A DNA stretch of 64,000 bases from Martelella endophytica (lineage in GTDB: Bacteria; Pseudomonadota; Alphaproteobacteria; Rhizobiales; Rhizobiaceae), in the NCBI RefSeq assembly GCF_000960975.1, contig NZ_CP010803.1, positions 591,001 through 655,000 on the forward strand, given 5' to 3'. Both the position numbers and the translations under genes were made by a program. This document shows, piece after piece, positions 1 through 64,000 of this stretch. The notes below the pieces were generated by a model that had not been told where the DNA came from, made no database searches, and worked only from the letters and a program-made list of their open reading frames with translations. Within the stretch, counting starts at the first letter, position 1. Each line of letters starts with the position of its first letter.

Positions 1-392
1 CGGGCAATTTCCAGAGCATTCGGCCCGGTCATGCAGACATGAACCGTATGCTCCATCACCGCACGTGCCGCCAGAACCGGGTTCTTCGGGCCGAAAATGC
101 TGGCGATCGTGCCAGCCTTCCGGTCGCGTCCGTCCATGACGGCGGCATCCATTTCCTGCTCGCCGTGATCGGTGAACACAGCACCACGCCCGGCATTGAA
201 GAGCGGCTCGTCTTCCAGCGCGCAGACGGCGGCCGTCACCGCATCAAGCGCCGCCCCGCCATCCTTCAGCACGGCTTCACCTGCTTCCAGCGCCCGGCGA
301 AGGCCTGCGTGATAGGCCGCTTCCTTTTCCGGCGTCATCTTCGATTTCAAAATGGTTCCGGCCCCGCCATGGACCGCGAGAGAATAACGCAT
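1..392 (-). CDS. iaaA: Isoaspartyl peptidase/L-asparaginase, N-terminal part (runs off the window)
   Basis: Ntn-hydrolase family enzyme that removes isoaspartyl residues from peptides or deamidates asparagine in the cytoplasm. The visible 130 residues begin MRYSLAVHGGAG, the family's N-terminal signature, and continue through the N-terminal subunit with NAGRGAVFT and MDAAVMDG motifs (about residues 65-90). The autocatalytic threonine lies beyond the window edge, so activity cannot be judged. It is the last visible gene of a minus-strand operon, 2 bp after the deacetylase gene. In E. coli iaaA precedes the gsi glutathione importer; here the divergent operon also encodes a peptide-class importer, which supports a peptide role. 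Confidence 0.88.
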   Translation of the reverse strand, partial: MRYSLAVHGGAGTILKSKMTPEKEAAYHAGLRRALEAGEAVLKDGGAALDAVTAAVCALEDEPLFNAGRGAVFTDHGEQEMDAAVMDGRDRKAGTIASIFGPKNPVLAARAVMEHTVHVCMTGPNALEIA

Positions 393-394
393 GT

Positions 395-1288
395 CTACTC
401 CTTCAGCCCGGCTTCGGTAGCGCAGTAGCGGGCGATATCGGCATGGGTGGCAATCCAGCAATCACCCTTTGACGTGATATGCGACAGAAGCTCTTCCAGA
501 ATGAAAATCCGCGAACGATAGCCGGTGATGTGCGGGTGCATGGTCAGAAGGAACATGCCGCCCTCTTCATAGGCGCCGTCGAATTCGCGACGGAAGATAT
601 CGAGCACATCGGTTGGCGGCGTATAGGGTCGCTGCGCGCCGAAACGGTTCATCATGAAATAGACCGCATCATCGCGGATCCATTCGACCGGCAGCTCGAC
701 GATGCCTGTGCGCTCGCCATTGTCGAGGATCTCGTAAGGATCGTCATCGGCAAAAAGCGAACTGTCGTAGACGAGACCGAGTTCGCGCGCGATCTTCAGC
801 GTCGCATCGGAGTAGTCCCATGACGGCGTGCGCATGCCAACGGGGCGGGTGCCGGTGATCTTCTCCAGCGTATCGGCGGAGCGCAGCATCAGTTCGCGCT
901 CCTTATCGGCGGGCACCTGCGCATTGCGTTCGTGGATCCAGCCGTGAAGCGCGATCTCGTGACCATCCTCGGCCAGCGATTTCTGTTCTTCCGGGTGCAG
1001 CAGCGCGGAGACGGCGGGCACGAAGAAACTGACCTTTGCGCCGTAACGGTCAAGCACCTTGCGGATGCGCGGGATGCCGCACCTTGCACCAAACTCGCCC
1101 CAGCTGAGGCGGGCGGGGGATTCCCCGCCATCGCGCAACTCGTTGGTTTCGTGGTCGCTGTCGAAGCTGAGCGCCACCGCGCAGCGCGCGCCGCCGGGCC
1201 AGGCCTTCGGCAGCAGGCTCTTGCCCGCGCGCACCTGATTGACCCGGCCGCGCCAGGTCGCCTCGTCCCATTCATAGGGTTCGCTCAT
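395..1288 (-). CDS. Polysaccharide deacetylase family protein (CE4/NodB-like, PgdA/PuuE type)
   Basis: A 297-residue metal-dependent hydrolase of the NodB/CE4 fold. The start at 1288 (MSEPYEWDE) overlaps the upstream SDR stop by 4 bp; a longer frame exists upstream but lies inside that gene. SFDSDHET (about residues 42-49) carries the catalytic and metal-binding aspartates and HEIALHGWIHERN (about 105-117) the two metal-ligand histidines; SWDYSD and MHPHITGY follow. No signal peptide is visible, so a cytoplasmic enzyme is expected. This subfamily includes members acting on cyclic amides or ureides as well as sugar amides, and the neighbours (creatininase, isoaspartyl peptidase) suggest an amide substrate. 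The exact substrate is unknown. Confidence 0.85.
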   Translation of the reverse strand: MSEPYEWDEATWRGRVNQVRAGKSLLPKAWPGGARCAVALSFDSDHETNELRDGGESPARLSWGEFGARCGIPRIRKVLDRYGAKVSFFVPAVSALLHPEEQKSLAEDGHEIALHGWIHERNAQVPADKERELMLRSADTLEKITGTRPVGMRTPSWDYSDATLKIARELGLVYDSSLFADDDPYEILDNGERTGIVELPVEWIRDDAVYFMMNRFGAQRPYTPPTDVLDIFRREFDGAYEEGGMFLLTMHPHITGYRSRIFILEELLSHITSKGDCWIATHADIARYCATEAGLKE

Positions 1289-2037
1289 GCATGGCCTCCA
1301 TCGACCGAAAGAATTTGTCCGCTGATCCAGCCCGCTTGCGGCGAGGCCAGAAAGGTGACGGCGTTTGCGATATCGGCCGGCGCACCAAGGCGGCGCATGT
1401 GTATTCCGCCGATGACGGCCTTCTGCCGCTCTTCCCCAAAGGCTGCCCACTGCTTTTCCGTGGACGGATTGGAAAGGATGAAACCGGGCGCCACGGAATT
1501 GACCGTGATGCCGAAGGGGCCGAGCTCGAGCGCAAGCTGTTTCGTCAGCCCGACAAGCGCGTGCTTGGCGCTGGCATAGGCCTGAATGCCGGTCAGGCTC
1601 GGACGAAGGCCCGCACCTGAGGAGATGGTGATAATCCGGCCTTCTCCGCGCGCCTTCATATCGGGCGCCGCAGCCTGCGCGCACCACATGGCGGCGTCGA
1701 CATTGGCCTGAAAGATCACGCGCCAGTCATCCTCGCCGATCTCTTCGATCGGACGCCCCGCCTGCCCGCGCACACCACCGGCTGATGTGACAAGCCCGTC
1801 GATACGGCCATACTGTGAAAGCACCGTCTGGATTGCCGCATGCGCGCCCTCGCGCGAGCCAAGATCGGCCTGATGCAGGCTGATGCCATCACCAAGAAGC
1901 GGTTTCATGCCATCGCCGTCGATATCGATGGCGGCGACAGCAGCGCCAGACGCCTTGAGCTGGCGGGCGATGGCCGCGCCGATACCCTGCGCCGCACCGG
2001 TTACGGCAAACACCTTGCTGGAAAGATCTAGCTGCAC
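1285..2037 (-). CDS. SDR family NAD(P)-dependent oxidoreductase
   Basis: A 250-residue classical short-chain dehydrogenase. The nucleotide-binding TGAAQGIG motif is at residues 13-20, an aspartate after the second beta strand (DID, about 38-40) favours NAD, and the catalytic set is S140, Y154 and K158 (YASAKHA). The C-terminus ends ISGQILSVDGGHA, typical of the FabG-like group. It overlaps the ketopantoate-reductase-like gene upstream by 10 bp and the deacetylase gene downstream by 4 bp, so it is translated as part of the same operon. Substrate not deducible. Confidence 0.9.
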   Translation of the reverse strand: MQLDLSSKVFAVTGAAQGIGAAIARQLKASGAAVAAIDIDGDGMKPLLGDGISLHQADLGSREGAHAAIQTVLSQYGRIDGLVTSAGGVRGQAGRPIEEIGEDDWRVIFQANVDAAMWCAQAAAPDMKARGEGRIITISSGAGLRPSLTGIQAYASAKHALVGLTKQLALELGPFGITVNSVAPGFILSNPSTEKQWAAFGEERQKAVIGGIHMRRLGAPADIANAVTFLASPQAGWISGQILSVDGGHA

Positions 2038-3047
2038 AGCGGCACCATCTCATCAACAAGGGCCGCCGATTGCTCGCGCTTGCCGTCCTCGATGTCATGA
2101 ATGAGGTCGACCATCTTCGCGAGGGCGGGAACGGCAAGACCATGCGAGGCGGCAAGCGGGATCATCGTGCCGATCTGCGCATCCACTTCCGTCTTGCGCT
2201 TGCGCACGGCAAGGTCGCGCCAGATGCCGGAATGGGTCTTGGCCGTCTTGCGGTTATGAGCCACCATCTTGTCGAGCGCCGCCTGCATACCTTCGGGATC
2301 AGCCGCCAGAAAGGCCGCCGGATCAAAACCGTTGAAGCCGAGCGGGCTTGCGCCCTCGGCCTCGGCCAGTTTCATCACCTCATGACCGAGCTTCTCGTAG
2401 ACGACGCGATGTTTCGGCCGCGCCATCGCATCCGACATGGAATCCGGCGTCAGTGCCGTACAGAACAGCAGTGAGCCATAGCCCATCTTGCCCCAGAGAT
2501 AGCCCCAGATATTGTCGGTCGCCACGGCATCCGGCTCGACCAGCGACAGGAGCCTGTGCACCTCGCCAACGCGCGGCGTCATCCGGCCATCAAGTTCGCC
2601 GACGGCAACGGCAGCGCGGTTGCCATAAAGAATGCGGCCCGGCTCCAGCCAGTCTGCGCCATAATTGACGAAGCAACCGACGGTGTTTTCGGCGCCGATC
2701 TTTTCGGCGATCACCTTTTCATTGAGACCATTCTGGGCGGAAACGACATAGCCGCCTTCCGCCAGATGCGGGATGAGCATGTCGAGCGCTTGTTGCGTAT
2801 GATGCGCCTTGACCGCCAGAAACACGCGATCGAACTGCCCTTCAAGTTCATCCGGCGTGCTCGCCGGCAGGACCTGCGTGAATTCCTCCACCGGGCCTTC
2901 GATCTTCAGGCCGGTGGTGCGTATCGCCTCGACATGTTCAGGCACGATATCGACCATGTGCACATCATGGCCGGCGCGGGCGAAATAGGCACCGAGAACG
3001 CCGCCGATCGCGCCGGCGCCCCAGATCAGGATTGGCGAATTGCTCAT
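2028..3047 (-). CDS. Ketopantoate reductase family protein (2-dehydropantoate 2-reductase-like)
   Basis: A 339-residue ApbA/PanE-fold NADP-dependent reductase. The N-terminal Rossmann motif WGAGAIGGVLGAYFA (about residues 9-23) and the ketopantoate-reductase C-terminal helical domain are visible. It is longer than biosynthetic PanE (about 300 residues) and sits in a catabolic-type operon next to creatininase and amidohydrolase genes, so a 2-keto or 2-hydroxy acid substrate other than ketopantoate is more likely. Its start overlaps the creatininase stop by 4 bp. Confidence 0.85.
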   Translation of the reverse strand: MSNSPILIWGAGAIGGVLGAYFARAGHDVHMVDIVPEHVEAIRTTGLKIEGPVEEFTQVLPASTPDELEGQFDRVFLAVKAHHTQQALDMLIPHLAEGGYVVSAQNGLNEKVIAEKIGAENTVGCFVNYGADWLEPGRILYGNRAAVAVGELDGRMTPRVGEVHRLLSLVEPDAVATDNIWGYLWGKMGYGSLLFCTALTPDSMSDAMARPKHRVVYEKLGHEVMKLAEAEGASPLGFNGFDPAAFLAADPEGMQAALDKMVAHNRKTAKTHSGIWRDLAVRKRKTEVDAQIGTMIPLAASHGLAVPALAKMVDLIHDIEDGKREQSAALVDEMVPLCS

Positions 3048-3745
3048 GCCCAGTCACCCTCGATCAGGGCGCGGGTCTCCTCGACAGCCACGGACCAGAC
3101 CCGGTCCATGTCTTCATCGGGGCGCTGGTAGAGACCGCCATAATTGCCATCGCCGATCAGCGCGCGAACGCCAGCGGCATTGCGATCGCGCAGGCGGTCG
3201 AAATCGACATAGGGCTTCTGCTCGGCCGGCATTTTGCGGCCCGGCAGGCGCGTCCAGGCAAAATTCTCCATCCAGCTGGCGTGGCTGGCGATGGGATCGA
3301 TCTCGCGCACCGTGGCAAACGTCTTTGGCGCCCGCCACCAGTCATGGAAGCGGCAGCGCGCGCCTTCGTGACGTTCCATCCATTCCATCGTCACCGGCTG
3401 CACCGGCGTGTTGCCGCCATGGCCGTTGACGATCAGGATACGGCGGAAGCCGGTCGCATAAAGGCTGTCGAGAATGTCTGATATCAGCGCTGCATAGGTC
3501 GAGAGCTTCAGCGTGACGCTGCCCGGAAAAGCCATGAAATAGGGCGTCAGCCCATAGGCGACGGCCGGAAACACTGGAACGCCGAGGGGCTCGGCGGCAT
3601 CGGCCGCGACCTTTTCGGACAGGATGCTGTCGACCGACAGGCTGAGCCAGGCATGCTGCTCGGTGCTGCCCAATGGCAGGACACAGCGGTCATCCGTCTT
3701 CAGATATTCCTCGACCTCAAACCAGTTGCTTTCGGAAATTTTCAA
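3044..3745 (-). CDS. Creatininase family amidohydrolase
   Basis: A 233-residue member of the creatinine amidohydrolase family, binuclear-metal enzymes that open cyclic amides such as creatinine or act on formamides. LPLGSTEQHA (about residues 24-33) supplies family metal ligands and NGHGGN (about 106-111) is the diagnostic second motif. The usual GPHLPL element after EQH is changed to AWLSLS, so a divergent substrate is plausible. Its N-terminus overlaps the C-terminal codons of the GntR gene by 29 bp, which suggests tight translational coupling of regulator and enzyme. Confidence 0.85.
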   Translation of the reverse strand: MKISESNWFEVEEYLKTDDRCVLPLGSTEQHAWLSLSVDSILSEKVAADAAEPLGVPVFPAVAYGLTPYFMAFPGSVTLKLSTYAALISDILDSLYATGFRRILIVNGHGGNTPVQPVTMEWMERHEGARCRFHDWWRAPKTFATVREIDPIASHASWMENFAWTRLPGRKMPAEQKPYVDFDRLRDRNAAGVRALIGDGNYGGLYQRPDEDMDRVWSVAVEETRALIEGDWA

Positions 3746-4742
3746 CGTTGCCCCTCCGTTTTTTCAGGATTTTTGTTCTGTAGGCCTCGATCGTGGGAAG
3801 CAGTTCCTTCCGCACGGCGTGGATATCGGGTGTGTGACGGTATTCGAATGCATGCTGGTCGGGTCGGAGCGTTTCGATGAGATAGTCGGCACCGGTGGCA
3901 TAAACCAGCACGTCGGCAGCGGCGATGGCGGCTTCCACACCTGCCTCGCCGCGTACCACGATCTGCAATTCGGTGATGTGCGGCCCGAAGCGGCGGATGC
4001 CAGCCTTCATGATGGTGACGAATGTATCGAAATAGGAGTAGCCGACGACGCGCGCATCGGTCGCAAGCGAGGCAAGCGCGACCCGCGTTGCCTCATCGGG
4101 AATGAGGGTGACGCCGGTAATCGGCGTATCGGTGAAATGTGCCTTTGCCGGCTCCAGAAGGCTGCGCGGCGAGATGACGAGATCGACCTGTTGCGGGTCG
4201 ATGCTGGCGAGATCATCCATGGTGCCGATCGACAGGAGATCGCCTGCAGCCAGATGCGGACGCAGCGCCCTTGCGTAGGCTTCCGTCGCCTCGACGAAAT
4301 TGCCGAGAATGAGAAGCCGCATGTTGACGTGCGTCTGACGCGACATCATCGAGACCCGCGTGGCAAGCTCGGTCGGATTGACCCCGCATTCACGGGCCAG
4401 TTCAACCAGTTCGACAATCTTCGCATCAAGTTCGCGCAGCCGGCCGGCATTGGCGGAAAGCGATATGCTCTTCACGAACGTGCCCGAGCCCACCCGGCCT
4501 TCGATATTGCCGACGTCCTGCAGGGCCGCATAGACTGTGCTGACGGTCACCGGCGATATGCCAAGCCGGGTGGCAAGCGCGCGCACCGATGGCAGCCGGG
4601 CGCCGGAGGGCAGATCGCCGGAGGCGATGCCGAACTCCAGCGCGCCGCGCAACTGCACGGAAACCGGGACCGTGGATGAACGGTCGATGGCCTCGATGAT
4701 GCGATCCATGGCCTGATCGAATTGCGCCTGCGTATCTGTCAT
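3717..4742 (-). CDS. GntR family transcriptional regulator
   Basis: A 341-residue DNA-binding regulator. The start at 4742 (MTDTQAQF) gives the normal spacing to the winged helix; an upstream in-frame extension was rejected. Residues about 20-90 form a GntR wHTH (LPSVRALATRLGISPVTVSTVYAAL). The C-terminal 230 residues are neither FCD nor UTRA by eye; they hold alternating hydrophobic strands compatible with an alpha/beta ligand-binding domain. It heads the minus-strand amide/peptide operon and diverges from the peptide importer, so it probably controls both. Confidence 0.85.
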   Translation of the reverse strand: MTDTQAQFDQAMDRIIEAIDRSSTVPVSVQLRGALEFGIASGDLPSGARLPSVRALATRLGISPVTVSTVYAALQDVGNIEGRVGSGTFVKSISLSANAGRLRELDAKIVELVELARECGVNPTELATRVSMMSRQTHVNMRLLILGNFVEATEAYARALRPHLAAGDLLSIGTMDDLASIDPQQVDLVISPRSLLEPAKAHFTDTPITGVTLIPDEATRVALASLATDARVVGYSYFDTFVTIMKAGIRRFGPHITELQIVVRGEAGVEAAIAAADVLVYATGADYLIETLRPDQHAFEYRHTPDIHAVRKELLPTIEAYRTKILKKRRGNVENFRKQLV

Positions 4743-4766
4743 AGTGTTATAATGGATAAAAACACT
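4743..4766. promoter_or_regulatory. Inverted repeat at the gntR start, candidate operator
   Basis: AGTGTT (4743-4748) and AACACT (4761-4766) form an exact 6-bp inverted repeat around TATAATGGATAA, immediately before the GntR start codon. On the minus strand TTATAA sits a few bases from the ATG, so a transcript from it would have almost no leader. Candidate autoregulatory operator; inference only. Confidence 0.4.
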
Positions 4767-4833
4767 CTGGCTGCCAAGCCACCAAAACGACATTTTTCTG
4801 ACGAGGCAGCTCAGATTTTGTACCAATTTAGGC

Positions 4834-4867
4834 TTGACCGTATCATTTTTTCGGCCCTACTGTATCA
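4834..4867 (+). promoter_or_regulatory. Candidate promoter with paired GTATCA repeats for the peptide-importer operon
   Basis: TTGACC (4834-4839) resembles a -35 box, with TACTGT (4858-4863) about 18 bp downstream as a weak -10. Two GTATCA repeats (4840-4845 and 4862-4867) are 22 bp apart, two helical turns, and one overlaps the -10. A purine-rich AAGGGGAAC Shine-Dalgarno follows before the ATG at 4896. Regulator identity is inferred from divergence with the GntR gene. Confidence 0.4.
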
Positions 4868-4895
4868 CTCAGATGAAACAAAGGGGAACAAACCT

Positions 4896-6467
4896 ATGAC
4901 GAAATCCTTTCTGCGATCTGCCGTAACGGCCCTTGCCATCATGGCGGCGGCACCTGCTGTCTATGCTGATGACCTGATCATCGGCCTGCGTGCCGGTCCC
5001 GATTCCATTGATCCGCACTGGTCTACGCTCGGCAGCCAGGCCGAAGCGCTGCGCCACATCTATGACACGGTCGTTGATGTTGACGACAAGCTGCAGCTGA
5101 AACCCGGCCTCGCCGTCAGCTGGGAGCCGATCGACGACACCACCTGGGAATTCAAGCTGCGCGAAGGCGTGAAATTCCATGACGGCTCGGACTTCACCGC
5201 CGAAGACGTCAAGTTCTCGATCGAGCGCATTCCGGAAGTCACCGGCCCGATGCCGATGACGCTCTACACGAAATATGTCGACAGCGTCGAAGTGGTCGAC
5301 GACTACACGCTGCGCGTTCATACAAAGGGCATGGCGCCTGCGCTTCCGAACGACTTCACCCGCCTTTTCGTCGTCTCCGACGGCACCAGCATGGAAGCCC
5401 GCAACGAGGAGTTCAACTCCGGCGAAGCGGCCATCGGCACCGGCCCCTACAAGTTCGTCTCCTGGGAGCCCAAGGGCGACCTCGTGCTCGAGCGTTTCGA
5501 CGATTACTGGGGCGAAGAACCGGCCTGGGAAAAGGTCATTCGCCGCGAAATTCCCGATGACGCCGCCCGTGTCGCGGCCCTGCGTTCCGGCGATGTCGAC
5601 ATGATCAACTACGTTCCGGCGTCCGATTATCTGGCCTTCCAGAACGACGACAGCCTGGAAACCTTCATCTCCGACTCGATCTACATCCTCAACATCGCGC
5701 CGAGCGTGAAGGATGAAGAACCGCAGCCGATCACCGTCAACGGCGAGCCGGTCGACGGCAACCCGCTGCAGGACCTGCGCGTGAGAAAGGCGCTCGACCT
5801 TGCGATCAACCGCGACGTGCTGGTCAATGTCGTCCTCGAAGGCCTCGGCAACCCGGCCAACCAGCTGATGCCGGAAGGCTTCTTCGGCTATTCGGAAGAA
5901 CTCGGCCCGCGCGAATACGATATCGAACAGGCCAAGGCGCTCTTGGCAGAGGCCGGCTATCCGGACGGTTTCGAGATCGACTTCACCTGCACCAACAACC
6001 GCGTTCCCGGCGATGCCGTGGTCTGCGAAGCACTCGCCCAGATGTGGGCCCGCCTTGGCCTGAAGGTCAACGCACAGGCTCTCAACGGCACGGTCTTCTT
6101 CCCCGCCGCAGCGCGCGAGGAATACACGATGACCATGTCGGCATGGGGCACGCTGACGGGCGAAGCCGCCTACACCTATGGTGCGCTGACGCACACCAAG
6201 GACGCGGAAAAGGGCTTCGGCAACTTCAACCGCACCGGCTATTCCAACCCGGAATTCGACAAGGTCTTCGACGAAGGCACGCAGACGCTCGATGCCGAGG
6301 CACGCAAGAAGCTTTATGAAGAAGCCTCCTACATCGCCATGGAAGACCGCGCGCTGATCCCGACCGTCATCCTGCAGACCGTCTGGGCCGCAGACAAGGA
6401 CACCGTCGAGATCACGCCGCGCGTCGACCAGGAAACGCGCGCCTACGAAATCAAGCCCGCCAAGTAA
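4896..6467 (+). CDS. Peptide-class ABC transporter substrate-binding protein (SBP family 5)
   Basis: A 523-residue periplasmic solute receptor. Residues 1-23 (MTKSFLRSAVTALAIM, then AAAPAVYA) are a Sec signal peptide with cleavage before DDL. The mature protein has the family-5 core: IDPHWSTLGSQAEALRHIYD near the N-terminus, LREGVKFHDGSDFTAEDVKFS (about residues 88-108), TGPYKF, and DLRVRKALDLAINRD (about 297-311). The ATG at 4896 follows AAGGGGAAC at a good distance. It is the first gene of a transporter operon (receptor, two permeases, two ATPases) and would bind a di/oligopeptide or related amide ligand. Confidence 0.93.
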   Translation: MTKSFLRSAVTALAIMAAAPAVYADDLIIGLRAGPDSIDPHWSTLGSQAEALRHIYDTVVDVDDKLQLKPGLAVSWEPIDDTTWEFKLREGVKFHDGSDFTAEDVKFSIERIPEVTGPMPMTLYTKYVDSVEVVDDYTLRVHTKGMAPALPNDFTRLFVVSDGTSMEARNEEFNSGEAAIGTGPYKFVSWEPKGDLVLERFDDYWGEEPAWEKVIRREIPDDAARVAALRSGDVDMINYVPASDYLAFQNDDSLETFISDSIYILNIAPSVKDEEPQPITVNGEPVDGNPLQDLRVRKALDLAINRDVLVNVVLEGLGNPANQLMPEGFFGYSEELGPREYDIEQAKALLAEAGYPDGFEIDFTCTNNRVPGDAVVCEALAQMWARLGLKVNAQALNGTVFFPAAAREEYTMTMSAWGTLTGEAAYTYGALTHTKDAEKGFGNFNRTGYSNPEFDKVFDEGTQTLDAEARKKLYEEASYIAMEDRALIPTVILQTVWAADKDTVEITPRVDQETRAYEIKPAK

Positions 6468-6505
6468 GGCGGCGCGGCGAACGCTCGTGCGCCAGGGCGT
6501 TCACG

Positions 6506-6532
6506 GGGCTGCGGCAGGTATCGCCGCAGCCC
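6506..6532 (+). other. Stem-loop between receptor and permease genes
   Basis: GGGCTGCGGC (6506-6515) and GCCGCAGCCC (6523-6532) form a perfect 10-bp stem with a 7-nt loop, 39 nt after the receptor stop and 100 nt before the permease start. There is no T-tract, so it is more likely an mRNA-stabilising or partly attenuating hairpin that keeps receptor mRNA above permease mRNA, as known for other binding-protein operons. The rest of the 164-bp gap holds nothing recognisable. Confidence 0.6.
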
Positions 6533-6631
6533 TTCATCGGCGAATTGATCCCCGGCCAGATGCCGGATGATGCCATTCGTGCGATATTCAGCGCGTCGCG
6601 CAGATGCGCATGCTCATTCCAAGAGGCTTAG

Positions 6632-7606
6632 ATGCTTGGTTTTCTTGTCCAGCGGCTGCTGCAGGCCGTTGTCGTCATCTTTGCAATGTCGATCATCGTC
6701 TTTCTTGGCGTCTACGCGATCGGCAATCCGATTGACGTGATGATCGACCCCGGCGCGACCCAGGCGATCCGCCAGAAACTGATCGAGCAATACGGTCTCG
6801 ACCAGCCGCTGTGGCAGCAATATCTGACCTTCCTGACCAATGTCGTGCATGGCGATCTCGGCACGTCGATGGTCTACAATGTCTCGGTCATCAAGCTCGT
6901 CTTTTCCCGGCTTCCGGCGACCGTCGAGTTGGTGTTCGTCGCCGTGATGATCGCGACCCTCATCGGCATCCCGGCCGGCATCTATGCGGGCTACCGCCCG
7001 AACAGCATTCCCGCCAAGGCGATCATGGCGCTGTCTGTCCTCGGATTCTCGGTACCCACCTTCTGGATCGGCATGCTGCTGGTCATGGCCTTCGCGGTCA
7101 ATCTCGGCTGGCTGCCATCCGGCGGGCGCGGCGATGTAGGCTCGCTCTTCAGCCTGCAGACCTCGCTTGTCACGCTCGATGGCTGGCGCCACGTCATCAT
7201 GCCGGCCTTCAACCTTTCGCTGTTCATGATGGGCCTGCTCATCCGTCTCACCCGCGCCGGCATGGTCGAGGCGATGCAGACGGACTATGTGAAATTCGCC
7301 CGCGCCCAGGGCCTGCCCGACCGGCAGATCGTGTTCCGCCATGTGCTGCGCAATATCTCGATCCCGATCGTCACGGTCTTCGGCCTTGAACTGGGTTCGA
7401 CGCTCGCCTTTGCCGTCGTGACCGAGAGCGTCTTCAACTGGCCGGGCGTCGGCAAGCTGATCATCGACAGCATCCTCCAGCTCGACCGCCCCGTCATGGT
7501 CACCTACCTCATTCTCGTGGTCATTCTCTTCGTGCTCATCAATCTTGTCGTCGACGTCATCTACGCCCAGCTCGATCCGCGCGTGCGGCTGAAGGGAGGC
7601 AAGTGA
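6632..7606 (+). CDS. ABC transporter permease, DppB/OppB type
   Basis: A 324-residue inner-membrane subunit of the peptide-class importer. It starts MLGFLVQRLLQAVVVIF (first membrane helix) and shows about six hydrophobic segments. The DppB hallmarks are YGLDQPLWQQYLTFLTNVVHGDLGTS (about residues 56-81, given here in outline), the EAA-loop region ADYVKFARAQGLP-like DYVKFARAQGLPDRQIVFRH near residue 220, and a C-terminus ending YAQLDPRVRLKGGK. Its stop overlaps the next start by one base (TGATG). Confidence 0.92.
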   Translation: MLGFLVQRLLQAVVVIFAMSIIVFLGVYAIGNPIDVMIDPGATQAIRQKLIEQYGLDQPLWQQYLTFLTNVVHGDLGTSMVYNVSVIKLVFSRLPATVELVFVAVMIATLIGIPAGIYAGYRPNSIPAKAIMALSVLGFSVPTFWIGMLLVMAFAVNLGWLPSGGRGDVGSLFSLQTSLVTLDGWRHVIMPAFNLSLFMMGLLIRLTRAGMVEAMQTDYVKFARAQGLPDRQIVFRHVLRNISIPIVTVFGLELGSTLAFAVVTESVFNWPGVGKLIIDSILQLDRPVMVTYLILVVILFVLINLVVDVIYAQLDPRVRLKGGK

Positions 7607-8517
7607 TGGCTGACGCAACGCCCGCTGCGGCGCCGGTGGAAACCCGCCCCGCCCGGTTCCGCAATTTCTGTTCCGACTTTGCCCGCTCCCCAGTCGCCGT
7701 CGTCTCACTGATCATGATCGTGGGCCTGCTGTTCGTCTCCTTTGCGGCGCCGCTGGTGTCGCCGCAGGACCCCTATGACATGGCCAAGCTCGACTGGATG
7801 GATGCGTTCCTGAAGCCCGGAACGGTCGGCTCCGGCGGCTATACCCATCTTCTCGGCACCGACAACGTCGGCCGCGACATGCTTTCGGCGATCTTCTACG
7901 GATTGCGCACCAGTTTCGTCATCGGCCTTTCCGCCGGCGCCCTGGCGCTGATCGTCGGCATTTGCGTCGGCCTGTCGGCAGCCTATTTCGGCGGCCGGAT
8001 CGAGGCCTTCCTGATGCGCATCGTAGACCTGCAATTGTCGATGCCGGCGATCCTGCTGGCGCTGGTGCTGGTCGCCGTTCTAGGACAGGGCGTCGGCCAG
8101 ATCATTCTGGCGCTGGTGATTGCCCAATATGCCTATTTCGCCCGCACCACCCATGGCGCGGCGACCGTCGAGCGCGGCAAGGACTATATCGAGGCCGCGC
8201 GCTCGACGCCGCTTCCGACAGGCCGCGTTCTCTTCCGCCACCTGCTGCCGAATGTGCTGCCGCCGCTGATCGTGGTCGCGACGGTGCAGGTCGCAAGTGC
8301 GATCGCGCTGGAGGCGACGCTCTCCTTCCTCGGCGTCGGCCTGCCGCTCACCGAACCCTCGCTCGGCTCGCTGATTGCCAACGGCTTCAAATATATCCAC
8401 ACGGACCGCTACTGGCTGTCGATCTATCCGGGCCTGTTCCTGATGGTGACGGTGGTGACGATCAATCTGGTCGGCGACCAGGTCCGCACCGTTCTCGATC
8501 CGAGGCGCAGCCGATGA
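7606..8517 (+). CDS. ABC transporter permease, DppC/OppC type
   Basis: A 303-residue inner-membrane partner of the DppB-type permease. The ATG at 7606 overlaps the upstream stop as TGATG and lies 6 nt after GGGAGG; the GTG three bases earlier is too close to that Shine-Dalgarno. A cytoplasmic N-terminus precedes the first helix (VVSLIMIVGLLFVSFAAPLV), then LGTDNVGRDMLSAIFYGLRT, the DppC signature, at about residues 83-102. The EAA loop is YIEAARSTPLPTGRVLFRH and the end is LVGDQVRTVLDPRRSR. Confidence 0.92.
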   Translation: MADATPAAAPVETRPARFRNFCSDFARSPVAVVSLIMIVGLLFVSFAAPLVSPQDPYDMAKLDWMDAFLKPGTVGSGGYTHLLGTDNVGRDMLSAIFYGLRTSFVIGLSAGALALIVGICVGLSAAYFGGRIEAFLMRIVDLQLSMPAILLALVLVAVLGQGVGQIILALVIAQYAYFARTTHGAATVERGKDYIEAARSTPLPTGRVLFRHLLPNVLPPLIVVATVQVASAIALEATLSFLGVGLPLTEPSLGSLIANGFKYIHTDRYWLSIYPGLFLMVTVVTINLVGDQVRTVLDPRRSR

Positions 8518-9475
8518 CCAAAGCACTGGACGTCCGGGGCCTCACCACCCGGTTTGAAACCCGCCGCGGCGACGTCACCGCCGTCAACAATGTCAGCTTT
8601 TCGGTCGGGCGCGGCCGCATCATGGGTCTTGTCGGCGAGAGCGGCTCGGGCAAGAGCGTCACCGGCTTTTCCATTCTCGGCCTTGTCGAGGAACCCGGCC
8701 ATATCACCGGCGGCGAAGTTCTGGTCGATGGCCAGGACCTCAGGGCGTTGAAGCCCGAGGCACTGCGCAAGCTGCGCGGTTCCAAGGTCGCGATGGTGTT
8801 CCAGGACCCGATGATGACGCTGAACCCGGTCTTGCGGATCGGCGACCAGATGGCGATGGCCGTGCGCGTGCACGAGAAGATGTCGAAGCACGACGCCTGG
8901 GAGCGGGCGCGCCAGGCCCTCGAGACTGTCGGCATTCCGGCCGCCCGCGAAAGGCTGAAGGCCTATCCGCACCAGCTTTCCGGCGGCATGCGCCAGCGCG
9001 TGGCCATTGCCACCGCATTGCTTCACCGCCCGGCGGTGATCATCGCCGACGAACCGACGACGGCGCTCGACGTCTCGATCCAGAGCCAGATATTGGCCGA
9101 GGTGCGCAGGCTTGCCGACGAGACCGGCACGGCGATCGTCTGGGTCACCCACGACCTTGCCGTCATCTCCAGCCTCGCTGACGACATCTGCGTCATGTAT
9201 GCCGGCAGGATCGTTGAGCGCGGCACGGCCGAGGAGGTGATTGCCGCCCCTCGCCACCCCTATACGGTGGGCCTGATCGGCTCCGTGCCGAGCCTGCATG
9301 AGCCGGGCGCGCATCTGCCGCAAATCCCCGGCTCGACGCCACAGCTTGCCAACCTGCCGTCGGGCTGTCCGTTCAGGCCACGCTGTCCGCGTGCCTCAGA
9401 CATCTGTGCCACCGAGCCGCCCCTGCATGAGACCGGAACGCATTCGGTTTCCTGTCATCATCCGATGGAGGCCCC

Positions 9476-9479
<4 letters not shown>
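8514..9479 (+). CDS. ABC transporter ATP-binding protein, DppD/OppD type
   Basis: A 321-residue ATPase subunit. ATGA overlap with the permease fixes the start. Walker A GESGSGKS is at residues 41-48, the signature LSGGMRQR near 155-162 and Walker [12 protein letters not shown] near 178-188, followed by the switch histidine in WVTHDLAVI. The C-terminal SGCPFRPRCPRASDIC segment (about 287-302) is the cysteine-containing oligopeptide/dipeptide domain that in some relatives binds an iron-sulfur cluster. Works as a heterodimer with the next gene's product. Confidence 0.93.
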
Positions 9480-10503
<1,024 letters not shown>

Positions 10504-10507
<4 letters not shown>

Positions 10508-11994
10508 ACGCGTTCACGACCCGCATCGCGGAAATCAACGACATTCTTTCCGCCGTCAACCTGCTGCAATGGGATGCGCGGGTCATGATGCCGGCAGGCG
10601 GAGCGGCCACCCGCGGCCAGCAGATCGCCACGCTGAAGGCCAAGGCCCGCGCGATGCTGCTCGATACCGCCACGGAAGATGCCGCCGAAGCCTTACTGGC
10701 AAAGCCTGCCGATGAACGCGAGCGCCGCGCCGCCGAGGCTGTGCTTGCCGCTCGCAAGTGGCATCTGAGCGTGCCGCCCGAACTGCTGCGTCGCCAGGAC
10801 GAAATCTCGATTATTGCCGGCCGCGCCTGGCAAACGGCCCGCGCGAAAGGCGACTTTGCCCTGTTCCGCCCGCATCTTGCCGAGATCGTTTCGCTGGCGC
10901 GGCAGATGGCCGACGCAATCGGCTATGACGCCCACCCCTATGATCCCATGGTGCAGATCTACGAGCCCGGCGAGACCGCCGCCTCGCTGAAGGCTCTGTT
11001 CGACGACCTGCGCGAGGGCATCAAGCCGATCCTGGCGGCAGCGCTTGAGCGAGCGAAACCGCGCACGGATTTCCTCTACCGCGACTATCCCGTCGAGCAG
11101 CAGAAGGCCCTCTGTGCGGAGCTTGCCGAAGTTCTCGGCCTCGATTTTACCCGCAGCCGGCTCGACACAGCCGTCCACCCCTTCGAGATCTCGTTTACCC
11201 GCCAGGATGTGCGCATCACCTCGCGCTGGAACCCGAACTATCTGCCGATGTCGATCTTCGGCACCATGCACGAGACCGGCCACGCGCTTTACGAACAGGG
11301 CGTCGATCCGGCACTGACCCGCACGGCGCACACGACCGACCTGATCGGTCTTTATGCCGTCGGCGGCAGCAGTTTCGGCATGCATGAGAGCCAGTCGCGG
11401 CTCTTCGAAAACCATATCGGCCGCTCCGCTGATTTCTGGGCGCTGCATTTCGGACGGCTCAAGGCGCATTTCCCGGACCAGCTTGCCGATGTCAGCGAGG
11501 AAGAGTTCGTCAAGGCCGTCAACCGCACCGAGCCGGGCCTCATCCGCGTAGAAGCGGACGAACTGACCTATGACCTGCACATCATGCTCAGGGTGCGCAT
11601 TGAAATGGCGCTGATGGATGGTTCGCTTGCCGTTGATGACGTGCCGGCGGCCTGGAACGCCGCCATGCGCGACGACCTCGGCATCGATGTGCCGCATGAC
11701 GGGCTCGGCTGCCTTCAGGACGTCCACTGGTCAAGCGGCTATATCGGCTCTTTCCCGACCTACACGATCGGCAATGTCACCGCCGCCCAGATCATGGCGC
11801 GGCTCGATGAAACCGATCCGCAACTACGCGATGCCGCCAGGGCCGGTGACCTTGCGCCGCTGCGGCAAAAGCTCGGCGAGATCGTCTGGAGCCACGGCCG
11901 CTCGAAGGGTCGTCAGGCAGTGCTTTCCGCCATCGGCGCGGAAGCGGGCGATTGCAACGCTTATCTGACCTATCTGCAGAGGAAATTCGCATAG
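10504..11994 (+). CDS. M32 family metallocarboxypeptidase (Taq-type)
   Basis: A 496-residue cytoplasmic zinc carboxypeptidase releasing C-terminal residues from peptides. The zinc motif HETGH is at residues 256-260 (MHETGHALYEQG), close to the usual place in roughly 500-residue M32 enzymes. HESQSRLFENHIGRS (about 296-310) carries the third ligand region and EPGLIRVEADELTYDLHI is the family's downstream motif. It overlaps the ATPase gene by 4 bp, so peptide import and cytoplasmic cleavage are co-expressed, strengthening the peptide assignment of the transporter. Confidence 0.94.
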
Positions 11995-12071
11995 AGCGCT
12001 GCGTCTTGCAGTATGCCTCTGCTTCTGCCTGAACTCAACGCCACGGGCGGAACGGACAACTCCGCAACCGC

Positions 12072-13109
12072 CTACCTGTCGCCGATCAGCATCCGGTAGC
12101 GGAACTGGTCGATGACCACGGCGAGCACCAGCAGGCCGCCAAGCAGGATCATCTGCATGTAGGAACCGATCTGCATCAGGTTCATGCCGTTTTGCACCAG
12201 CACGATGAAGAAGGCGCCGAGCACGACGCTTTCCACCCGGCCGATGCCGCCGCGCAGCGACACGCCGGCGATGACGCAGGCGGCAATCGATTCCAGCGCG
12301 ATCGTGCCGCCGAGATTGGTCTCGCCGCTTTCCACGCGCGCCGTCAGCAGCACGCCGGAAAGGGAGGCGAGAAGCGCGCAGAGCATATAGGCGATAAAGA
12401 GCGTGCGGGCGGTGTTGATGCCGGAGAGTTTTGCCGCCTTGACATTGCCGCCGACGGCATAGATGCGCGCGCCGGTGCGGGTACGGTTCATCAGCGTCCA
12501 GATGACGATGATGGCAAGCACGGCAACGACGACCGGAACCGGCACCCCGGCAATCCGCCCGAAGCCGAAGAAATCGCCGAAGGCATAGGGCAGCCCGCCA
12601 ATCGGCACGCCGCCGGTGATGAACAGCGCAACGCCTGCTCCCATCGACTGGACGCCGAGCGTCATGATGAAGGGCGACACGCCGAATTTGGCAACGCCGA
12701 GACCATTGAGCGCGCCGATGGCAAGCGCCGCAACAAAGCCCGTCAGGATGCCGAGCGTGACCACCAGGAAGGCAGCGTCGGGAAAAACACTGGCGAAATA
12801 GACCATTGCGGTGGCGGATGTGACCGAGGTGAGCGCGATCGCGGTTCCGACAGAAAGATCGAAGCCGCCGGTGACCAGCACGATCATCTGCCCGAGCGAA
12901 ACGAGCACGAGATAGACCGACTGGCGGGCCACATTGACGATATTGTCGACCGTCAGGAATTGTTTCGAGGCAAGCGCGAAGATGATCAGCGCCGCGACCA
13001 GAAAGAAGGGCAGCACGCCGAGCTTCAGGAAGACATCGCCAAAAAACTGCCGGAGGGAAAAGCCGGCGCCCGGCTGCGTCGTTTTCACGGCTTCCGCTTC
13101 ATTGGTCAT
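12072..13109 (-). CDS. Sugar-class ABC transporter permease (RbsC/BPD_transp_2 type)
   Basis: A 345-residue membrane protein with about nine to ten hydrophobic segments, belonging to the ribose-type permease family. The motifs VTGGFDLSVGTAIAL (about residues 79-93) and the C-terminal half SLRGGIGRVESVVLGAFFIV are diagnostic. It overlaps the ATPase gene by 4 bp and is the last gene of the eight-gene minus-strand operon that starts at pxpA, which couples it to a 5-oxoprolinase-like pathway rather than obviously to a sugar. Confidence 0.92.
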   Translation of the reverse strand: MTNEAEAVKTTQPGAGFSLRQFFGDVFLKLGVLPFFLVAALIIFALASKQFLTVDNIVNVARQSVYLVLVSLGQMIVLVTGGFDLSVGTAIALTSVTSATAMVYFASVFPDAAFLVVTLGILTGFVAALAIGALNGLGVAKFGVSPFIMTLGVQSMGAGVALFITGGVPIGGLPYAFGDFFGFGRIAGVPVPVVVAVLAIIVIWTLMNRTRTGARIYAVGGNVKAAKLSGINTARTLFIAYMLCALLASLSGVLLTARVESGETNLGGTIALESIAACVIAGVSLRGGIGRVESVVLGAFFIVLVQNGMNLMQIGSYMQMILLGGLLVLAVVIDQFRYRMLIGDR

Positions 13110-14623
13110 GCCGTCTGCCTTTCTTCATGGAAAAATGCTTTGAGAATTGTCTCTTCCTCGATCTCGTCGCCTGAAAGCGATGCCGAGATCCGGCCCTGGC
13201 TAAAGACCAGCATGCGGTGCGCCAGGTTCATCGCCTCCGGCAGGTCGGAGGAAATCACCACCACCGCCTTGCCAGCCTCGCAGATCTGCTTGATCAACTG
13301 GTAGAGAGCGGCGCGCGTGCCGACATCGACGCCGACCGTCGGTTCATCGAAAATGTAGACGTCGCGATCGCTGGCAAGCCCCTTGCCGAACAGGATCTTC
13401 TGCTGGTTGCCGCCGGAAAGTTTTGAAGCCGTGCGCGCGAGATAGGCGTCTGACAGATCAACGCGACCGCCGATCTCTGCCGTCAGCCGATTGACCGCCT
13501 TTGGCCTTCTGAGGCCGAAGAGGCCACGGGTCTCCTGGTGGTCGAGCGTGGAAAGCGCGATATTGTCGCCGGCAGTCGCGCCCAGCATCAACCCCTCCTC
13601 CTTGCGGTCGGAAGGAAGGTAGAAGATGCCGTCCTTCAGGAGTTTTGCCAGCGGCGCTCCTGTTACATCGCGGCCCTTATAGGTGACGCTTCCGGCCGCA
13701 ATGCCGCCAAGGCCGATGGCAGCCCGGAAGGCGCGGGACTTGCCGCAGCCGACGAGACCGGCAACGCCTAGTACCTCGCCGCGGCGGACATCGATATCGA
13801 CGCCTTCGACGCCAGCCGCCTTCAGGCCGCGGATCTTGAGCACGGGTTCTGCTTCAGGATTTGCGGCAATCGCCGGATAGATCTCGCTGATCGCCCGGCC
13901 CGTCATCATCTCAACCAGCGCATTGTGGTCGAGGTCGCGGGCGCCGACGGTGCCAACAAGCTTGCCATCACGCAGAACCGTGATCCGGTCGGCGATCTGG
14001 GTGAACTCCTGGATACGGTGGGAGATATAGATAATGCCGGTTCCCGCCGCTTTCGCGTTGCGCACGAGGCGGAACAACTCCTTGGTCTCACGTTCTGTCA
14101 GCGACGCAGTCGGCTCATCGAGAATCAAAATCTTGGCGCGGGCATGGATGGCTTTCGCAATTTCCACCATCTGCTGCTCGGCGCGCGACAGGCTCAACAC
14201 CTGACGGCGAACATCGAGCGCGAAGCCCATTTCATCGAAAATCTCCTGCGCACGATGGCGCATGGCGGCGTGGTCGATCAGCATGCCCGTCAGCGGCTCG
14301 TCGCCGAGGAAGATGTTTTCGGCAACAGTGCGCGTCGGCACCAGCGAAAACTCCTGAAAAACCGCGCCAATGCCGGCTGCCCGCGCATCCCGCGCGGAGG
14401 AAAAATGCACCGAATGCCCGTCGATCAGCACTTCGCCTTCGCTCGGCTTGTACACGCCAGCGAGAATGGAAATCAGCGTCGATTTGCCGGCGCCGTTTTC
14501 GCCGAAGAGCACGTGGACCTCGCCCGCCTCAAGGCTGAAGTCGACATTATCGAGCGCCTTGACGCCCGGAAACTGTTTCGAAATACCGCTCATACGCACG
14601 AGCGGAATGGCTTTCTCAGCCAT
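13106..14623 (-). CDS. Sugar-class ABC transporter ATP-binding protein (RbsA type)
   Basis: A 505-residue protein with two fused nucleotide-binding halves. Start at 14623 (MAEKAIPLVRM) is preceded by a purine-rich Shine-Dalgarno region; an upstream extension was rejected. First half: Walker A GENGAGKS (41-48), signature LSRAEQQ, Walker B LILDEPTASL. Second half: GLVGCGKS, LSGGNQQK and IFDEPTVGVDVG. This asymmetric pattern is normal for RbsA-type proteins. Partner of the adjacent permease and the TorT-like receptor. Confidence 0.93.
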   Translation of the reverse strand: MAEKAIPLVRMSGISKQFPGVKALDNVDFSLEAGEVHVLFGENGAGKSTLISILAGVYKPSEGEVLIDGHSVHFSSARDARAAGIGAVFQEFSLVPTRTVAENIFLGDEPLTGMLIDHAAMRHRAQEIFDEMGFALDVRRQVLSLSRAEQQMVEIAKAIHARAKILILDEPTASLTERETKELFRLVRNAKAAGTGIIYISHRIQEFTQIADRITVLRDGKLVGTVGARDLDHNALVEMMTGRAISEIYPAIAANPEAEPVLKIRGLKAAGVEGVDIDVRRGEVLGVAGLVGCGKSRAFRAAIGLGGIAAGSVTYKGRDVTGAPLAKLLKDGIFYLPSDRKEEGLMLGATAGDNIALSTLDHQETRGLFGLRRPKAVNRLTAEIGGRVDLSDAYLARTASKLSGGNQQKILFGKGLASDRDVYIFDEPTVGVDVGTRAALYQLIKQICEAGKAVVVISSDLPEAMNLAHRMLVFSQGRISASLSGDEIEEETILKAFFHEERQTA

Positions 14624-14692
14624 GGCCGGCCCCTTCCAGAGGTTTCCGCACCGCCGGCAAGGCGATGCGGAATGCTTCATCTGTTGCGGATA

Positions 14693-15766
14693 TCAATCGA
14701 CCGAGAAGACCGGACGGAAGCCGTTCGGCGGCAGGATGTCGGTCTGCGGCACAGAGTCGATATTGTCGCCGTCGACGACAAAGATCTTCGGACCAACATG
14801 CTTGACCAGTTCCTTGCCTTCCAGCGCGCGAACCGCCTGATCGACGGCGATACGCCCCTGGATCACCATTGAATCCGCCGGCGCTGCCTCGATGAAGCCG
14901 CGCTTGATGCCCTCATAGACGCCGGGCGTCATGTAGAAGGCCAGAAGCCCAACCTTGTCCTTCAGGCCGCGTTCGCGAATGAGGCCCTGCGCGGCTTCGG
15001 CGGTCACGGCCGTGCCGGCGATATAAGCGACGTCAGGCTCGGCCTGCAGCACGTCTTCCACCAGTTTCAGCTGGGCTTCCTTGCCGGTGTCGCCGTATTT
15101 CGGCTCCAGCACGGTCAGCGCCGAACCTTCGACCGCTTTCAGGAAACCTTCATTGGCGGCTTCCACCCAGCCGGCACCGGCCGGACCCGGGAACCAGCCG
15201 ACAATTGCCGGTTCGCCGCCTGCCGGATGCTTTTCGGCGAGGTATTTGCCGGTCTCAAAGCCCATCGTGTAGAAAGAGACGAGCGACTTGGCGGTAATAT
15301 CGGGAGAAGAAATGCCGTTGATGACATCGATGACCGGAATACCCTTGGCCGCCACTTCCGAAACGAGGCTGTTCAGCCCGTCATAGGAAATCGCGCCGAT
15401 GACCACGGCATCCGCGCCACCGGCAACGCAGTCCTCGATCTGCGAAATCTGCTTGGCAAGCTCGGTATAACCGCCGGCCTCGACGACGTTCAGCTTGACG
15501 CCGAGGTCCTTCGCTTCCTCGACCACGCCGTAATCGACGCCGAGCCAGTAGGCGTCCTTCATATGCGGGAAGGATACGCAGATATTGTAGGCTTCCTCGG
15601 CCTTTTCGAGCGGCACATACTTGACGTCGGAAGCCGTGCCGTCGGCCGCAAAAGGCGGCGTGATTTCGACGGCATCATAGGGATACCAGGTCTCGGCAAG
15701 CACCGGCGATGCTGCGGAAACGGCGAGCGCCGAGATGGCGACTTTAAGAATTGAATGTGCTTTCAT
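14693..15766 (-). CDS. Periplasmic substrate-binding protein, TorT/ribose-binding type
   Basis: A 357-residue type-1 periplasmic binding protein. A Sec signal peptide ends at SAASPVLA (residue about 24). The mature part starts ETWYPYDAVEITPPF and shows the TorT-like features: FPHMKDAYWLGVDYGVVEEA, GADAVVIGAISYDGL, and a hinge-crossing VVDGDN near the C-terminus. In the genuine Tor system TorT pairs with a sensor kinase, but here it is followed by an ATPase and a permease, so it serves as an import receptor. Ligand unknown; the operon context suggests a lactam, 5-oxoproline or amide. Confidence 0.88.
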   Translation of the reverse strand: MKAHSILKVAISALAVSAASPVLAETWYPYDAVEITPPFAADGTASDVKYVPLEKAEEAYNICVSFPHMKDAYWLGVDYGVVEEAKDLGVKLNVVEAGGYTELAKQISQIEDCVAGGADAVVIGAISYDGLNSLVSEVAAKGIPVIDVINGISSPDITAKSLVSFYTMGFETGKYLAEKHPAGGEPAIVGWFPGPAGAGWVEAANEGFLKAVEGSALTVLEPKYGDTGKEAQLKLVEDVLQAEPDVAYIAGTAVTAEAAQGLIRERGLKDKVGLLAFYMTPGVYEGIKRGFIEAAPADSMVIQGRIAVDQAVRALEGKELVKHVGPKIFVVDGDNIDSVPQTDILPPNGFRPVFSVD

Positions 15767-15815
15767 TGAAGTTCCCCTTCGTGGTTATAGAAAAAGCAGC
15801 GTTCGGTTGGTATTC

Positions 15816-16787
15816 CTAGAAAAGCGCCCGGATTTTTCCGATAAGGGCGGCCCGGTCTTTCCGGGCGGCCAAGGCGGTTTCCATATCCACCTTGACGAAA
15901 CGGGTTGGCGTGTGTGGCTGAAGCTGGCCGATCAGGTCCATGTCGGCCGAGATCACCGTGCCGACCATGAAATAGCCGCCGCCGGAAACGGCGTCGCGAT
16001 GCAGAACGATCGGCTCCGAGCCGCCCGGCACCTGCACCGAACCATAAGGGTAGCAGGCGTCGACGATATTCGATGGATCGGACCCGGCGCCGAATGGCTG
16101 TTCGCGTTCGACAAACGCGATCGGATGACCGCCGCGGAAGCGATAGCCCATGCGGTCCGCCTCCGGCGCGACCTTCCATTCATCGGAGAAGAAATGCTCC
16201 AGTGAAGCATCCGTCATGCGGTGATCGTAGAGACCGGGAAGCACCCTGAGTTCGGCAGGCGTTCCCGGCTTGCGGCGCAGCGCCTCGGGGATTTCCTTGC
16301 CGATCTCCGCCTTTTTGGCAGGCGTGCCGACGGGAAGCTCGTCACCGACAGCAATCGCCCTGCCCTCGACACCGCCGAGCGCGCCGATGGGATAGGTCGA
16401 GCGGCTGCCGAGCGCCATCGGCACATCGATACCGCCGGCAACGGCGATATAGATACGCGCGCCGGTCTTGAGGAAGCCGAAGGAGAGCTTCTGCCCTGCC
16501 TTGATCGAGAGCGCGGTCCAGCCCGGCACTTCTTCCTCATCGATCAGCACCGGCATTTCGGCGCCGGTGACCGCGATGACCGCGTCTTCGGTGAATTCAA
16601 GCGCCGGCCCCATGAACACGGCTTCCAGGCCCGCAGCCCCCTCGTCATTGCCGACGAGATGATTTCCGGCGATCAGCGCCAGGCGATCCATGGCGCCGCC
16701 TTCGGGAATACCGAGGTGATAGTAGCCGGGGCGACCGAGATCCTGAACGGTGGTGGCAAGACCGGGATGGAGAACCTTAATGGTCAT
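15816..16787 (-). CDS. pxpC: Biotin-dependent carboxyltransferase family protein (PxpC/KipA type, AHS2)
   Basis: A 323-residue homologue of allophanate hydrolase subunit 2, KipA, and E. coli 5-oxoprolinase subunit C. The start MTIKVLHPGLATTVQDLGRPGYYHLG shows the family signature (VQDLGRPGY). Further motifs are GAEMPVLID, YIAVAGGIDVPMALGSRSTY and RMGYRFRGG. With PxpB it forms the carboxyltransferase-like half of an ATP-dependent lactam-opening enzyme. It overlaps pxpB by 11 bp. In urea and guanidine carboxylases the equivalent domain transfers carboxyl from biotin, which fits the biotin genes upstream. Confidence 0.92.
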   Translation of the reverse strand: MTIKVLHPGLATTVQDLGRPGYYHLGIPEGGAMDRLALIAGNHLVGNDEGAAGLEAVFMGPALEFTEDAVIAVTGAEMPVLIDEEEVPGWTALSIKAGQKLSFGFLKTGARIYIAVAGGIDVPMALGSRSTYPIGALGGVEGRAIAVGDELPVGTPAKKAEIGKEIPEALRRKPGTPAELRVLPGLYDHRMTDASLEHFFSDEWKVAPEADRMGYRFRGGHPIAFVEREQPFGAGSDPSNIVDACYPYGSVQVPGGSEPIVLHRDAVSGGGYFMVGTVISADMDLIGQLQPHTPTRFVKVDMETALAARKDRAALIGKIRALF

Positions 16788-17652
16788 TGAGAATGCCCTC
16801 CAGCTTGGCATTGTAGCCGTCAATGTCCTTGTTGAATTCGTTGAGGTCGAAGGAGACCTCGCGGATCGGCGGGGCGAAGGTGCCGTTCTCCACCGCCTTG
16901 ACCTCGGCATCATAGGTTTCGCGGTCGATCGGCTTGAACTTGACGATGTCGCCGGGCTTGAAGAACACCATGAAGTCCTTCAGGTAGCTGGTCGTCTGGG
17001 TCGGGTCGTAGATCGGCATCGGGGTGATGCCGAACATCTGGTAGCCGCCGGCCCCGCGCACCGAATAGATGCAGGAGAAGCAGCCGCCATAGCCGACAGT
17101 CAGCTTCGGCGTATCGGTGCGGGGGCGCAGATATTTCGGCACCTCGATCTGACGCTGGCGCTCGACCATCTGGTACATGAACGGCAGGCCCGAGACGAAG
17201 CCGACCATGGTGACAATCCACGGCGCGCCGGAATGGGCGTCGATGAAATCGGCGACGGATTTGTAGTCGTTGATCCGCGCGGCATATTCGAGATCAGTGC
17301 TTTCCGGATCCTGATGGCGCTCGCGGAAGCGCATCAGCGTCTCATGCGTCCACGGGTCGTTGTAATAGACCGGAATTTCGATGATCCGGGTCTTGATCAC
17401 CGGCTCCGATTTCTGGTCGGCAAGCTCGATCGCCTGGACTTCCTTCAGCATGTCGTCCGGATGGATGATGTCCGGGTCAAACTTGATCTGGAAGGAGGCA
17501 TTGGCCGGGCAGATCTCTGTGACGCCCCTGATCTTCGCGTCGCGGACCCTATTGGTCATCGACAGCGAATGGAAAAACGCCTCCAGCGACATTTCCTCGC
17601 TGCATTCGACAAAGAGGTGTTCGTCACCTCCGAAGGAATAGCGCAGCTTCAT
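16777..17652 (-). CDS. pxpB: 5-oxoprolinase subunit B family protein (KipI type, AHS1)
   Basis: A 291-residue homologue of allophanate hydrolase subunit 1 and KipI. It has the typical segments VYYNDPWTHE, VTMVGFVSGLPFMYQM and the family-defining YGGCFSCIYSVRGAGGYQMFG (about residues 190-210, quoted in part). It is longer than E. coli PxpB (about 218 residues) because of an added N-terminal region and a C-terminal tail of about 50 residues. Overlaps the biotin carboxylase gene by 4 bp and pxpC by 11 bp, as expected for subunits made in fixed ratio. Confidence 0.9.
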   Translation of the reverse strand: MKLRYSFGGDEHLFVECSEEMSLEAFFHSLSMTNRVRDAKIRGVTEICPANASFQIKFDPDIIHPDDMLKEVQAIELADQKSEPVIKTRIIEIPVYYNDPWTHETLMRFRERHQDPESTDLEYAARINDYKSVADFIDAHSGAPWIVTMVGFVSGLPFMYQMVERQRQIEVPKYLRPRTDTPKLTVGYGGCFSCIYSVRGAGGYQMFGITPMPIYDPTQTTSYLKDFMVFFKPGDIVKFKPIDRETYDAEVKAVENGTFAPPIREVSFDLNEFNKDIDGYNAKLEGILNDH

Positions 17653-19043
17653 GACGAGGCCTCCTCATGGACTTTGGCCGGGGTTTGAGGGTTGAAGTGC
17701 GTTTCGAGCCAGGGCTCGAGAAAGCGGGTGTGGAAGGCGCCCTCGGCAACGGCTTCATCGCGGCAAAGGGCAAGGTGAAGCGGAATGGTGGTCGTAAGCC
17801 CTTCGATGACAAGACCGGACAGCGCCGCCTCCAGCTTTTTGAGGCAGGCCGCGCGGTTCTCGGCATGCACGATCAACTTGCCGAGCAGCGAATCGTAGAA
17901 GGGCGGCACGGTGTAGCCTTCGTAGAGGAAGGTATCGAAGCGGATGCCCGCGCCTTCCGGCGCGACGAGCTTGGCCACCGTGCCGGGGCCAGGCATGAAC
18001 CCCTTTGCCGGGTCTTCGGCATTGATGCGGCATTCGATGGCGTGGCCGGATAGGGCGATATCATCCTGCGTGACCGAAAGCTTTTCGCCGCCGGCAACGC
18101 GGATCATCTCCTGCACGAGATCGATGCCGGTGACCATTTCCGTGACCGGATGCTCGACCTGGATACGGGTGTTGACCTCGATGAAGTAGAATTCACCGGC
18201 GTCCTCGTCATAGAGATATTCGACCGTTCCCGCGCCCTTGTAGCCGACCGATTTCGCCAGCGCGACAGCGCTCTCACACAGCGCCGTGCGCACATCGTCC
18301 GGCAGGCGGCAGGAGGGGGCTTCTTCCCAGACCTTCTGCCGGCGGCGCTGCAGCGAGCACTCGCGCTCAAAGCAATGAACTGCGTTTTCGCCATCACCGA
18401 GGATCTGCACCTCGACATGCCGCGCCTTGGTGATGACCTTTTCAATATAAAGACCGCCATCGCCGAAGGCCGCCTTGGCTTCCGCTGCGGCCAGAGGAAA
18501 CTGGCGCTCGAAATCCTCCATCGTGTCGACGATACGGATACCGCGCCCTCCGCCGCCGGCAGCAGCCTTGATCATCGCCGGAAAGCCCGTTTGCGCGATG
18601 ATGTCGCGGGCCACGGCCATGTCCTCGATACGGCCATCGGAGCCCGGCACGGTCGGAACCCCGGCCTTTGCGGCGACGCTGCGGGCTGCAACCTTGTCGC
18701 CCAAGAGGCTGATCGCATCGGCAGACGGGCCAATGAAGATCATCCCGGCGTCGGTGACGGCGCGGGCAAATCCGGCATTCTCGGAGAGAAAGCCATAGCC
18801 CGGATGAATGGCATCCACACCGGCGCTCTTCGCCGCCTCGATGATCTTCTCGATATTCAGATAGGATTTTGCGGCAGACGGCGGGCCGATATCCACGGCT
18901 TCATCGGCGAGCTTCACGGCCAGCATGTCGGCATCGGCGGCGGAGTGCACCTGCACCGTCCTGATGCCGAGGGCCTTTGCCGCGCGAATGATGCGCACGG
19001 CAATTTCCCCGCGATTGGCGATGAGGATCGAGCGAATGGTCAT
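17649..19043 (-). CDS. Biotin carboxylase subunit (AccC-like)
   Basis: A 464-residue ATP-grasp biotin carboxylase. N-terminal ILIANRGEIAVRIIRAAKALG, ATP-grasp glycine loop KAAAGGGGRGIR (about residues 158-169), ERECSLQRRRQKVWEEAPS (about 229-247) and IEVNTRIQVEHPVTEMVTGIDLV (about 285-307, quoted in part) are all intact, so an active enzyme is expected. It charges a biotin carrier with carboxyl from bicarbonate and ATP. Genes for acetyl-CoA carboxyltransferase subunits are absent here; instead it overlaps the biotin carrier and pxpB genes by 4 bp each, pointing to a dedicated carboxylase for the Pxp module rather than fatty acid synthesis. Confidence 0.92.
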   Translation of the reverse strand: MTIRSILIANRGEIAVRIIRAAKALGIRTVQVHSAADADMLAVKLADEAVDIGPPSAAKSYLNIEKIIEAAKSAGVDAIHPGYGFLSENAGFARAVTDAGMIFIGPSADAISLLGDKVAARSVAAKAGVPTVPGSDGRIEDMAVARDIIAQTGFPAMIKAAAGGGGRGIRIVDTMEDFERQFPLAAAEAKAAFGDGGLYIEKVITKARHVEVQILGDGENAVHCFERECSLQRRRQKVWEEAPSCRLPDDVRTALCESAVALAKSVGYKGAGTVEYLYDEDAGEFYFIEVNTRIQVEHPVTEMVTGIDLVQEMIRVAGGEKLSVTQDDIALSGHAIECRINAEDPAKGFMPGPGTVAKLVAPEGAGIRFDTFLYEGYTVPPFYDSLLGKLIVHAENRAACLKKLEAALSGLVIEGLTTTIPLHLALCRDEAVAEGAFHTRFLEPWLETHFNPQTPAKVHEEASS

Positions 19044-19282
19044 GCCTCGACCTCGGCGAGCACCTGACCGGCCATCACGGGTTCTGCGTCATCCACCAGG
19101 AAAATAATGCTGCCGCCGGAAACGCCAGCGGGAATCTCGTGAAACGTCTTCATCACTTCGATCAGCCCGATCGTCTCCTTCTCGGTGACGCTGGCGCCAT
19201 CTTCCTTGAAAGCGGCTGCGTCGGGAGAGGGCTTGCGGTAGAAAGTGCCCGGAAGGGGCGACCTGATTTCGAGCTTGCTCAT
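19040..19282 (-). CDS. Biotin carboxyl carrier protein, short form
   Basis: An 80-residue biotinyl/lipoyl domain without the long N-terminal linker of acetyl-CoA carboxylase AccB (about 155 residues). The biotin-attachment lysine is K45 within IEVMKTFHEI, matching the family E-V/A-M-K context. A thumb-like insertion is partly kept (RKPSPDAAAFKEDGA). Its start overlaps pxpA and its stop overlaps the biotin carboxylase by 4 bp each. It probably shuttles carboxyl between the neighbouring biotin carboxylase and a PxpBC-type carboxyltransferase. Confidence 0.9.
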   Translation of the reverse strand: MSKLEIRSPLPGTFYRKPSPDAAAFKEDGASVTEKETIGLIEVMKTFHEIPAGVSGGSIIFLVDDAEPVMAGQVLAEVEA

Positions 19283-20076
19283 GCTGTTCTCCGGATTTTT
19301 TCATTTATGATTTCTGAAACGGGGGAAATGCGGATGCCGGCGGCGATCAGCGCCTCGCGCAGCGCCTTTGCGATGGCAAGCGCGCCGGGCGTATCGGAAT
19401 GGAAACAGATCGATTCGAAGGGAATGTCGACGTCGCGGCCCGTCACCGCCGTCACCTTGCCCTGCTTGCAGGCGCGAACGGCACGCGCGGCCAGCGCCTC
19501 AGGGTCAAGATGACCGACGGAACGGGTGAAGACGATCTGACCGTCCTCGCCATAGTCCCGGTCTGCAAAGAATTCGCGGATGACCGGAACGCCCGCTTCC
19601 ACCGCGATCTCTTCCGTCACCGAACCGGCCATGCAGAAAATGCTGACATTAGGAGCGGCGGTGCGCATGTAATCGACAAACAGATGCGAAAGCTCGGCGT
19701 TGACCGCCATCTCCATGTAGAGCGCGCCGTGCGGCTTCACATGCTGGAGGATACCGCCATGGCGGCGGGTGAATTCGCGCAGCGCACCGACCTGATAGAT
19801 GATGTCGTTGACCAGTTCCTTGGCCGTGCCGTCGATCTTGCGGCGGCCGAACCCCTGCAGATCGTTGTAGCCGGGATGCGCGCCGACGCCGATCCCGTGC
19901 TCGACGGCCATGCGCACTGTCTGATCCATCAGGTTCGGATCGCTGGCATGGAACCCGGTGGCGATGTTGGCGGATGTGATGAACTCCATGAGCTGCGCGT
20001 CATCGGTGTCTCCGATCTGCCAGCGACCGTAGGATTCGCCCATGTCACAATTGATGTCGACAACCTCGCGCTGCAA
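19279..20076 (-). CDS. pxpA: 5-oxoprolinase subunit A (LamB/YcsF family)
   Basis: A 265-residue LamB/YcsF protein; E. coli PxpA is about 245 residues. The opening DINCDMGESYGRW and SANIATGFHASDP (about residues 34-46) with GVGAHPGYNDLQGFGRR (about 65-81) are diagnostic. The family member in E. coli, with PxpBC, hydrolyses 5-oxoproline to glutamate using ATP. The usual cysteine in NIACGFHAGD is replaced by threonine and the glycine by serine (NIATGFHASD), so the substrate may be shifted. First gene of the operon; transcription starts in the gap shared with the LysR gene. Confidence 0.93.
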   Translation of the reverse strand: MQREVVDINCDMGESYGRWQIGDTDDAQLMEFITSANIATGFHASDPNLMDQTVRMAVEHGIGVGAHPGYNDLQGFGRRKIDGTAKELVNDIIYQVGALREFTRRHGGILQHVKPHGALYMEMAVNAELSHLFVDYMRTAAPNVSIFCMAGSVTEEIAVEAGVPVIREFFADRDYGEDGQIVFTRSVGHLDPEALAARAVRACKQGKVTAVTGRDVDIPFESICFHSDTPGALAIAKALREALIAAGIRISPVSEIINEKIRRTA

Positions 20077-20394
20077 AACCCTACTCCCTGAATGTGCGGG
20101 ACCGGCTGACCACGGACAAAACTGCCCTCAATTTAAGCGCCAATCCCGAATGCCTATGAATTCGTCAAAAAACAAGCTAGACCGGAAAAACGACTTTGAA
20201 AAATTCTATTTCTTGTTCAGCATTATCTGAAAAACAGAACGAAACGGCATCACGCACGCCTCGAAGTATCGGGCTTGAAACCTGACTTTCACGGGTTTTC
20301 TGACCGGAATGACAGCGTCTTTGGAGCCGAGAATGGCTGGTCACTCAGAAAAACTGAAAGACCACATTCTGAAAATCAGAAGGGAAATTGCTTA
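20077..20394. promoter_or_regulatory. Divergent promoter region with three A-cored palindromes
   Basis: This 318-bp gap between pxpA and the LysR gene holds three related dyads: TCTGAAAAACAGA (20226-20238), TCAGAAAAACTGA (20345-20357) and TTCTGAAAATCAGAA (20367-20381). The last is a perfect T-N11-A-type LysR box of the right size, 14 bp before the LysR start. They are candidate binding sites for the LysR regulator controlling itself and the pxp operon. Regulator-site pairing is inferred. Confidence 0.55.
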
Positions 20395-21294
20395 GTGTCG
20401 CTCAATCTCAGACAGCTCCGCTATTTCGTCGCCACCGCCGAACTCGGGCAGGTCTCGCAATCCGCCATGCATCTGTCGATTTCGCAATCGGCGATCACGA
20501 CGGCCATCAAGGAGCTGGAACAAACCGTCGGCACGACGCTGTTTACGCGTACCTCCCATGGCATGAGCCTGACGGATGCCGGACGGCAATTCCTGTCGCA
20601 CGCCTATGAGATCCTGCAGAAGGTCGAGGAAGCGACGCAGCTTACCAGCTACACGGAGGAGCTGACCGGCACGCTGACGGTTGCCACCAGCTATACCGTC
20701 ATCGGCTATTTCCTGCCGCTTCATATCGAGCGGTTGCGGCGGCGTTTTCCGGGGCTGGAAATCAAACTCTTCGAACTCAATCGCGAGTCGATCGAGGAGG
20801 GTCTGCTGACCAATCGCTACGACATTGCCGTCCTTCTGACCTCCAATATCCTCAACACCGAGCTGACCACGGAAAAGCTGCTCAGTTCCGAACGGCGACT
20901 TTGGGTCCCTGCGCGCCATCCGCTGCTAAGTGCGGAATCGGTCGGGCTGATGGAAACCTCTGAAGAAAGCTACATCATGCTGACGGTCGACGAGGCCTCG
21001 CACAGTTCGCTGAAATACTGGAGCCGGACGGCGTTTCAGCCGAAGATCACGCTGCGCACCTCGTCCATCGAGGCCGTGCGCTCGCTGGTGGCCAATGGCC
21101 AGGGCGTGGCGATCCTCTCCGACATGGTGCATCGCCCCTGGTCGCTCGAAGGACGGCGCATCGAGACGATCAATCTGCGCGACCCGGTCCCCTCGATGGA
21201 TGTCGGTCTTGCCTGGCGCAGGAATGCCGAGTTCACGCCGGCCATGGCGGCCTTCCGCTCCTATTTCCGGCAGGCCTTCCACATTCCGAACTGA
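20395..21294 (+). CDS. LysR family transcriptional regulator
   Basis: A 299-residue LysR protein. The GTG at 20395 gives VSLNLRQLRYFVATAEL, the normal position of the N-terminal winged helix; longer frames upstream would overrun the operator region. The recognition helix is in QSAMHLSISQSAITTAIKELEQTVGTTLF (about residues 20-48, quoted in part), and the effector domain runs from about residue 90. GGGAA lies upstream as a Shine-Dalgarno. Divergent from the pxp operon, so it is the likely regulator of lactam/5-oxoproline catabolism there. Confidence 0.9.
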   Translation: MSLNLRQLRYFVATAELGQVSQSAMHLSISQSAITTAIKELEQTVGTTLFTRTSHGMSLTDAGRQFLSHAYEILQKVEEATQLTSYTEELTGTLTVATSYTVIGYFLPLHIERLRRRFPGLEIKLFELNRESIEEGLLTNRYDIAVLLTSNILNTELTTEKLLSSERRLWVPARHPLLSAESVGLMETSEESYIMLTVDEASHSSLKYWSRTAFQPKITLRTSSIEAVRSLVANGQGVAILSDMVHRPWSLEGRRIETINLRDPVPSMDVGLAWRRNAEFTPAMAAFRSYFRQAFHIPN

Positions 21295-21307
21295 TGAAGG
21301 CTTCCCG

Positions 21308-21871
21308 CTAGAAGGTCGGCGGCGTGCTGGCGGAGACGATGACGCAATCCTCCGGCCCCACCTGACGGAAACGATGCGGCTCGCGGCTGTCGAAATAATA
21401 GGCATCGCCGGGGCCCAGGATCTTGCGCTGATCGCCGACGGTGATCTCGACCCGTCCGGAGATCACGATCCCGCCCTCCTCGCCCTCGTGGCGATACATC
21501 ACCCGGCCGGTATCGGCGCCCGGCCTGTAGGTCTCCTGCAGGATCATCATGGCGCGGCCGATGGAATTGCCCACCTGCTTCAGCGACAGCCGCGCCTTGC
21601 CGATCTCCGTCAGCTCCTCGGCGGCATAGAACACCTGCTTCTCGGCTTCCGGCGTGAAGGCGAAGAACTCCGACAGACCGATCGGAATGCCCTCGAGAAT
21701 CCGCTTCAGCGATCCGACCGAGGGGTTCAGCCTGCCGGACTCGATCAGCGAGATCGTCGAGCTCGACACATTCGCGTTTTTCGCCAGCGCCCGCTGCGAA
21801 AGCTTCGCCCGCTCGCGCACCGCTCTCAACGTCCGCCCGAGCTCGATATCGTCATGCGAAGCGCTGAGCAT
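21308..21871 (-). CDS. XRE family regulator with C-terminal cupin (PuuR-like)
   Basis: A 187-residue two-domain regulator: HTH_3 at about residues 12-66 (RTLRAVRERAKLSQRALAK, then SSSTISLIESGRLNP) and a cupin barrel at about 110-182 (RHEGEEGGIVISGRVEI, YYFDSREPHRFR). This architecture matches PuuR, which represses putrescine-to-GABA catabolic genes in E. coli. It diverges from gabT-gabD, so regulation of GABA breakdown is the natural inference. It ends 13 bp from the convergent LysR gene. Confidence 0.9.
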   Translation of the reverse strand: MLSASHDDIELGRTLRAVRERAKLSQRALAKNANVSSSTISLIESGRLNPSVGSLKRILEGIPIGLSEFFAFTPEAEKQVFYAAEELTEIGKARLSLKQVGNSIGRAMMILQETYRPGADTGRVMYRHEGEEGGIVISGRVEITVGDQRKILGPGDAYYFDSREPHRFRQVGPEDCVIVSASTPPTF

Positions 21872-21929
21872 GCTTCATATCCTCATCATTTCCGTTCCAG
21901 TATCAATTAAATCAATATCTTCCGATTAT

Positions 21930-21948
21930 CAAGAAACAGACTTTCTTG
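21930..21948. promoter_or_regulatory. Perfect inverted repeat between the HTH-cupin regulator and gabT
   Basis: CAAGAAA (21930-21936), spacer CAGAC, TTTCTTG (21942-21948): an exact 7-bp dyad, 59 bp from the regulator start and about 72 bp from gabT. Position and symmetry fit an operator for the HTH-cupin regulator acting on both promoters. Confidence 0.5.
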
Positions 21949-22020
21949 CCGATCGAAAGCCACATACGCTCTTCCCACAATGACGGCGCTTGACGACCGT
22001 CACGGAGCAAGGAGCAGCTT

Positions 22021-23301
22021 ATGTTGAATTCGGATATCGCCACACGGCGGGATGCCGCCATTTCACGCGGCGTCGGCATGCAGACGCAGATCTATGTCGA
22101 CCGGGCCAAAAACGCGGAAGTCTTCGACGTCGAGGGCCGGCGTTATATCGACTTTGCCGCCGGCATCGCCGTGGTCAACACCGGCCATTGCCACCCGAAG
22201 GTCATGGCAGCGGTGGAAGATCAGTTGAAGCGCTTCACCCATACCTGCCATCAAGTGCTCCCCTACGAGCACTATATCCGCCTTGCCGAGCGGCTGAATG
22301 CCGCCGTTCCCGGCGATTTCGACAAGAAGACTGTCTTCGTCACCACCGGCGCCGAGGCTGTCGAGAATGCGGTAAAGGCCGCGCGCGCGGCCACCGGCCG
22401 TTCGGCCGTGATCGCCTTCAATGGCGGCTTTCATGGCCGCACCTTCATGACCCTGTCGCTGACCGGCAAGGTCGCACCCTACAAGACCGGCTTCGGGCCG
22501 ATGATGCCGGATGTCTACCACATTCCCTATCCTGCCGAACTGCACGAGACGTCGGCTGAAGACAGCCTGAAGGCGCTGAAGTCCCTGTTCAAGACCGATC
22601 TCGATCCGGCGCGCGTCGCCGCCATCATCATCGAGCCGGTACAGGGCGAAGGCGGCTTCTATCCGGCCCCCGCCGAACTGATGCGCGCCATCCGCGCCAT
22701 CTGCGACGCGCACGGCATCGTCATGATCGCCGACGAAGTGCAGACCGGCATCGGCCGCACCGGCAAGCTCTTCGCCATGGAAGCCTATGATGTCGCCGCC
22801 GACCTGACGACGATCGCCAAGGGCATTGGCGGCGGCCTGCCGCTTGCCGCCGTCACCGGACGGGCGACAATGATGGATGCGGCCGGCCCCGGCGGGCTCG
22901 GCGGCACCTATGGCGGCAACCCGCTGTCGATCGCCGCCGCCAATGCGGTGCTGGACGTGATCGAAGAGGAAGACCTCCTGAACCGCGCCAGCCGGCTCGG
23001 CTCCTACCTCAAGCAGCGGCTTGAGGCGATCCGCGCCGTGACGCCCGAGATTGCCGAGATCCGTGGCCCGGGCTTCATGGTCGCTGCCGAGTTCATGACG
23101 GAAGACGGCGCGCCGAACCCGGACATGACCAATGCGGTGCGGCTGGAAGCCCAGAGCCGCGGCCTCATCCTGCTGACCTGCGGCGTTTACGGCAATGTCA
23201 TCCGCTTCCTCGCCCCGCTGACGATCGAGGAAGAGGTTCTGGCGGAAGGCGTCGACATTCTCGAGGCATCGATCGCCGCCGTGAAGGAGAAGCAGGCATG
23301 A
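22021..23301 (+). CDS. gabT: 4-aminobutyrate aminotransferase
   Basis: A 426-residue class-III PLP aminotransferase that turns GABA plus 2-oxoglutarate into succinate semialdehyde plus glutamate. The PLP lysine is K267 in TIAKGIGGGLPLAAVTG, one residue from E. coli GabT numbering. FVTTGAEAVENAVKAARAAT (about 99-118) and IIIEPVQGEGGFYPAP are family motifs, and IADEVQTGIGRTG carries the cofactor aspartate. AAGGAGCAGCTT precedes the ATG. It overlaps gabD by 4 bp. Confidence 0.95.
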   Translation: MLNSDIATRRDAAISRGVGMQTQIYVDRAKNAEVFDVEGRRYIDFAAGIAVVNTGHCHPKVMAAVEDQLKRFTHTCHQVLPYEHYIRLAERLNAAVPGDFDKKTVFVTTGAEAVENAVKAARAATGRSAVIAFNGGFHGRTFMTLSLTGKVAPYKTGFGPMMPDVYHIPYPAELHETSAEDSLKALKSLFKTDLDPARVAAIIIEPVQGEGGFYPAPAELMRAIRAICDAHGIVMIADEVQTGIGRTGKLFAMEAYDVAADLTTIAKGIGGGLPLAAVTGRATMMDAAGPGGLGGTYGGNPLSIAAANAVLDVIEEEDLLNRASRLGSYLKQRLEAIRAVTPEIAEIRGPGFMVAAEFMTEDGAPNPDMTNAVRLEAQSRGLILLTCGVYGNVIRFLAPLTIEEEVLAEGVDILEASIAAVKEKQA

Positions 23302-24749
23302 AATTGAAAGATCCAACCCTTCTCGAGCACCGCGCTTATATCAACGGCGCCTGGATCGAAGGCGAAAGAACCTTCGACGTGCTCAATCCTGCAACAGGCG
23401 ACAAGATTGCCGCCGTCACCGACCTTACCGTCGACGATATCCGCGCCGCAATCGACGCCGCCCATGCCGCAAAACCCGCCTGGGCAGCACTGACCGGCAA
23501 GGAACGTGCAGGCTATCTGCGCCGATGGTACGACCTGATGGTGGAAAACGCCGATGATCTGGCGACCATCCTGACGGCCGAGATGGGAAAACCCTGGCCG
23601 GAAGCGCGCGGCGAAATCCTCTATGGCGCAAGCTTCATCGAATGGTTCGCCGAAGAGGCCAAGCGCGTCTATGGCGACACCATTCCTGGCCACCAGCGCG
23701 ACAAGCGCATCATCGTGATGAAACAGCCCGTCGGCGTTGTTGGTTCGATCACGCCCTGGAACTTTCCCAATGCAATGATCGCCCGCAAGGTTGCCCCTGC
23801 CCTTGCCGCCGGCTGCACCTTCGTTGCCCGACCCGCCGAACTCACGCCCCTCTCGGCCCTTGCCATGGCGGTGCTCGCCGAGCGCGCCGGCATCCCCGCC
23901 GGCGTCTTCAACGTCATCCCCTGCGCCGATGCCGCAGCAGCAGGCGCAGAACTCTGCGCCAATGAGAAGATCGCCAAGATCACCTTCACCGGCTCGACCC
24001 GTGTCGGCCGCATCCTGATGCGGCAATGCGCCGATACGATCAAGAAGATGTCGCTGGAGCTTGGCGGCAACGCCCCGTTCATCGTCTTCGATGATGCCAA
24101 TCTCGATGCGGCCGTCGAGGGCGCGACGATCGCCAAATACCGCAATAACGGCCAGACCTGCGTCTGCGCCAACCGCATCTATGTTCAGTCCCGCGTCTAT
24201 GACGCCTTTGCCGAGAAGCTGAAGGCAAAGGTGCTTGCCCTGAAGGTTGGCGACGGGTTCGAGAACGGCGTCAGTGTCGGCCCGCTGATCAGCCCTCAGG
24301 CCCTGGTCAAGGTCGAGGATCATATCGCCGACGCCGTCGCCAAGGGTGCAAAAGTCATTGCCGGCGGCAACCGCTCGAACCTCGGCGCAACCTTCTTCGA
24401 GCCGACGGTCATGACCGGTGTAACGCAGGCGATGAAGGTCGCGCATGAGGAAACCTTCGGGCCCGTGGCGCCGCTCATTCGCTTCGAGAGCGAGGACGAG
24501 GTCATCGCCATGGCCAATGACAGCGAGTTCGGCCTCGCGGGCTATTTCTTCGCCCGCGATCTCGCCCGCGTCTTCCGCGTGGCCGAAGCGCTTGAAACCG
24601 GCATGGTCGGCGTCAATACCGGCCTGATCTCCACCGAAGTCGCCCCCTTCGGCGGCATCAAGCAGTCCGGCCTCGGCCGCGAGGGCTCGAAGTACGGGAT
24701 CGAGGACTATCTGGAGATCAAATATCTCTGCCTCGGCGGAATCGCCTGA
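23298..24749 (+). CDS. gabD: Succinate-semialdehyde dehydrogenase, NAD(P)-dependent
   Basis: A 483-residue aldehyde dehydrogenase; E. coli GabD is 482. Catalytic cysteine C288 is in NNGQTCVCANR and the general base E254 in LELGGNAPFIVFDD. ITPWNFPNAMIARKVAPALAAGC and FTGSTRVGRILM form the cofactor site. GQTCVCANR has a second cysteine two residues after the first, as in redox-sensitive SSADHs. It completes GABA to succinate with gabT and is followed by a strong terminator and the left end of the genomic island. Confidence 0.95.
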   Translation: MKLKDPTLLEHRAYINGAWIEGERTFDVLNPATGDKIAAVTDLTVDDIRAAIDAAHAAKPAWAALTGKERAGYLRRWYDLMVENADDLATILTAEMGKPWPEARGEILYGASFIEWFAEEAKRVYGDTIPGHQRDKRIIVMKQPVGVVGSITPWNFPNAMIARKVAPALAAGCTFVARPAELTPLSALAMAVLAERAGIPAGVFNVIPCADAAAAGAELCANEKIAKITFTGSTRVGRILMRQCADTIKKMSLELGGNAPFIVFDDANLDAAVEGATIAKYRNNGQTCVCANRIYVQSRVYDAFAEKLKAKVLALKVGDGFENGVSVGPLISPQALVKVEDHIADAVAKGAKVIAGGNRSNLGATFFEPTVMTGVTQAMKVAHEETFGPVAPLIRFESEDEVIAMANDSEFGLAGYFFARDLARVFRVAEALETGMVGVNTGLISTEVAPFGGIKQSGLGREGSKYGIEDYLEIKYLCLGGIA

Positions 24750-24862
24750 AACGCCGGATCCATCCTGTCCTCCGTCCGCTTTGGTCCACCGGCCTCTTCC
24801 ATCATCCTGACGGCAAACACCTCTGGCCCGCCCAAACCCAGCAGCTTTGGTGCAAAACAACA

Positions 24863-24892
24863 AAAAGCCCTCGCGTTTTTGCGGGGGCTTTT
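24863..24892. terminator. Intrinsic terminator, probably the original one of tRNA-fMet/rrn and of gabTD
   Basis: AAAAGCCCTCGC (24863-24874), loop GTTTTT, GCGGGGGCTTTT (24881-24892) form a 12-bp stem with A/T tails on both sides, so it can end transcription in both directions. It lies 4 bp from a 27-bp copy of the tRNA-fMet 3' end, the distance expected for that tRNA's own terminator before the island came in. Confidence 0.8.
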
Positions 24893-24896
24893 GTGT

Positions 24897-24923
24897 CAGA
24901 TTTGGTTGCGGGGGCAGGATTTG
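24897..24923. repeat. Left attachment repeat: copy of the tRNA-fMet 3' end
   Basis: These 27 bp are identical to 60045-60071. They contain the complement of CCA plus the acceptor/T-arm end of tRNA-fMet (TGGTTGCGGGGGCAGGATTT) and 6 bp beyond the gene. Outside the 27 bp the two loci differ at once. Duplication of a tRNA 3' end at the far boundary is the classical footprint of site-specific integration. Confidence 0.85.
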
Positions 24924-25256
24924 GACACTGTTTTATTCAAACCGACGATCGTGTCGCCAATGCAATGTTGAAGCCGAGCGATACGTGAGGTTGCTCGGAG
25001 AGGTTCGGTTTCAAAGCCGGAGTAATGAAGGTTCATGGCGTTGGGCACTGCGGCTTAGTGGCTCGCATGCTTCTGCAGATTCGAGAACCCGCCTCCAAGC
25101 TCTATGGACAATAGCGATATTTTGCGCAACGTCCTGTTTTGAGTCGCATGTGAGCGCATCGATACATGCTTCGGCTGATGCGATAGATTTATGCCGATCC
25201 TTTGCCAGCCGCCGGCGTCGTCCGAGCCATGCAATGGGTGTTCGACAACGATCAAA
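24924..25256. other. Island left end, no recognisable gene
   Basis: This 333-bp stretch separates the left repeat from an IS3 remnant. Open frames on both strands exist (for example one crossing the boundary from 24847) but none shows a recognisable protein, Shine-Dalgarno or coding-type third-position bias. Probably decayed island-end DNA. Confidence 0.5.
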
Positions 25257-25440
25257 GAGCTGGCCCGGTTTGTCTGATCAGTTTGGGACGTTTTGCTAAG
25301 TGGATTTCCGCCTCGATTATGCAACCACCATCATTGGTGCCAGCGTGTTGAAGTAGGCCTGATCCGGCGTCTGCCGGCCAAGGGATGAATGCGGTCGTCG
25401 GGTGTTGTAGAAGTTCAGATAACGACCGATGCCAGTGCGG
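25257..25440 (-). pseudogene. IS3 family transposase C-terminal remnant
   Basis: The minus strand encodes GIGRYLNFYNTRRPHSSLG, then RQTPDQAYFN and a stop after LAPMMVVA, the end of an IS3-type OrfB (the NTxRPHxxLG motif is diagnostic of the DDE transposase C-terminus). Downstream, AATCCACTTA and the AAACTGATCAGACAAACCGG stretch resemble the terminal repeat of this IS group, placing the IS end near 25257. Everything N-terminal is missing. The sequence from 25441 to 25504 is unassigned. Confidence 0.8.
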
Positions 25441-25504
25441 GCTTCGGACACCTAGATTGCGACGAGCGGGATATAGGCCGCATCAGCTAATGGGTCTGCG
25501 ATTT

Positions 25505-26377
25505 TTAGAGTGATCCTGCCAGCGCCTCCAGCGTCTTGATCAGTGCTGAATGGTCATCATCGCCGTCGCCCCTGGCGATCGCGGCATTCATCAGTTGCTC
25601 GGTCGCAGCCGCATTCGGCAGGGCGAGACCGATGTCGCGCGCGGCATTGACAGCAAGCGCCATGTCCTTGCGGTGGAGGCGAATGCGGAAGCCGGGCTCG
25701 AAGGTGCGTTCGATCATGCGTTCGCCGTGAACCTTCATGATCGTCGAGCCGGCGAAACCGCCCATCAGCGCCTCGCGCACCTTGGCGGGGTCAGCGCCCG
25801 CCTTCTTCGCGAACAGCAAGCCTTCCGCGACTGCCTCGATGGTCAGTCCGACGATGATCTGGTTGGCGACCTTGGCGGTCTGGCCGTCACCGACCGGGCC
25901 GACATGGGTAATGGTCTTGCCCATGGCTTCAAACAGCGGCCTGCCGCGTTCGACGTCAGCATCCGAGCCGCCGACCATGATCGTCAGCGCCGCGTTCTTC
26001 GCGCCGACCTCGCCGCCGGAAACCGGCGCATCGAGATAGCCGCAGCCCTTTGCCGCGATCCTTTCGGCAAAGGTCTTGGTTTCGACGGGCGAGATCGAGC
26101 TCATGTCGATGACCATCTTGCCTTCGGAAAGACCCTCCGCCACGCCGTTCTCGCCGAAGAGGACGGCGTCGACGTCAGGCGTATCCGGCACGATGGTAAT
26201 GATGATATCGGCGGCCTCGGCGACGGCCTTCGGCATGTCGCAGGCAACCGCCCCCTTCTCGACGAGGAATTCAGAGACCGGCTTCACCCGGTTGATGAAA
26301 AGTGTGTGGCCGGCGTCGATCAGATGCGCCGCCATGGGGCGCCCCATGAGGCCGAGGCCGATAAATCCGATGTTCAT
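25505..26377 (-). CDS. garR: 2-hydroxy-3-oxopropionate (tartronate semialdehyde) reductase
   Basis: A 290-residue beta-hydroxyacid dehydrogenase. MNIGFIGLGLMGRPMAAHL is the Rossmann start and GarR/GlxR signature; DAPVSGGEVGAKNAALTIMV (substrate loop, S120) and the catalytic lysine K169 in GDGQTAKVANQI follow. It reduces tartronate semialdehyde to glycerate, the end of glucarate/galactarate and glyoxylate routes. It lies 18 bp after the GHL6-type gene as the last gene of cassette (a). A relative reducing another 3-oxo acid cannot be excluded. Confidence 0.88.
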   Translation of the reverse strand: MNIGFIGLGLMGRPMAAHLIDAGHTLFINRVKPVSEFLVEKGAVACDMPKAVAEAADIIITIVPDTPDVDAVLFGENGVAEGLSEGKMVIDMSSISPVETKTFAERIAAKGCGYLDAPVSGGEVGAKNAALTIMVGGSDADVERGRPLFEAMGKTITHVGPVGDGQTAKVANQIIVGLTIEAVAEGLLFAKKAGADPAKVREALMGGFAGSTIMKVHGERMIERTFEPGFRIRLHRKDMALAVNAARDIGLALPNAAATEQLMNAAIARGDGDDDHSALIKTLEALAGSL

Positions 26378-26395
26378 GTGCTTTCCTTTCGTTTA

Positions 26396-28456
26396 CTACG
26401 CTTCGAACACCAACGCCTCGAACGTGCCGACCGGCGGCAACACGAACCAGCGAAGGTCGCCGCCCTCCGAAGGCTCGGCGGACACATCGGCTCCGGCCAC
26501 CAGCGTGCGCCCGGTTGGGCCAACGCCGCGGATGCCAAGCCTCAGGCCGGTGAGCACGGGCGGATCCTCATAGAGATTGTTGTGCTGGCCGCTGTAGTTG
26601 ACGAGATGAACCAGCAGCCGGCCGGTCTCGACCTGTCGCTGCAGCGTCACCTCGAAAAGCCCGTTGCCTTCGATCACGACCGGAAGCGCGTCCGGCCTTT
26701 CGGCGAGGAACGAGGTCACGAGGGTTCGATTGTCCGGCAGGCTATCGCGATGATAGAGCGCATCGGGATGCCAGGGGAAATAACAGCAGTCGCCTTCCCC
26801 GTATTGCCCCCGGATCACGCCCGGCAGATCGCTTTCGACCTCCGGGAAGCAGAGTTCCGGCGGGCCGAAGCGCTGCGGCGGAAGAAGTTTCAGCAATGTC
26901 ATGGCGCCATCGCGCGGTTCGCATGCATGGTAGACGCCGTCGAGCATATAGAGGCCAGCACCGGTTTTCTCCGCCTCGTCCGCATCCGCCTCGAAATAGG
27001 CGCCGCGCATGTCGCGCCGCATCGTAAGCCGCTCGCGGATCGGCAGGCTTTCGAGCGCCGGCTTTTCGCGGCGCGCGCCGCGCTCGTCGTAAAGGCCGGT
27101 CTCGCCGGTCGCGATCAGCAGTCCGCCAGCCTTCACCCAGGCATCCAGCGTCGCCGCCTCGCCGTCGGAGATGCAGGCGACATTCGGCATCACGATCGCC
27201 CGATAGCGGTCGAGATCGGTTTCGGCGAGCTTCTCGTCGCTGATGAAATCGAAGGGAATGCGGGCCTCGAGCAGCATCCGATAGGCGCCGCGGAAGGCCT
27301 GCGCACCCGCCGCGCGGGCATCCGTGCGGCCGCGATAGGCATTGGTGCCGAAGGAATGGTAGAGGCCGACACGGGCGGCGGACGAGAGACCGGTATAGTG
27401 TTCTTCGTTGCGGGCATGCCATTTGTAGAGACGCTCGATGGCCGGGAAGGCCTTCTTGTCCTGCTGGTCCATGACGCCGAGCAGGTAATAGTCGAGCGTC
27501 GCGCCGCTTGCGAGCTGCTGGGCCATGCGCAGTTCCTGGTAGGCGCCGGTTTCCGAGACGAAGCGCCAGGCGAAGTCGATGAAATTGGTCGCCGTCGACG
27601 CCGCCATCTTCTCCGGCGCATAGGCCCGCGCCCAGCGCGCCTGCTCACCCGACTGGTAGGGCCATTCCGGCTGCGCCCGGTCGACGGCGCGCTGCACCTC
27701 CATGCGGATGAAATCGTTCTTGCCGCGCTGGCCGCTCATGGCGACGCGCGGATTGACCGCCTTGATGTGGTCGTAGATGCGGCCGCTGAGCTCGCGCGAG
27801 GTACGGTCCTTGAATTCCACATAGTCGGGGTAAGCCTCGCAGGCAAAATCCTCGCGCTCGGGCAGCGCCTTGCCATACATCTGGCGAAACCGCCGCTGGC
27901 AGTTCTCGCACACGCAGATGCCGAAATCCTCCCCGGAATAGGTCGTGGTTCGGTAGCCGAACATGTTGAAGAACACGCCGTCGACGTCATAGCGCCCGAG
28001 CGCCTCGGAAATGATGTCGAAGGCATATTGCTGGTACCAGCCGCCGTTGACGCAGGCCTGGTAGGTGCCGTTGTATTCGAGTGGCCGGCCCTGCCTGTTG
28101 TGCACGAACCATTCCGGATGGGCCTCATAGGCGATCCGGGTCGCCTTCGACATGTCGAAGCGCCCGACCAGCGCCAGCCCCTCCTGATGCGCCGCCTCGA
28201 TCGCGTCGCCGAGGGCATCGCCCTTCATCATCGGGTTGCGGGCGTGGAGCGGCAGGTCGGTCGGGTAGAAGGCATAGATGCCGCCGATGTTGTAGAGCAG
28301 GACATTGGCGCCGAATTCCCGGGTCTCGCGGGCCAGCGCCTTCTGGTCGTAAAGCGCGTCCGGCTGGCGCAGGTTGGTCTGGACCATCCGGTAGGGCTTC
28401 TGCCACCACGCCTTTTCTCCGGCCAGATTGATATTTCCCCCGGTTTTCTCCGACAT
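26396..28456 (-). CDS. GHL6-type putative glycoside hydrolase (copy 1)
   Basis: A 686-residue protein with a predicted (beta/alpha)8 catalytic region followed by a beta-galactosidase-trimerisation-like domain; the best family recognised is hypothetical glycosyl hydrolase 6. Motifs: NIGGIYAFYPTDLPLHARNP (about residues 57-76), AHPEWF, YNGTYQACVNGGWY (about 124-137), DGVFFNMFGY, and CVCENCQRRFR. No signal peptide, so it acts on imported material. A paralogue (37032-39074) shares all these motifs. Between the garR gene and the ABC importer genes, which suggests an oligosaccharide or glycoside delivered by that importer. Enzymatic activity of this family is unproven. Confidence 0.78.
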   Translation of the reverse strand: MSEKTGGNINLAGEKAWWQKPYRMVQTNLRQPDALYDQKALARETREFGANVLLYNIGGIYAFYPTDLPLHARNPMMKGDALGDAIEAAHQEGLALVGRFDMSKATRIAYEAHPEWFVHNRQGRPLEYNGTYQACVNGGWYQQYAFDIISEALGRYDVDGVFFNMFGYRTTTYSGEDFGICVCENCQRRFRQMYGKALPEREDFACEAYPDYVEFKDRTSRELSGRIYDHIKAVNPRVAMSGQRGKNDFIRMEVQRAVDRAQPEWPYQSGEQARWARAYAPEKMAASTATNFIDFAWRFVSETGAYQELRMAQQLASGATLDYYLLGVMDQQDKKAFPAIERLYKWHARNEEHYTGLSSAARVGLYHSFGTNAYRGRTDARAAGAQAFRGAYRMLLEARIPFDFISDEKLAETDLDRYRAIVMPNVACISDGEAATLDAWVKAGGLLIATGETGLYDERGARREKPALESLPIRERLTMRRDMRGAYFEADADEAEKTGAGLYMLDGVYHACEPRDGAMTLLKLLPPQRFGPPELCFPEVESDLPGVIRGQYGEGDCCYFPWHPDALYHRDSLPDNRTLVTSFLAERPDALPVVIEGNGLFEVTLQRQVETGRLLVHLVNYSGQHNNLYEDPPVLTGLRLGIRGVGPTGRTLVAGADVSAEPSEGGDLRWFVLPPVGTFEALVFEA

Positions 28457-28546
28457 TTCTTTCTCCTCTGGCCTTTCTCAAGGCGATCGCAGCTATGGCC
28501 GCCGGTCGTCCGGCGCACCTGGAATTCGTTCATTCGCGACATGCTC

Positions 28547-30277
28547 TCAGCCGGCCGGCATCGCCCGCTCGTCGAAACGGGTGCGGTGGAGCATGCGCTT
28601 GTTGCGTGGGTCCGGATTCGGCACGGCGGAAATCAGCGCCTGCGTGTACGGGTGGTCCGGCGCCGTGCAGATCTTCTCCGCCGTTCCCGTCTCCACCACC
28701 CGGCCGCGATGCATCACCGCGACCCGGTCGCAGAAATAGCGCACCACCGAAATGTCATGGGCAATGAACAGGAAGGAGAGGTCGAGCCGGGTCTGCAGGT
28801 CGAGCAGCAGGTCGAGAATCTGAGACCGGATCGAGACATCCAGCGCCGACGTCGCCTCATCGGCGATGATGACGCGCGGGTTGAGCGCCAGCGCCCGGGC
28901 GATACCGATGCGCTGCCGTTGCCCGCCGGAAAAGGCGTGGGGATAGCGATCCATGGCATCCTGCGGCAGGCCGACCATCTCGAGAAGCGCGCCGACCCTC
29001 TCCTCGAGTGCCCTGCCCTTCGCCAACCCGTTGATCCAGAGCGGATCGCCGACGACCTGCTTGACCGTCATGCGCGGGTTGAGCGAGGCGAACGGGTCCT
29101 GGAAGATCAGGCGCATCTCGGCGTGGTAGCGGCGCAGCGCCTTCTTGTTCATCGTCAGGACGTCGGCCTCCCGGCCGCTCCTGTCGCGATAGGTGACCGA
29201 GCCGGAGGAGGCCTCGATGATCCTGAGGATCAGCCGGCCGAGCGTGGTCTTGCCCGATCCGCTTTCGCCGACGATGCCGAGGTTCTCGCCCGGCATCAGG
29301 TCGAGGTCGACATGATCGACCGCAAGCAGTCCCGAGGTTGCTCCCTTGCCGCCGCCGAAATATTTGGTGAGGCCGCCCACGGAAAGGATCGGCTTGGCCT
29401 CAGCGGTCGGAGCCGCCGTCTCCCGGACCTCGGCATGATGCTCCAGCTTGCGGGTCATCGACAGCAGATGGCGGGTATAGGGGTGGGCTGGCGCGTGGAA
29501 GATCCGGTCCACCGGCCCCTCCTCCACCAGCCGCCCGTAACGCATCACCGCGACATTGTCGGCGACCTCGGCGACGATCCCCATGTCGTGGGTGATCAGC
29601 AGCACCGCCATGCCGAATTCGACCTGCAGCCGCTTGATCAGGTCGAGGATTTCGGCCTGGGTGGTCACGTCGAGCGCGGTCGTCGGCTCGTCGGCGATCA
29701 GGATGTCGGGATTGCAGGCAAGCGCCATCGCGATGCAGACGCGCTGGCGCATGCCGCCCGAATATTCGAAGGAATAGCGTTTGGCCATCTCCTCCGGATT
29801 CTTGATTTCCACTTGCCGCAGCAGCTCGATCGTCCGCTTGCGCGCCTCCTTCTTGTCGAGATGGAGGTGGATCTCGATCGCCTCGTCGATCTGGTCGCCG
29901 ATCGTGTGCAGCGGCGAAAGCGCCGACATCGGCTCCTGGAAGATCAGCCCGATCCTGCCGCCGCGCACCGCCCGGATATGAGGTCCGGTCGGCTTCAGCG
30001 CGGTGATGTCGACGGGCTTGTCGCCACCGGAAAGCACGATCTTCCCCGCGCTGATCCGTCCGGGCTTGTCGACGATCTGCAGCAGCGAGCGCGCCGTCAC
30101 CGACTTGCCCGAGCCGCTTTCGCCGACGAGGCAGAGCGTCTCGCCGCGCTTCAGTTTGAAGCTGACCTCGCGCACCGCCGGAAAAACCGAATTGCGCAGC
30201 CTGAACTCGACCGAGAGGCCGTCGACCGACAGCACGATATCGTCCGTTTCGCCAGCGATCCCTGTTTCGCTCGTCAT
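28547..30277 (-). CDS. Fused double ABC ATPase (DppD-DppF in one chain)
   Basis: A 576-residue protein with two complete nucleotide-binding domains. Start at 30277 ([10 protein letters not shown]) follows AGGAGGACCGGTA. Domain 1: Walker A GESGSGKS (52-59), YSGGMRQR (172-179), [11 protein letters not shown]. Domain 2: Walker A GESGSGKT (337-344), [19 protein letters not shown]. The two are joined by a linker at about residues 278-296. The first domain lacks the usual cysteine tail, the second ends in [16 protein letters not shown]. Fusion replaces the two separate ATPases seen in the chromosomal importer at 8.5-10.5 kb. Confidence 0.93.
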
Positions 30278-30288
30278 TACCGGTCCTC

Positions 30289-31500
30289 CTAGTCGCTGTA
30301 TGGATCGGCCGCGTCGCGCAGGCCGTCGCCAAGGAAGTTGAGGGCAAGCACGGTGACCACCACCGCCACACCCGGCAGAAGCAGCCAGGGCGCGGTGGCG
30401 ACCGTGCGGATGTTCTGCGCCTCCTGCAGCAGCACGCCCCAGCTCACCACCGGCGGCCGGAGGCCGATGCCGAGGAAGGACAGCGCGGTTTCGCTGAGGA
30501 TCATCACCGGAATGGCGAGCGTGACCGCCGCAATGATGTGGCTTGCGAAGGACGGCAGCATGTGGCGCACGATCGTGCCGATCTCTCTCGCCCCATCGAG
30601 CCGGGCGGCGACGACGAAGTCCTCGTTCTTCATCGCGAGGAACCGGCCGCGCACCACCCGGGCAAGCCCGGTCCAGCCGACGAGCGACAGGATGATGGTG
30701 ATCATGAAATAGACCTGCACCGGCGGCAGCGTCGGCGGGATCGCGGCTGCGAGCCCCATCCACAAGGGGATCGTCGGGATCGCCAGCAGGAACTCGATCA
30801 CGCGCTGGATGATCGTGTCTGCCGCGCCGCCGTAATAGCCCGAGATGCCGCCGAGCAGCACACCGAAGATAAGGCTGAGGGTCACGCCGATGAGGCCGAC
30901 CGTCATCGAGATGCGGGTGCCGAAGATGATCCGGCTCAGCATGTCGCGCCCGAGGCGGTCCGCGCCCCAGAGATACATCGGCTGGCTCGGGTCGATCGGG
31001 CCGATCAGGTGACGGTCCATCGGGATCATGCCCCAGAGGCGGTAGGGCGCTCCGCGCACGAACAGGCCGACATCGATGCGGCTGTCCTCGTCGATGACGA
31101 ATTCGCGGGCAAAGCTCTCCGGATTGACCTTCACCTGATAGCCATTGACGTAAAGCCCCAGCCTTTCGCCATCCCATACGTGAAGCTGTTGAGGGGGCGC
31201 GTAAGTGTAGCGCGCGGCGAATTCATTGGGACCTTCGGGCGCGAGGAAATCGGCGAAGGCGGCGACGAGATAGATGAGGATCACCACCACGCCGCTCGCC
31301 AGAGCGAGTTTGTGGCGCCGGAACTTCCACCAGGCGAGCGTCCACGCGCCGGCCCGCTCCGCGCCCTTTTCCGGCCTGGTATCGTCGCCGAAACCATGCT
31401 CGGCATGGTCGTCGGCGAGCGCGCTGGTCTCTTCGAGCGTCTCCGGCTTGCCGTCGCTGTCCTTGCCGGCCGGGAACCAATGATCGTCTGAATGAACCAT
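30289..31500 (-). CDS. ABC transporter permease, OppC type with long N-terminus
   Basis: A 403-residue inner-membrane protein, about 100 residues longer than common DppC. The first 50 residues are polar (DDHWFPAGKDSDGKPETLEE), the first helix is at about 60-80, and a periplasmic insertion of about 110 residues (APPQQLHVWDGERLGLYVNG and on) precedes LGRDMLSRIIFGTRISMTVG. Such insertions are typical of OppC/YejE-like permeases. It starts at 31500 after GGGAGACC and ends ALNFLGDGLRDAADPYSD. Confidence 0.9.
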   Translation of the reverse strand: MVHSDDHWFPAGKDSDGKPETLEETSALADDHAEHGFGDDTRPEKGAERAGAWTLAWWKFRRHKLALASGVVVILIYLVAAFADFLAPEGPNEFAARYTYAPPQQLHVWDGERLGLYVNGYQVKVNPESFAREFVIDEDSRIDVGLFVRGAPYRLWGMIPMDRHLIGPIDPSQPMYLWGADRLGRDMLSRIIFGTRISMTVGLIGVTLSLIFGVLLGGISGYYGGAADTIIQRVIEFLLAIPTIPLWMGLAAAIPPTLPPVQVYFMITIILSLVGWTGLARVVRGRFLAMKNEDFVVAARLDGAREIGTIVRHMLPSFASHIIAAVTLAIPVMILSETALSFLGIGLRPPVVSWGVLLQEAQNIRTVATAPWLLLPGVAVVVTVLALNFLGDGLRDAADPYSD

Positions 31501-31511
31501 GATGGTCTCCC

Positions 31512-32498
31512 TTATCTGTAGCGGATGCGCGGATCGAGCCACGCGAGCAGCAGGTCGGAAATCAGGGTTCCGATCACGGTCAGCACCGACAGCATCAAGA
31601 TCATCGCGCCGGCGAGGTAGACGTCCTGCGAGATCAGCGCCCGAAGGAGGAGTGGCCCCGTTGTCGGCAGGTTGAGGACGATCGCCGTCACCGTCGCGCC
31701 GGAGACCAGCTCGGGCAGCGCCCAGCCGAGTGTCGAGACGAAGGGATTGAGCGCGGCGCGCACCGGATAGCGCAGGATCAGCCGCCATTCCTTCATGCCC
31801 TTCACCCGCGCGGTGGTGACATAGGGCTTGTAGAGCTCGTCCAGCAGGTTGGCGCGCATGATCCGCACCAGCGAGGCGGTCCCCGACGTGCCGAGCACGA
31901 TCACGGGCACGATCAGGTGCTGGCCGAGGTCGGCGACCTTCGCCCAGCTCCACGGCGCGTCGACGTAACCCGGCGAGAACAACCCGTCGATGCTGACGCC
32001 GAACAGCTTCAGCGCCAGGTACATCATGATCAGCGCCAGCAGGAAGTTCGGCACCGCGAGGCCGATGAAGGCGATGAAGGTCGCGAAGTAGTCGCCGATC
32101 GAATATTTGCGGACCGCCGAATAGATGCCCACCGGCAGCGACACCACCCAGGTGAAGATCAGCGCGCAGAAGGACAGCACGAAGGTAAGACCGAGCCGGT
32201 TCCACAGCAGATCGGAGACCGGCACGTCCCAGTCGAACGACCGGCCGAAATCGCCATGAAACAGGATGTTCTTCATCCAGATGCCGTATTGCACCCAGAT
32301 CGGCTGATCGAGGCCATATTGCGCGCGCAGCATGGCGAGCGTCTGCGGGTCGATGCTGTCGCCCTGCTGCGACATCTGGGCCGCGAGCGTGGTGACGAAA
32401 TCGCCCGGCGGCAACTGGATCAGCGCGAAGGTCACGATCGAGATCGCGACCATCGTCGGTATCATGTAGAGCACGCGCTTGAATACGTAGCGTAGCAA
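31512..32498 (-). CDS. ABC transporter permease, OppB type (TTG start)
   Basis: A 328-residue membrane partner of the OppC-type permease. The TTG at 32498 (codes LLRYVFKRVLYMIPTM) is 6 nt after GGGGAGGA, a near-ideal Shine-Dalgarno, and puts the first helix right at the N-terminus as in all OppB proteins; an in-frame ATG at 32534 would add 12 unusual residues and swallow that site. Motifs: YGLDQPIWVQYGIWMKNILF, HGDFGRSF, and a C-terminus ending LAWLDPRIRYR. Confidence 0.88.
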   Translation of the reverse strand: MLRYVFKRVLYMIPTMVAISIVTFALIQLPPGDFVTTLAAQMSQQGDSIDPQTLAMLRAQYGLDQPIWVQYGIWMKNILFHGDFGRSFDWDVPVSDLLWNRLGLTFVLSFCALIFTWVVSLPVGIYSAVRKYSIGDYFATFIAFIGLAVPNFLLALIMMYLALKLFGVSIDGLFSPGYVDAPWSWAKVADLGQHLIVPVIVLGTSGTASLVRIMRANLLDELYKPYVTTARVKGMKEWRLILRYPVRAALNPFVSTLGWALPELVSGATVTAIVLNLPTTGPLLLRALISQDVYLAGAMILMLSVLTVIGTLISDLLLAWLDPRIRYR

Positions 32499-32613
32499 TT
32501 GCCCATCCTCCCCTGCAGGCGTTTGCCAGAGCATTTCGCAGTCAGGCGAAACACCCCGCGAAAATGCGCCAAAACAGATCGATAGAGCGGATTCCGTGAA
32601 AGGCCGAACCGCT

Positions 32614-33609
32614 CTATTGTCCGGCGGTCCAGAGATCTTCCGCGGTCATCCGGTTCTGCATCTCCTCCCCGGCCCGGTAGCGCCTGAGGTTCTCCGTGAT
32701 GACATCGACCGAACGGTCGACCTTGTCGGGAAGCGCCGCGGTGAAATGCGGCGTGATCAGCACGTTCGGCGTATCCCAGAGCGGATGACCCGGCGGCAGC
32801 GGTTCCGGATCGGTGACATCGAGGCCCGCGCCGGCGAGACGCCCCTCGTTCAGGGCGGCCATCAGCGCGTCGGTGTCGATGACGCCGCCGCGCGACAGGT
32901 TGACGATGATCGCCGACGATTTCATCTTCGCGATCTCCGCCGCGCCGATCATCCGGTGTGTCGCATCCGAAAGGTTGAGGACCAGCGCCAGGATGTCGGC
33001 CTCGGCGAGGATCGCGTCGATGCCCTCGCCCTTGTCCGCGCTGTACATCCGGTCGACGCCGGGCGGCGGCTCCAGGTCACGGCGGCGATAACCGAGCACG
33101 CGCATGTTGAAGGCCTTGGCGCGAGTCGCGAGCGCCTTGCCGGTATGGCCCATCCCGAGAATGCCGATGGTGCGGCCATAAAGCGCCCTCAGGTCCCACA
33201 TCCAGTCGGCGCGCCGCCATTCATGCTGCTTCTGCGCATCGTAGAACGCGGGATATCGCGAGCAGAGCATCAACGAGAACATCATCACATGCTCGGCGAG
33301 CGCCGGACCGGACCGGCCGGCCGAGCCGGTGACGACGAGGCCTTTTTCGAATACCTCCGGCCGCGCGGACTTCGTCAGCCCGGCATGGTCGCAATGCACC
33401 CACCGAAGATGCGGGGCGTTGACATGTCGCTCGTCGAGATCGCCCGCGAGAATGGCGATTTCCGCCTGCCGCAGGGCGTTGTCGAGAGCGCTCCGATCAT
33501 CGGGATCGACATAAATCGCCCTGTCGGAGCCGATGGCCTCCTTCAGGCGATCCCAGTGCCTAGGCTCGAAAGGGAGGTTGTTCATGACGAGAATGGTGCG
33601 TTCCGGCAT
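32614..33609 (-). CDS. D-2-hydroxyacid dehydrogenase family protein
   Basis: A 331-residue phosphoglycerate/glyoxylate-reductase-like dehydrogenase. Start chosen at the ATG of MPERTILVMNN; a TTG four codons earlier is possible. The NAD motif GILGMGHTGKALATRAKAF is at about residues 143-161, followed by the catalytic arginine region LVLNLSDATHRMIGA and NLSRGGVIDTDAL, then the E and H pair near EPLPPGHPLW and TPHFTAALP. Sits between the receptor and permease genes of cassette (a), so it likely reduces or oxidises a sugar-derived 2-keto/2-hydroxy acid. Confidence 0.88.
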   Translation of the reverse strand: MPERTILVMNNLPFEPRHWDRLKEAIGSDRAIYVDPDDRSALDNALRQAEIAILAGDLDERHVNAPHLRWVHCDHAGLTKSARPEVFEKGLVVTGSAGRSGPALAEHVMMFSLMLCSRYPAFYDAQKQHEWRRADWMWDLRALYGRTIGILGMGHTGKALATRAKAFNMRVLGYRRRDLEPPPGVDRMYSADKGEGIDAILAEADILALVLNLSDATHRMIGAAEIAKMKSSAIIVNLSRGGVIDTDALMAALNEGRLAGAGLDVTDPEPLPPGHPLWDTPNVLITPHFTAALPDKVDRSVDVITENLRRYRAGEEMQNRMTAEDLWTAGQ

Positions 33610-33705
33610 CTTTATTTCCAATATTCGGGCATCAGCCCTGCGGCCGACGCGAAAACTGTCGAGTATCCGCCGCCGACCTTCGTCGGCAGCGGCCGTTCAC
33701 GGCGC

Positions 33706-35661
33706 TCAGTTCTTGCCGATGTAATACTGCTCCGGATTGGTCGGAGCCGGCGTCGGATAGATCCACGAGGCCGGCATGGATTCCGGCACGTTGTGGAAAT
33801 TCGTCTTCTTGACGCCATAGCCATTGGCCTGCCAAGCGACGCCCATGGTCCAGAACTCGTCTGCGGCGATCTGCAGGATCTCGTTCATCAGTTCGACCTG
33901 CTTGTCGAAATCGGGCTCGGCCTGGAGCTCGTTATAGAGGTCCATCTGCTTCTGTATCGCCGGCGGCGGAGCTTCCGGCTTGACCTGCGAGGTTTCCGGA
34001 TTGGCGCCAAGATAATAGGCGGTCCAGGCCGGAGCCCAGTAGAAGCTGTCATTGTTGGCCGGGAACCACCAGCGCGGATCGAGCACCACTTCCTGGCCGG
34101 CGCCGCCGCCACGCTCCCATGCCACGCCCTCCAGCTCTCCGGCATCCTGGCGGGTCTGGATCAGGGTGCGGTCGAGCGGGGTCGGCGTCATCGCGATGCC
34201 GGCCTTGCGCCATTGCGCCGCGACCAGTTCCAGCGCATCGCCGAATACCGGGTTGGCGGCGCTATAGGCATAGGTGATCGCGAACGGCTTGCCGTCCGGT
34301 CCGAGCCGCATGCCGCTCGAATCCTTGTTCGGCAACACCTTGTCGAGATACTCGTTGGCCTTGTCGAGGTCGTATTCGGTATACTGCTTGGCGAGCTGCT
34401 CGTTATAGTAGACGCTACCCGGCATCACCGAGGTCTGGGCGATCTCGCCCTGGCCGAGCCAGACGACATCCAGCAGCTCCTGTCGGTCCATCGCGTAGGA
34501 CAGGCCGATGCGGAAATCCCTGTTCTGGAAGATCTCACGCTTCTCCGGATCCTTGTGGTTCAGGTTCAGCATCATCACGATGTAGTTCGGGCTCGCCGGC
34601 GTTTCGGTGAAGAACTCGTAGCCGCCCTGCTGCTGCCCCTGATAGAGCACCGGCTTGTTGGCCGGCGTCGCGAGGCTGCGGTCCTGGAAATCGATCTCGC
34701 CCGCAAGCGTCTTGGTCACCAACACCTGCGGGTCCGAGAGCACGTTGAAGAAGCGGGTATCAATATAGGGAAGCTGGTTCCCCTCGGTGTCGACCTTCCA
34801 GTAATAGGGATTGCGCTCGGCGATCGCCTGCGTGGCGGAACCGCTGCCGTAGCCCTGGGTGAAGTCCCAGGCGTTGATCGTCGGAACCTCGGTATTGGTC
34901 CAGTAGTTGGACTTGTTGACCATCAGGCCGACCCAGTTGCTCTGCCCCGCGGCATCGATTTCCTTCTGGATATCCGGATTGTATTTCGGATGGAATTTTT
35001 CCAGATAGTGCCGGGGGAAGCGCACCGTCGCGATATCGAGCGGCCTTGCGGTCGCGAGATACTGCAGGAACAGCCCCTTCGGATTGGCGAACTCGAATTC
35101 AAAGGTCGTGTCGTCGATCATCCGGAATTTTGCCGGAGAGCCGTCCGAATTGATGAAGGGCTCGGTCGGCGTCGGCGAGAATTCCTTGTTGAGGAACAGG
35201 TCCTCGTACCAGAACTTCACGTCGTCGGCGGTGAACGGCGCGCCATCCGACCACTTCATGCCTTCGCGCAGGTGAAAGGTGAACAGCGTCGCGTCATCGT
35301 TGACATCGACGGAACCGGCGACGTTCGGCACGACCTCCGTCCAGTCCGGCGACCAGCGCATCAGATTCTCATAGGAGACCGTGCGCAGGATCCAGCCATC
35401 GTCGGAACCACCCACCATCGCCGAACGCCATGTGCCGCCATATTCGCCGACCTCGTCAACGGGCGCGACGACCAGCGGATCCTTCGGCAGCCGCTCTTCC
35501 AGAGGCGGCAGCGTGCCGGCCTGCACCTTCTCCGCCAGCACCGGTGCCTCTCCCGCGAGCGCCGAAAACGCGCCGCCCCATGCCAGCAGCGCCGTCAGCC
35601 CGACGGTCGTCAGCGCGCGGCGTTTCAACGTCCTTGTGACCGATCCAGATACCATTCCCAT
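33706..35661 (-). CDS. Peptide/oligosaccharide-class ABC substrate-binding protein (SBP family 5)
   Basis: A 651-residue periplasmic receptor, longer than the usual 500-540. Start at 35661 (MGMVSGSV) is 5 nt after GGAGG. Signal peptide residues 1-36 end FSALA before GEAP. Family motifs: LREGMKWSDGAPFTADDVKFW (about 120-140, quoted in part), GLSYAMDRQELLDVVW, and repeated aromatic stretches near the C-terminus (WWFPANNDSFYWAPAW). The long form is typical of relatives that bind oligosaccharides or opines. First gene of the cassette (a) minus-strand operon. Confidence 0.9.
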   Translation of the reverse strand: MGMVSGSVTRTLKRRALTTVGLTALLAWGGAFSALAGEAPVLAEKVQAGTLPPLEERLPKDPLVVAPVDEVGEYGGTWRSAMVGGSDDGWILRTVSYENLMRWSPDWTEVVPNVAGSVDVNDDATLFTFHLREGMKWSDGAPFTADDVKFWYEDLFLNKEFSPTPTEPFINSDGSPAKFRMIDDTTFEFEFANPKGLFLQYLATARPLDIATVRFPRHYLEKFHPKYNPDIQKEIDAAGQSNWVGLMVNKSNYWTNTEVPTINAWDFTQGYGSGSATQAIAERNPYYWKVDTEGNQLPYIDTRFFNVLSDPQVLVTKTLAGEIDFQDRSLATPANKPVLYQGQQQGGYEFFTETPASPNYIVMMLNLNHKDPEKREIFQNRDFRIGLSYAMDRQELLDVVWLGQGEIAQTSVMPGSVYYNEQLAKQYTEYDLDKANEYLDKVLPNKDSSGMRLGPDGKPFAITYAYSAANPVFGDALELVAAQWRKAGIAMTPTPLDRTLIQTRQDAGELEGVAWERGGGAGQEVVLDPRWWFPANNDSFYWAPAWTAYYLGANPETSQVKPEAPPPAIQKQMDLYNELQAEPDFDKQVELMNEILQIAADEFWTMGVAWQANGYGVKKTNFHNVPESMPASWIYPTPAPTNPEQYYIGKN

Positions 35662-36056
35662 ATCTTCCTCCCATTTTCTGAACATGTCAGTCGGCAGCCG
35701 CCCGATTTGCAGCGGCAACCGACCGCCAGACCCTCCCGTCAACACGGCCGGCGCCAATCGCCATGACTCAGACTAGCAGATAATGTGTGATTTTGAACAA
35801 AAAACATATCATATCGTGAAATTTTTATTTTTTCGCAATTTTAACAATGGATTGGTATTGCCGACCAAAGTCGCGCACTTCCGAATTCGCACCTGATCGC
35901 GATCTCGACCGCGGCCGGCGCAGACAATGCCTTGGCGAGGCCCACCCACAGGAGGCTCACCCAAGCGTCCGCGTTATCGGGAGCAGGAAAGAAGGATAGG
36001 TCGGGAAGGCGCCCGGCACTCCGGAGGTGGCTGGAGAAGATCGGGGAAGACGATCC
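35662..36056. promoter_or_regulatory. Promoter region of the GHL6 cassette with candidate operator
   Basis: A 395-bp gap. Its AT-rich part (35,770-35,860) contains ATAATGTGTGAT at 35780-35791, which recurs in reverse orientation as ATAACACATTAT at 36930-36941 near the second GHL6 gene, with one base different. On the minus strand TTGTTC with GCTAGT 17 bp downstream is a possible promoter overlapping the site. The GC-rich part from 35,880 to 36,056 shows no gene. Confidence 0.5.
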
Positions 36057-36806
36057 TCACACGCCCGAATCGGCGTCGTCGGCGACGCCTTTCTGCATGC
36101 GGTCGCGGCGGAGATTGCCCATGAAGACGGCGCGCGAATTGCGCATGTGGGTTTCGATGACTTCGACCGCGCGGTCTGGATCACCTTGTTCCACTGCCTC
36201 CAGCAGCTCCCAGTGCTCGCGGCTCGACCGGCGCATGTTGGCGAGCGTCAGAGGGTTGCGATTGGAGATCGCACGCAGCCAGCCATTGTGCTGCTTCATG
36301 ATCTTGATCGCCTCGGCATTGAAATGCTGATCGATGATATAATCGTGGAATAACAGGTTGTTGGCGTGGAAAAGGGCAAAGTCGCCATTCTCCGCGCCCT
36401 CGTGGCACTTCTCCTGAAAACCGCGCAGAATGGCGACATCCTCGGGGGTCGCATATTCAACGAAGCTGCGGACGATATAGGGTTCCAGCAGGGTGCGGAT
36501 ATCGAAGATGTTCTGGACCAGGTCCTCGTTGATGAGACGCACCCGCGCCCCGCGATTGGGCGTGATCACCACCAGCCCCTCGCCTTCCAGCGCCTGCAGT
36601 GCCTCGCGCGCGGGATTGATGCTGGTGCCATAGCGCGCGGCGACATCGGAGACCTTGATGCGCGAGCCAGCCGGATAGGTGCCGCTGAGGATCTCGTCGC
36701 GGAGCGATTGCTGCAGCCGTCCGTAACCCGGCTCGCGGACAGATCTGGCAGGCTCGGATTGCGCGGCGCGCGGCTTCTGTTTCCTCTGGGGCACTTTCTG
36801 TTCCAC
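36057..36806 (-). CDS. GntR family regulator with FCD domain
   Basis: A 249-residue FadR-subfamily regulator. The GTG at 36806 (VEQKVPQRKQ) lies 6 nt after AGGAG and is preferred over ATGs further upstream that lack a ribosome site. wHTH at about residues 30-90 (LRDEILSGTYPAGSRIKVS, GTSINPAREALQALEGEGLV), FCD domain with metal-site residues after it (DIRTLLEPYIVRSF, FHANNLLFHDYI, EHWELLEAVEQGDPDRAVEVIETHM). Flanked by two copies of the ATAATGTGT-type site, so it is the probable regulator of both GHL6 transcription units. Confidence 0.9.
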   Translation of the reverse strand: MEQKVPQRKQKPRAAQSEPARSVREPGYGRLQQSLRDEILSGTYPAGSRIKVSDVAARYGTSINPAREALQALEGEGLVVITPNRGARVRLINEDLVQNIFDIRTLLEPYIVRSFVEYATPEDVAILRGFQEKCHEGAENGDFALFHANNLLFHDYIIDQHFNAEAIKIMKQHNGWLRAISNRNPLTLANMRRSSREHWELLEAVEQGDPDRAVEVIETHMRNSRAVFMGNLRRDRMQKGVADDADSGV

Positions 36807-36929
36807 GCTGCGCTCCTGCTCTATGCGCGAAGGCGCACCGGTTTCGAAATATAGCATCACCGGGTGCAAACGCGCAAAAAACGCATTCCGGCGCACCGGT
36901 TTTCACCAGATCAATTCATAAGTTGACTG

Positions 36930-36941
36930 ATAACACATTAT
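36930..36941. promoter_or_regulatory. Candidate operator upstream of GHL6 copy 2
   Basis: ATAACACATTAT, the reverse complement of ATAATGTGTTAT, differs by one base from the site at 35780-35791. A TTGACT -35-like hexamer (36923-36928) directly precedes it, so binding would block the promoter of the divergent GHL6 gene. The rest of 36807-37031 holds only promoter DNA. Confidence 0.45.
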
Positions 36942-37031
36942 ATGAATATTTTCACGTACTATTTGCCGAATAACATTAGACTTTCGGCGCGAACGCCCAC
37001 GAATCTGGGCATATTTCATCGGGAGAACGAC

Positions 37032-39074
37032 ATGACGGAATGGTGGCATCAGCCGCAGCGCATCGTGCAGACGAATCTGAGGCTGATCGACGCCTCTCTC
37101 GATCCGGACGACGTGGCGGACCGGCTTTCCGCGATGGGCGCCACGGCGATGCTGTTCAATATCGGCGGAATCTTCGCCTGGTATCCCACGGAACTCCCGC
37201 TTCAGGCGCCCAATCCCTTCCTCGACCGCGACCTCGTCGGCGCCATGATCGAGGCGGCGCATCGACGTAACATCCGGGTGATCGGACGCTACGACCTGTC
37301 GAAGGGCACTGCGGTCGCCTACGACGCCCATCCCGAATGGTTTTGCCACGACGCCGGCGGGCGGCCGTTCGAATATAACGGCACCTACCAGGCCTGCGTG
37401 AACGGCGGCTGGTATCACGAACAGGGTATCGGCGTGCTCAGGGAGACCCTCGGGCGCTATGCGATCGACGGCCTGTTCTTCAACATGTTCGGCTATCTGA
37501 CGACGGATTACAGCTACCGACCCTATGGTCTTTGCCACTGTGAAAACTGCCGGCGCGCATTCCGCGATTTCTCGGGCCTCGCCCTGCCAGAGAAGGAAGA
37601 CAGGTCCTATCCCGCCTACCGCGCCTACCTGCAGTTCCAGCAGAAGACCAGCACGGCGCTGGCAGACGAGATCTACACCGCCGTGAAGGCGATCAGGCCG
37701 GATGTCGGCGTTTCAAACATGGGCCGCAAGAGCGATTTCTTCCGCGGCGAGGTAAATCGCCGGATCGACCGGGCGCGCCCGGAATGGGCTTATCTCTCCG
37801 GCGAGGAGGCCCGCAACTTCCGTTCGCTCGGCGATGGCGCTGTCCGCTACTCGAGCGCACTGACCCATTTCGTCGACTTCCCGTGGCGCTACAGCGCCGA
37901 GAATGGACCCGCCCAGGTGCTGAGGCTCGCCCAGCAGCTCGCGAACGGCGCCGATCCGCATTATTATTTCATGGGCACGCCCGACCAGCCCGACCGCAAG
38001 CCGCTGCCGGCCGTGAAGTCGATCTTCGACTTTCACCGCGAACACGAGGCACTCTATGCCGCCCTCGAAACGGCGGCGCGGGTCGCCCTCTACAATTCCC
38101 GCAAGTCCCGGCCCTACGACCGGCGGTCCGGCGCTGCCGAGGAAGCCTTCCGGGGAGCCTATTCGGCCCTCCTCAACGCCGGCATCGCCTTCGACACGAT
38201 CCTCGACAATCGCGCCGAGGAGGCGGACTTTGCCGAGACGCACGCCCGATACGACACGATCATCCTTGCCGGCGCGAGCTGCATGAGCGATGCCGAGGCA
38301 GCAGGGCTCGACGCCTATGTCCGGGGTGGCGGCAGGATCGTGATCATCGGCGAGGCCGGCATCTATGACGCAACCGGCAGTGATGCCGATCCCACGCGAC
38401 TTTCCTGCCAGCCTTTCGACCGGATCATCGAAACCCGCGCGGACATGCGCGGCGGCTATCTCAGGGTGGATAGCGGCAGCATTGGCGGGCTCGATACCGA
38501 TGTGGTCATGCTGGATGGTCCCTATCATGTGGTCGAGCCGAAGACAGAGGCGAAGACCATGGGACGGCTGCTGATGCCCCAGCGGTTCGGCCCGCCGGAA
38601 CTCTGTTTTCCGGAGGATGGCGGCGAAAGCGATCTGCCGGGCGTCATCACAGCGCCATTCGGGGCGGGAGAGGCCGTCTATCTCCCGTGGCAAGCGGATC
38701 GCCTGTTCCGCCGCTATGGCCTCAGCGAATATCAGTCGCTGATCGCCGATCTCGCGACCGCGGCGGAGCGCCCCCAGGCGGTGCGTCTGGAGCGGCCGGG
38801 CCGGCTCGAACTAACCGTCCAGCGCCACCGCAAGACCGGTGATCTCGTTATCCACATCGTCAACTACTCCGGCCAGAACGACAATTGCCACGACGAAGCC
38901 TTTCCGCTTTTGGACACAACCATCATGATCAGCAACGCAAGGGGTAACCATGCTCGTACACTCGTCACACCTTCCGAGCTCGTCCTTCCTCCGGCAGACG
39001 ATCGAGGCCAACGGCGCTTGACGATTCCGAAAATCGGCGCGTTCGAGGTCGTGGTTATTCCGGAAGAATGGTGA
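37032..39074 (+). CDS. GHL6-type putative glycoside hydrolase (copy 2)
   Basis: A 680-residue paralogue of the 26396-28456 product. Start at 37032 (MTEWWHQPQRIVQTN) follows GGGAGAACGAC; the frame upstream is non-homologous. Shared motifs: NIGGIFAWYPTELPLQAPNP, HPEWF, YNGTYQACVNGGWY, DGLFFNMFGY, CHCENCRRAFR, QRFGPPELCFPE and DLVIHIVNYSGQNDN near the end. Identity over the catalytic part is roughly half by eye. It is divergent from the GntR gene and isolated from the transporter genes. Two diverged copies in one cassette suggest different linkages of the same class of substrate. Confidence 0.78.
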   Translation: MTEWWHQPQRIVQTNLRLIDASLDPDDVADRLSAMGATAMLFNIGGIFAWYPTELPLQAPNPFLDRDLVGAMIEAAHRRNIRVIGRYDLSKGTAVAYDAHPEWFCHDAGGRPFEYNGTYQACVNGGWYHEQGIGVLRETLGRYAIDGLFFNMFGYLTTDYSYRPYGLCHCENCRRAFRDFSGLALPEKEDRSYPAYRAYLQFQQKTSTALADEIYTAVKAIRPDVGVSNMGRKSDFFRGEVNRRIDRARPEWAYLSGEEARNFRSLGDGAVRYSSALTHFVDFPWRYSAENGPAQVLRLAQQLANGADPHYYFMGTPDQPDRKPLPAVKSIFDFHREHEALYAALETAARVALYNSRKSRPYDRRSGAAEEAFRGAYSALLNAGIAFDTILDNRAEEADFAETHARYDTIILAGASCMSDAEAAGLDAYVRGGGRIVIIGEAGIYDATGSDADPTRLSCQPFDRIIETRADMRGGYLRVDSGSIGGLDTDVVMLDGPYHVVEPKTEAKTMGRLLMPQRFGPPELCFPEDGGESDLPGVITAPFGAGEAVYLPWQADRLFRRYGLSEYQSLIADLATAAERPQAVRLERPGRLELTVQRHRKTGDLVIHIVNYSGQNDNCHDEAFPLLDTTIMISNARGNHARTLVTPSELVLPPADDRGQRRLTIPKIGAFEVVVIPEEW

Positions 39075-39161
39075 AGTCGAGAAGCCGGCCAGCCGAACGG
39101 AATAACCGAACACCAAGGGGCTCTGCATTACCACACCGCTGAGAAGGCTGAATATCTGTTT

Positions 39162-39329
39162 TTGCGATGGTCGATCCGTGCCCGCACCGCCGGAACATCA
39201 GGCGGAAAACAGAAGGCGTCGTCTTCTGGGACGGGCAAATGTGATACTTGCTGTAGCTGCGGCAACGGTTGCTGGGACTCCGACGACAAGAAAGTCGTTA
39301 CTGACGGCGAAGACTATGAATGCGGCTGA
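39162..39329 (+). other. Open frame for a cysteine-rich peptide, doubtful
   Basis: In the same frame as the GHL6 gene, the sequence after its stop stays open for 84 codons to 39329. A TTG at 39162 would give 55 residues ending in a segment with six cysteines (CDTCCSCGNGCW, then YECG). There is no ATG/GTG and no clear Shine-Dalgarno, and the surroundings are IS debris, so this may be chance or a fragment. Listed because the cysteine spacing is unusual. The remainder of 39075-39340 shows nothing else. Confidence 0.2.
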
Positions 39330-39360
39330 AAGCCGACCTAGTTTATAGAAATGAATAGCC

Positions 39361-39466
39361 CCGAGTTTTGTAGACACGCGACCATGAGCAAGTCGATGCC
39401 GTTCGTCAGATCCCGGAACGAGGCTATCCGGTGTCGGAAGTCTCTCAACGGTTCGACGTAAGCCAG
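39361..39466 (+). pseudogene. IS3 family OrfA N-terminal remnant
   Basis: The plus strand encodes VRQIPERGYPVSEVSQRFDV, the helix-turn-helix opening of an IS3-type OrfA, preceded by an IS-end-like stretch (GTTTTGTAGACAC). It stops abruptly at about 39466 where IS256-type sequence begins on the other strand. Confidence 0.7.
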
Positions 39467-39469
39467 CCG

Positions 39470-39835
39470 TAGCCCGCGTATGGTCAGGTTGCGGAGGAAT
39501 TCCGTCCAGATCGGCGCGGCTTCTGATGTTCCGATCTCCAAGCCGAGCACTTCGCGCCGGCCGTCGGTGTTGACGCCAATGGCGATGATGACAGCGACAG
39601 AAATGATGCGCCCGCCGCGCCGGTCCTTCAGATAGGCGGCATCAATACAGAAGTAGCGTCATTCTCCTTTGATGGGCCTTTCGAGGAAGGCCCTCACCTT
39701 GTCGTCTATTTCCTTGCAGAGCCGGGAAACCTCGCTCTTGGAGATGCCCGACATGCCCATCGCCTTAACGAGATCGTCAACTGTCCGTCCTCGAATGATT
39801 ATGGACAGAATGAGGTCTGGTTATCAGGAGGATCT
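39470..39835 (-). pseudogene. IS256 (Mutator-type) transposase internal remnant
   Basis: Minus-strand reading gives SKSEVSRLCKEIDDKVRAFL, then RPIKGE, an in-frame TGA where tryptophan is normal, then RYFCIDAAYLKDRRGGRI and VNTDGRREVLGLEIGTSEA. These are the central IS256 transposase motifs including the catalytic-domain aspartate in CIDAAY. Both ends are missing and there is a nonsense codon, so it is dead. The region 39836-39928 is AT-rich promoter DNA for the next gene. Confidence 0.85.
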
Positions 39836-39928
39836 GGCTTAACGCCTTTGTGACAGACAGGGCGCATGTCATTCTGAAAAGAAAAAATAAATACTATTTA
39901 AAGAATAAAAAATACGATATATAAACGC

Positions 39929-39946
39929 CAGCGATTAGCATCGCTG
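39929..39946. promoter_or_regulatory. Perfect inverted repeat before the DgoR-like regulator
   Basis: CAGCGAT (39929-39935), TAGC, ATCGCTG (39940-39946): a 7-bp dyad with a 4-nt spacer, 19 bp before the ATG and just after an AT-rich -10-like TACGATATATAA. It could be an operator for self-repression or an mRNA hairpin next to the ribosome site. Confidence 0.45.
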
Positions 39947-39965
39947 CATGGGAGGAAAGCCGGGC

Positions 39966-40751
39966 ATGGCTGCCAGATCGGGCCGAGAGACGTCAGCCGG
40001 AGCGCGACTGTCGGAAAAGTCAGGCAGCGCGGGCCGGAAGGTCATGGCGGGATGCCTGAGCGAGTTCATCAATGCCATCGTCAGCGGCGAAATGCCGGAA
40101 GGCGCCTTGCTGCCGAGCGAGGCAGAACTGATGGAACGATTTGGAGTCAGCCGCACGACGCTGCGCGAAACCATGCAGTATATGGTTGCCCAGGGGCTTA
40201 TCCGCTCCCGCCCGCGGGCGGGAACCGTCGTGTTGCCGCGCGCTGCGTGGAATATGCTCGATCCTCTGCTTCTGGATGCCGCCCTCGACCACGAACAGGA
40301 CTTCGCCTTCTACGAGGCGCTTCTCGAGGCCCGCGAGGTGCTGGAACCCGTTTCTGCGCGACGGGCGGCCATGAATGCCGACAATGCGGCCCTGATCGCG
40401 GTGACCGAGGCGTTTGAGGCCATGGTTGAGGCCAGCGGACGCGACACGGAGTCCTGGAGCCAGGCAGATCTCGATTTTCACACTGCCATCATCGCTGCAA
40501 GCGGCAACTGGGTCTTCATGCAGTTCGGCGTGGCCATTCGCGGCGCGCTTCTCGCAAGTTTCCGCATGACCAATCGCGCCAGCCACGCTTTTGACGACGC
40601 TTTAGAGCTGCACCGCAGGATTCTGGAAGCGATCCGGTTGCGGCAACCCGATGTCGCGGAGAGTGCGATGCGGGAACTGATTGCCAGGGCGCGTGAGGAC
40701 ATGGAGCATGTGCGGCCTGCGGCTGCAAGGAAGGAGTCCAGAGACCGATGA
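39966..40751 (+). CDS. GntR family regulator with FCD domain (DgoR-like, copy 1)
   Basis: A 261-residue FadR-subfamily protein. Start at 39966 (MAARSGRETS) uses GGAGG 10 nt upstream; an ATG at 39948 is also possible. wHTH: LPSEAELMERFGVSRTTLRE and the wing PRAGTVVLPRAAWNMLDP, the pattern of galactonate-operon DgoR proteins. FCD domain residues about 110-245 (EARE, LDFHTAIIAASGN, LHRRILEAIRLRQPD). It overlaps the SDR gene by 4 bp, heading a regulator-SDR-lactonase operon. Confidence 0.9.
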   Translation: MAARSGRETSAGARLSEKSGSAGRKVMAGCLSEFINAIVSGEMPEGALLPSEAELMERFGVSRTTLRETMQYMVAQGLIRSRPRAGTVVLPRAAWNMLDPLLLDAALDHEQDFAFYEALLEAREVLEPVSARRAAMNADNAALIAVTEAFEAMVEASGRDTESWSQADLDFHTAIIAASGNWVFMQFGVAIRGALLASFRMTNRASHAFDDALELHRRILEAIRLRQPDVAESAMRELIARAREDMEHVRPAAARKESRDR

Positions 40752-41509
40752 CTGATCGTTTAAAGGATAAGGTTGCGGTTGTGACCGGCGCGGGACAGGG
40801 TATCGGCGCTGCCATTGCGCGCTGTTTCGCGGCCGAAGGCGCGCAGGTGATTGTGGCCGAACGCAATACCGAGACCGGCGCGGCCACGGCCGCTGCCGTT
40901 GGCGGTCTGTTTCAAGAGACCGATGTTACCCGTCAGGCCGATATCGATGCGGTTGTGGCCATGGCAATGGAACGGTTCGGCCGGATCGATGTGCTGGTCA
41001 ACAATGCCGGCGCGAATGTTTTCTATCGGCCACACGAAATGCCGCGTGCAGAATGGGCGCGCTGCATGGCCCTTGACCTGGAGGCCTGCTGGGCGATGAC
41101 CGAAGCCGTGCTGCCGGCGATGCGCAAGCAGCAGCAGGGTTCGGTGGTCAATATTGCCAGCTCGCACGGATTCAAGATCATTCCGCACACCTTTCCCTAT
41201 CCGGTGGCAAAACACGGGTTGATCGGCCTGACCCGCGCGCTCGGCATTGAATATGCCGCCGAGGGCATCCGCGTGAATGCCATCGCGCCCGGCTATATCG
41301 ATACCGAAATCGCCCAGATCTACTGGAACGGCTTTGACGATCCGGCCGCCGAGCGGCGAAAGGCGGAAAACCTGCATCCGCCGAAGCGGATCGGTCAACC
41401 GGAAGAAGTGGCGATGACCGCCGTCTTTCTGGCGTCCGACGAAGCGCCGTTCATCAATGCCGAAACGATCATGATCGACGGCGGACGCTCGGTTGTCTTT
41501 CATGATTAG
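40748..41509 (+). CDS. SDR family sugar/polyol dehydrogenase
   Basis: A 253-residue short-chain dehydrogenase: TGAGQGIG (13-20), acidic residue E38 at the end of the second strand (AERN, NAD preference), NNAG (85-88), catalytic S138/S139, Y151 and K155 (YPVAKHG), and the C-terminal MIDGGRSV. Followed by an SMP-30 lactonase gene and convergent with a galactonate dehydratase gene, so oxidation of galactose or a related aldose to its lactone is the best guess. Other sugar alcohols remain possible. Confidence 0.88.
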   Translation: MTDRLKDKVAVVTGAGQGIGAAIARCFAAEGAQVIVAERNTETGAATAAAVGGLFQETDVTRQADIDAVVAMAMERFGRIDVLVNNAGANVFYRPHEMPRAEWARCMALDLEACWAMTEAVLPAMRKQQQGSVVNIASSHGFKIIPHTFPYPVAKHGLIGLTRALGIEYAAEGIRVNAIAPGYIDTEIAQIYWNGFDDPAAERRKAENLHPPKRIGQPEEVAMTAVFLASDEAPFINAETIMIDGGRSVVFHD

Positions 41510-41560
41510 GAACAGCAATCTCCCGGCGGAACATGCCGATTAATGGATCGGGGAGCAAAA

Positions 41561-42430
41561 ATGAAAACGGATGTAGAGATTCTCTGCAATTGCGAAGACA
41601 TGCTTGGCGAATGCCCGGTCTGGCTGGAGGAGGAGAACGTTTTAGCCTGGGTCGATATCGGCCGACGGCTCTGGCACAGGCTGGATTGGCAGACCGGCAC
41701 GCTGCGAAGCATCGGCTTTGATACGGCCCTCACCGCCTTCGCCCCCTCTGCGAAGGGTGGCTTTATCGGCGCCTTCGCCGATGGTATCGCGCCCTTCAGC
41801 GCCGACGGCATGCGCGGGCCATTCTGGCACCAGCCGGAAAGCAATCTCCCGGATAACCGCTTCAATGACGGCGGGACCGACCATCGCGGTCGCTTCATTG
41901 CGGGCAGCATGAACATGGCGAGAAGCGGTGCCACCGGCCGGCTCTATGCCCTTGCCGCGGACGGCGCCTTGACGCAACTGAAGGACGGTATCGGCATCGT
42001 CAACACCATCGCCTTCAGCCTGGATGGCACAGTGCTCTATACTGCTGATTCCGCAGTTGGCGTGCTGGCGGCCTTCCACTACGATCCGATGACCGGCATC
42101 GTCGGCGCTCGACGAGATGATTTCCGTCCCGATCCCGGCCTGCCGGGAACGCCCGACGGGTCCGCCGTGGATGCCGAGGGGTTTGTCTGGAACGCGCGCT
42201 GGGACGGAGGCTGCCTTGTCCGGCTTGCTCCCGATGGTCGCACCGACCGGATCGTCGAACTCCCGGTATCGCGCCCGACATCCTGCGCCTTCGTCGGCGA
42301 GACGCTTGTCGTGACGACCTCGACCTGGGACTTCAAGGAAGCGGATTTTGCCGCCCAACCCCATGCTGGGGCCCTGCTGCGGTTGGATGTCGGCGTGGCC
42401 GGCGCCCCGAAGACGGCCTTTTGCACCTGA
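41561..42430 (+). CDS. SMP-30/gluconolactonase family lactonase
   Basis: A 289-residue six-bladed beta-propeller metal lactonase. Start at 41561 (MKTDVEILCNC) follows GGGGAG; an earlier ATG lies before this site. Metal-site residues are visible: E in GECPVW (about residue 17), N in PDNRFNDGGTD (about 100-104), N in GIVNTIAF, and D in PDGSAVDAEGFVWNARW. It would open the aldonolactone made by the preceding SDR. C-terminus is slightly short compared with the common DPA/GxxxGLP ending but complete to the last blade. Confidence 0.9.
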   Translation: MKTDVEILCNCEDMLGECPVWLEEENVLAWVDIGRRLWHRLDWQTGTLRSIGFDTALTAFAPSAKGGFIGAFADGIAPFSADGMRGPFWHQPESNLPDNRFNDGGTDHRGRFIAGSMNMARSGATGRLYALAADGALTQLKDGIGIVNTIAFSLDGTVLYTADSAVGVLAAFHYDPMTGIVGARRDDFRPDPGLPGTPDGSAVDAEGFVWNARWDGGCLVRLAPDGRTDRIVELPVSRPTSCAFVGETLVVTTSTWDFKEADFAAQPHAGALLRLDVGVAGAPKTAFCT

Positions 42431-42535
42431 ACTCAGCGGCCCCGCTGTCTTCTCTCATCCTCGGCACAGAGCCGGGGTGAGGTTTGTAAAGGGCCGATCT
42501 GAAACCTCCACGCGTTTGCGAAGATCTTTATGACG

Positions 42536-43687
42536 CTACCACTCTGCAACACTGCCGTCGTCGTGCCGCCAGAGCGGGTTGCGCCAGTTGTGGCCGGTTC
42601 TGTCCGCTTCGATCACCGCGTCCTCGTTGACCTCGATTCCAAGTCCGGGGCCGGACGGGATCGTCACACAGCCATCGTGATAACCAAACACATCGGGGTC
42701 CTTGAGGTAATCGAGCAGGTCGCTGCCCTTGCCGTTATAGTGGATACCGAGCGATTGCTCCTGGATGAAGGCGTTGTGGCTGACGGCGTCGAGCTGCAGG
42801 CAGGCGGCCAGCGCGATCGGACCAAGCGGGCAATGCGGCGCAAACGCCACGTCATAGGCCTCGGCCATGGCGGCGATCTTGCGACATTCAGAAATGCCGC
42901 CGGCATGGCTGAGATCGGGCTGGATGATGTCGACCACCCGCGATTCAAAAACCTTGCGGAAGTCCCAGCGCGAATAAAGCCGCTCGCCCAGCGCAATCGG
43001 CGTGGTCGCGCCGCGCACGACTTCAGGAAGCGCATCGATATGGTCCGACAACAGTGGTTCCTCGATGAACATCAGGCGGAACTGTTCCAGTTCGCGGATC
43101 AGCGCCTTAGCCATCGGCCGGTGCACCCGCCCGTGGAAATCGACGGCAATACCGATATGAGGACCGATTTCCGCACGTACGGCAGAAAGCGTTTCGACAA
43201 CGGCATCCACTTTGGCATGGCTGTCGACAATCTGCATTTCGCCAGTGCCGTTCATCTTCAGGGCGGAAAAACCGCGGTCGACGGTTTCCCGCGCCGCCTT
43301 GGCGGCATCGGACGGGCGGTCGCCGCCGATCCATGAATAGATACGGATGCGATCGCGGCAGGGGCCGCCGAGAAGCTGATGCACGGGCAGGCCCGCCGCC
43401 TTGCCCTTGATATCCCACAGTGCCTGGTCGACGCCGGCAATCGCGCTCATCAGGATCGGGCCGCCGCGATAGAAGGCGCCGCGATACATCGCCTGCCAGT
43501 GATCCTCGATGCGCAAGGGGTCTTTGCCAACGAGATAGTCGGCCAGTTCCGCCACCGCCTGCCGGACGGTCAGCGCGCGGCCCTCGATCACCGGCTCGCC
43601 CCAACCGCAAATGCCTTCATCGGTCTCGATCTTGAGAAACAGCCATCGCGGGGCGACCAGAAACGTCTTCAGCGCCGTGATTTTCAT
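42536..43687 (-). CDS. dgoD: D-galactonate dehydratase
   Basis: A 383-residue enolase-superfamily enzyme; E. coli DgoD is 382. All active-site residues fall at the numbers known for E. coli DgoD: D183 and H185 (VDFHGR), E209 (IEEPL), E235 (LGERL) and H285 (APHCPLGP). The N-terminal capping domain ([15 protein letters not shown]) and C-terminal [18 protein letters not shown] are conserved too. It makes 2-dehydro-3-deoxygalactonate. It is the last gene of the minus-strand cassette (b) operon, overlapping the ATPase gene by 4 bp. Confidence 0.95.
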
Positions 43688-44715
43688 GATGTGACTGCTC
43701 CATTGCGTATGCGTTTGCCCTCACCGTCGAAATAGAACGGCTGCGACGGCAGGGCAAAACCGATTTCCGTGCCCGTTTGCGGGCGGGTGGCGCCGCGTGC
43801 CTCTGCGATGATGGTCTGGCCATCATCGAGATCAGCGTGGATGATCGACGTGCCGCCGAGATTTTCGACCACACCGACCTTTGCGGCAATATCGTTGCCG
43901 ATCTCCAGGCTTTCCGGACGCAGGCCGACCGTCACCGCGCCGGCGGGAGGGGAAAGTTTTCCATTGGCCAGCGGGCTGCCTTCAAGCTTCAGCAGGTTCA
44001 TCCGCGGCGATCCGATAAAGCCGGCAACGAATATATTGTCCGGATCGTTGTAGAGCGTGTCCGGCGTGCCGATCTGCTCGATCCGGCCATCACGCAGCAC
44101 GACGATCTTGTCGGCCAGCGTCATCGCCTCGACCTGGTCATGGGTAACGTAGATCATCGTTGCACCCAGCTGACGGTGCAGCTCGGCCAGTTCGACGCGC
44201 ATCTGCGCGCGCAGTTCGGCATCGAGATTGGAAAGCGGTTCGTCGAACAGGAAGGCGCGCGGCTTTCGGACGATCGCCCGGCCGATGGCCACCCGCTGAC
44301 GCTGACCGCCGGAAAGCTGCGAGGGTTTGCGGTCCATCAGTGGCGCGAGCTGGAGAATGGCTGCCGCTTCCTTCACACGCGCTTCCGTATCGGCCTTCGA
44401 ATGGCCGGTACGGCGCAGGCCGAAACTCATGTTCTGGCGCACGGTCATGTGCGGATAAAGCGCGTAGGACTGAAACACCATGGCAAGGCCCCGCTCGGCC
44501 GGGGCAAGATCGTTGACCACCGTGTCGCCAATCCTGATATCGCCGCCGCTCATGGTCTCAAGACCGGCGATCAGCCTGAGCAGGGTCGACTTGCCGCAAC
44601 CCGACGGGCCGACGAAGATGCAGAATTCGCCCTCGGCGACCGACAGGTCGATATCGCGGATGACCTCCAGCGCGCCGAAGGCCTTGCGGACCGAGGACAG
44701 CTCTATGCTGCTCAT
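43684..44715 (-). CDS. Sugar ABC transporter ATP-binding protein (UgpC/MalK type)
   Basis: A 343-residue CUT1-type ATPase. Start at 44715 ([14 protein letters not shown]) overlaps the GH2 stop; GGGAGG is 7 nt upstream. Walker A GPSGCGKS (36-43), [19 protein letters not shown], Walker [12 protein letters not shown], and a C-terminal TOBE/OB regulatory region from about 235 ([23 protein letters not shown]). Powers the two permeases encoded upstream in the operon. Confidence 0.93.
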
Positions 44716-47405
44716 GGCGTAGCCTCCCCTTTGATCGTGCGCTTCACCCATGCGCTGACGGCATCGGGCGTCAGCGCCGGCGTATCCGTTTCCGGCGCGG
44801 CCAGATGGCGGGCGATGGCAGCCGAAAGTGCCGCTGCCACCGAACGTCCCGGCGTAGTGAGATCGATTGCCGACACGATCAGCCGTCCCGCACCGACCTT
44901 TGCCTCGGCCAGGAGCGCAAGGTCGCGGTTGTGGTTCCAGTCATCGATCACATCGATGATCCGCCCGAAGCCTAGGCCATCGAGATCGAGCGCACGGCGG
45001 TCGTGCAGCAGTTCCCATTCATGCCAGCCGCTTGGCCGCTCCGCCGGAAACGTGCTGAAGACCGGATGTTCGGTGCGGTTGATGAGGCCGAGCGTTTGCG
45101 GCGGCTGGCCGTCGGTCCAGACCGTGTTCCAGAACAGGGTGGTAAAGCCGAGTTCGGCGTTGGGAACGATGGTCTCCGGCGCCGGCGCAAAGACAAGGCT
45201 TTCGCCCGCCGCCAGCCTTTCCAGTTCTGCATTTCCGAGACTTGTGACAATCGGAAGGTCGGCCTTTTCCTCGGCAAACACCCAGAAATCCCAGCTATTG
45301 TCCGCGCCGCCAACGGAAAGCGTCAGCGTGTAGCGGCCCTGCGCCAGCTCATCCATCGCCACCGTTATGTCGCCCAGATGATGAAGGTCGCCGGTCTGGA
45401 GCAGATCGTGGGTGATGGCGCCTTCGGCCCTAAGCCCGCCATCGCGGTCCTGCACGCTCCAGCGCGCCTCGCCTGCAGCCAGATCGTGCTGGGTAAACAG
45501 CGACACCGCCGCGTCGGCCGTGAAGGCCGTGCCCTTTGTCAGTACGAAGCCGGGTGCCAACAACAGCGGTACGACAGGGCCGCAGAAGCGACGGAACGCG
45601 GCCGGATCGTCATAGGGTTTCGCCGACCAGAAGGCATCGACGACGCCAACCAGGGCGGTGCCCTGACCGGGAAAGTCCTGCAGGCCAAGCAACTGGAAAC
45701 CGGCATAGTCGGGTGTGCGCAGGCTTGCCTCGATATCCTCTTTGTAAAGCGCCGTCTGCAAGGCCCCCGAGCACATCATCTTCTCGTGGGCGCTGTCGCG
45801 CCGCCCCTTGCTCTCAAGGTCGCGCGCGACGATGTCGAAGGCGTCGGGCGCCAGCGGACCGTCGTAACGCGGGATGGAATCGAGATCGGGATAAACGCAC
45901 CATTGCCCGATTTCATGTCCGAGCAGCGGGACCTTCTCGGCCTGAACCCATTCGCTCCAGTCGGTCTCGGTTTCGAGCGGGCGCGCGTTCAGGCGGCTTT
46001 CCAGCCCCTCGCCCCAGCGGTGGCTGCGCGGCTCCGGTTTGGACAGATAATCGGCGCGCTTGAGTGAGGGCCAGCCCGAACCGCCATTATAGAGGCGTCG
46101 CGAATCGCGGCCGCGCCATTCCTCCAGAAACCGCTCCAGCCAGGCATGCAGGCCGGAACCGGACACCTCATTGCCGACCGTCAGCATCACGAAGGAGGGA
46201 TGGTTGCCATATTCGGCGACGATCCGTTCCGCTTCCCGGCGGGTGAACGCGTCGATCTCAGGATCGGAGCCGAGTGCGCACCAGACCGGCGTTTCGACAT
46301 GAAGATAAAGACCGAGCTCGTCGGCGACCTCGAAGGCCGCGCGCGGCGGGCACCAGCTGTGAAACCGCACATGGTTGAGCCCGTGTTCCTGCACGCTGCC
46401 GAAGGCAACGCGCCAGCCCTCCCGGTCCATCGGCGGGTGGCCAGTCTTCGGGAAGATACAGCAATCGAGCGTGCCGCGCAGGAAGATTCGGCGACCATTC
46501 AGACGGATGTGACGGCCCTCGCGCTCGATATGGCGCAGGCCGAAATCCGTCTCGCGAAAATCGACCGGCGCCCCGTCGCGTCGCCATTCCGCCTTCAGAC
46601 GGTGGATGGACGGCGAGAACTCGTCCCAGCGGGCGGCATCCACCGGCAACGGCATGTTGAGGTCGAGCGGCGTATAGCCGGAATCGATATCAAGCGGCAG
46701 GACCTGCGAAACCGCGCGACCGTCATCCAGCGTTGCCGTAAGGTGGAGTTCATCGACATGCCCGCCTTCGGTCCAGAAGGTTGGCCATGTGCGGCTTGGA
46801 TCGAGCGCGTCGAGTTCAATGCGAAGGTCGATGCCCGTCTTGCCCGTGGTCACATCCAGCCGGGCGATCCGCCCTGCACGGGCCTCGATGCGTATCGCGC
46901 CGACGATGCCGTTCCAGTTCGACTGCGTATGTTCCGAGGTCGAATGCGCCACGTCCGGATTGTTTTCGCGAATGGCCTGACCGACATTGGGAAAATCGGA
47001 ATTGTCGACCCGAAGCACGACCCGGTGTTTGCCCGGCTCGAGCTGGCCGAGCAGAAACATGTTCGGCGTGCAAAGCCCGAGATCGCGACCGATTTCGAGG
47101 CCGTCGATCCAGACCCGCACTTCGCCGTGCGGACGTTCCAGCATCAGATCGTGATGCAGGCCTGCCTGACTGTCCGGCACGATGAAATCGCGGGCATACC
47201 AGGCCGGACCGACATAGGGATGGCGCCGGGTCAGATAGGCCATGCCGGCGCTCGGTCCGGCCGGCGTCTTTTCGGCCAGATCGATGGTTCCGGGCAAGGC
47301 GATGCTGTCTTCGAAGGCGGCGGTGTGCCAGTCTGCGCGCAGGCCCTGTCCTTCGGGGTCAAGCGCAAAGTCCCATTCGCCGGAAAGTTCGATTTCGTGA
47401 AGCAT
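44712..47405 (-). CDS. Glycoside hydrolase family 2 enzyme (beta-galactosidase/beta-glucuronidase clan)
   Basis: An 897-residue GH2 protein. N-terminal sugar-binding jelly roll (GEWDFALDPEGQG; YVGPAWYARDF; VDGLEIG-like WIDGLEIGRDLG), immunoglobulin-like domain to about residue 285, then the TIM barrel (GRRIFLRGTLDC, NHVRFHSWCPPRAAFEVADELGL quoted in part). General acid/base E413 is in TVGNEVSG and nucleophile E498 in LGHEIGQWC. A large C-terminal beta-rich region (600-897) is present. No signal peptide. With dgoD next door, cleavage of an imported beta-galactoside is favoured, but other beta-glycosides are possible. Confidence 0.9.
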   Translation of the reverse strand: MLHEIELSGEWDFALDPEGQGLRADWHTAAFEDSIALPGTIDLAEKTPAGPSAGMAYLTRRHPYVGPAWYARDFIVPDSQAGLHHDLMLERPHGEVRVWIDGLEIGRDLGLCTPNMFLLGQLEPGKHRVVLRVDNSDFPNVGQAIRENNPDVAHSTSEHTQSNWNGIVGAIRIEARAGRIARLDVTTGKTGIDLRIELDALDPSRTWPTFWTEGGHVDELHLTATLDDGRAVSQVLPLDIDSGYTPLDLNMPLPVDAARWDEFSPSIHRLKAEWRRDGAPVDFRETDFGLRHIEREGRHIRLNGRRIFLRGTLDCCIFPKTGHPPMDREGWRVAFGSVQEHGLNHVRFHSWCPPRAAFEVADELGLYLHVETPVWCALGSDPEIDAFTRREAERIVAEYGNHPSFVMLTVGNEVSGSGLHAWLERFLEEWRGRDSRRLYNGGSGWPSLKRADYLSKPEPRSHRWGEGLESRLNARPLETETDWSEWVQAEKVPLLGHEIGQWCVYPDLDSIPRYDGPLAPDAFDIVARDLESKGRRDSAHEKMMCSGALQTALYKEDIEASLRTPDYAGFQLLGLQDFPGQGTALVGVVDAFWSAKPYDDPAAFRRFCGPVVPLLLAPGFVLTKGTAFTADAAVSLFTQHDLAAGEARWSVQDRDGGLRAEGAITHDLLQTGDLHHLGDITVAMDELAQGRYTLTLSVGGADNSWDFWVFAEEKADLPIVTSLGNAELERLAAGESLVFAPAPETIVPNAELGFTTLFWNTVWTDGQPPQTLGLINRTEHPVFSTFPAERPSGWHEWELLHDRRALDLDGLGFGRIIDVIDDWNHNRDLALLAEAKVGAGRLIVSAIDLTTPGRSVAAALSAAIARHLAAPETDTPALTPDAVSAWVKRTIKGEATP

Positions 47406-47476
47406 GATGCTGCAGGTCCATTTACAAACAGTGGGTCAAGCGCCGGCGGACCTTAGCCCGCCGGGAATTTCAGGTA

Positions 47477-48769
47477 TCAGAGGCGCGCCATGATCCGCTT
47501 TTCCGCGGTTTCAAGCGCCTGCTCGGGCGTTTCCACGCCCTTGGCGACATTGTCGACGGCAACCTGGACGGCATCTCCTGCCAGGCGGTCATGGGTATTC
47601 AACGGCCATGACTTCATCGTGCGCTGCACCTCGGCAAAAACCGTGTTGACGTTCTGGCCGCCGTAGTAGGGATCTTCGAAATTGATCCAGTCAGCGCTTC
47701 CGGCCGGCAGATAGGCGGGGTAGAGGTCGTCGTTCTGGTATTGCTGCTTCAGGCTTTCATCATCGGTGACAAGCCAGTGGATAAAGGCCCAGGCGGCTTC
47801 CTTGCTTTTCGAGGTGTTGAGCACGCCGATAAAGTCGCCGCCATAGTTCCAGGACCGGCTACCGTTTTCGTCAGCGGGAACCGGTGAGACACCCCATTTT
47901 CCGGCGTCGTTGGGCGCAAACGCCCGCTTCAGCAACCCGCCGAACCAGTTGCCCGACATGATCGTGGCGATCTGCCCCTTGCCGAAAGCGGACTGCCATT
48001 CGGGCGACCACATGGAAAACGGCGAGATCAGTTTCGCCTTGCCCGCCTGATCGATCAGGTCAAGCGCATCGATGATGACCGGATTGTCGAGCTGAAGATT
48101 GCCGTCGGCATCGAACCAGCCGATGCCGGCCTGACCCATGCGCACCGTCAGTATCTCGAGGCCGTTGGCGATCATCCACCGTTCGTTGGGGACGATCATC
48201 TTGCTGCCTTCCGAAAGGAAAGCGTCCCAGGTCGCGAAAGTGTCGGCGACCGCGTCGGGTTCGGACGAAAGCCCGACCTCGTCGAAGATGTCTCGGCGAT
48301 AGAACATGGCGCCGGGGCCGGTGTGCTTGGGCAGTGCGACGATCTTGCCATTGTCCGTCTTGACGTTTTCGGCGGCAAAACCGGCGAAATCCTCAAGCAG
48401 CGGACCGGCGTTGAACGGCTCGGCGGCGAGATCGACCCATTGCGGACGCTGCCGCAGAAGCGCCAGTTCGTTGATCTCGATCATCGCCACATCCGGGCCG
48501 GAGCCGGACAGAAGGGCGCGCTGAACGGTGTTGAGATAGTTCGAATTCGCGTTCGGGAAGCCCTGAACATTGACGGTGATATTGGGATATACCTTGTTGA
48601 AAGCGGGCATCAGCGCCGTGAAGGTGCGGTCGTTGTTGGGCCACGTCCAAACGCTGATTGTCGCGCTCAGCTCGGGATCCACCGCCATCGGCGTTCCCTG
48701 CGCGAAGACGGGGCGGGCGACCAGCGTCGCCATGGACATTGCCAGCATTCTGCGTCGTGTCAGATCCAT
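47477..48769 (-). CDS. Sugar ABC transporter substrate-binding protein (SBP family 1)
   Basis: A 430-residue extracellular sugar receptor. N-terminus MDLTRRRMLAMSMATLVA has a twin-arginine-like motif before a hydrophobic stretch ending RPVFA, so Tat or Sec export is possible. Mature motifs: ISVWTWPNNDRTF, LLSGSGPDVAMIEINELALL, ALPKHTGPGAMFYRRDIFDE, IATIMSGNWFGGLL, KEAAWAFIHWLVTDDESLKQ. First-expressed importer component after the two permease genes; the order permease, permease, receptor, GH2, ATPase, dgoD is one operon. Confidence 0.92.
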   Translation of the reverse strand: MDLTRRRMLAMSMATLVARPVFAQGTPMAVDPELSATISVWTWPNNDRTFTALMPAFNKVYPNITVNVQGFPNANSNYLNTVQRALLSGSGPDVAMIEINELALLRQRPQWVDLAAEPFNAGPLLEDFAGFAAENVKTDNGKIVALPKHTGPGAMFYRRDIFDEVGLSSEPDAVADTFATWDAFLSEGSKMIVPNERWMIANGLEILTVRMGQAGIGWFDADGNLQLDNPVIIDALDLIDQAGKAKLISPFSMWSPEWQSAFGKGQIATIMSGNWFGGLLKRAFAPNDAGKWGVSPVPADENGSRSWNYGGDFIGVLNTSKSKEAAWAFIHWLVTDDESLKQQYQNDDLYPAYLPAGSADWINFEDPYYGGQNVNTVFAEVQRTMKSWPLNTHDRLAGDAVQVAVDNVAKGVETPEQALETAEKRIMARL

Positions 48770-48799
48770 TGTTTCCTCCCTGAGTGGACCTTCGGATGA

Positions 48800-49642
48800 T
48801 TACTTCACCGCTCCGGACGTGAGACCGGCGATGAACTGTCGCGACAGAAGCGCAAACAGGATGAACACCGGAACGAGCCCGATCAGGGTCGCCAGCATCA
48901 CTGCGGGTGTGTCGGAAAAATGCGTGCGCGACAAAAGCGTCAGCGCCAGCGGCACGGTGAACTTCGCGCCGTCCGCCAGAACGACCAACGGAATCTGGAA
49001 TTCGTTCCAGGTGCTGATCAGGGTCCACACGCCAAGGGCTGCGAGACCGGGCCGGATGATCGGAAGCACGACGAACCAGAAGGTTGCGATCGGGCCGGAA
49101 TTGTCCATTTCCGCCGCCTCGTAAAGCTCGACGGGGATCGAGGAGCCGATATAGGTGTACATCCATACAACGCCGAAGCCGGATGCGATAGCCGGCACGA
49201 TCAACGGCCAGAATGTGTTGAGCCAGCCCAGCCAGCTCATCTGCAGGAAAAACGGTATCAGCGCCAGCGACGGCGGAAAGAACAGGGTGGCGAAGGTGAC
49301 CGCGAGCAGGAATTTGTGGCTTGGGCGGCCGGTGTAGCGCGCCAGCCCGTAACCGGCAAAACTCGACACCAGCACCAGACCGATCGTTTTCGGCACCACA
49401 ACGGCGATGGAATTCCAGACCGGCCTGAGGGGCGGAAACACGTCCGCGATCCGGCTGTAGTTCTCCATCAGCTGGTCGCCGAACCACAATGGCGGCGGAA
49501 ACTGGAAGACCTCGGCAAGAGACCGTGTCGCAAACACCGCCGTCCAATAGAGCGGCATGACGAAAATGAGAGAGAGCAGCAGCAGCCCGATGGTCAGGAT
49601 CAGGTTCCAGCGACGCTCGGAATTCGCCCAGAGCTGTCTCAT
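48800..49642 (-). CDS. Sugar ABC transporter permease (MalG type)
   Basis: A 280-residue CUT1 permease with six hydrophobic segments. The cytoplasmic EAA loop is in ELYEAAEMDNSGPIATFWFV (about residues 171-190) with the typical LPIIRPGLAALGVW after it. N-terminal helix LILTIGLLLLSLIFVMPLYW. Overlaps the MalF-type gene by 4 bp. Confidence 0.92.
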   Translation of the reverse strand: MRQLWANSERRWNLILTIGLLLLSLIFVMPLYWTAVFATRSLAEVFQFPPPLWFGDQLMENYSRIADVFPPLRPVWNSIAVVVPKTIGLVLVSSFAGYGLARYTGRPSHKFLLAVTFATLFFPPSLALIPFFLQMSWLGWLNTFWPLIVPAIASGFGVVWMYTYIGSSIPVELYEAAEMDNSGPIATFWFVVLPIIRPGLAALGVWTLISTWNEFQIPLVVLADGAKFTVPLALTLLSRTHFSDTPAVMLATLIGLVPVFILFALLSRQFIAGLTSGAVK

Positions 49643-50559
49643 GACGTGGCTCCCAGATTGGCGCTGATGCGGCGATAAAGCAGGGTCATGGCGACGACGG
49701 CGATGAAAATGTACCAGCTGACCGCGGCGCCAAGACCGAAATCGAACTGGGTGAAGGCGGTCGCATAGAGATACATTCCAAGTGTGCTGGCCGCGTCATC
49801 GGTGCCGCCGGTGCCCTGCGTCAGCACGTAAGGTTCGTCGAACATCTGCAGGCCGCCGATGGTCGCCGTGATCACCGAAAAGGCGATCGATGGCGCCAAC
49901 AGCGGCATGGTGATGCGGCTGAAGATCGACCAGCGGCTGACGCCTTCCATCCGCGCGGCCTCGTAGATGTCGCGCGAGATCGCCTGAAGCCCGGCCAGGA
50001 AGATGATCATGTGCCAGCCGGTCCAGCGCCAGACCACCAGCAGGACAACCAGCGGCTTTATCCACACCGTGGAATCGAACCAGCTGAAATAGGTCGGCGT
50101 GCCGGTAACCTCGCCGATCAGCATATTCACCAGCCCACCATTGGCGGTGAAGAACACCCTGAGAATGACCGCGGCGATGGCCGGGGCGACCAGAAGCGGC
50201 AGCAGGAAGACGAGCCGGAAATAGGTACGGCCGAAAACGGCATATTCGTTGATGACGACCGCCAGCGTCAGCGCCAGCCCCGCGGTGATCACCGTCGAGA
50301 CGAGCCAGATATAGACGGTGTTCCAGACCGCCTTGCGGAACACCGGATCGCCCAGCGCCGTCAGGTAGTTATCGAGGCCGACGAACTGCGGCGGCGAAAA
50401 CCCGTCCCACCGGTTGAACCCGAGCCAGGCCGAAAAGACGACGGGGAAGAACGAGAACGCCAGAAATATGATGAGAAACGGCGATACCGTCAGCCAGAGA
50501 GCGCCTGTGCCGCGCATGCGCTCGCCGCGGTTTCTTCGTTTGGCTCTGCTGATCGCCAT
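49639..50559 (-). CDS. Sugar ABC transporter permease (MalF type)
   Basis: A 306-residue CUT1 permease. Start at 50559 (MAISRAKRRNRGERM) follows GGGAGGAG at suitable distance; 13 upstream codons are dropped. EAA loop DIYEAARMEGVSRWSIFSRI (about residues 193-212) and helices such as FFPVVFSAWLGF and IFIAVVAMTLLY are visible. First gene of the operon, reading away from two operator repeats shared with the divergent GntR gene. Confidence 0.92.
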   Translation of the reverse strand: MAISRAKRRNRGERMRGTGALWLTVSPFLIIFLAFSFFPVVFSAWLGFNRWDGFSPPQFVGLDNYLTALGDPVFRKAVWNTVYIWLVSTVITAGLALTLAVVINEYAVFGRTYFRLVFLLPLLVAPAIAAVILRVFFTANGGLVNMLIGEVTGTPTYFSWFDSTVWIKPLVVLLVVWRWTGWHMIIFLAGLQAISRDIYEAARMEGVSRWSIFSRITMPLLAPSIAFSVITATIGGLQMFDEPYVLTQGTGGTDDAASTLGMYLYATAFTQFDFGLGAAVSWYIFIAVVAMTLLYRRISANLGATS

Positions 50560-50596
50560 GAAGCGCTCCTCCCGATGCACTCGACTGGCTGATTTC

Positions 50597-50641
50597 ATTA
50601 ATCAGACTAATGGGATTTGTCAAACCATTAATCAGACTAAT
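50597..50641. promoter_or_regulatory. Tandem operator repeats ATTAATCAGACTAAT
   Basis: The 15-mer ATTAATCAGACTAAT occurs exactly at 50597-50611 and 50627-50641, starts 30 bp apart. Each is a near-palindrome (ATTA-N-TC-N-GA-N-TAAT). They lie 38 bp upstream of the MalF-type start, in the promoter of the sugar-importer/GH2/dgoD operon, as expected for repression by the divergent GntR protein. Confidence 0.7.
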
Positions 50642-50689
50642 TACCTAAAACCATGGATTGACCGCAGGTTTACGGCTGTATAGGCTTTC

Positions 50690-50704
50690 ATTAATCTGAT
50701 TTAA
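50690..50704. promoter_or_regulatory. Third operator copy at the gntR promoter
   Basis: ATTAATCTGATTTAA keeps the ATTAATC-N-GAT-T core of the tandem sites. It lies just downstream of a promoter-like TTGACC (50658-50663) with TAGGCT 17 bp later, and 10 bp before the GntR start codon, so it would allow autoregulation. Confidence 0.6.
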
Positions 50705-50714
50705 AAGGACTGCA

Positions 50715-51452
50715 ATGCTCGACGACGCAAGCGCCTCACCGCGCAGCAAGCCGCGCGTTCATCGCCGCACGGTGACGCGCCTGGCCTTTCCCATTCTGAA
50801 AGGCGAATATCCGCCGGGCCACGTGCTGCCGCCGGAAGCGGAATTGTGCGAAAATCTCGGGGTCAGCCGCAGCGCCTTGCGCGAGGCGATCCGGACGCTG
50901 AAAGACAAGGGCATGATCGAGGCGCGGCCGCGCCATGGCACGGTGGTGCTGCCGCGCTCGACCTGGCACATGCTCGATTCCGATCTTCTGGCCTGGGCGA
51001 TGGAGATCGATCCCGGCGCCGAGTTCGTCCTGTCGCTGATCGAGGCCCGCCAGGTGATCGAGCCGGCCGCGGCGCGACTTGCCGCGATCAGGGCCAACCC
51101 CGATGACCTGAAACGGCTTGATGCTGCCTTTGCCGAAATGAGCGAGGCCAAAGCTGAAGGTGATTTCGAGCGCTTCAACAAGGCCGATATCCACTATCAT
51201 GTGGTTCTGCTCCAGGCCTCTGCCAATATCGTTTTCATGCATCTGTCGAACATGATCGGCACGGCCCTGTCGATCGCCTTCCGCATGTCGATGGAGGGCG
51301 CACGCGAACCGGGCGCCTCACTTGCCGTTCATGGAGAGGTGATCGAGCGCATTCGCGCCCGCGATCCGGATGGGGCCCATGCCGCCATGGTGCGCCTGCT
51401 GGCAATCGCCGTGATTGATCTCGGTCTGACATCCTACGAAACGGTCAAATAG
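50715..51452 (+). CDS. GntR family regulator with FCD domain (DgoR-like, copy 2)
   Basis: A 245-residue regulator resembling the 39966 product: wHTH LPPEAELCENLGVSRSALRE, wing PRHGTVVLPRSTWHMLDSDLLAW, FCD residues EARQVIEPAAARLAA, NKADIHYHVVLLQASAN, HGEVIERIRARDPDGAHAAM. AAAGGACTGCA provides a weak ribosome site. Divergent from the sugar operon with three shared operator repeats, it is the probable repressor of galactoside/galactonate genes, released by a sugar acid. Confidence 0.92.
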   Translation: MLDDASASPRSKPRVHRRTVTRLAFPILKGEYPPGHVLPPEAELCENLGVSRSALREAIRTLKDKGMIEARPRHGTVVLPRSTWHMLDSDLLAWAMEIDPGAEFVLSLIEARQVIEPAAARLAAIRANPDDLKRLDAAFAEMSEAKAEGDFERFNKADIHYHVVLLQASANIVFMHLSNMIGTALSIAFRMSMEGAREPGASLAVHGEVIERIRARDPDGAHAAMVRLLAIAVIDLGLTSYETVK

Positions 51453-51594
51453 CGGTGCTCCGTTTCGGGGGGGGGGCTACCGTTGCCTCATGGGTTGGTG
51501 TCACTTCGTGCTCGCCGCGGTTTTCCGTCCGGGCGTGCTGCCAGCGCGGTGGATTTCAAGTTGGATCTGCGGATTTTGTCGCAGCCTGAAGCAA

Positions 51595-52497
51595 TCAGAC
51601 TATTTGATCGATCAGTGCCTTGAGCTCGTCCATTTCGCTGGCGCTGAGATCGGTCAGTGGAGGGCGAACCGGTCCGGCGCGGCGGCCAATGGCTTCCAGT
51701 CCCGCCTTGATGATCGACACGGCATAGCCCTTCTTGCGGTTGCGCATAGCCACCAGCGGAAAGAAAAATTCCTTGAGAAGCCGGTCGGTCGTTTCCTTGT
51801 CGCCCTTGCGCAGCGCCGAATAAAAATCCTGCGCAAGCTGCGGTACAAAATTGAACACGGCGGAGGAATAAGTGGTTACCCCGGCTGAATAATAGGCTTG
51901 TGCATAAAGCTCGTGGGTGGGCATGCCGCCGATATAGACCAGTCTGTCCTGGAGTTGAGTGGTGATCTCGATCACCCGGTCTACCTCGCCGTAGCCATCC
52001 TTGAACCCGATGAGATTGGAGCACGTATCGGTCAGGCGCAGAAGGCTCTCGGCGGTCAGAACGATATTGTCGCGATTATAGACGACGACGCCGATGCCGA
52101 CTGCGTCGCAAACCGCCTTGACGTGGGCGATGAGCCCCTCCTGCTCGGCGAACATCAGATAAGGAGGCAGCAGCAGGATACCGTCGGCTCCTGCCGCTTC
52201 GGCGTTTCTTGCCATCTCGACGGCCATTGCCGTACCATAGGCCGCCCCGCCGACGATGGGCGTCCTGCCGGCGCTGGCCTTGGCGATCCGGGTGACGCGA
52301 GCAGTCTCGTCGGGTGTCAGCGAAAAGAGTTCGCCAGTTCCTCCAGGCGCGAAAAGGACAGCGGCGCCATAGCCGTCGAGCCAGTCGATATGGCTGCGGT
52401 AGGCTTCCTCATCGATGCTGAGGTCAGGTTTGAACGTGGTTACGGGGAAAGACAGCAAACCGCTACCCAAAGCGGATTTCAGGTCGTCAGGGGTCAT
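51595..52497 (-). CDS. kdgD: 5-dehydro-4-deoxyglucarate dehydratase (DHDPS superfamily)
   Basis: A 300-residue N-acetylneuraminate-lyase-superfamily enzyme that decarboxylates and dehydrates 5-keto-4-deoxyglucarate to 2,5-dioxopentanoate. The KdgD-type opening GLLSFPVTTFKPD, Schiff-base lysine K166 in GFKDGYGEVD, tyrosine Y140 in VVVYNRDN and the late YSSAVFNFVPQ are visible; the YNRDN and KDGYGE combination separates it from dapA. Last gene of the GntR-dehydratase-kdgD operon of cassette (c). A keto-deoxy-acid lyase with altered substrate is the alternative. Confidence 0.9.
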   Translation of the reverse strand: MTPDDLKSALGSGLLSFPVTTFKPDLSIDEEAYRSHIDWLDGYGAAVLFAPGGTGELFSLTPDETARVTRIAKASAGRTPIVGGAAYGTAMAVEMARNAEAAGADGILLLPPYLMFAEQEGLIAHVKAVCDAVGIGVVVYNRDNIVLTAESLLRLTDTCSNLIGFKDGYGEVDRVIEITTQLQDRLVYIGGMPTHELYAQAYYSAGVTTYSSAVFNFVPQLAQDFYSALRKGDKETTDRLLKEFFFPLVAMRNRKKGYAVSIIKAGLEAIGRRAGPVRPPLTDLSASEMDELKALIDQIV

Positions 52498-52524
52498 GGA
52501 AATTCAATCCGATGGTAAAGCTGA

Positions 52525-53499
52525 TCAGTAGGTTTCAAGGGCTTGGAGCAGAGCGGCGATGTAGCCGTAACAATAGGCAAAGGCGACGCCCTGCGGGTCC
52601 CGGCCGGAAATGGTCGGTACATGATCGGGCATGATCATGTACTTGTAACCCACCTCCTTGTAGGTCTTGAGCGAGGCGGCCATGTCCATGTCGCCTTCAT
52701 CGGGGAAGGTCTCCATGAAAGACAGTTTCCGGCCGCGAATATTGCGGAAATGCAGGTTGAAAATCTTGTCCCGGCTGCCGAACCAGCGAATGACGTCGTC
52801 AATCTCGTCGCGCGGGTTGTCCAGCATCTCGCCGACCGTGCCCTGACAGAAATTGAGCCCGTGATAGGGGCTCTCGCGCATCTGCACGAATTTTTTGAGC
52901 CCTTCGACCGTTCCGAGCACACGGGTAACGCCCTTGTAACCGGGCGGGGTATGCGGATCGTGAGGGTGGCAGGCAAGGCGGATCCTGTTGGACTCGGCGA
53001 CGGGGACGACGCGCTCGAGGAAGTAATCAATGCGCTCCCAGTTTTCGTCCTCCGGCAGCACGCCGGCCAAGCCAGTTGCGGCATTCTGGTCGGTCTGGTC
53101 CCAGCGAAACGAGGCGTTCAGCGAACCGCCGCGCCCCTTCTCGTCAGGTGTTCGCGGAATTCCGATCAGGTTGAGATTGTACTTGGCGGCGGGAATGCCG
53201 GCCTTGGCTAGATTTTCAACCAGGGTACAGATCGCATCGATCTGTCTTTCGCGCTCGGGGCCGGCCAGCAATATGTCCGGATAGGTCGCGGTCTCGATCG
53301 GGCTGGAGGGGAGGGGAAGCTGGATCATATCCAGAACCAGATCGAACGCCTCGACCTTTTCGCGCAGCCGCAAAAGATCGTCCAGTGTCCATGAGCCGGG
53401 CTCGCCCGCTGGGTCGGCGCAGATGTGCTTTATGCCCAGCTGGGCCCAGACCCGATAATCCTCATCATCGCGCGCGGCGAGTTGGGTACCCACATACAT
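52525..53499 (-). CDS. Mannonate dehydratase-like protein (UxuA family), short
   Basis: A 324-residue TIM-barrel protein of the UxuA family; E. coli UxuA is 394, so this form lacks about 70 residues. Start at 53499 (MYVGTQLAAR) is 6 nt after GAGGAG. The Mn-binding set of characterised UxuA enzymes is recognisable: H178 in CHPHDP, C218 in NFCQGTVGE, H250 in FNLHFRN and D292 in MPDHVP. The product of true UxuA is 2-dehydro-3-deoxygluconate; pairing with kdgD rather than a KDG kinase suggests a different acidic sugar. Confidence 0.85.
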   Translation of the reverse strand: MYVGTQLAARDDEDYRVWAQLGIKHICADPAGEPGSWTLDDLLRLREKVEAFDLVLDMIQLPLPSSPIETATYPDILLAGPERERQIDAICTLVENLAKAGIPAAKYNLNLIGIPRTPDEKGRGGSLNASFRWDQTDQNAATGLAGVLPEDENWERIDYFLERVVPVAESNRIRLACHPHDPHTPPGYKGVTRVLGTVEGLKKFVQMRESPYHGLNFCQGTVGEMLDNPRDEIDDVIRWFGSRDKIFNLHFRNIRGRKLSFMETFPDEGDMDMAASLKTYKEVGYKYMIMPDHVPTISGRDPQGVAFAYCYGYIAALLQALETY

Positions 53500-53517
53500 A
53501 CCAATCTCCTCTTCAGG

Positions 53518-53533
53518 CATATGACATAATATG
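53518..53533. promoter_or_regulatory. Dyad CATATGACATAATATG before the dehydratase gene
   Basis: CATAT and ATATG arms flank GACATA. The inner CATAATATGA resembles CATAATACGA at 54347-54356 in the GntR/receptor promoter region. Candidate internal operator between the GntR gene and the dehydratase gene; weak evidence. Confidence 0.3.
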
Positions 53534-53554
53534 AATTTTAGGGCCTGTCGAGAG

Positions 53555-54262
53555 CTATCTTGCCAATCGTCGATAACGTTTCTGACTCCCGATCAAATGA
53601 TCGCGCATGGCCTGACGGGCCGCTTCCGGATCCTGGTCGGCGATAGCATCCAGTATAAGCTGATGTTCATTCAGCACCCCGAGGAGGTACTGTCGGTCTG
53701 TGGCGCTGGGCAAAGTGGGAAACTGACCGCGTGGTATGGATCGCTGGCCGAATTGCTTGAGGGCGTCAGTGAAGTAGCGATTGTTGGTGGCTTCGGAGAT
53801 GGCCATGTGAAAGGCCAGGTCGGCGTCCACTGTGGGTGCGTCCGTCTCGATAAGTCGCTGCATTTCCTGGTTGGCGTTGCGAATGGCATCTTCCTGTTGC
53901 GCAGATCGCCGATAAGCCGCGACGGCGGCGGCTTCGGTCTCGATAGCGATACGAAATTCAAGCATTTCAAGCGTTTGTGGAATGCTTTGGATTTCGATGG
54001 GGGTAAGGATGAATCCGGTGCTGGGCAGGTCTTCGCTGACGAACATACCCTTGCCCTGAACAGGTGTGACCAGGCCCGCCGAGCGCAGTTCGGCAATGGC
54101 CTCACGCACCACGGTACGGCTCACGGAGAACTGCGCTTCCAACTGCGGCTCTGTGGGTAATTTGGCTCCGGCCGGCAGTTCGCCGTTCTCGATCTTTTGC
54201 CGGAATTGCTCGACAAGGGCCTGAGCAAGTCTGGGCCTGCGGTGCCGCGTCATCTGGGCCAT
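53555..54262 (-). CDS. GntR family regulator with FCD domain
   Basis: A 235-residue FadR-subfamily regulator of the UxuR/ExuR/LldR kind. Start at 54262 (MAQMTRHRRPRLAQ) follows GAGGAAAG; 17 upstream codons are excluded. wHTH at 15-75 (LPAGAKLPTEPQLEAQFSVS, TVVREAIAELRSAGLV), FCD domain 95-225 (RIAIETEAAAVAA, DLAFHMAISEATNN, EHQLILDAIADQDPEAARQAM). Divergent from the second peptide-class importer and co-directional with the dehydratases, so it likely controls all of cassette (c). Confidence 0.92.
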   Translation of the reverse strand: MAQMTRHRRPRLAQALVEQFRQKIENGELPAGAKLPTEPQLEAQFSVSRTVVREAIAELRSAGLVTPVQGKGMFVSEDLPSTGFILTPIEIQSIPQTLEMLEFRIAIETEAAAVAAYRRSAQQEDAIRNANQEMQRLIETDAPTVDADLAFHMAISEATNNRYFTDALKQFGQRSIPRGQFPTLPSATDRQYLLGVLNEHQLILDAIADQDPEAARQAMRDHLIGSQKRYRRLAR

Positions 54263-54405
54263 AACACTTTCCTCTTCGAACCCTTTCTCGCCAACTGTGG
54301 CTCTTAGTCGCATTAACTATTGTCAATCCGCCAAAGATGCAATAGTCATAATACGACATACGACCGACATCGCATGTTGGTATGTTATATCGAGGAGGAG
54401 TATCA
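54263..54405. promoter_or_regulatory. Divergent promoter region of cassette (c)
   Basis: Holds TTGGTATG (54377-54384), like half of the TTGGTATACCAA operator known for UxuR/ExuR-type FCD regulators, and the CATAATACGA word (54347-54356). A strong GAGGAGGAG ribosome site ends the region before the receptor ATG. Confidence 0.45.
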
Positions 54406-56004
54406 ATGAAGCTTTTTTCTACCCGATTCATTTCGGGCGCCGCTCTTGCCATGGCTTTGTCCGTGGCGCCTGCGGCCTTTGCCCGCACGCCGGTTGACCA
54501 GTTGGTGATCGGTACCTCACTGGCGCAGGTTCTCTCGCTCGACCCGCAGCAGGGTACAGAGGTCAAGACGCAGGAAATATTGGCCAACACCTATGATCGC
54601 CTGGTGCAATTCAGCGGTGAGGAAGGCTATGCCATCCGCCCGCAGCTGGCCGAAAGCTGGGAAGTCGACGATACCGGCATAACATTTCATCTGCGCGATG
54701 CGACTTTTGCGTCCGGCAATCCTGTCACCGCAGCGGATGTAGTGTTCTCGCTGACGCGCCTGATCATGATGGATCAGTCGGCCGCCGCGAATCTCAAGAA
54801 TGTCGGCTACACGCCTGAAACCATCGCCGATCTCATCTCAGCCCCGGACGAGAAGACCTTCCGCATCGAGATGACCGACAGTGTCATTCCCGAGTCGCTG
54901 CTCTATCGTCTGGCCGGTGGCACGGCGAGTGTCGTTGATAGCGCCGTTGTTAAAGAGCATGTTTCCAATGACGACTATGGCAATGCATGGCTGCGGACCA
55001 ATACGGCGGGCTCTGGTCCCTTTGTCCTGCGCCGCTGGACCCCGAATGATGTGGTGCTGCTCGAAGCCAATGAACAATATTGGGACGGTGCACCGGCCAT
55101 GCGTCGCGTCATCATGCGGCATGCGCCCGAGAGTCAGGCCGCCCGCCTGATGCTGGAACGCGGCGATATCGATGTCGCCAATGCGCTGACCGCGCCGGAT
55201 GTGCTGACCTTTACCGACAAGGAAGGGTTCTCCATCGACGAGGTCAAGACAGGCGGCTATTACGTTCTGTCGATGAATGCCGGCCGCGAGCCGCTGTCCA
55301 ATCCGTTGGTGCGTGAGGCCATCGCTTACGGTATCGACTATCAGGGCATCGCCGACACGATCCTTGGCCCCTATGGCCGGCCGCGCAATGTCCCCGTACC
55401 TGAGGATTTCGAAGGCGCGATCGATAATCCGGACTGGTCTTTCCAGCCTGAGCGGGCGCGTGAGCTGCTGGCCGAGGCAGGGTATGCCGATGGCTTCGAT
55501 CTCACCTTGAAGACCATTGCACAGACCCCGCGTGTCGATATGGCCACCGCCATTCAGGCCAGTCTGGCCGACATCGGCATCAATGTCAGCATTCAGCAAG
55601 GCAATGGTTCGGATATCGTCGCCTCGCACCGTGCGCGTGATTTCGATCTGCTTATCCCCCAAACCGGGGCCTTCATGCCGACGGCCCTGGGGTCGATCGA
55701 CAATTTCGTCACCAATCCGGACAACGCGCTCGAAGCCAACAATGCCGGCAATTTCGTGTGGCGCTCGGCCTGGGACATTCCGGAGCTGAATGCGATGCGC
55801 AACGAGGCCAATGGCGAGCGCGACGATGCCCGCCGTCTCGAATTGCTGCGGCAGATGCAGGAAATGTTCATCGCACAGAAACCCGCCGTGCTGCCGATGT
55901 TCGAACGGTTTGAACCCATCGTGATCAGTGAACGGGTTCACGGCTATGAGGGGCACCCCTGGTCGTTGACCCGCCTCGACGACGTCACCAAGACCGAAGA
56001 CTAA
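54406..56004 (+). CDS. Peptide-class ABC substrate-binding protein (SBP family 5)
   Basis: A 532-residue periplasmic receptor. ATG at 54406 after GGAGGAG; signal peptide residues 1-26 end APAAFA before RTPVDQ. Family motifs: LDPQQGTEVKTQEILANTYD, LRDATFASGNPVTAADVVFS, NTAGSGPFVLRRW, AIAYGIDYQGIADTI and AREEL-type RARELLAEAGYADGFDL. With the GntR-controlled sugar-acid dehydratases alongside, the ligand is probably an acidic sugar derivative or glycoconjugate rather than a peptide, although the fold alone cannot say. Confidence 0.9.
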   Translation: MKLFSTRFISGAALAMALSVAPAAFARTPVDQLVIGTSLAQVLSLDPQQGTEVKTQEILANTYDRLVQFSGEEGYAIRPQLAESWEVDDTGITFHLRDATFASGNPVTAADVVFSLTRLIMMDQSAAANLKNVGYTPETIADLISAPDEKTFRIEMTDSVIPESLLYRLAGGTASVVDSAVVKEHVSNDDYGNAWLRTNTAGSGPFVLRRWTPNDVVLLEANEQYWDGAPAMRRVIMRHAPESQAARLMLERGDIDVANALTAPDVLTFTDKEGFSIDEVKTGGYYVLSMNAGREPLSNPLVREAIAYGIDYQGIADTILGPYGRPRNVPVPEDFEGAIDNPDWSFQPERARELLAEAGYADGFDLTLKTIAQTPRVDMATAIQASLADIGINVSIQQGNGSDIVASHRARDFDLLIPQTGAFMPTALGSIDNFVTNPDNALEANNAGNFVWRSAWDIPELNAMRNEANGERDDARRLELLRQMQEMFIAQKPAVLPMFERFEPIVISERVHGYEGHPWSLTRLDDVTKTED

Positions 56005-56023
56005 GCAAACCGGCCGGCCGATC

Positions 56024-57052
56024 ATGACGGAATTTTCGCTCATCGAACTGGGCAAACGCCTGGGCCAGCTTGTGCTGAGCCTGTTTGTCCTGCTCGTCGT
56101 AACCTTCGTAATCGGTCGCGTCATGCCGACGGATCCGGTTGGTGCAATCGTCGGTGAACTGGCCGATCCCGCAGCCCTTGAGGCCATGCGGGCGCGGCTG
56201 GGGCTTGACCTGCCGCTTTACCAGCAGTTCTGGATCTATCTGATGGGCCTGCTGCACGGCGATCTCGGCAACGCCATTCTGACGGGAAACCCGGTGATGC
56301 AGGACCTGCGGGCCGCATTCCCGGCCACACTCGAACTGGCGACACTGGCTGTCATTCTTTCGACCCTGATCGGGGTTCCTTTGGGCATGACCGCGGCTTT
56401 TTTCCGCGACACCTGGATCGACCGGCTTGCCCGGATTCTCTCGCTGGTCGGGCATTCCATCCCGGTCTTCTGGTTCGGCATTGTCGGTCTGGTCATCTTC
56501 TATGCCAGCCTGTCCTGGGTTGGCGGACCGGGGCGTGTCGACATCTATCTTGAAGGTCTTGTGGAACCGCGCACCGGTCTGCTGCTGATCGACAGCCTGT
56601 GGGCCGGCGACTGGGAAGTTTTCCGGAGCGCGGTTCACCATATCATTCTGCCGGCTGCAATCCTGGCCTATTCCGCCATGGCCTATATCACTCGCATGAC
56701 CCGCAGTTTCACCCTTGAACAACTCAACCAGGACTATGTGGTCGCTGCCAGGGCCAAGGGCGCATCGAACTGGCGCATTCTGGCCGGTCACATCCTGCCG
56801 AACATCGCCGTTCAGCTTGTTACCATCCTCGCCATCTCCTATGGCAGCCTGCTTGAGGGGGCCGTCGTCACCGAGATCGTGTTCTCGTGGCCCGGTATCG
56901 GACAATATATGACCAATGCCCTGATGATCGGTGACATGAATGCCATACTGGCGACCACCCTGATCATCGGCGCCATTTTCATGATGCTCAATTTCCTTTC
57001 GGATCTTGCCTATCTGGTTCTTGATCCGCGTACACGCGAGGTAGCCTCGTGA
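56024..57052 (+). CDS. ABC transporter permease, DppB type
   Basis: A 342-residue membrane subunit. Starts MTEFSLIELGKRLGQLVLSL; helices follow at about 15-35, 100-120, 135-160, 200-220, 260-280 and 305-330. LGLDLPLYQQFWIYLMGLLH plus GDLGNAILTG and the EAA loop QDYVVAARAKGASNWRILAG are DppB hallmarks; it ends YLVLDPRTREVAS. Overlaps the next gene by 4 bp. Confidence 0.92.
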   Translation: MTEFSLIELGKRLGQLVLSLFVLLVVTFVIGRVMPTDPVGAIVGELADPAALEAMRARLGLDLPLYQQFWIYLMGLLHGDLGNAILTGNPVMQDLRAAFPATLELATLAVILSTLIGVPLGMTAAFFRDTWIDRLARILSLVGHSIPVFWFGIVGLVIFYASLSWVGGPGRVDIYLEGLVEPRTGLLLIDSLWAGDWEVFRSAVHHIILPAAILAYSAMAYITRMTRSFTLEQLNQDYVVAARAKGASNWRILAGHILPNIAVQLVTILAISYGSLLEGAVVTEIVFSWPGIGQYMTNALMIGDMNAILATTLIIGAIFMMLNFLSDLAYLVLDPRTREVAS

Positions 57053-57942
57053 CCACCACGACCATTCAATCTCCGGCCCATCAGGCCTTTACACGCCTTG
57101 TCACCGGCTTGCGCAACGCGCTGTCGAAACTCTCGCAGGAGCCGGTGGGCATGTTCGGCTTCCTGTTTCTGGCGTTGCTGGCGGTCATCGCCATTCTCGC
57201 CCCGCTGATCGCGCCCTACAGCCCCACCGCGCAGAATCTCGGTCAGGCGTTGTTGCCGCCCAGTGCGGCACACTGGGCCGGCACGGACGAGTTCGGTCGC
57301 GATATTCTCTCGCGTCTGATTTATGGCACACGCATCACGTTCCAGACCGTTCTGGCCGTCTCCTTCATCGTCGGCCCCCTGGGGCTGGTTATCGGCATTG
57401 TGGCCGGCTATATCGGTGGCAGGACCGATGCCGTTCTCATGCGCATTACCGATATCGTCCTGTCCTTCCCCTCGCTGGTGCTGGCACTGGCGTTTGCCGC
57501 AGCGCTGGGTGCCGGTCTGGGAACGGCCATCATCGCCATCTCGCTCACGGGCTGGCCTGCCATTGCCCGCCTTGCCCGGGCCGAGACCCTTGTCGTGCGC
57601 AATACCGACTATGTTGCCGCCGCCCGCCTTTATGGCGCCTCACCGGTTCGATTGCTCGCGCTCTACATTGCGCCCATGTGCATTCCCTCGGTGGTTGTGC
57701 GGCTTACCCTGAACATGGCGGGGATTATTCTCACCGCTGCCGCTCTTGGTTTTCTGGGGCTTGGCGCCCAGCCGCCCGCGCCGGAATGGGGCGCGATGAT
57801 CTCCAGCGGCCGGCGCTTCATGCTGGACAACTGGTGGGTCGCCGTCATGCCCGGTATCGCCATTCTTTTCACCAGCCTGGCCTTCAACCTGGCCGGCGAT
57901 GCACTTCGTGACATATTGGATCCCCGTCATGCCCGCTCCTGA
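57049..57942 (+). CDS. ABC transporter permease, DppC type
   Basis: A 297-residue partner permease (GTG start, TTTIQSPAHQ). GTDEFGRDILSRLIYGTRIT at about residues 80-99 is the DppC signature; EAA loop DYVAAARLYGASPVRLLALY; end LAGDALRDILDPRHARS. Its last 14 bp are shared with the start of the next ATPase gene. Confidence 0.92.
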   Translation: MTTTTIQSPAHQAFTRLVTGLRNALSKLSQEPVGMFGFLFLALLAVIAILAPLIAPYSPTAQNLGQALLPPSAAHWAGTDEFGRDILSRLIYGTRITFQTVLAVSFIVGPLGLVIGIVAGYIGGRTDAVLMRITDIVLSFPSLVLALAFAAALGAGLGTAIIAISLTGWPAIARLARAETLVVRNTDYVAAARLYGASPVRLLALYIAPMCIPSVVVRLTLNMAGIILTAAALGFLGLGAQPPAPEWGAMISSGRRFMLDNWWVAVMPGIAILFTSLAFNLAGDALRDILDPRHARS

Positions 57943-58771
57943 TCCTATCCTATCCGTTCGTGACCTGGCCGTTCGCTTCGGCCGTTCCAGTATCGTGGCG
58001 GTCGACGGTGTCAGCTTCGACGTCGGCGCCGAGCGCGTCGGCGTCGTGGGAGAATCCGGCTCGGGCAAATCGACCATGGGACGCGCCATCATGCGGCTCC
58101 TGCCGCCATCGGCGGATGTTGCTGCAGGCAGACTTGATTTTGAGGGCGCACCCGTTCTGACGCGCAGCGAAAAGCAGATGCGCGGCCTGCGCGGCAACCG
58201 CATGGCGCTGATCATGCAGGACCCGCGTTATTCGCTGAACCCTGTGCTTTCTGTCGGAAAGCAGGTCGCCGAAGCTGCCAGGCTGCACCAGAAGCTGGGA
58301 AAGAAGGCGGCCTATGATCGCGCCGCGGAAATGCTCGAACGTGTGCACATCCGCGACGTGGAGCGGACCATGGCACTTTATCCGCACCAGATTTCCGGTG
58401 GTATGGGGCAGCGCGTCATGATCGCCATGATGCTGCTGGCAAAGCCCCGGCTGGTCATCGGTGACGAGCCGACATCCGCACTTGATGTCAGCGTGCGCGG
58501 CGAAGTGCTCTCACTACTCGACGAGATGGTACGGGAAAACAATTCCGGCCTTCTGCTGATCAGCCACGATATCCGCATGGTGGCCGCCTTCTGCGAACGT
58601 ATTCTCGTCATGTACAAGGGACGCGTCGTGGAAACGCTGACGCGTCTGGAAGACGCCCAGCACCCCTATACTCAGGGTCTGGTCGGCGCGATGCCCGATC
58701 CGCGCCATCCGGTACGACGGCTCGCGACACTGGACCGGGCGGCCATTGAAAAAGCGGAGGCATTGCCGTGA
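57929..58771 (+). CDS. ABC transporter ATP-binding protein, DppD type (short)
   Basis: A 280-residue ATPase. Start at 57929 (MPAPDPILSVRDLAV) lies inside the end of the permease gene. Walker A GESGSGKS (41-48), signature ISGGMGQR (glycine where arginine is common), Walker B LVIGDEPTSALD, switch LLISHDIRM. The usual C-terminal cysteine domain is missing; the protein ends after PHPVRRLATLDRAAIEKAEALP-like sequence. Overlaps the next gene by 4 bp. Confidence 0.9.
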   Translation: MPAPDPILSVRDLAVRFGRSSIVAVDGVSFDVGAERVGVVGESGSGKSTMGRAIMRLLPPSADVAAGRLDFEGAPVLTRSEKQMRGLRGNRMALIMQDPRYSLNPVLSVGKQVAEAARLHQKLGKKAAYDRAAEMLERVHIRDVERTMALYPHQISGGMGQRVMIAMMLLAKPRLVIGDEPTSALDVSVRGEVLSLLDEMVRENNSGLLLISHDIRMVAAFCERILVMYKGRVVETLTRLEDAQHPYTQGLVGAMPDPRHPVRRLATLDRAAIEKAEALP

Positions 58772-59505
58772 TCGAGGTCACTGAGCTCAACGTATCATTC
58801 GGTGCGCGCGACGCCCGTAAGCATGTCGTCAAGTCTGTCTCCTTTGCGGTGAAACAAGGCGAGACGCTCGGCATTGTCGGCGAATCCGGCTGCGGGAAGT
58901 CTACGGTTCTGCGCTCGCTCGCCGGTCTGGATCGTCATTGGGAAGGGCGCATTGCCCTGTCCGGACAGCAGGTGAACAAGACCCGCAGCCGCGAACAGCT
59001 CGCGCTTGCCCAGATGGTGTTTCAGGATCCGTTCGGCTCCATCCATCCGCGTCATCGTATCGAGCGGGTTCTGGCCGAGCCGATACGGGCCATGGGGCGC
59101 GGCAGTGGATGGAACCTGGTCGGGCCGGCGCTGGAACGTGTCGGCCTGCCCGCAACCTTCGCCGAGCGTTTTCCGCACGAACTCTCCGGTGGCCAGAGGC
59201 AGCGCGTGGCCATTGCGCGCGCACTCATGCTGGAGCCGGAAATATTGCTTCTGGATGAACCGACCTCGGCGCTCGATGTTTCGGTGCAGGCCGAAATCCT
59301 GAACCTGCTGGCTGATCTGCGGGACGATCAAAGGCTGACCTATGTACTGGTCAGCCACGACCTGGCCGTGATTGCCCATATGTGCGATCGTGTTCTGGTC
59401 ATGAAGGATGGCGCCTTCGTGGATGACCTTTCCAGGCAGGATCTGGCCGCCGGCATCACCCATCATCCATACGCAGCCAGTCTGTTCGCGGCCAGCTATC
59501 TTTGA
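58768..59505 (+). CDS. ABC transporter ATP-binding protein, DppF type (short)
   Basis: A 245-residue ATPase (GTG start, IEVTELNVSFG). Walker A GESGCGKS (38-45), [19 protein letters not shown], Walker B LLLDEPTSALDVS, LVSHDLAVIAHMCD. It ends right after the HHPYAASLFAASYL segment without a cysteine tail; common DppF proteins have about 80 more residues. Because IS debris starts 10 bp later, C-terminal loss by insertion is possible, but the core ATPase is intact. Confidence 0.9.
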   Translation: MIEVTELNVSFGARDARKHVVKSVSFAVKQGETLGIVGESGCGKSTVLRSLAGLDRHWEGRIALSGQQVNKTRSREQLALAQMVFQDPFGSIHPRHRIERVLAEPIRAMGRGSGWNLVGPALERVGLPATFAERFPHELSGGQRQRVAIARALMLEPEILLLDEPTSALDVSVQAEILNLLADLRDDQRLTYVLVSHDLAVIAHMCDRVLVMKDGAFVDDLSRQDLAAGITHHPYAASLFAASYL

Positions 59506-59514
59506 GAGATCTGC

Positions 59515-59789
59515 TCAGACGATAGGCCGGGTGATCAGTTCACCGTGAGCCGTAATCGATAGGTTGTTTGACCTGAGACCCGACGACCCTCCATTTCTCC
59601 GGAGAGTCTGGTTTTTCTTGTGATACGCAAATGGCGCGGTGGTAGCAATCGGCAGAAACGCATAGCCTCCTTCCTGCGCAGCGCTGGAGCCGATTGCGGC
59701 GATAGTCCCGGCATAGGCTGCCGGGTTTTGGTATCCAAGCGATGAGTGTGGCCGGAAATTGTTATAGTAGTCGGCCCACCCGTCAATGG
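59515..59789 (-). pseudogene. IS3 family transposase C-terminal remnant
   Basis: Minus-strand frame reads GWADYYNNFRPHSSLGYQNP, then AAYAGTIAAIGSSAAQEGGY and a tail ending ITRPIV at a stop at 59515-59517. The YNNFRPHSSLGYQNPAAYA motif is the C-terminus of an IS3-type OrfB. It is a different element from the one at 25257. Its inner edge cuts the serine recombinase gene at about 59790. Confidence 0.8.
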
Positions 59790-59993
59790 CAGCACGCTAT
59801 CGCGAGCAGGTTACAGAGCTCTTCGCCGGCTTGGGCGAAGCTAATCAGATGCTGGGCTCGAAGGAAGAGCTGCGAGATCTGATCGAGAAGATTGTTCTGA
59901 CTCCATCGGACGACGGAGCGGGTCTCGATATCGACCTTCATGGCGCGATTGCGGGGCTACTGCATCTCGCAACGGGTGTATCGGCGCAGAATA

Positions 59994-60026
59994 GCAAAAA
60001 GGCTTCACCCGACGAGAGTGAAGCCC
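59994..60026 (-). terminator. Intrinsic terminator after tRNA-fMet, island-borne
   Basis: GGCTTCAC (60001-60008), 9-nt loop, GTGAAGCC (60018-60025); on the minus strand the stem is followed by five T residues (complement of 59996-60000). It lies 25 bp beyond the tRNA 3' end and inside the recombinase remnant, so it is island sequence doing the work of the displaced terminator at 24863-24892. Confidence 0.8.
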
Positions 60027-60050
60027 TTGATATTGTTGATAAAACAGATT

Positions 60051-60127
<77 letters not shown>

Positions 60128-60370
60128 TTATTGTTTGAGCGTCCTGGGTTATGGTTTGAGACGGTTTGTCTCGTTCCTGCCCGGGCTATTGTTTTGTTAC
60201 ACAGCAAAAAGCCGCCTTGACGGCGGCTTTTGATCGGCAGTCGCCGTTTGTGTTATGAGAAGATATCCTTTGCTCAGCGCGACCGCGCGTCGCCGATGGT
60301 TCGGCGCGCCGTGTGCAGCGTGGCCGAAGGCCACGACAGCGTGAACACATAAACAATGTTGCATTTGGCA
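60128..60370. other. 5S to tRNA-fMet spacer
   Basis: 243-bp non-coding spacer of the rRNA operon. It holds the strong terminator hairpin at 60207-60231 and a smaller GC dyad (GGCCGAAGGCC, about 60325). No gene seen. Confidence 0.7.
60207..60231. terminator. Intrinsic terminator between 5S rRNA and tRNA-fMet
   Basis: AAAAGCCGCC (60207-60216), TTGAC, GGCGGCTTTT (60222-60231): a 10-bp perfect stem with A/T ends, active in principle in both directions. On the minus strand it would end rRNA transcription before tRNA-fMet, unless antitermination or a separate tRNA promoter operates. Confidence 0.75.
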
Positions 60371-60489
60371 GACCTGGCAGCGACCTACTCTCCCGTGTCT
60401 TGAGACAAAGTACCATTGGCGCTGGGGCATTTCACGGCCGTGTTCGGAATGGGAACGGGTGTTGAGGACCCCGCCATAACCACCAGGTC
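60371..60489 (-). rRNA. rrf: 5S ribosomal RNA
   Basis: About 119 nt. The terminal stem is clear: 5' GACCTGG pairs with 3' CCAGGTC. Internal CCGTTCCCATTCCGAACACG and GCGCCAATGGTAC are universal 5S segments. Ends placed by the terminal stem, so they may be off by one or two bases. Confidence 0.95.
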
Positions 60490-60688
60490 GGCCAAATGCA
60501 GCATGTTTTCGAGAAGCTGGTTGTTGTTGAAGCGCTTCAGTAACGCACATTGGCGAAGACTGTCGAGGGACGACCCTCAGCAGCTTGCCTGCGTCGCGTG
60601 AGCAGCGCCGTCCGCAGCGAAGCGATCGAAGATCGCGACAGCGTGAGGACAAAAGATCGTGTTCATCGGCTATGCCGATGAACATGAA
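60490..60688. other. 23S-5S intergenic spacer
   Basis: 199-bp spacer with short dyads (for example GTTCATCGGC and GCCGATGAAC near 60661-60682). No tRNA or coding sequence seen. Confidence 0.7.
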
Positions 60689-60697
60689 CAATGAGAA

Positions 60698-60705
<8 letters not shown>
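60689..60705. repeat. 23S processing-stem arm (distal)
   Basis: CAATGAGAACGATCAAG here is the exact reverse complement of CTTGATCGTTCTCATTG at 63621-63637. In the precursor transcript the two arms would pair and bring the 23S ends together for RNase III processing. Confidence 0.8.
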
Positions 60706-63628
<2,923 letters not shown>

Positions 63629-64000
63629 TTCTCATTGCTGATGTTCATCTCTATGTCCGGCCTTTTGTATAACCCGGACGATGCCATCAACACGATCTGA
63701 CCACCGACCCAACAAAGTCGGCAGTCTCATTTTTTCAAGACTGAATGTCCTTCTTTTCGTTCTTCGTAGCGCAAGCGCGCGTCGCCGGAAGTCCGGCGAC
63801 CCCGCGGAGGATAGGTGCGTAAGCACCGCTCATCCGTGAGCGATAAAAGAACTAAAAAGACATTCGTCTTTTTAGACCAGCTTCTCGAGATAATGTCCGA
63901 TGATGTGCGGTCAGGCGCATCAATCCAACGCATCCGTCAGATGAAGGACAAGTCCCTCAAACAACAGATCGTCGTTACAGACAGAGCTTCCTTTCAAAAC
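63629..64000. other. 16S-23S internal transcribed spacer, 23S-proximal part
   Basis: Non-coding rrn spacer. It holds the other processing arm (63621-63637), a 9-bp dyad GTCGCCGGA/TCCGGCGAC (63781-63800) and a 10-bp hairpin CTAAAAAGAC-ATTC-GTCTTTTTAG (63852-63875). No tRNA gene is visible within the window; tRNA-Ile and tRNA-Ala, usual in this spacer, would lie beyond the edge. Confidence 0.8.

Follow-up and report, generated by a model that had tools for sequence, protein, structure and literature searches.

Serine integrases are among the favoured tools for inserting DNA. Their use at tRNA genes has been described for Mycobacterium AICEs (tRNA-Leu) and phage phiRSM1 (tRNA-Ser), where it was called rare (PMC3218068). 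In Paracoccus aminophilus, the functional phage phiPam-6 (vB_PamS_Pami6) encodes a serine recombinase, and tRNA-Met is its predicted site (PMC3925955, PMC6536676). In streptococcal ICEs that integrate into rumA, attR lies inside the serine integrase gene, and the C-terminus of the protein changes on integration (PMC4701971). Islands and prophages with tyrosine integrases rebuild the tRNA 3' end and displace a stub, at tRNA-Met as well (PMC8627217, PMC11476347).

The locus considered here lies in 64,000 nucleotides of Martelella endophytica (the whole stretch analysed, termed the window). The segment from 24.9 to 60.07 kb is very probably a decayed element of a large serine integrase specific for tRNA-Met. 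By description it resembles phiPam-6 (serine recombinase, predicted tRNA-Met site; PMC3925955, PMC6536676), but phiPam-6 is a phage and the window holds a metabolic island, and an integrase/tRNA overlap and a terminator are not mentioned in the available parts of the phiPam-6 reports. The Mycobacterium AICEs and phiRSM1 differ in tRNA and host, and the accessible portion of their account does not describe an overlap (PMC3218068). The rumA ICEs differ in their target, a protein gene of which the 3' part is exchanged; neither a tRNA nor a terminator is described in the excerpts available. The tyrosine-integrase islands, including those at rhizobial tRNA-Met, share the rebuilt tRNA 3' end and the displaced stub with the window, but use a different recombinase family. 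Serine integrases at tRNA genes are already known; of the arrangement of overlap and terminator we found no account in the open-access literature searched.

A 27-bp repeat, comprising the last 21 bp of the tRNA and 6 bp beyond it, is identical at the two ends of the segment (Table 1). No third match with up to 3 mismatches was present in the window, and 100 dinucleotide shuffles gave 0 matches. On the left, the 21 bp (24903-24923) form a stub of the tRNA-fMet 3' end. On the right, the tRNA gene is intact; it starts with CGCGGG and ends with CAACCA, which we take to be the initiator form of tRNA-Met. Rfam placed 5S rRNA at 60372-60487 and 23S rRNA at 60697-63627 in the right flank and, at gathering score, found tRNA, 5S and 23S and nothing else over the window. 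The locus thus shows the intact tRNA gene on one side, the stub on the other and the direct repeat of the tRNA 3' end that define a tRNA-associated genomic island. The first-pass annotation was right in placing a 35-kb island at the 3' end of tRNA-fMet: the exact duplication on which it relied and the right-hand tRNA-fMet and 5S genes are all present, with the 23S gene beyond. It had also proposed comparisons of presence and of composition. Among the matches listed, none of the 12 other genomes of the genus, drawn from collections with a single genome for each species, had the whole island; they contained pieces only. GC content, at 0.616 in the island versus 0.614 and 0.628 in two flank parts, drew no boundary between island and flanks and counts against insertion. 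The tRNA-fMet site is a hotspot with tandem stubs.

Table 1. Features of the island and its surroundings (positions in the window).
Feature	Position	Strand	Evidence
Accessory block left of the island	12065..24750		one block at 91% in G009:C25, 89% in G003:C12
Displaced terminator-like hairpin of tRNA-fMet/rrn operon	24863..24892	-	by eye; resembles hairpins beside other fMet genes/stubs
attL, left repeat	24897..24923	+	exact copy of 60045-60071; same stub elsewhere in genus
Outer attP arm, left element end (CTGTTTT)	24928..24934	+	reverse complement of 60041-60047
IS-like remnant (IS nature inferred)	25241..25451		multi-copy in relatives, 86-89%
2-Hydroxy-3-oxopropionate reductase, garR-like	25505..26377	-	TIGR01505 above cut-off
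GHL6-type putative glycoside hydrolase	26396..28456	-	PF14871
Peptide-type ABC transporter, ATPases and two permeases	28547..32534	-	NCBIfam, mostly below cut-offs
D-2-hydroxyacid dehydrogenase	32614..33621	-	NCBIfam, below cut-off
Family 5 solute-binding protein	33706..35757	-	PF00496
GntR/FCD regulator	36057..36896	-	PF00392, PF07729
Second GHL6-type putative glycoside hydrolase	36942..39074	+	PF14871
IS-like remnants, edge of module A (IS nature inferred)	39360..39860		at most 95% to relatives, partly multi-copy
Module A	39884..51450		87% and 95% to G005:C15:53466-65056
Module B: kdgD, uxuA-like, GntR, second peptide-type ABC transporter	51593..59505		93% to G005:C3:261440-269354
Debris between module B and integrase remnant	59506..59775		sequence inspection
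Serine integrase remnant, C-terminal 102 aa	59786..60094	+	85-86% over 102 aa to longer copies
Terminator-like hairpin for tRNA-fMet, inside integrase frame	59998..60028	-	13-pair stem, then T-rich tail
Outer attP arm, right end (AAAACAG)	60041..60047	+	sequence comparison
attR, right repeat	60045..60071	+	3' end of intact tRNA-fMet + 6 bp
Intact initiator tRNA-Met gene (CAT)	60051..60127	-	ARAGORN

The frame that abuts the right repeat had been called a serine recombinase relic. Taken alone, this ORF matched no NCBIfam or Pfam model. All of its 102 aa are 85-86% identical to the C-termini of serine recombinases in the same genome and in G007, with open frames of 568-573 aa, which supports the assignment. 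Only the C-terminal 102 aa of an integrase of about 573 aa are retained, without the catalytic part, and likeness to the intact gene begins at 59776. The frame crosses the att core and ends inside tRNA-fMet with the tail LVAGAGFEPAAFRL. This course through the repeat into the tRNA, and its occurrence throughout the family, had escaped the earlier reading. Resolvase, recombinase and Zn-ribbon domains were found in 7 of 7 full-length relatives scanned. S26, presumably the catalytic serine of the family, was invariant across 20 aligned integrases. The 12 sequences retrieved by comparison with solved structures all aligned only to query residues 1-160, the catalytic part, and TP901-1 integrase was the best of them. 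An intact relative, 85% identical over the remnant part, adjoins another tRNA-fMet gene of the same genome at 1.02 Mb, its gene spanning C1:1021331-1023049. The claim that mobility has been lost holds in cis, where the island's own integrase is broken; mobilisation in trans is thinkable, because both att ends persist and an intact integrase relative is present in the genome.

A family search with only the N-terminal 456 aa as query found 73 loci, and 62 were examined. The integrase frame stops exactly 41 bp inside a tRNA-Met gene in 36 of these (26 initiator, 10 elongator), at a TGA antisense to the anticodon loop. Three further loci have the tail, with no complete tRNA found, and 23 of the 62 break the rule and count against it. 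Initiator and elongator use was clustered in a FastTree of the integrases, in which tail motifs supplied part of the target labels and L221/L215 is a suspect join; the tree excludes frames below 530 aa as well as viral loci with neither tail nor tRNA. Judged by record titles, the clade is mostly alphaproteobacterial. Many integrase relatives share a compact layout in which the gene ends in the tRNA gene and often carries the predicted terminator of that tRNA.

Terminators were counted under a strict rule, with loci split by tRNA type and duplicate integrases removed. Of 63 initiator-type loci, 43 had an intrinsic terminator no more than 80 nt from the tRNA, compared with a shuffle mean of 5.65 and with 8 of 252 inner control windows. 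At elongator-type loci the count was 1 of 18 (0.8 in shuffles and 5 of 72 in inner control windows), which counts against the idea and limits it to initiator sites. A looser rule (60 of 85 loci versus 27 in shuffles) is superseded by these numbers. At most initiator sites, the 3' end of the integrase gene would therefore supply the predicted terminator of the tRNA. The first-pass annotation had placed a terminator just left of the stub; the hairpin can be seen by eye and resembles those at other fMet genes, but a consensus terminator scan, which needs T after the stem, did not list it.

The element ends also carry family features. The stub followed by ACACTGTTTT was found in 4 genomes, at 7 distinct places counting the window copy. 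Stubs in G005, G007 and G009 end at the same base and continue into an identical or almost identical element-end sequence. A sister stub at 895765 of the same genome has 140 bp in common, at 98.6%, with the flank of a third tRNA-fMet gene, as displacement predicts. In the family, the acceptor end of the tRNA forms the basis of a palindromic attP. Of 29 loci, 21 have the centre after base 11 (22 centres allowed); the 29 were hand-picked for VAG/VAE-type tails from the misfits, in which the frame passes the core and does not enter the tRNA, and two more picked loci, L334 and L370, had no core. The two ends of the window also give centre 11, weakly, with 11 of 22 matches (random median 9, 95% at 12); the sister element, at 895.8-1023.0 kb, and one G012 pairing gave 10 of 22 each, and none of the three is significant alone. 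This counts against the element reading, as do three further results: only one of four rebuilt attP sites was strong (19 of 22), the right arm reads CAGATT in the window versus CAGTGT in relatives, and the exact attP of the clade had 0 matches in viral contigs. Two stub-like 12-13-mers each in G006 and G060, with no attP arm, were taken as chance, and three positions from the stub-match scan (G000:2134507, G006:3458988, G060:C2:886556) were left out of locus inspection. A candidate att relic in the middle, at 39.3 kb, was dropped, as no core is present.

The cargo had been described as catabolic and transport genes without phage or conjugation genes, and the NCBIfam and Pfam scans bear this out. 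No phage structural, replication or conjugation family was found in 30 ORFs scanned with NCBIfam, some of which sit on the non-coding strand, or in those rescanned with Pfam, and PHROGs gave one match, of unknown function, on 8 window ORFs. Among the scanned island ORFs there was no conjugation gene or relaxase family to indicate an ICE or IME, and no phage structural family to indicate a prophage. The ORFs of the first peptide-type ABC transporter overlap, and their true starts are uncertain. Module A holds GntR, SDR, SMP-30 lactonase, an enolase-superfamily enzyme, a sugar ABC transporter, a GH2-like protein and a second GntR; KdgD of module B scored above its family cut-off. Compared with relatives, the cargo is composite: modules A and B lie at two separate loci of G005 at 87-95% identity (91.8% for rpoB), and garR has a 95% identical copy at G000:2.17 Mb, whereas neighbours are at 69-73%. 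This composite nature was missing from the earlier reading. The debris before the integrase remnant is presumably IS-like.

We infer that a large serine integrase joined a palindromic attP to the end of the acceptor stem in the tRNA-fMet gene, crossing over at about bases 11 and 12 as numbered from the tRNA 3' end. That 3' end would have been rebuilt from the element's half-site, the opposite strand of the integrase gene would have supplied a new terminator, and the former 3' end with its terminator would have been displaced by 35 kb. On integration, the integrase frame would have been fused to the tRNA antisense, ending at the anticodon-loop TGA. Later losses probably left only the last ~320 bp of the integrase, and the element may have been filled by catabolic modules and IS-like debris.

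A variant of this explanation is that only the ends were made by the integrase and that IS-mediated and homologous recombination assembled the cargo on site, within a small fMet element of earlier date. We hold it tentatively, as possible but rather less than an even chance, and the likelihoods of the two overlap. The IS-like remnants at 25.24-25.45, 39.36-39.86 and before 59.78 kb agree with assembly in place, as do the separate modules in G005 and the contrast between garR and its neighbours; the modules could, however, equally have left a complete island for G005.

It is very unlikely that a tyrosine integrase brought the island and that the serine piece is left over from another element at the same hotspot. 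Tyrosine integrases serve the majority of IMEs in tRNA 3' ends (PMC5704250), tRNA-Met is one such site in rhizobia (PMC8627217, PMC11476347), and the fMet site, with its tandem stubs, is a hotspot. However, the NCBIfam scan of 30 ORFs showed no tyrosine recombinase, the left end carries the clade sequence found at 7 places, and both ends give, though weakly, a palindrome with the family centre. Scarcely credible is a stub that is no att site and arose by rrn/tRNA recombination or duplication. While rrn operons are recombination points and the region left of the stub is not syntenic with relatives, the common end base and element-end sequence of the stubs in three other genomes and the 140 bp of the sister stub argue against such an origin.

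A broad integrase clade probably acts at initiator or elongator tRNA-Met, with attP, attB and crossover predictable from sequence. At most initiator sites, a single short stretch would encode the end of the integrase, form both the attachment site and the tRNA 3' end, and act as terminator. Such an arrangement would account for the tolerance of rrn-linked tRNA genes to repeated insertion and to tandem arrays. The clade may also offer a testable case of an integrase C-terminus that depends on integration state: the proposed alternatives are a tail encoded by the tRNA, e.g. VAGAGFEPAAFRL, in the integrated state and one encoded by attP, e.g. VAGARNHRYRHSLEVAI, otherwise. That the overlap is functional, the two C-termini forming a direction-setting sensor, and that the copy at 1.02 Mb also mobilises the window island in trans, is together unlikely.

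Left of the island, the core common to relatives stops at ~11994. The block that follows contains ABC transporter genes, biotin carboxylase, a LysR regulator, gabT and gabD, the last two confirmed by family (NF005692 and TIGR01780, both above cut-off), and is itself accessory and not ancestral flank. The first-pass annotation had joined the flanks into gabD, terminator and tRNA-fMet and expected an empty site of this form in relatives. The identity of gabD stands; its junction with tRNA-fMet was not seen in relatives. Three of the 12 further genomes of the genus have gabD orthologues (89-93%), with no tRNA within 1.5 kb after them or in the 20-80 kb around, and the lack of an empty site at these three closest loci weighs neither for insertion nor decisively against it. 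G003 bears a loose resemblance to the window, in that the contig with gabD also has, downstream and in matching orientation, an fMet stub at a distance of 44 kb and an fMet gene at 68 kb.

The 27-bp sequence CAGATTTGGTTGCGGGGGCAGGATTTG occurs in identical copies at 24897-24923 and 60045-60071; the window holds no third copy at up to 3 mismatches, and no chance copies were found in 100 shuffles. The match at both coordinates bears out the claim of the first-pass annotation that the 3' end of tRNA-fMet is exactly repeated at the two island ends. The serine recombinase remnant that it had placed against the right copy was recovered as well: the remnant ORF resembles the C-terminus of a 573-aa frame (85% identity over 102 aa), and its final ~13 codons are tRNA antisense. 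The 573-aa frame, which includes G000:C1:1022744-1023049 (G000 is the genome of the window, one contig of 4.81 Mb in which the window spans C1:591001-655000), belongs to an intact relative adjoining the second tRNA-fMet gene. DNA similarity of the window to the intact integrase gene starts at 59776, so that about 320 bp of the gene are left, counting the tRNA overlap. We conclude that the 35-kb segment is a real genomic island, now decayed.

Features of the island and its right end (window positions)
Feature	Position	Strand	Remarks
GntR regulators (four)	36057, 39948, 50715, 53555
Integrase remnant ORF	59786-60094		C-terminal tail LVAGAGFEPAAFRL; frame runs into tRNA antisense
Predicted terminator hairpin	60028-59998	tRNA strand	13-pair stem, T-rich tail; inside integrase frame
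Initiator tRNA-Met, intact	60051-60127	minus	3' end is the right repeat copy; 5S, then 23S next

A third tRNA-fMet gene found in G000 (4810744) has a shorter integrase remnant alongside, and thus an integrase or its relic lies at the 3' side of all three such genes found there. Resolvase, Recombinase and zinc-ribbon domains were present in 7 of 7 full-length relatives scanned. A DUF1403 protein and a ScpB-like protein are encoded beside the intact G000 integrase (positions 13772-15429 of locus L101, G000:C1:1005000-1024500); this pair is possibly recurrent on such elements.

On the left, window positions 1-11994 are core in several relatives. The sequence after 11994 is common only to G004 and G010 among six relatives compared, and 12065-24750 forms one block found at other locations in G009 and G003 (G handles other than G000 denote genomes of the same family, Rhizobiaceae). 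The flanks had been proposed to rejoin as gabD, terminator and tRNA-fMet. The identity of gabD, like that of gabT, holds by family match; the junction was not found in relatives, since no tRNA was present in the surrounding DNA examined at their three gabD loci. G003:C12:424885-494065 carries gabD, an fMet stub (470841; stubs are copies of the tRNA 3' end alone) and an fMet gene (493994, contig end) in one orientation, the latter two lying 44 and 68 kb downstream of gabD. This arrangement is perhaps the trace of a neighbourhood shared in the past.

The predicted transport and sugar-acid catabolism cargo agrees with the family matches, which include KdgD, UxuA-like and GarR-like proteins, an SMP-30 lactonase, an enolase-superfamily enzyme, a GH2-like protein, two GHL6 proteins and three ABC systems. 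The cargo fits import and degradation of uronates, aldonates and glucuronide-like compounds, substrates that we infer. The complete island was absent from the matches listed for 12 other genomes of the genus. For module A (39884-51450) the counterpart at G005:C15 has 87-95% identity, and for module B (51593-59505) that at G005:C3 has 93%, against 91.8% for rpoB, which speaks for interspecies transfer. The left part of the island, garR excepted, has paralogues in G000 and relatives at 69-73%. The garR gene (25515-26382) shares 95% identity with another copy, G000:C1:2171312-2172179, against 69-73% for the adjacent genes of both clusters, suggesting recent duplication or conversion.

With the remnant as query, matches were found in 30 of 199 family genomes. 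We surveyed the same 199 genomes with the N-terminal 456 aa of the integrase (E <= 1e-50), so that sampling was independent of the tail, and obtained 73 places in 52 genomes and 40 of 109 genera. Examination covered 62 places, the remaining 11 being mostly low-ranking. At 36 of these 62 loci (26 initiator, 10 elongator) the integrase frame enters tRNA-Met and stops exactly at +41, that is, 41 bp inside the gene. The tail was present and no complete tRNA was found at 3; the other 23 had incomplete or disrupted genes, had ends in attP form, or lacked a nearby tRNA-Met. Both tRNA-Met types supply this stop, as it is a TGA that overlaps the antisense of their anticodon, CAT. Identity to the first sequence fell to 32% among aligned members, and at least 5 changes are needed to account for the initiator, elongator and Ser labels on a tree of 174 sequences.

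Two further sets are best-scoring samples that partly overlap the family set, and their counts are not rates. Among the best 80 of 583 listed relatives in named genomes, 38 stopped at +41 (37 initiator), 15 had the tail with no complete tRNA found, 21 were other and 6 ran off the contig. The best 80 of 592 relatives on viral contigs comprised 12 at tRNA-Met (one at +40), 1 in tRNA-Ser(GCT), 38 with the tail but lacking a complete tRNA (many of these at contig ends), 26 other and 3 frames off the contig. The tRNA-Ser(GCT) case, L343, stops at +38, showing that the overlap layout is not restricted to tRNA-Met. Loci L231, L237, L241 and L256 have the full tRNA-encoded tail and lose the tRNA sequence just after the stop codon; these are perhaps tRNA 3' halves copied on elements. 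The 43-kb contig G062:C27 (42974 bp) carries two integrase genes, one attP-form, and is perhaps a free or tandem element.

The integrase of the island thus shares a widespread layout. In the open-access literature searched, we found no published description of this layout, whether of the tRNA overlap with a stop in the anticodon loop or of a terminator built into the integrase end. Two similar cases are published: phiPam-6 has a serine recombinase whose predicted site is a tRNA-Met gene (PMC3925955, PMC6536676), and in the rumA ICEs attR lies within the gene of the serine integrase (PMC4701971).

Under a strict rule, a terminator was predicted within 80 nt of the tRNA at 43 of 63 initiator-type loci, against a mean of 5.65 (maximum 11) among 20 shuffled sets; control windows deeper in the same integrase genes gave 8 of 252. 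The element would therefore supply a predicted terminator at most initiator sites, where its entry would displace one. Elongator-type loci were not enriched: 1 of 18 had such a terminator, against 0.8 in shuffles and 5 of 72 control windows.

Stubs also occur in tandem arrays. In G012, three (688013, 766746, 903445), each followed by an attP-type arm, precede a full tRNA at 971538 with a 569-aa integrase frame. A near full-length integrase match runs up to the stub at 766746, a C-terminal piece precedes that at 903445, and no integrase match was found before that at 688013. G000 has stubs at 863344 (decayed) and 895765 ahead of the tRNA at 1023009, with no additional exact core in 895.5-1005.5 kb. 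Over 140 bp, the stub at 895765 and the tRNA at 4810744 have flanks that are 98.6% identical, picturing displacement within one genome for this sister element. G060 is a compact case, with the stub 20.7 kb from the integrase at the tRNA.

The 21-bp stub followed by ACACTGTTTT was found at 7 distinct places (two in G000, counting the window, one in G005, two each in G007 and G009), with a near copy at G009:C5. At loci whose integrase frame passes through the acceptor-end core without entering a tRNA, the site often forms a palindrome that pairs the acceptor end of the tRNA with its mirror image, as in loci L281 (ATCGGTGGTTGC-8 bp-GCAACCACCGAT) and L194 (ATTGATGGTAGC-8 bp-GCTACCGTCAAT). Counting from the 3' end of the tRNA, the best centre followed base 11 at 21 of 29 loci, a count not convertible to a probability, as the loci were hand-picked and mutually related and 22 centres were allowed. 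All four rebuilt pairings of element ends were centred at 11, with 19 of 22 bases matched for G012 903445/971538, 11 for the window, 10 for the G000 sister element and 10 for the G012 pairing of 766746 and the right end at 903445 (random sets: median 9, 95% at 12). The window thus backs the att site through its centre position and 7-bp arms (AAAACAG/CTGTTTT), not through its match count. At L400 (G010:C1:1638043-), an 18-bp stub has a similar left arm, GGACACTGTTTTGT, without the terminator usually present on its left; the alternatives for this stub are a rearranged or a secondary site.
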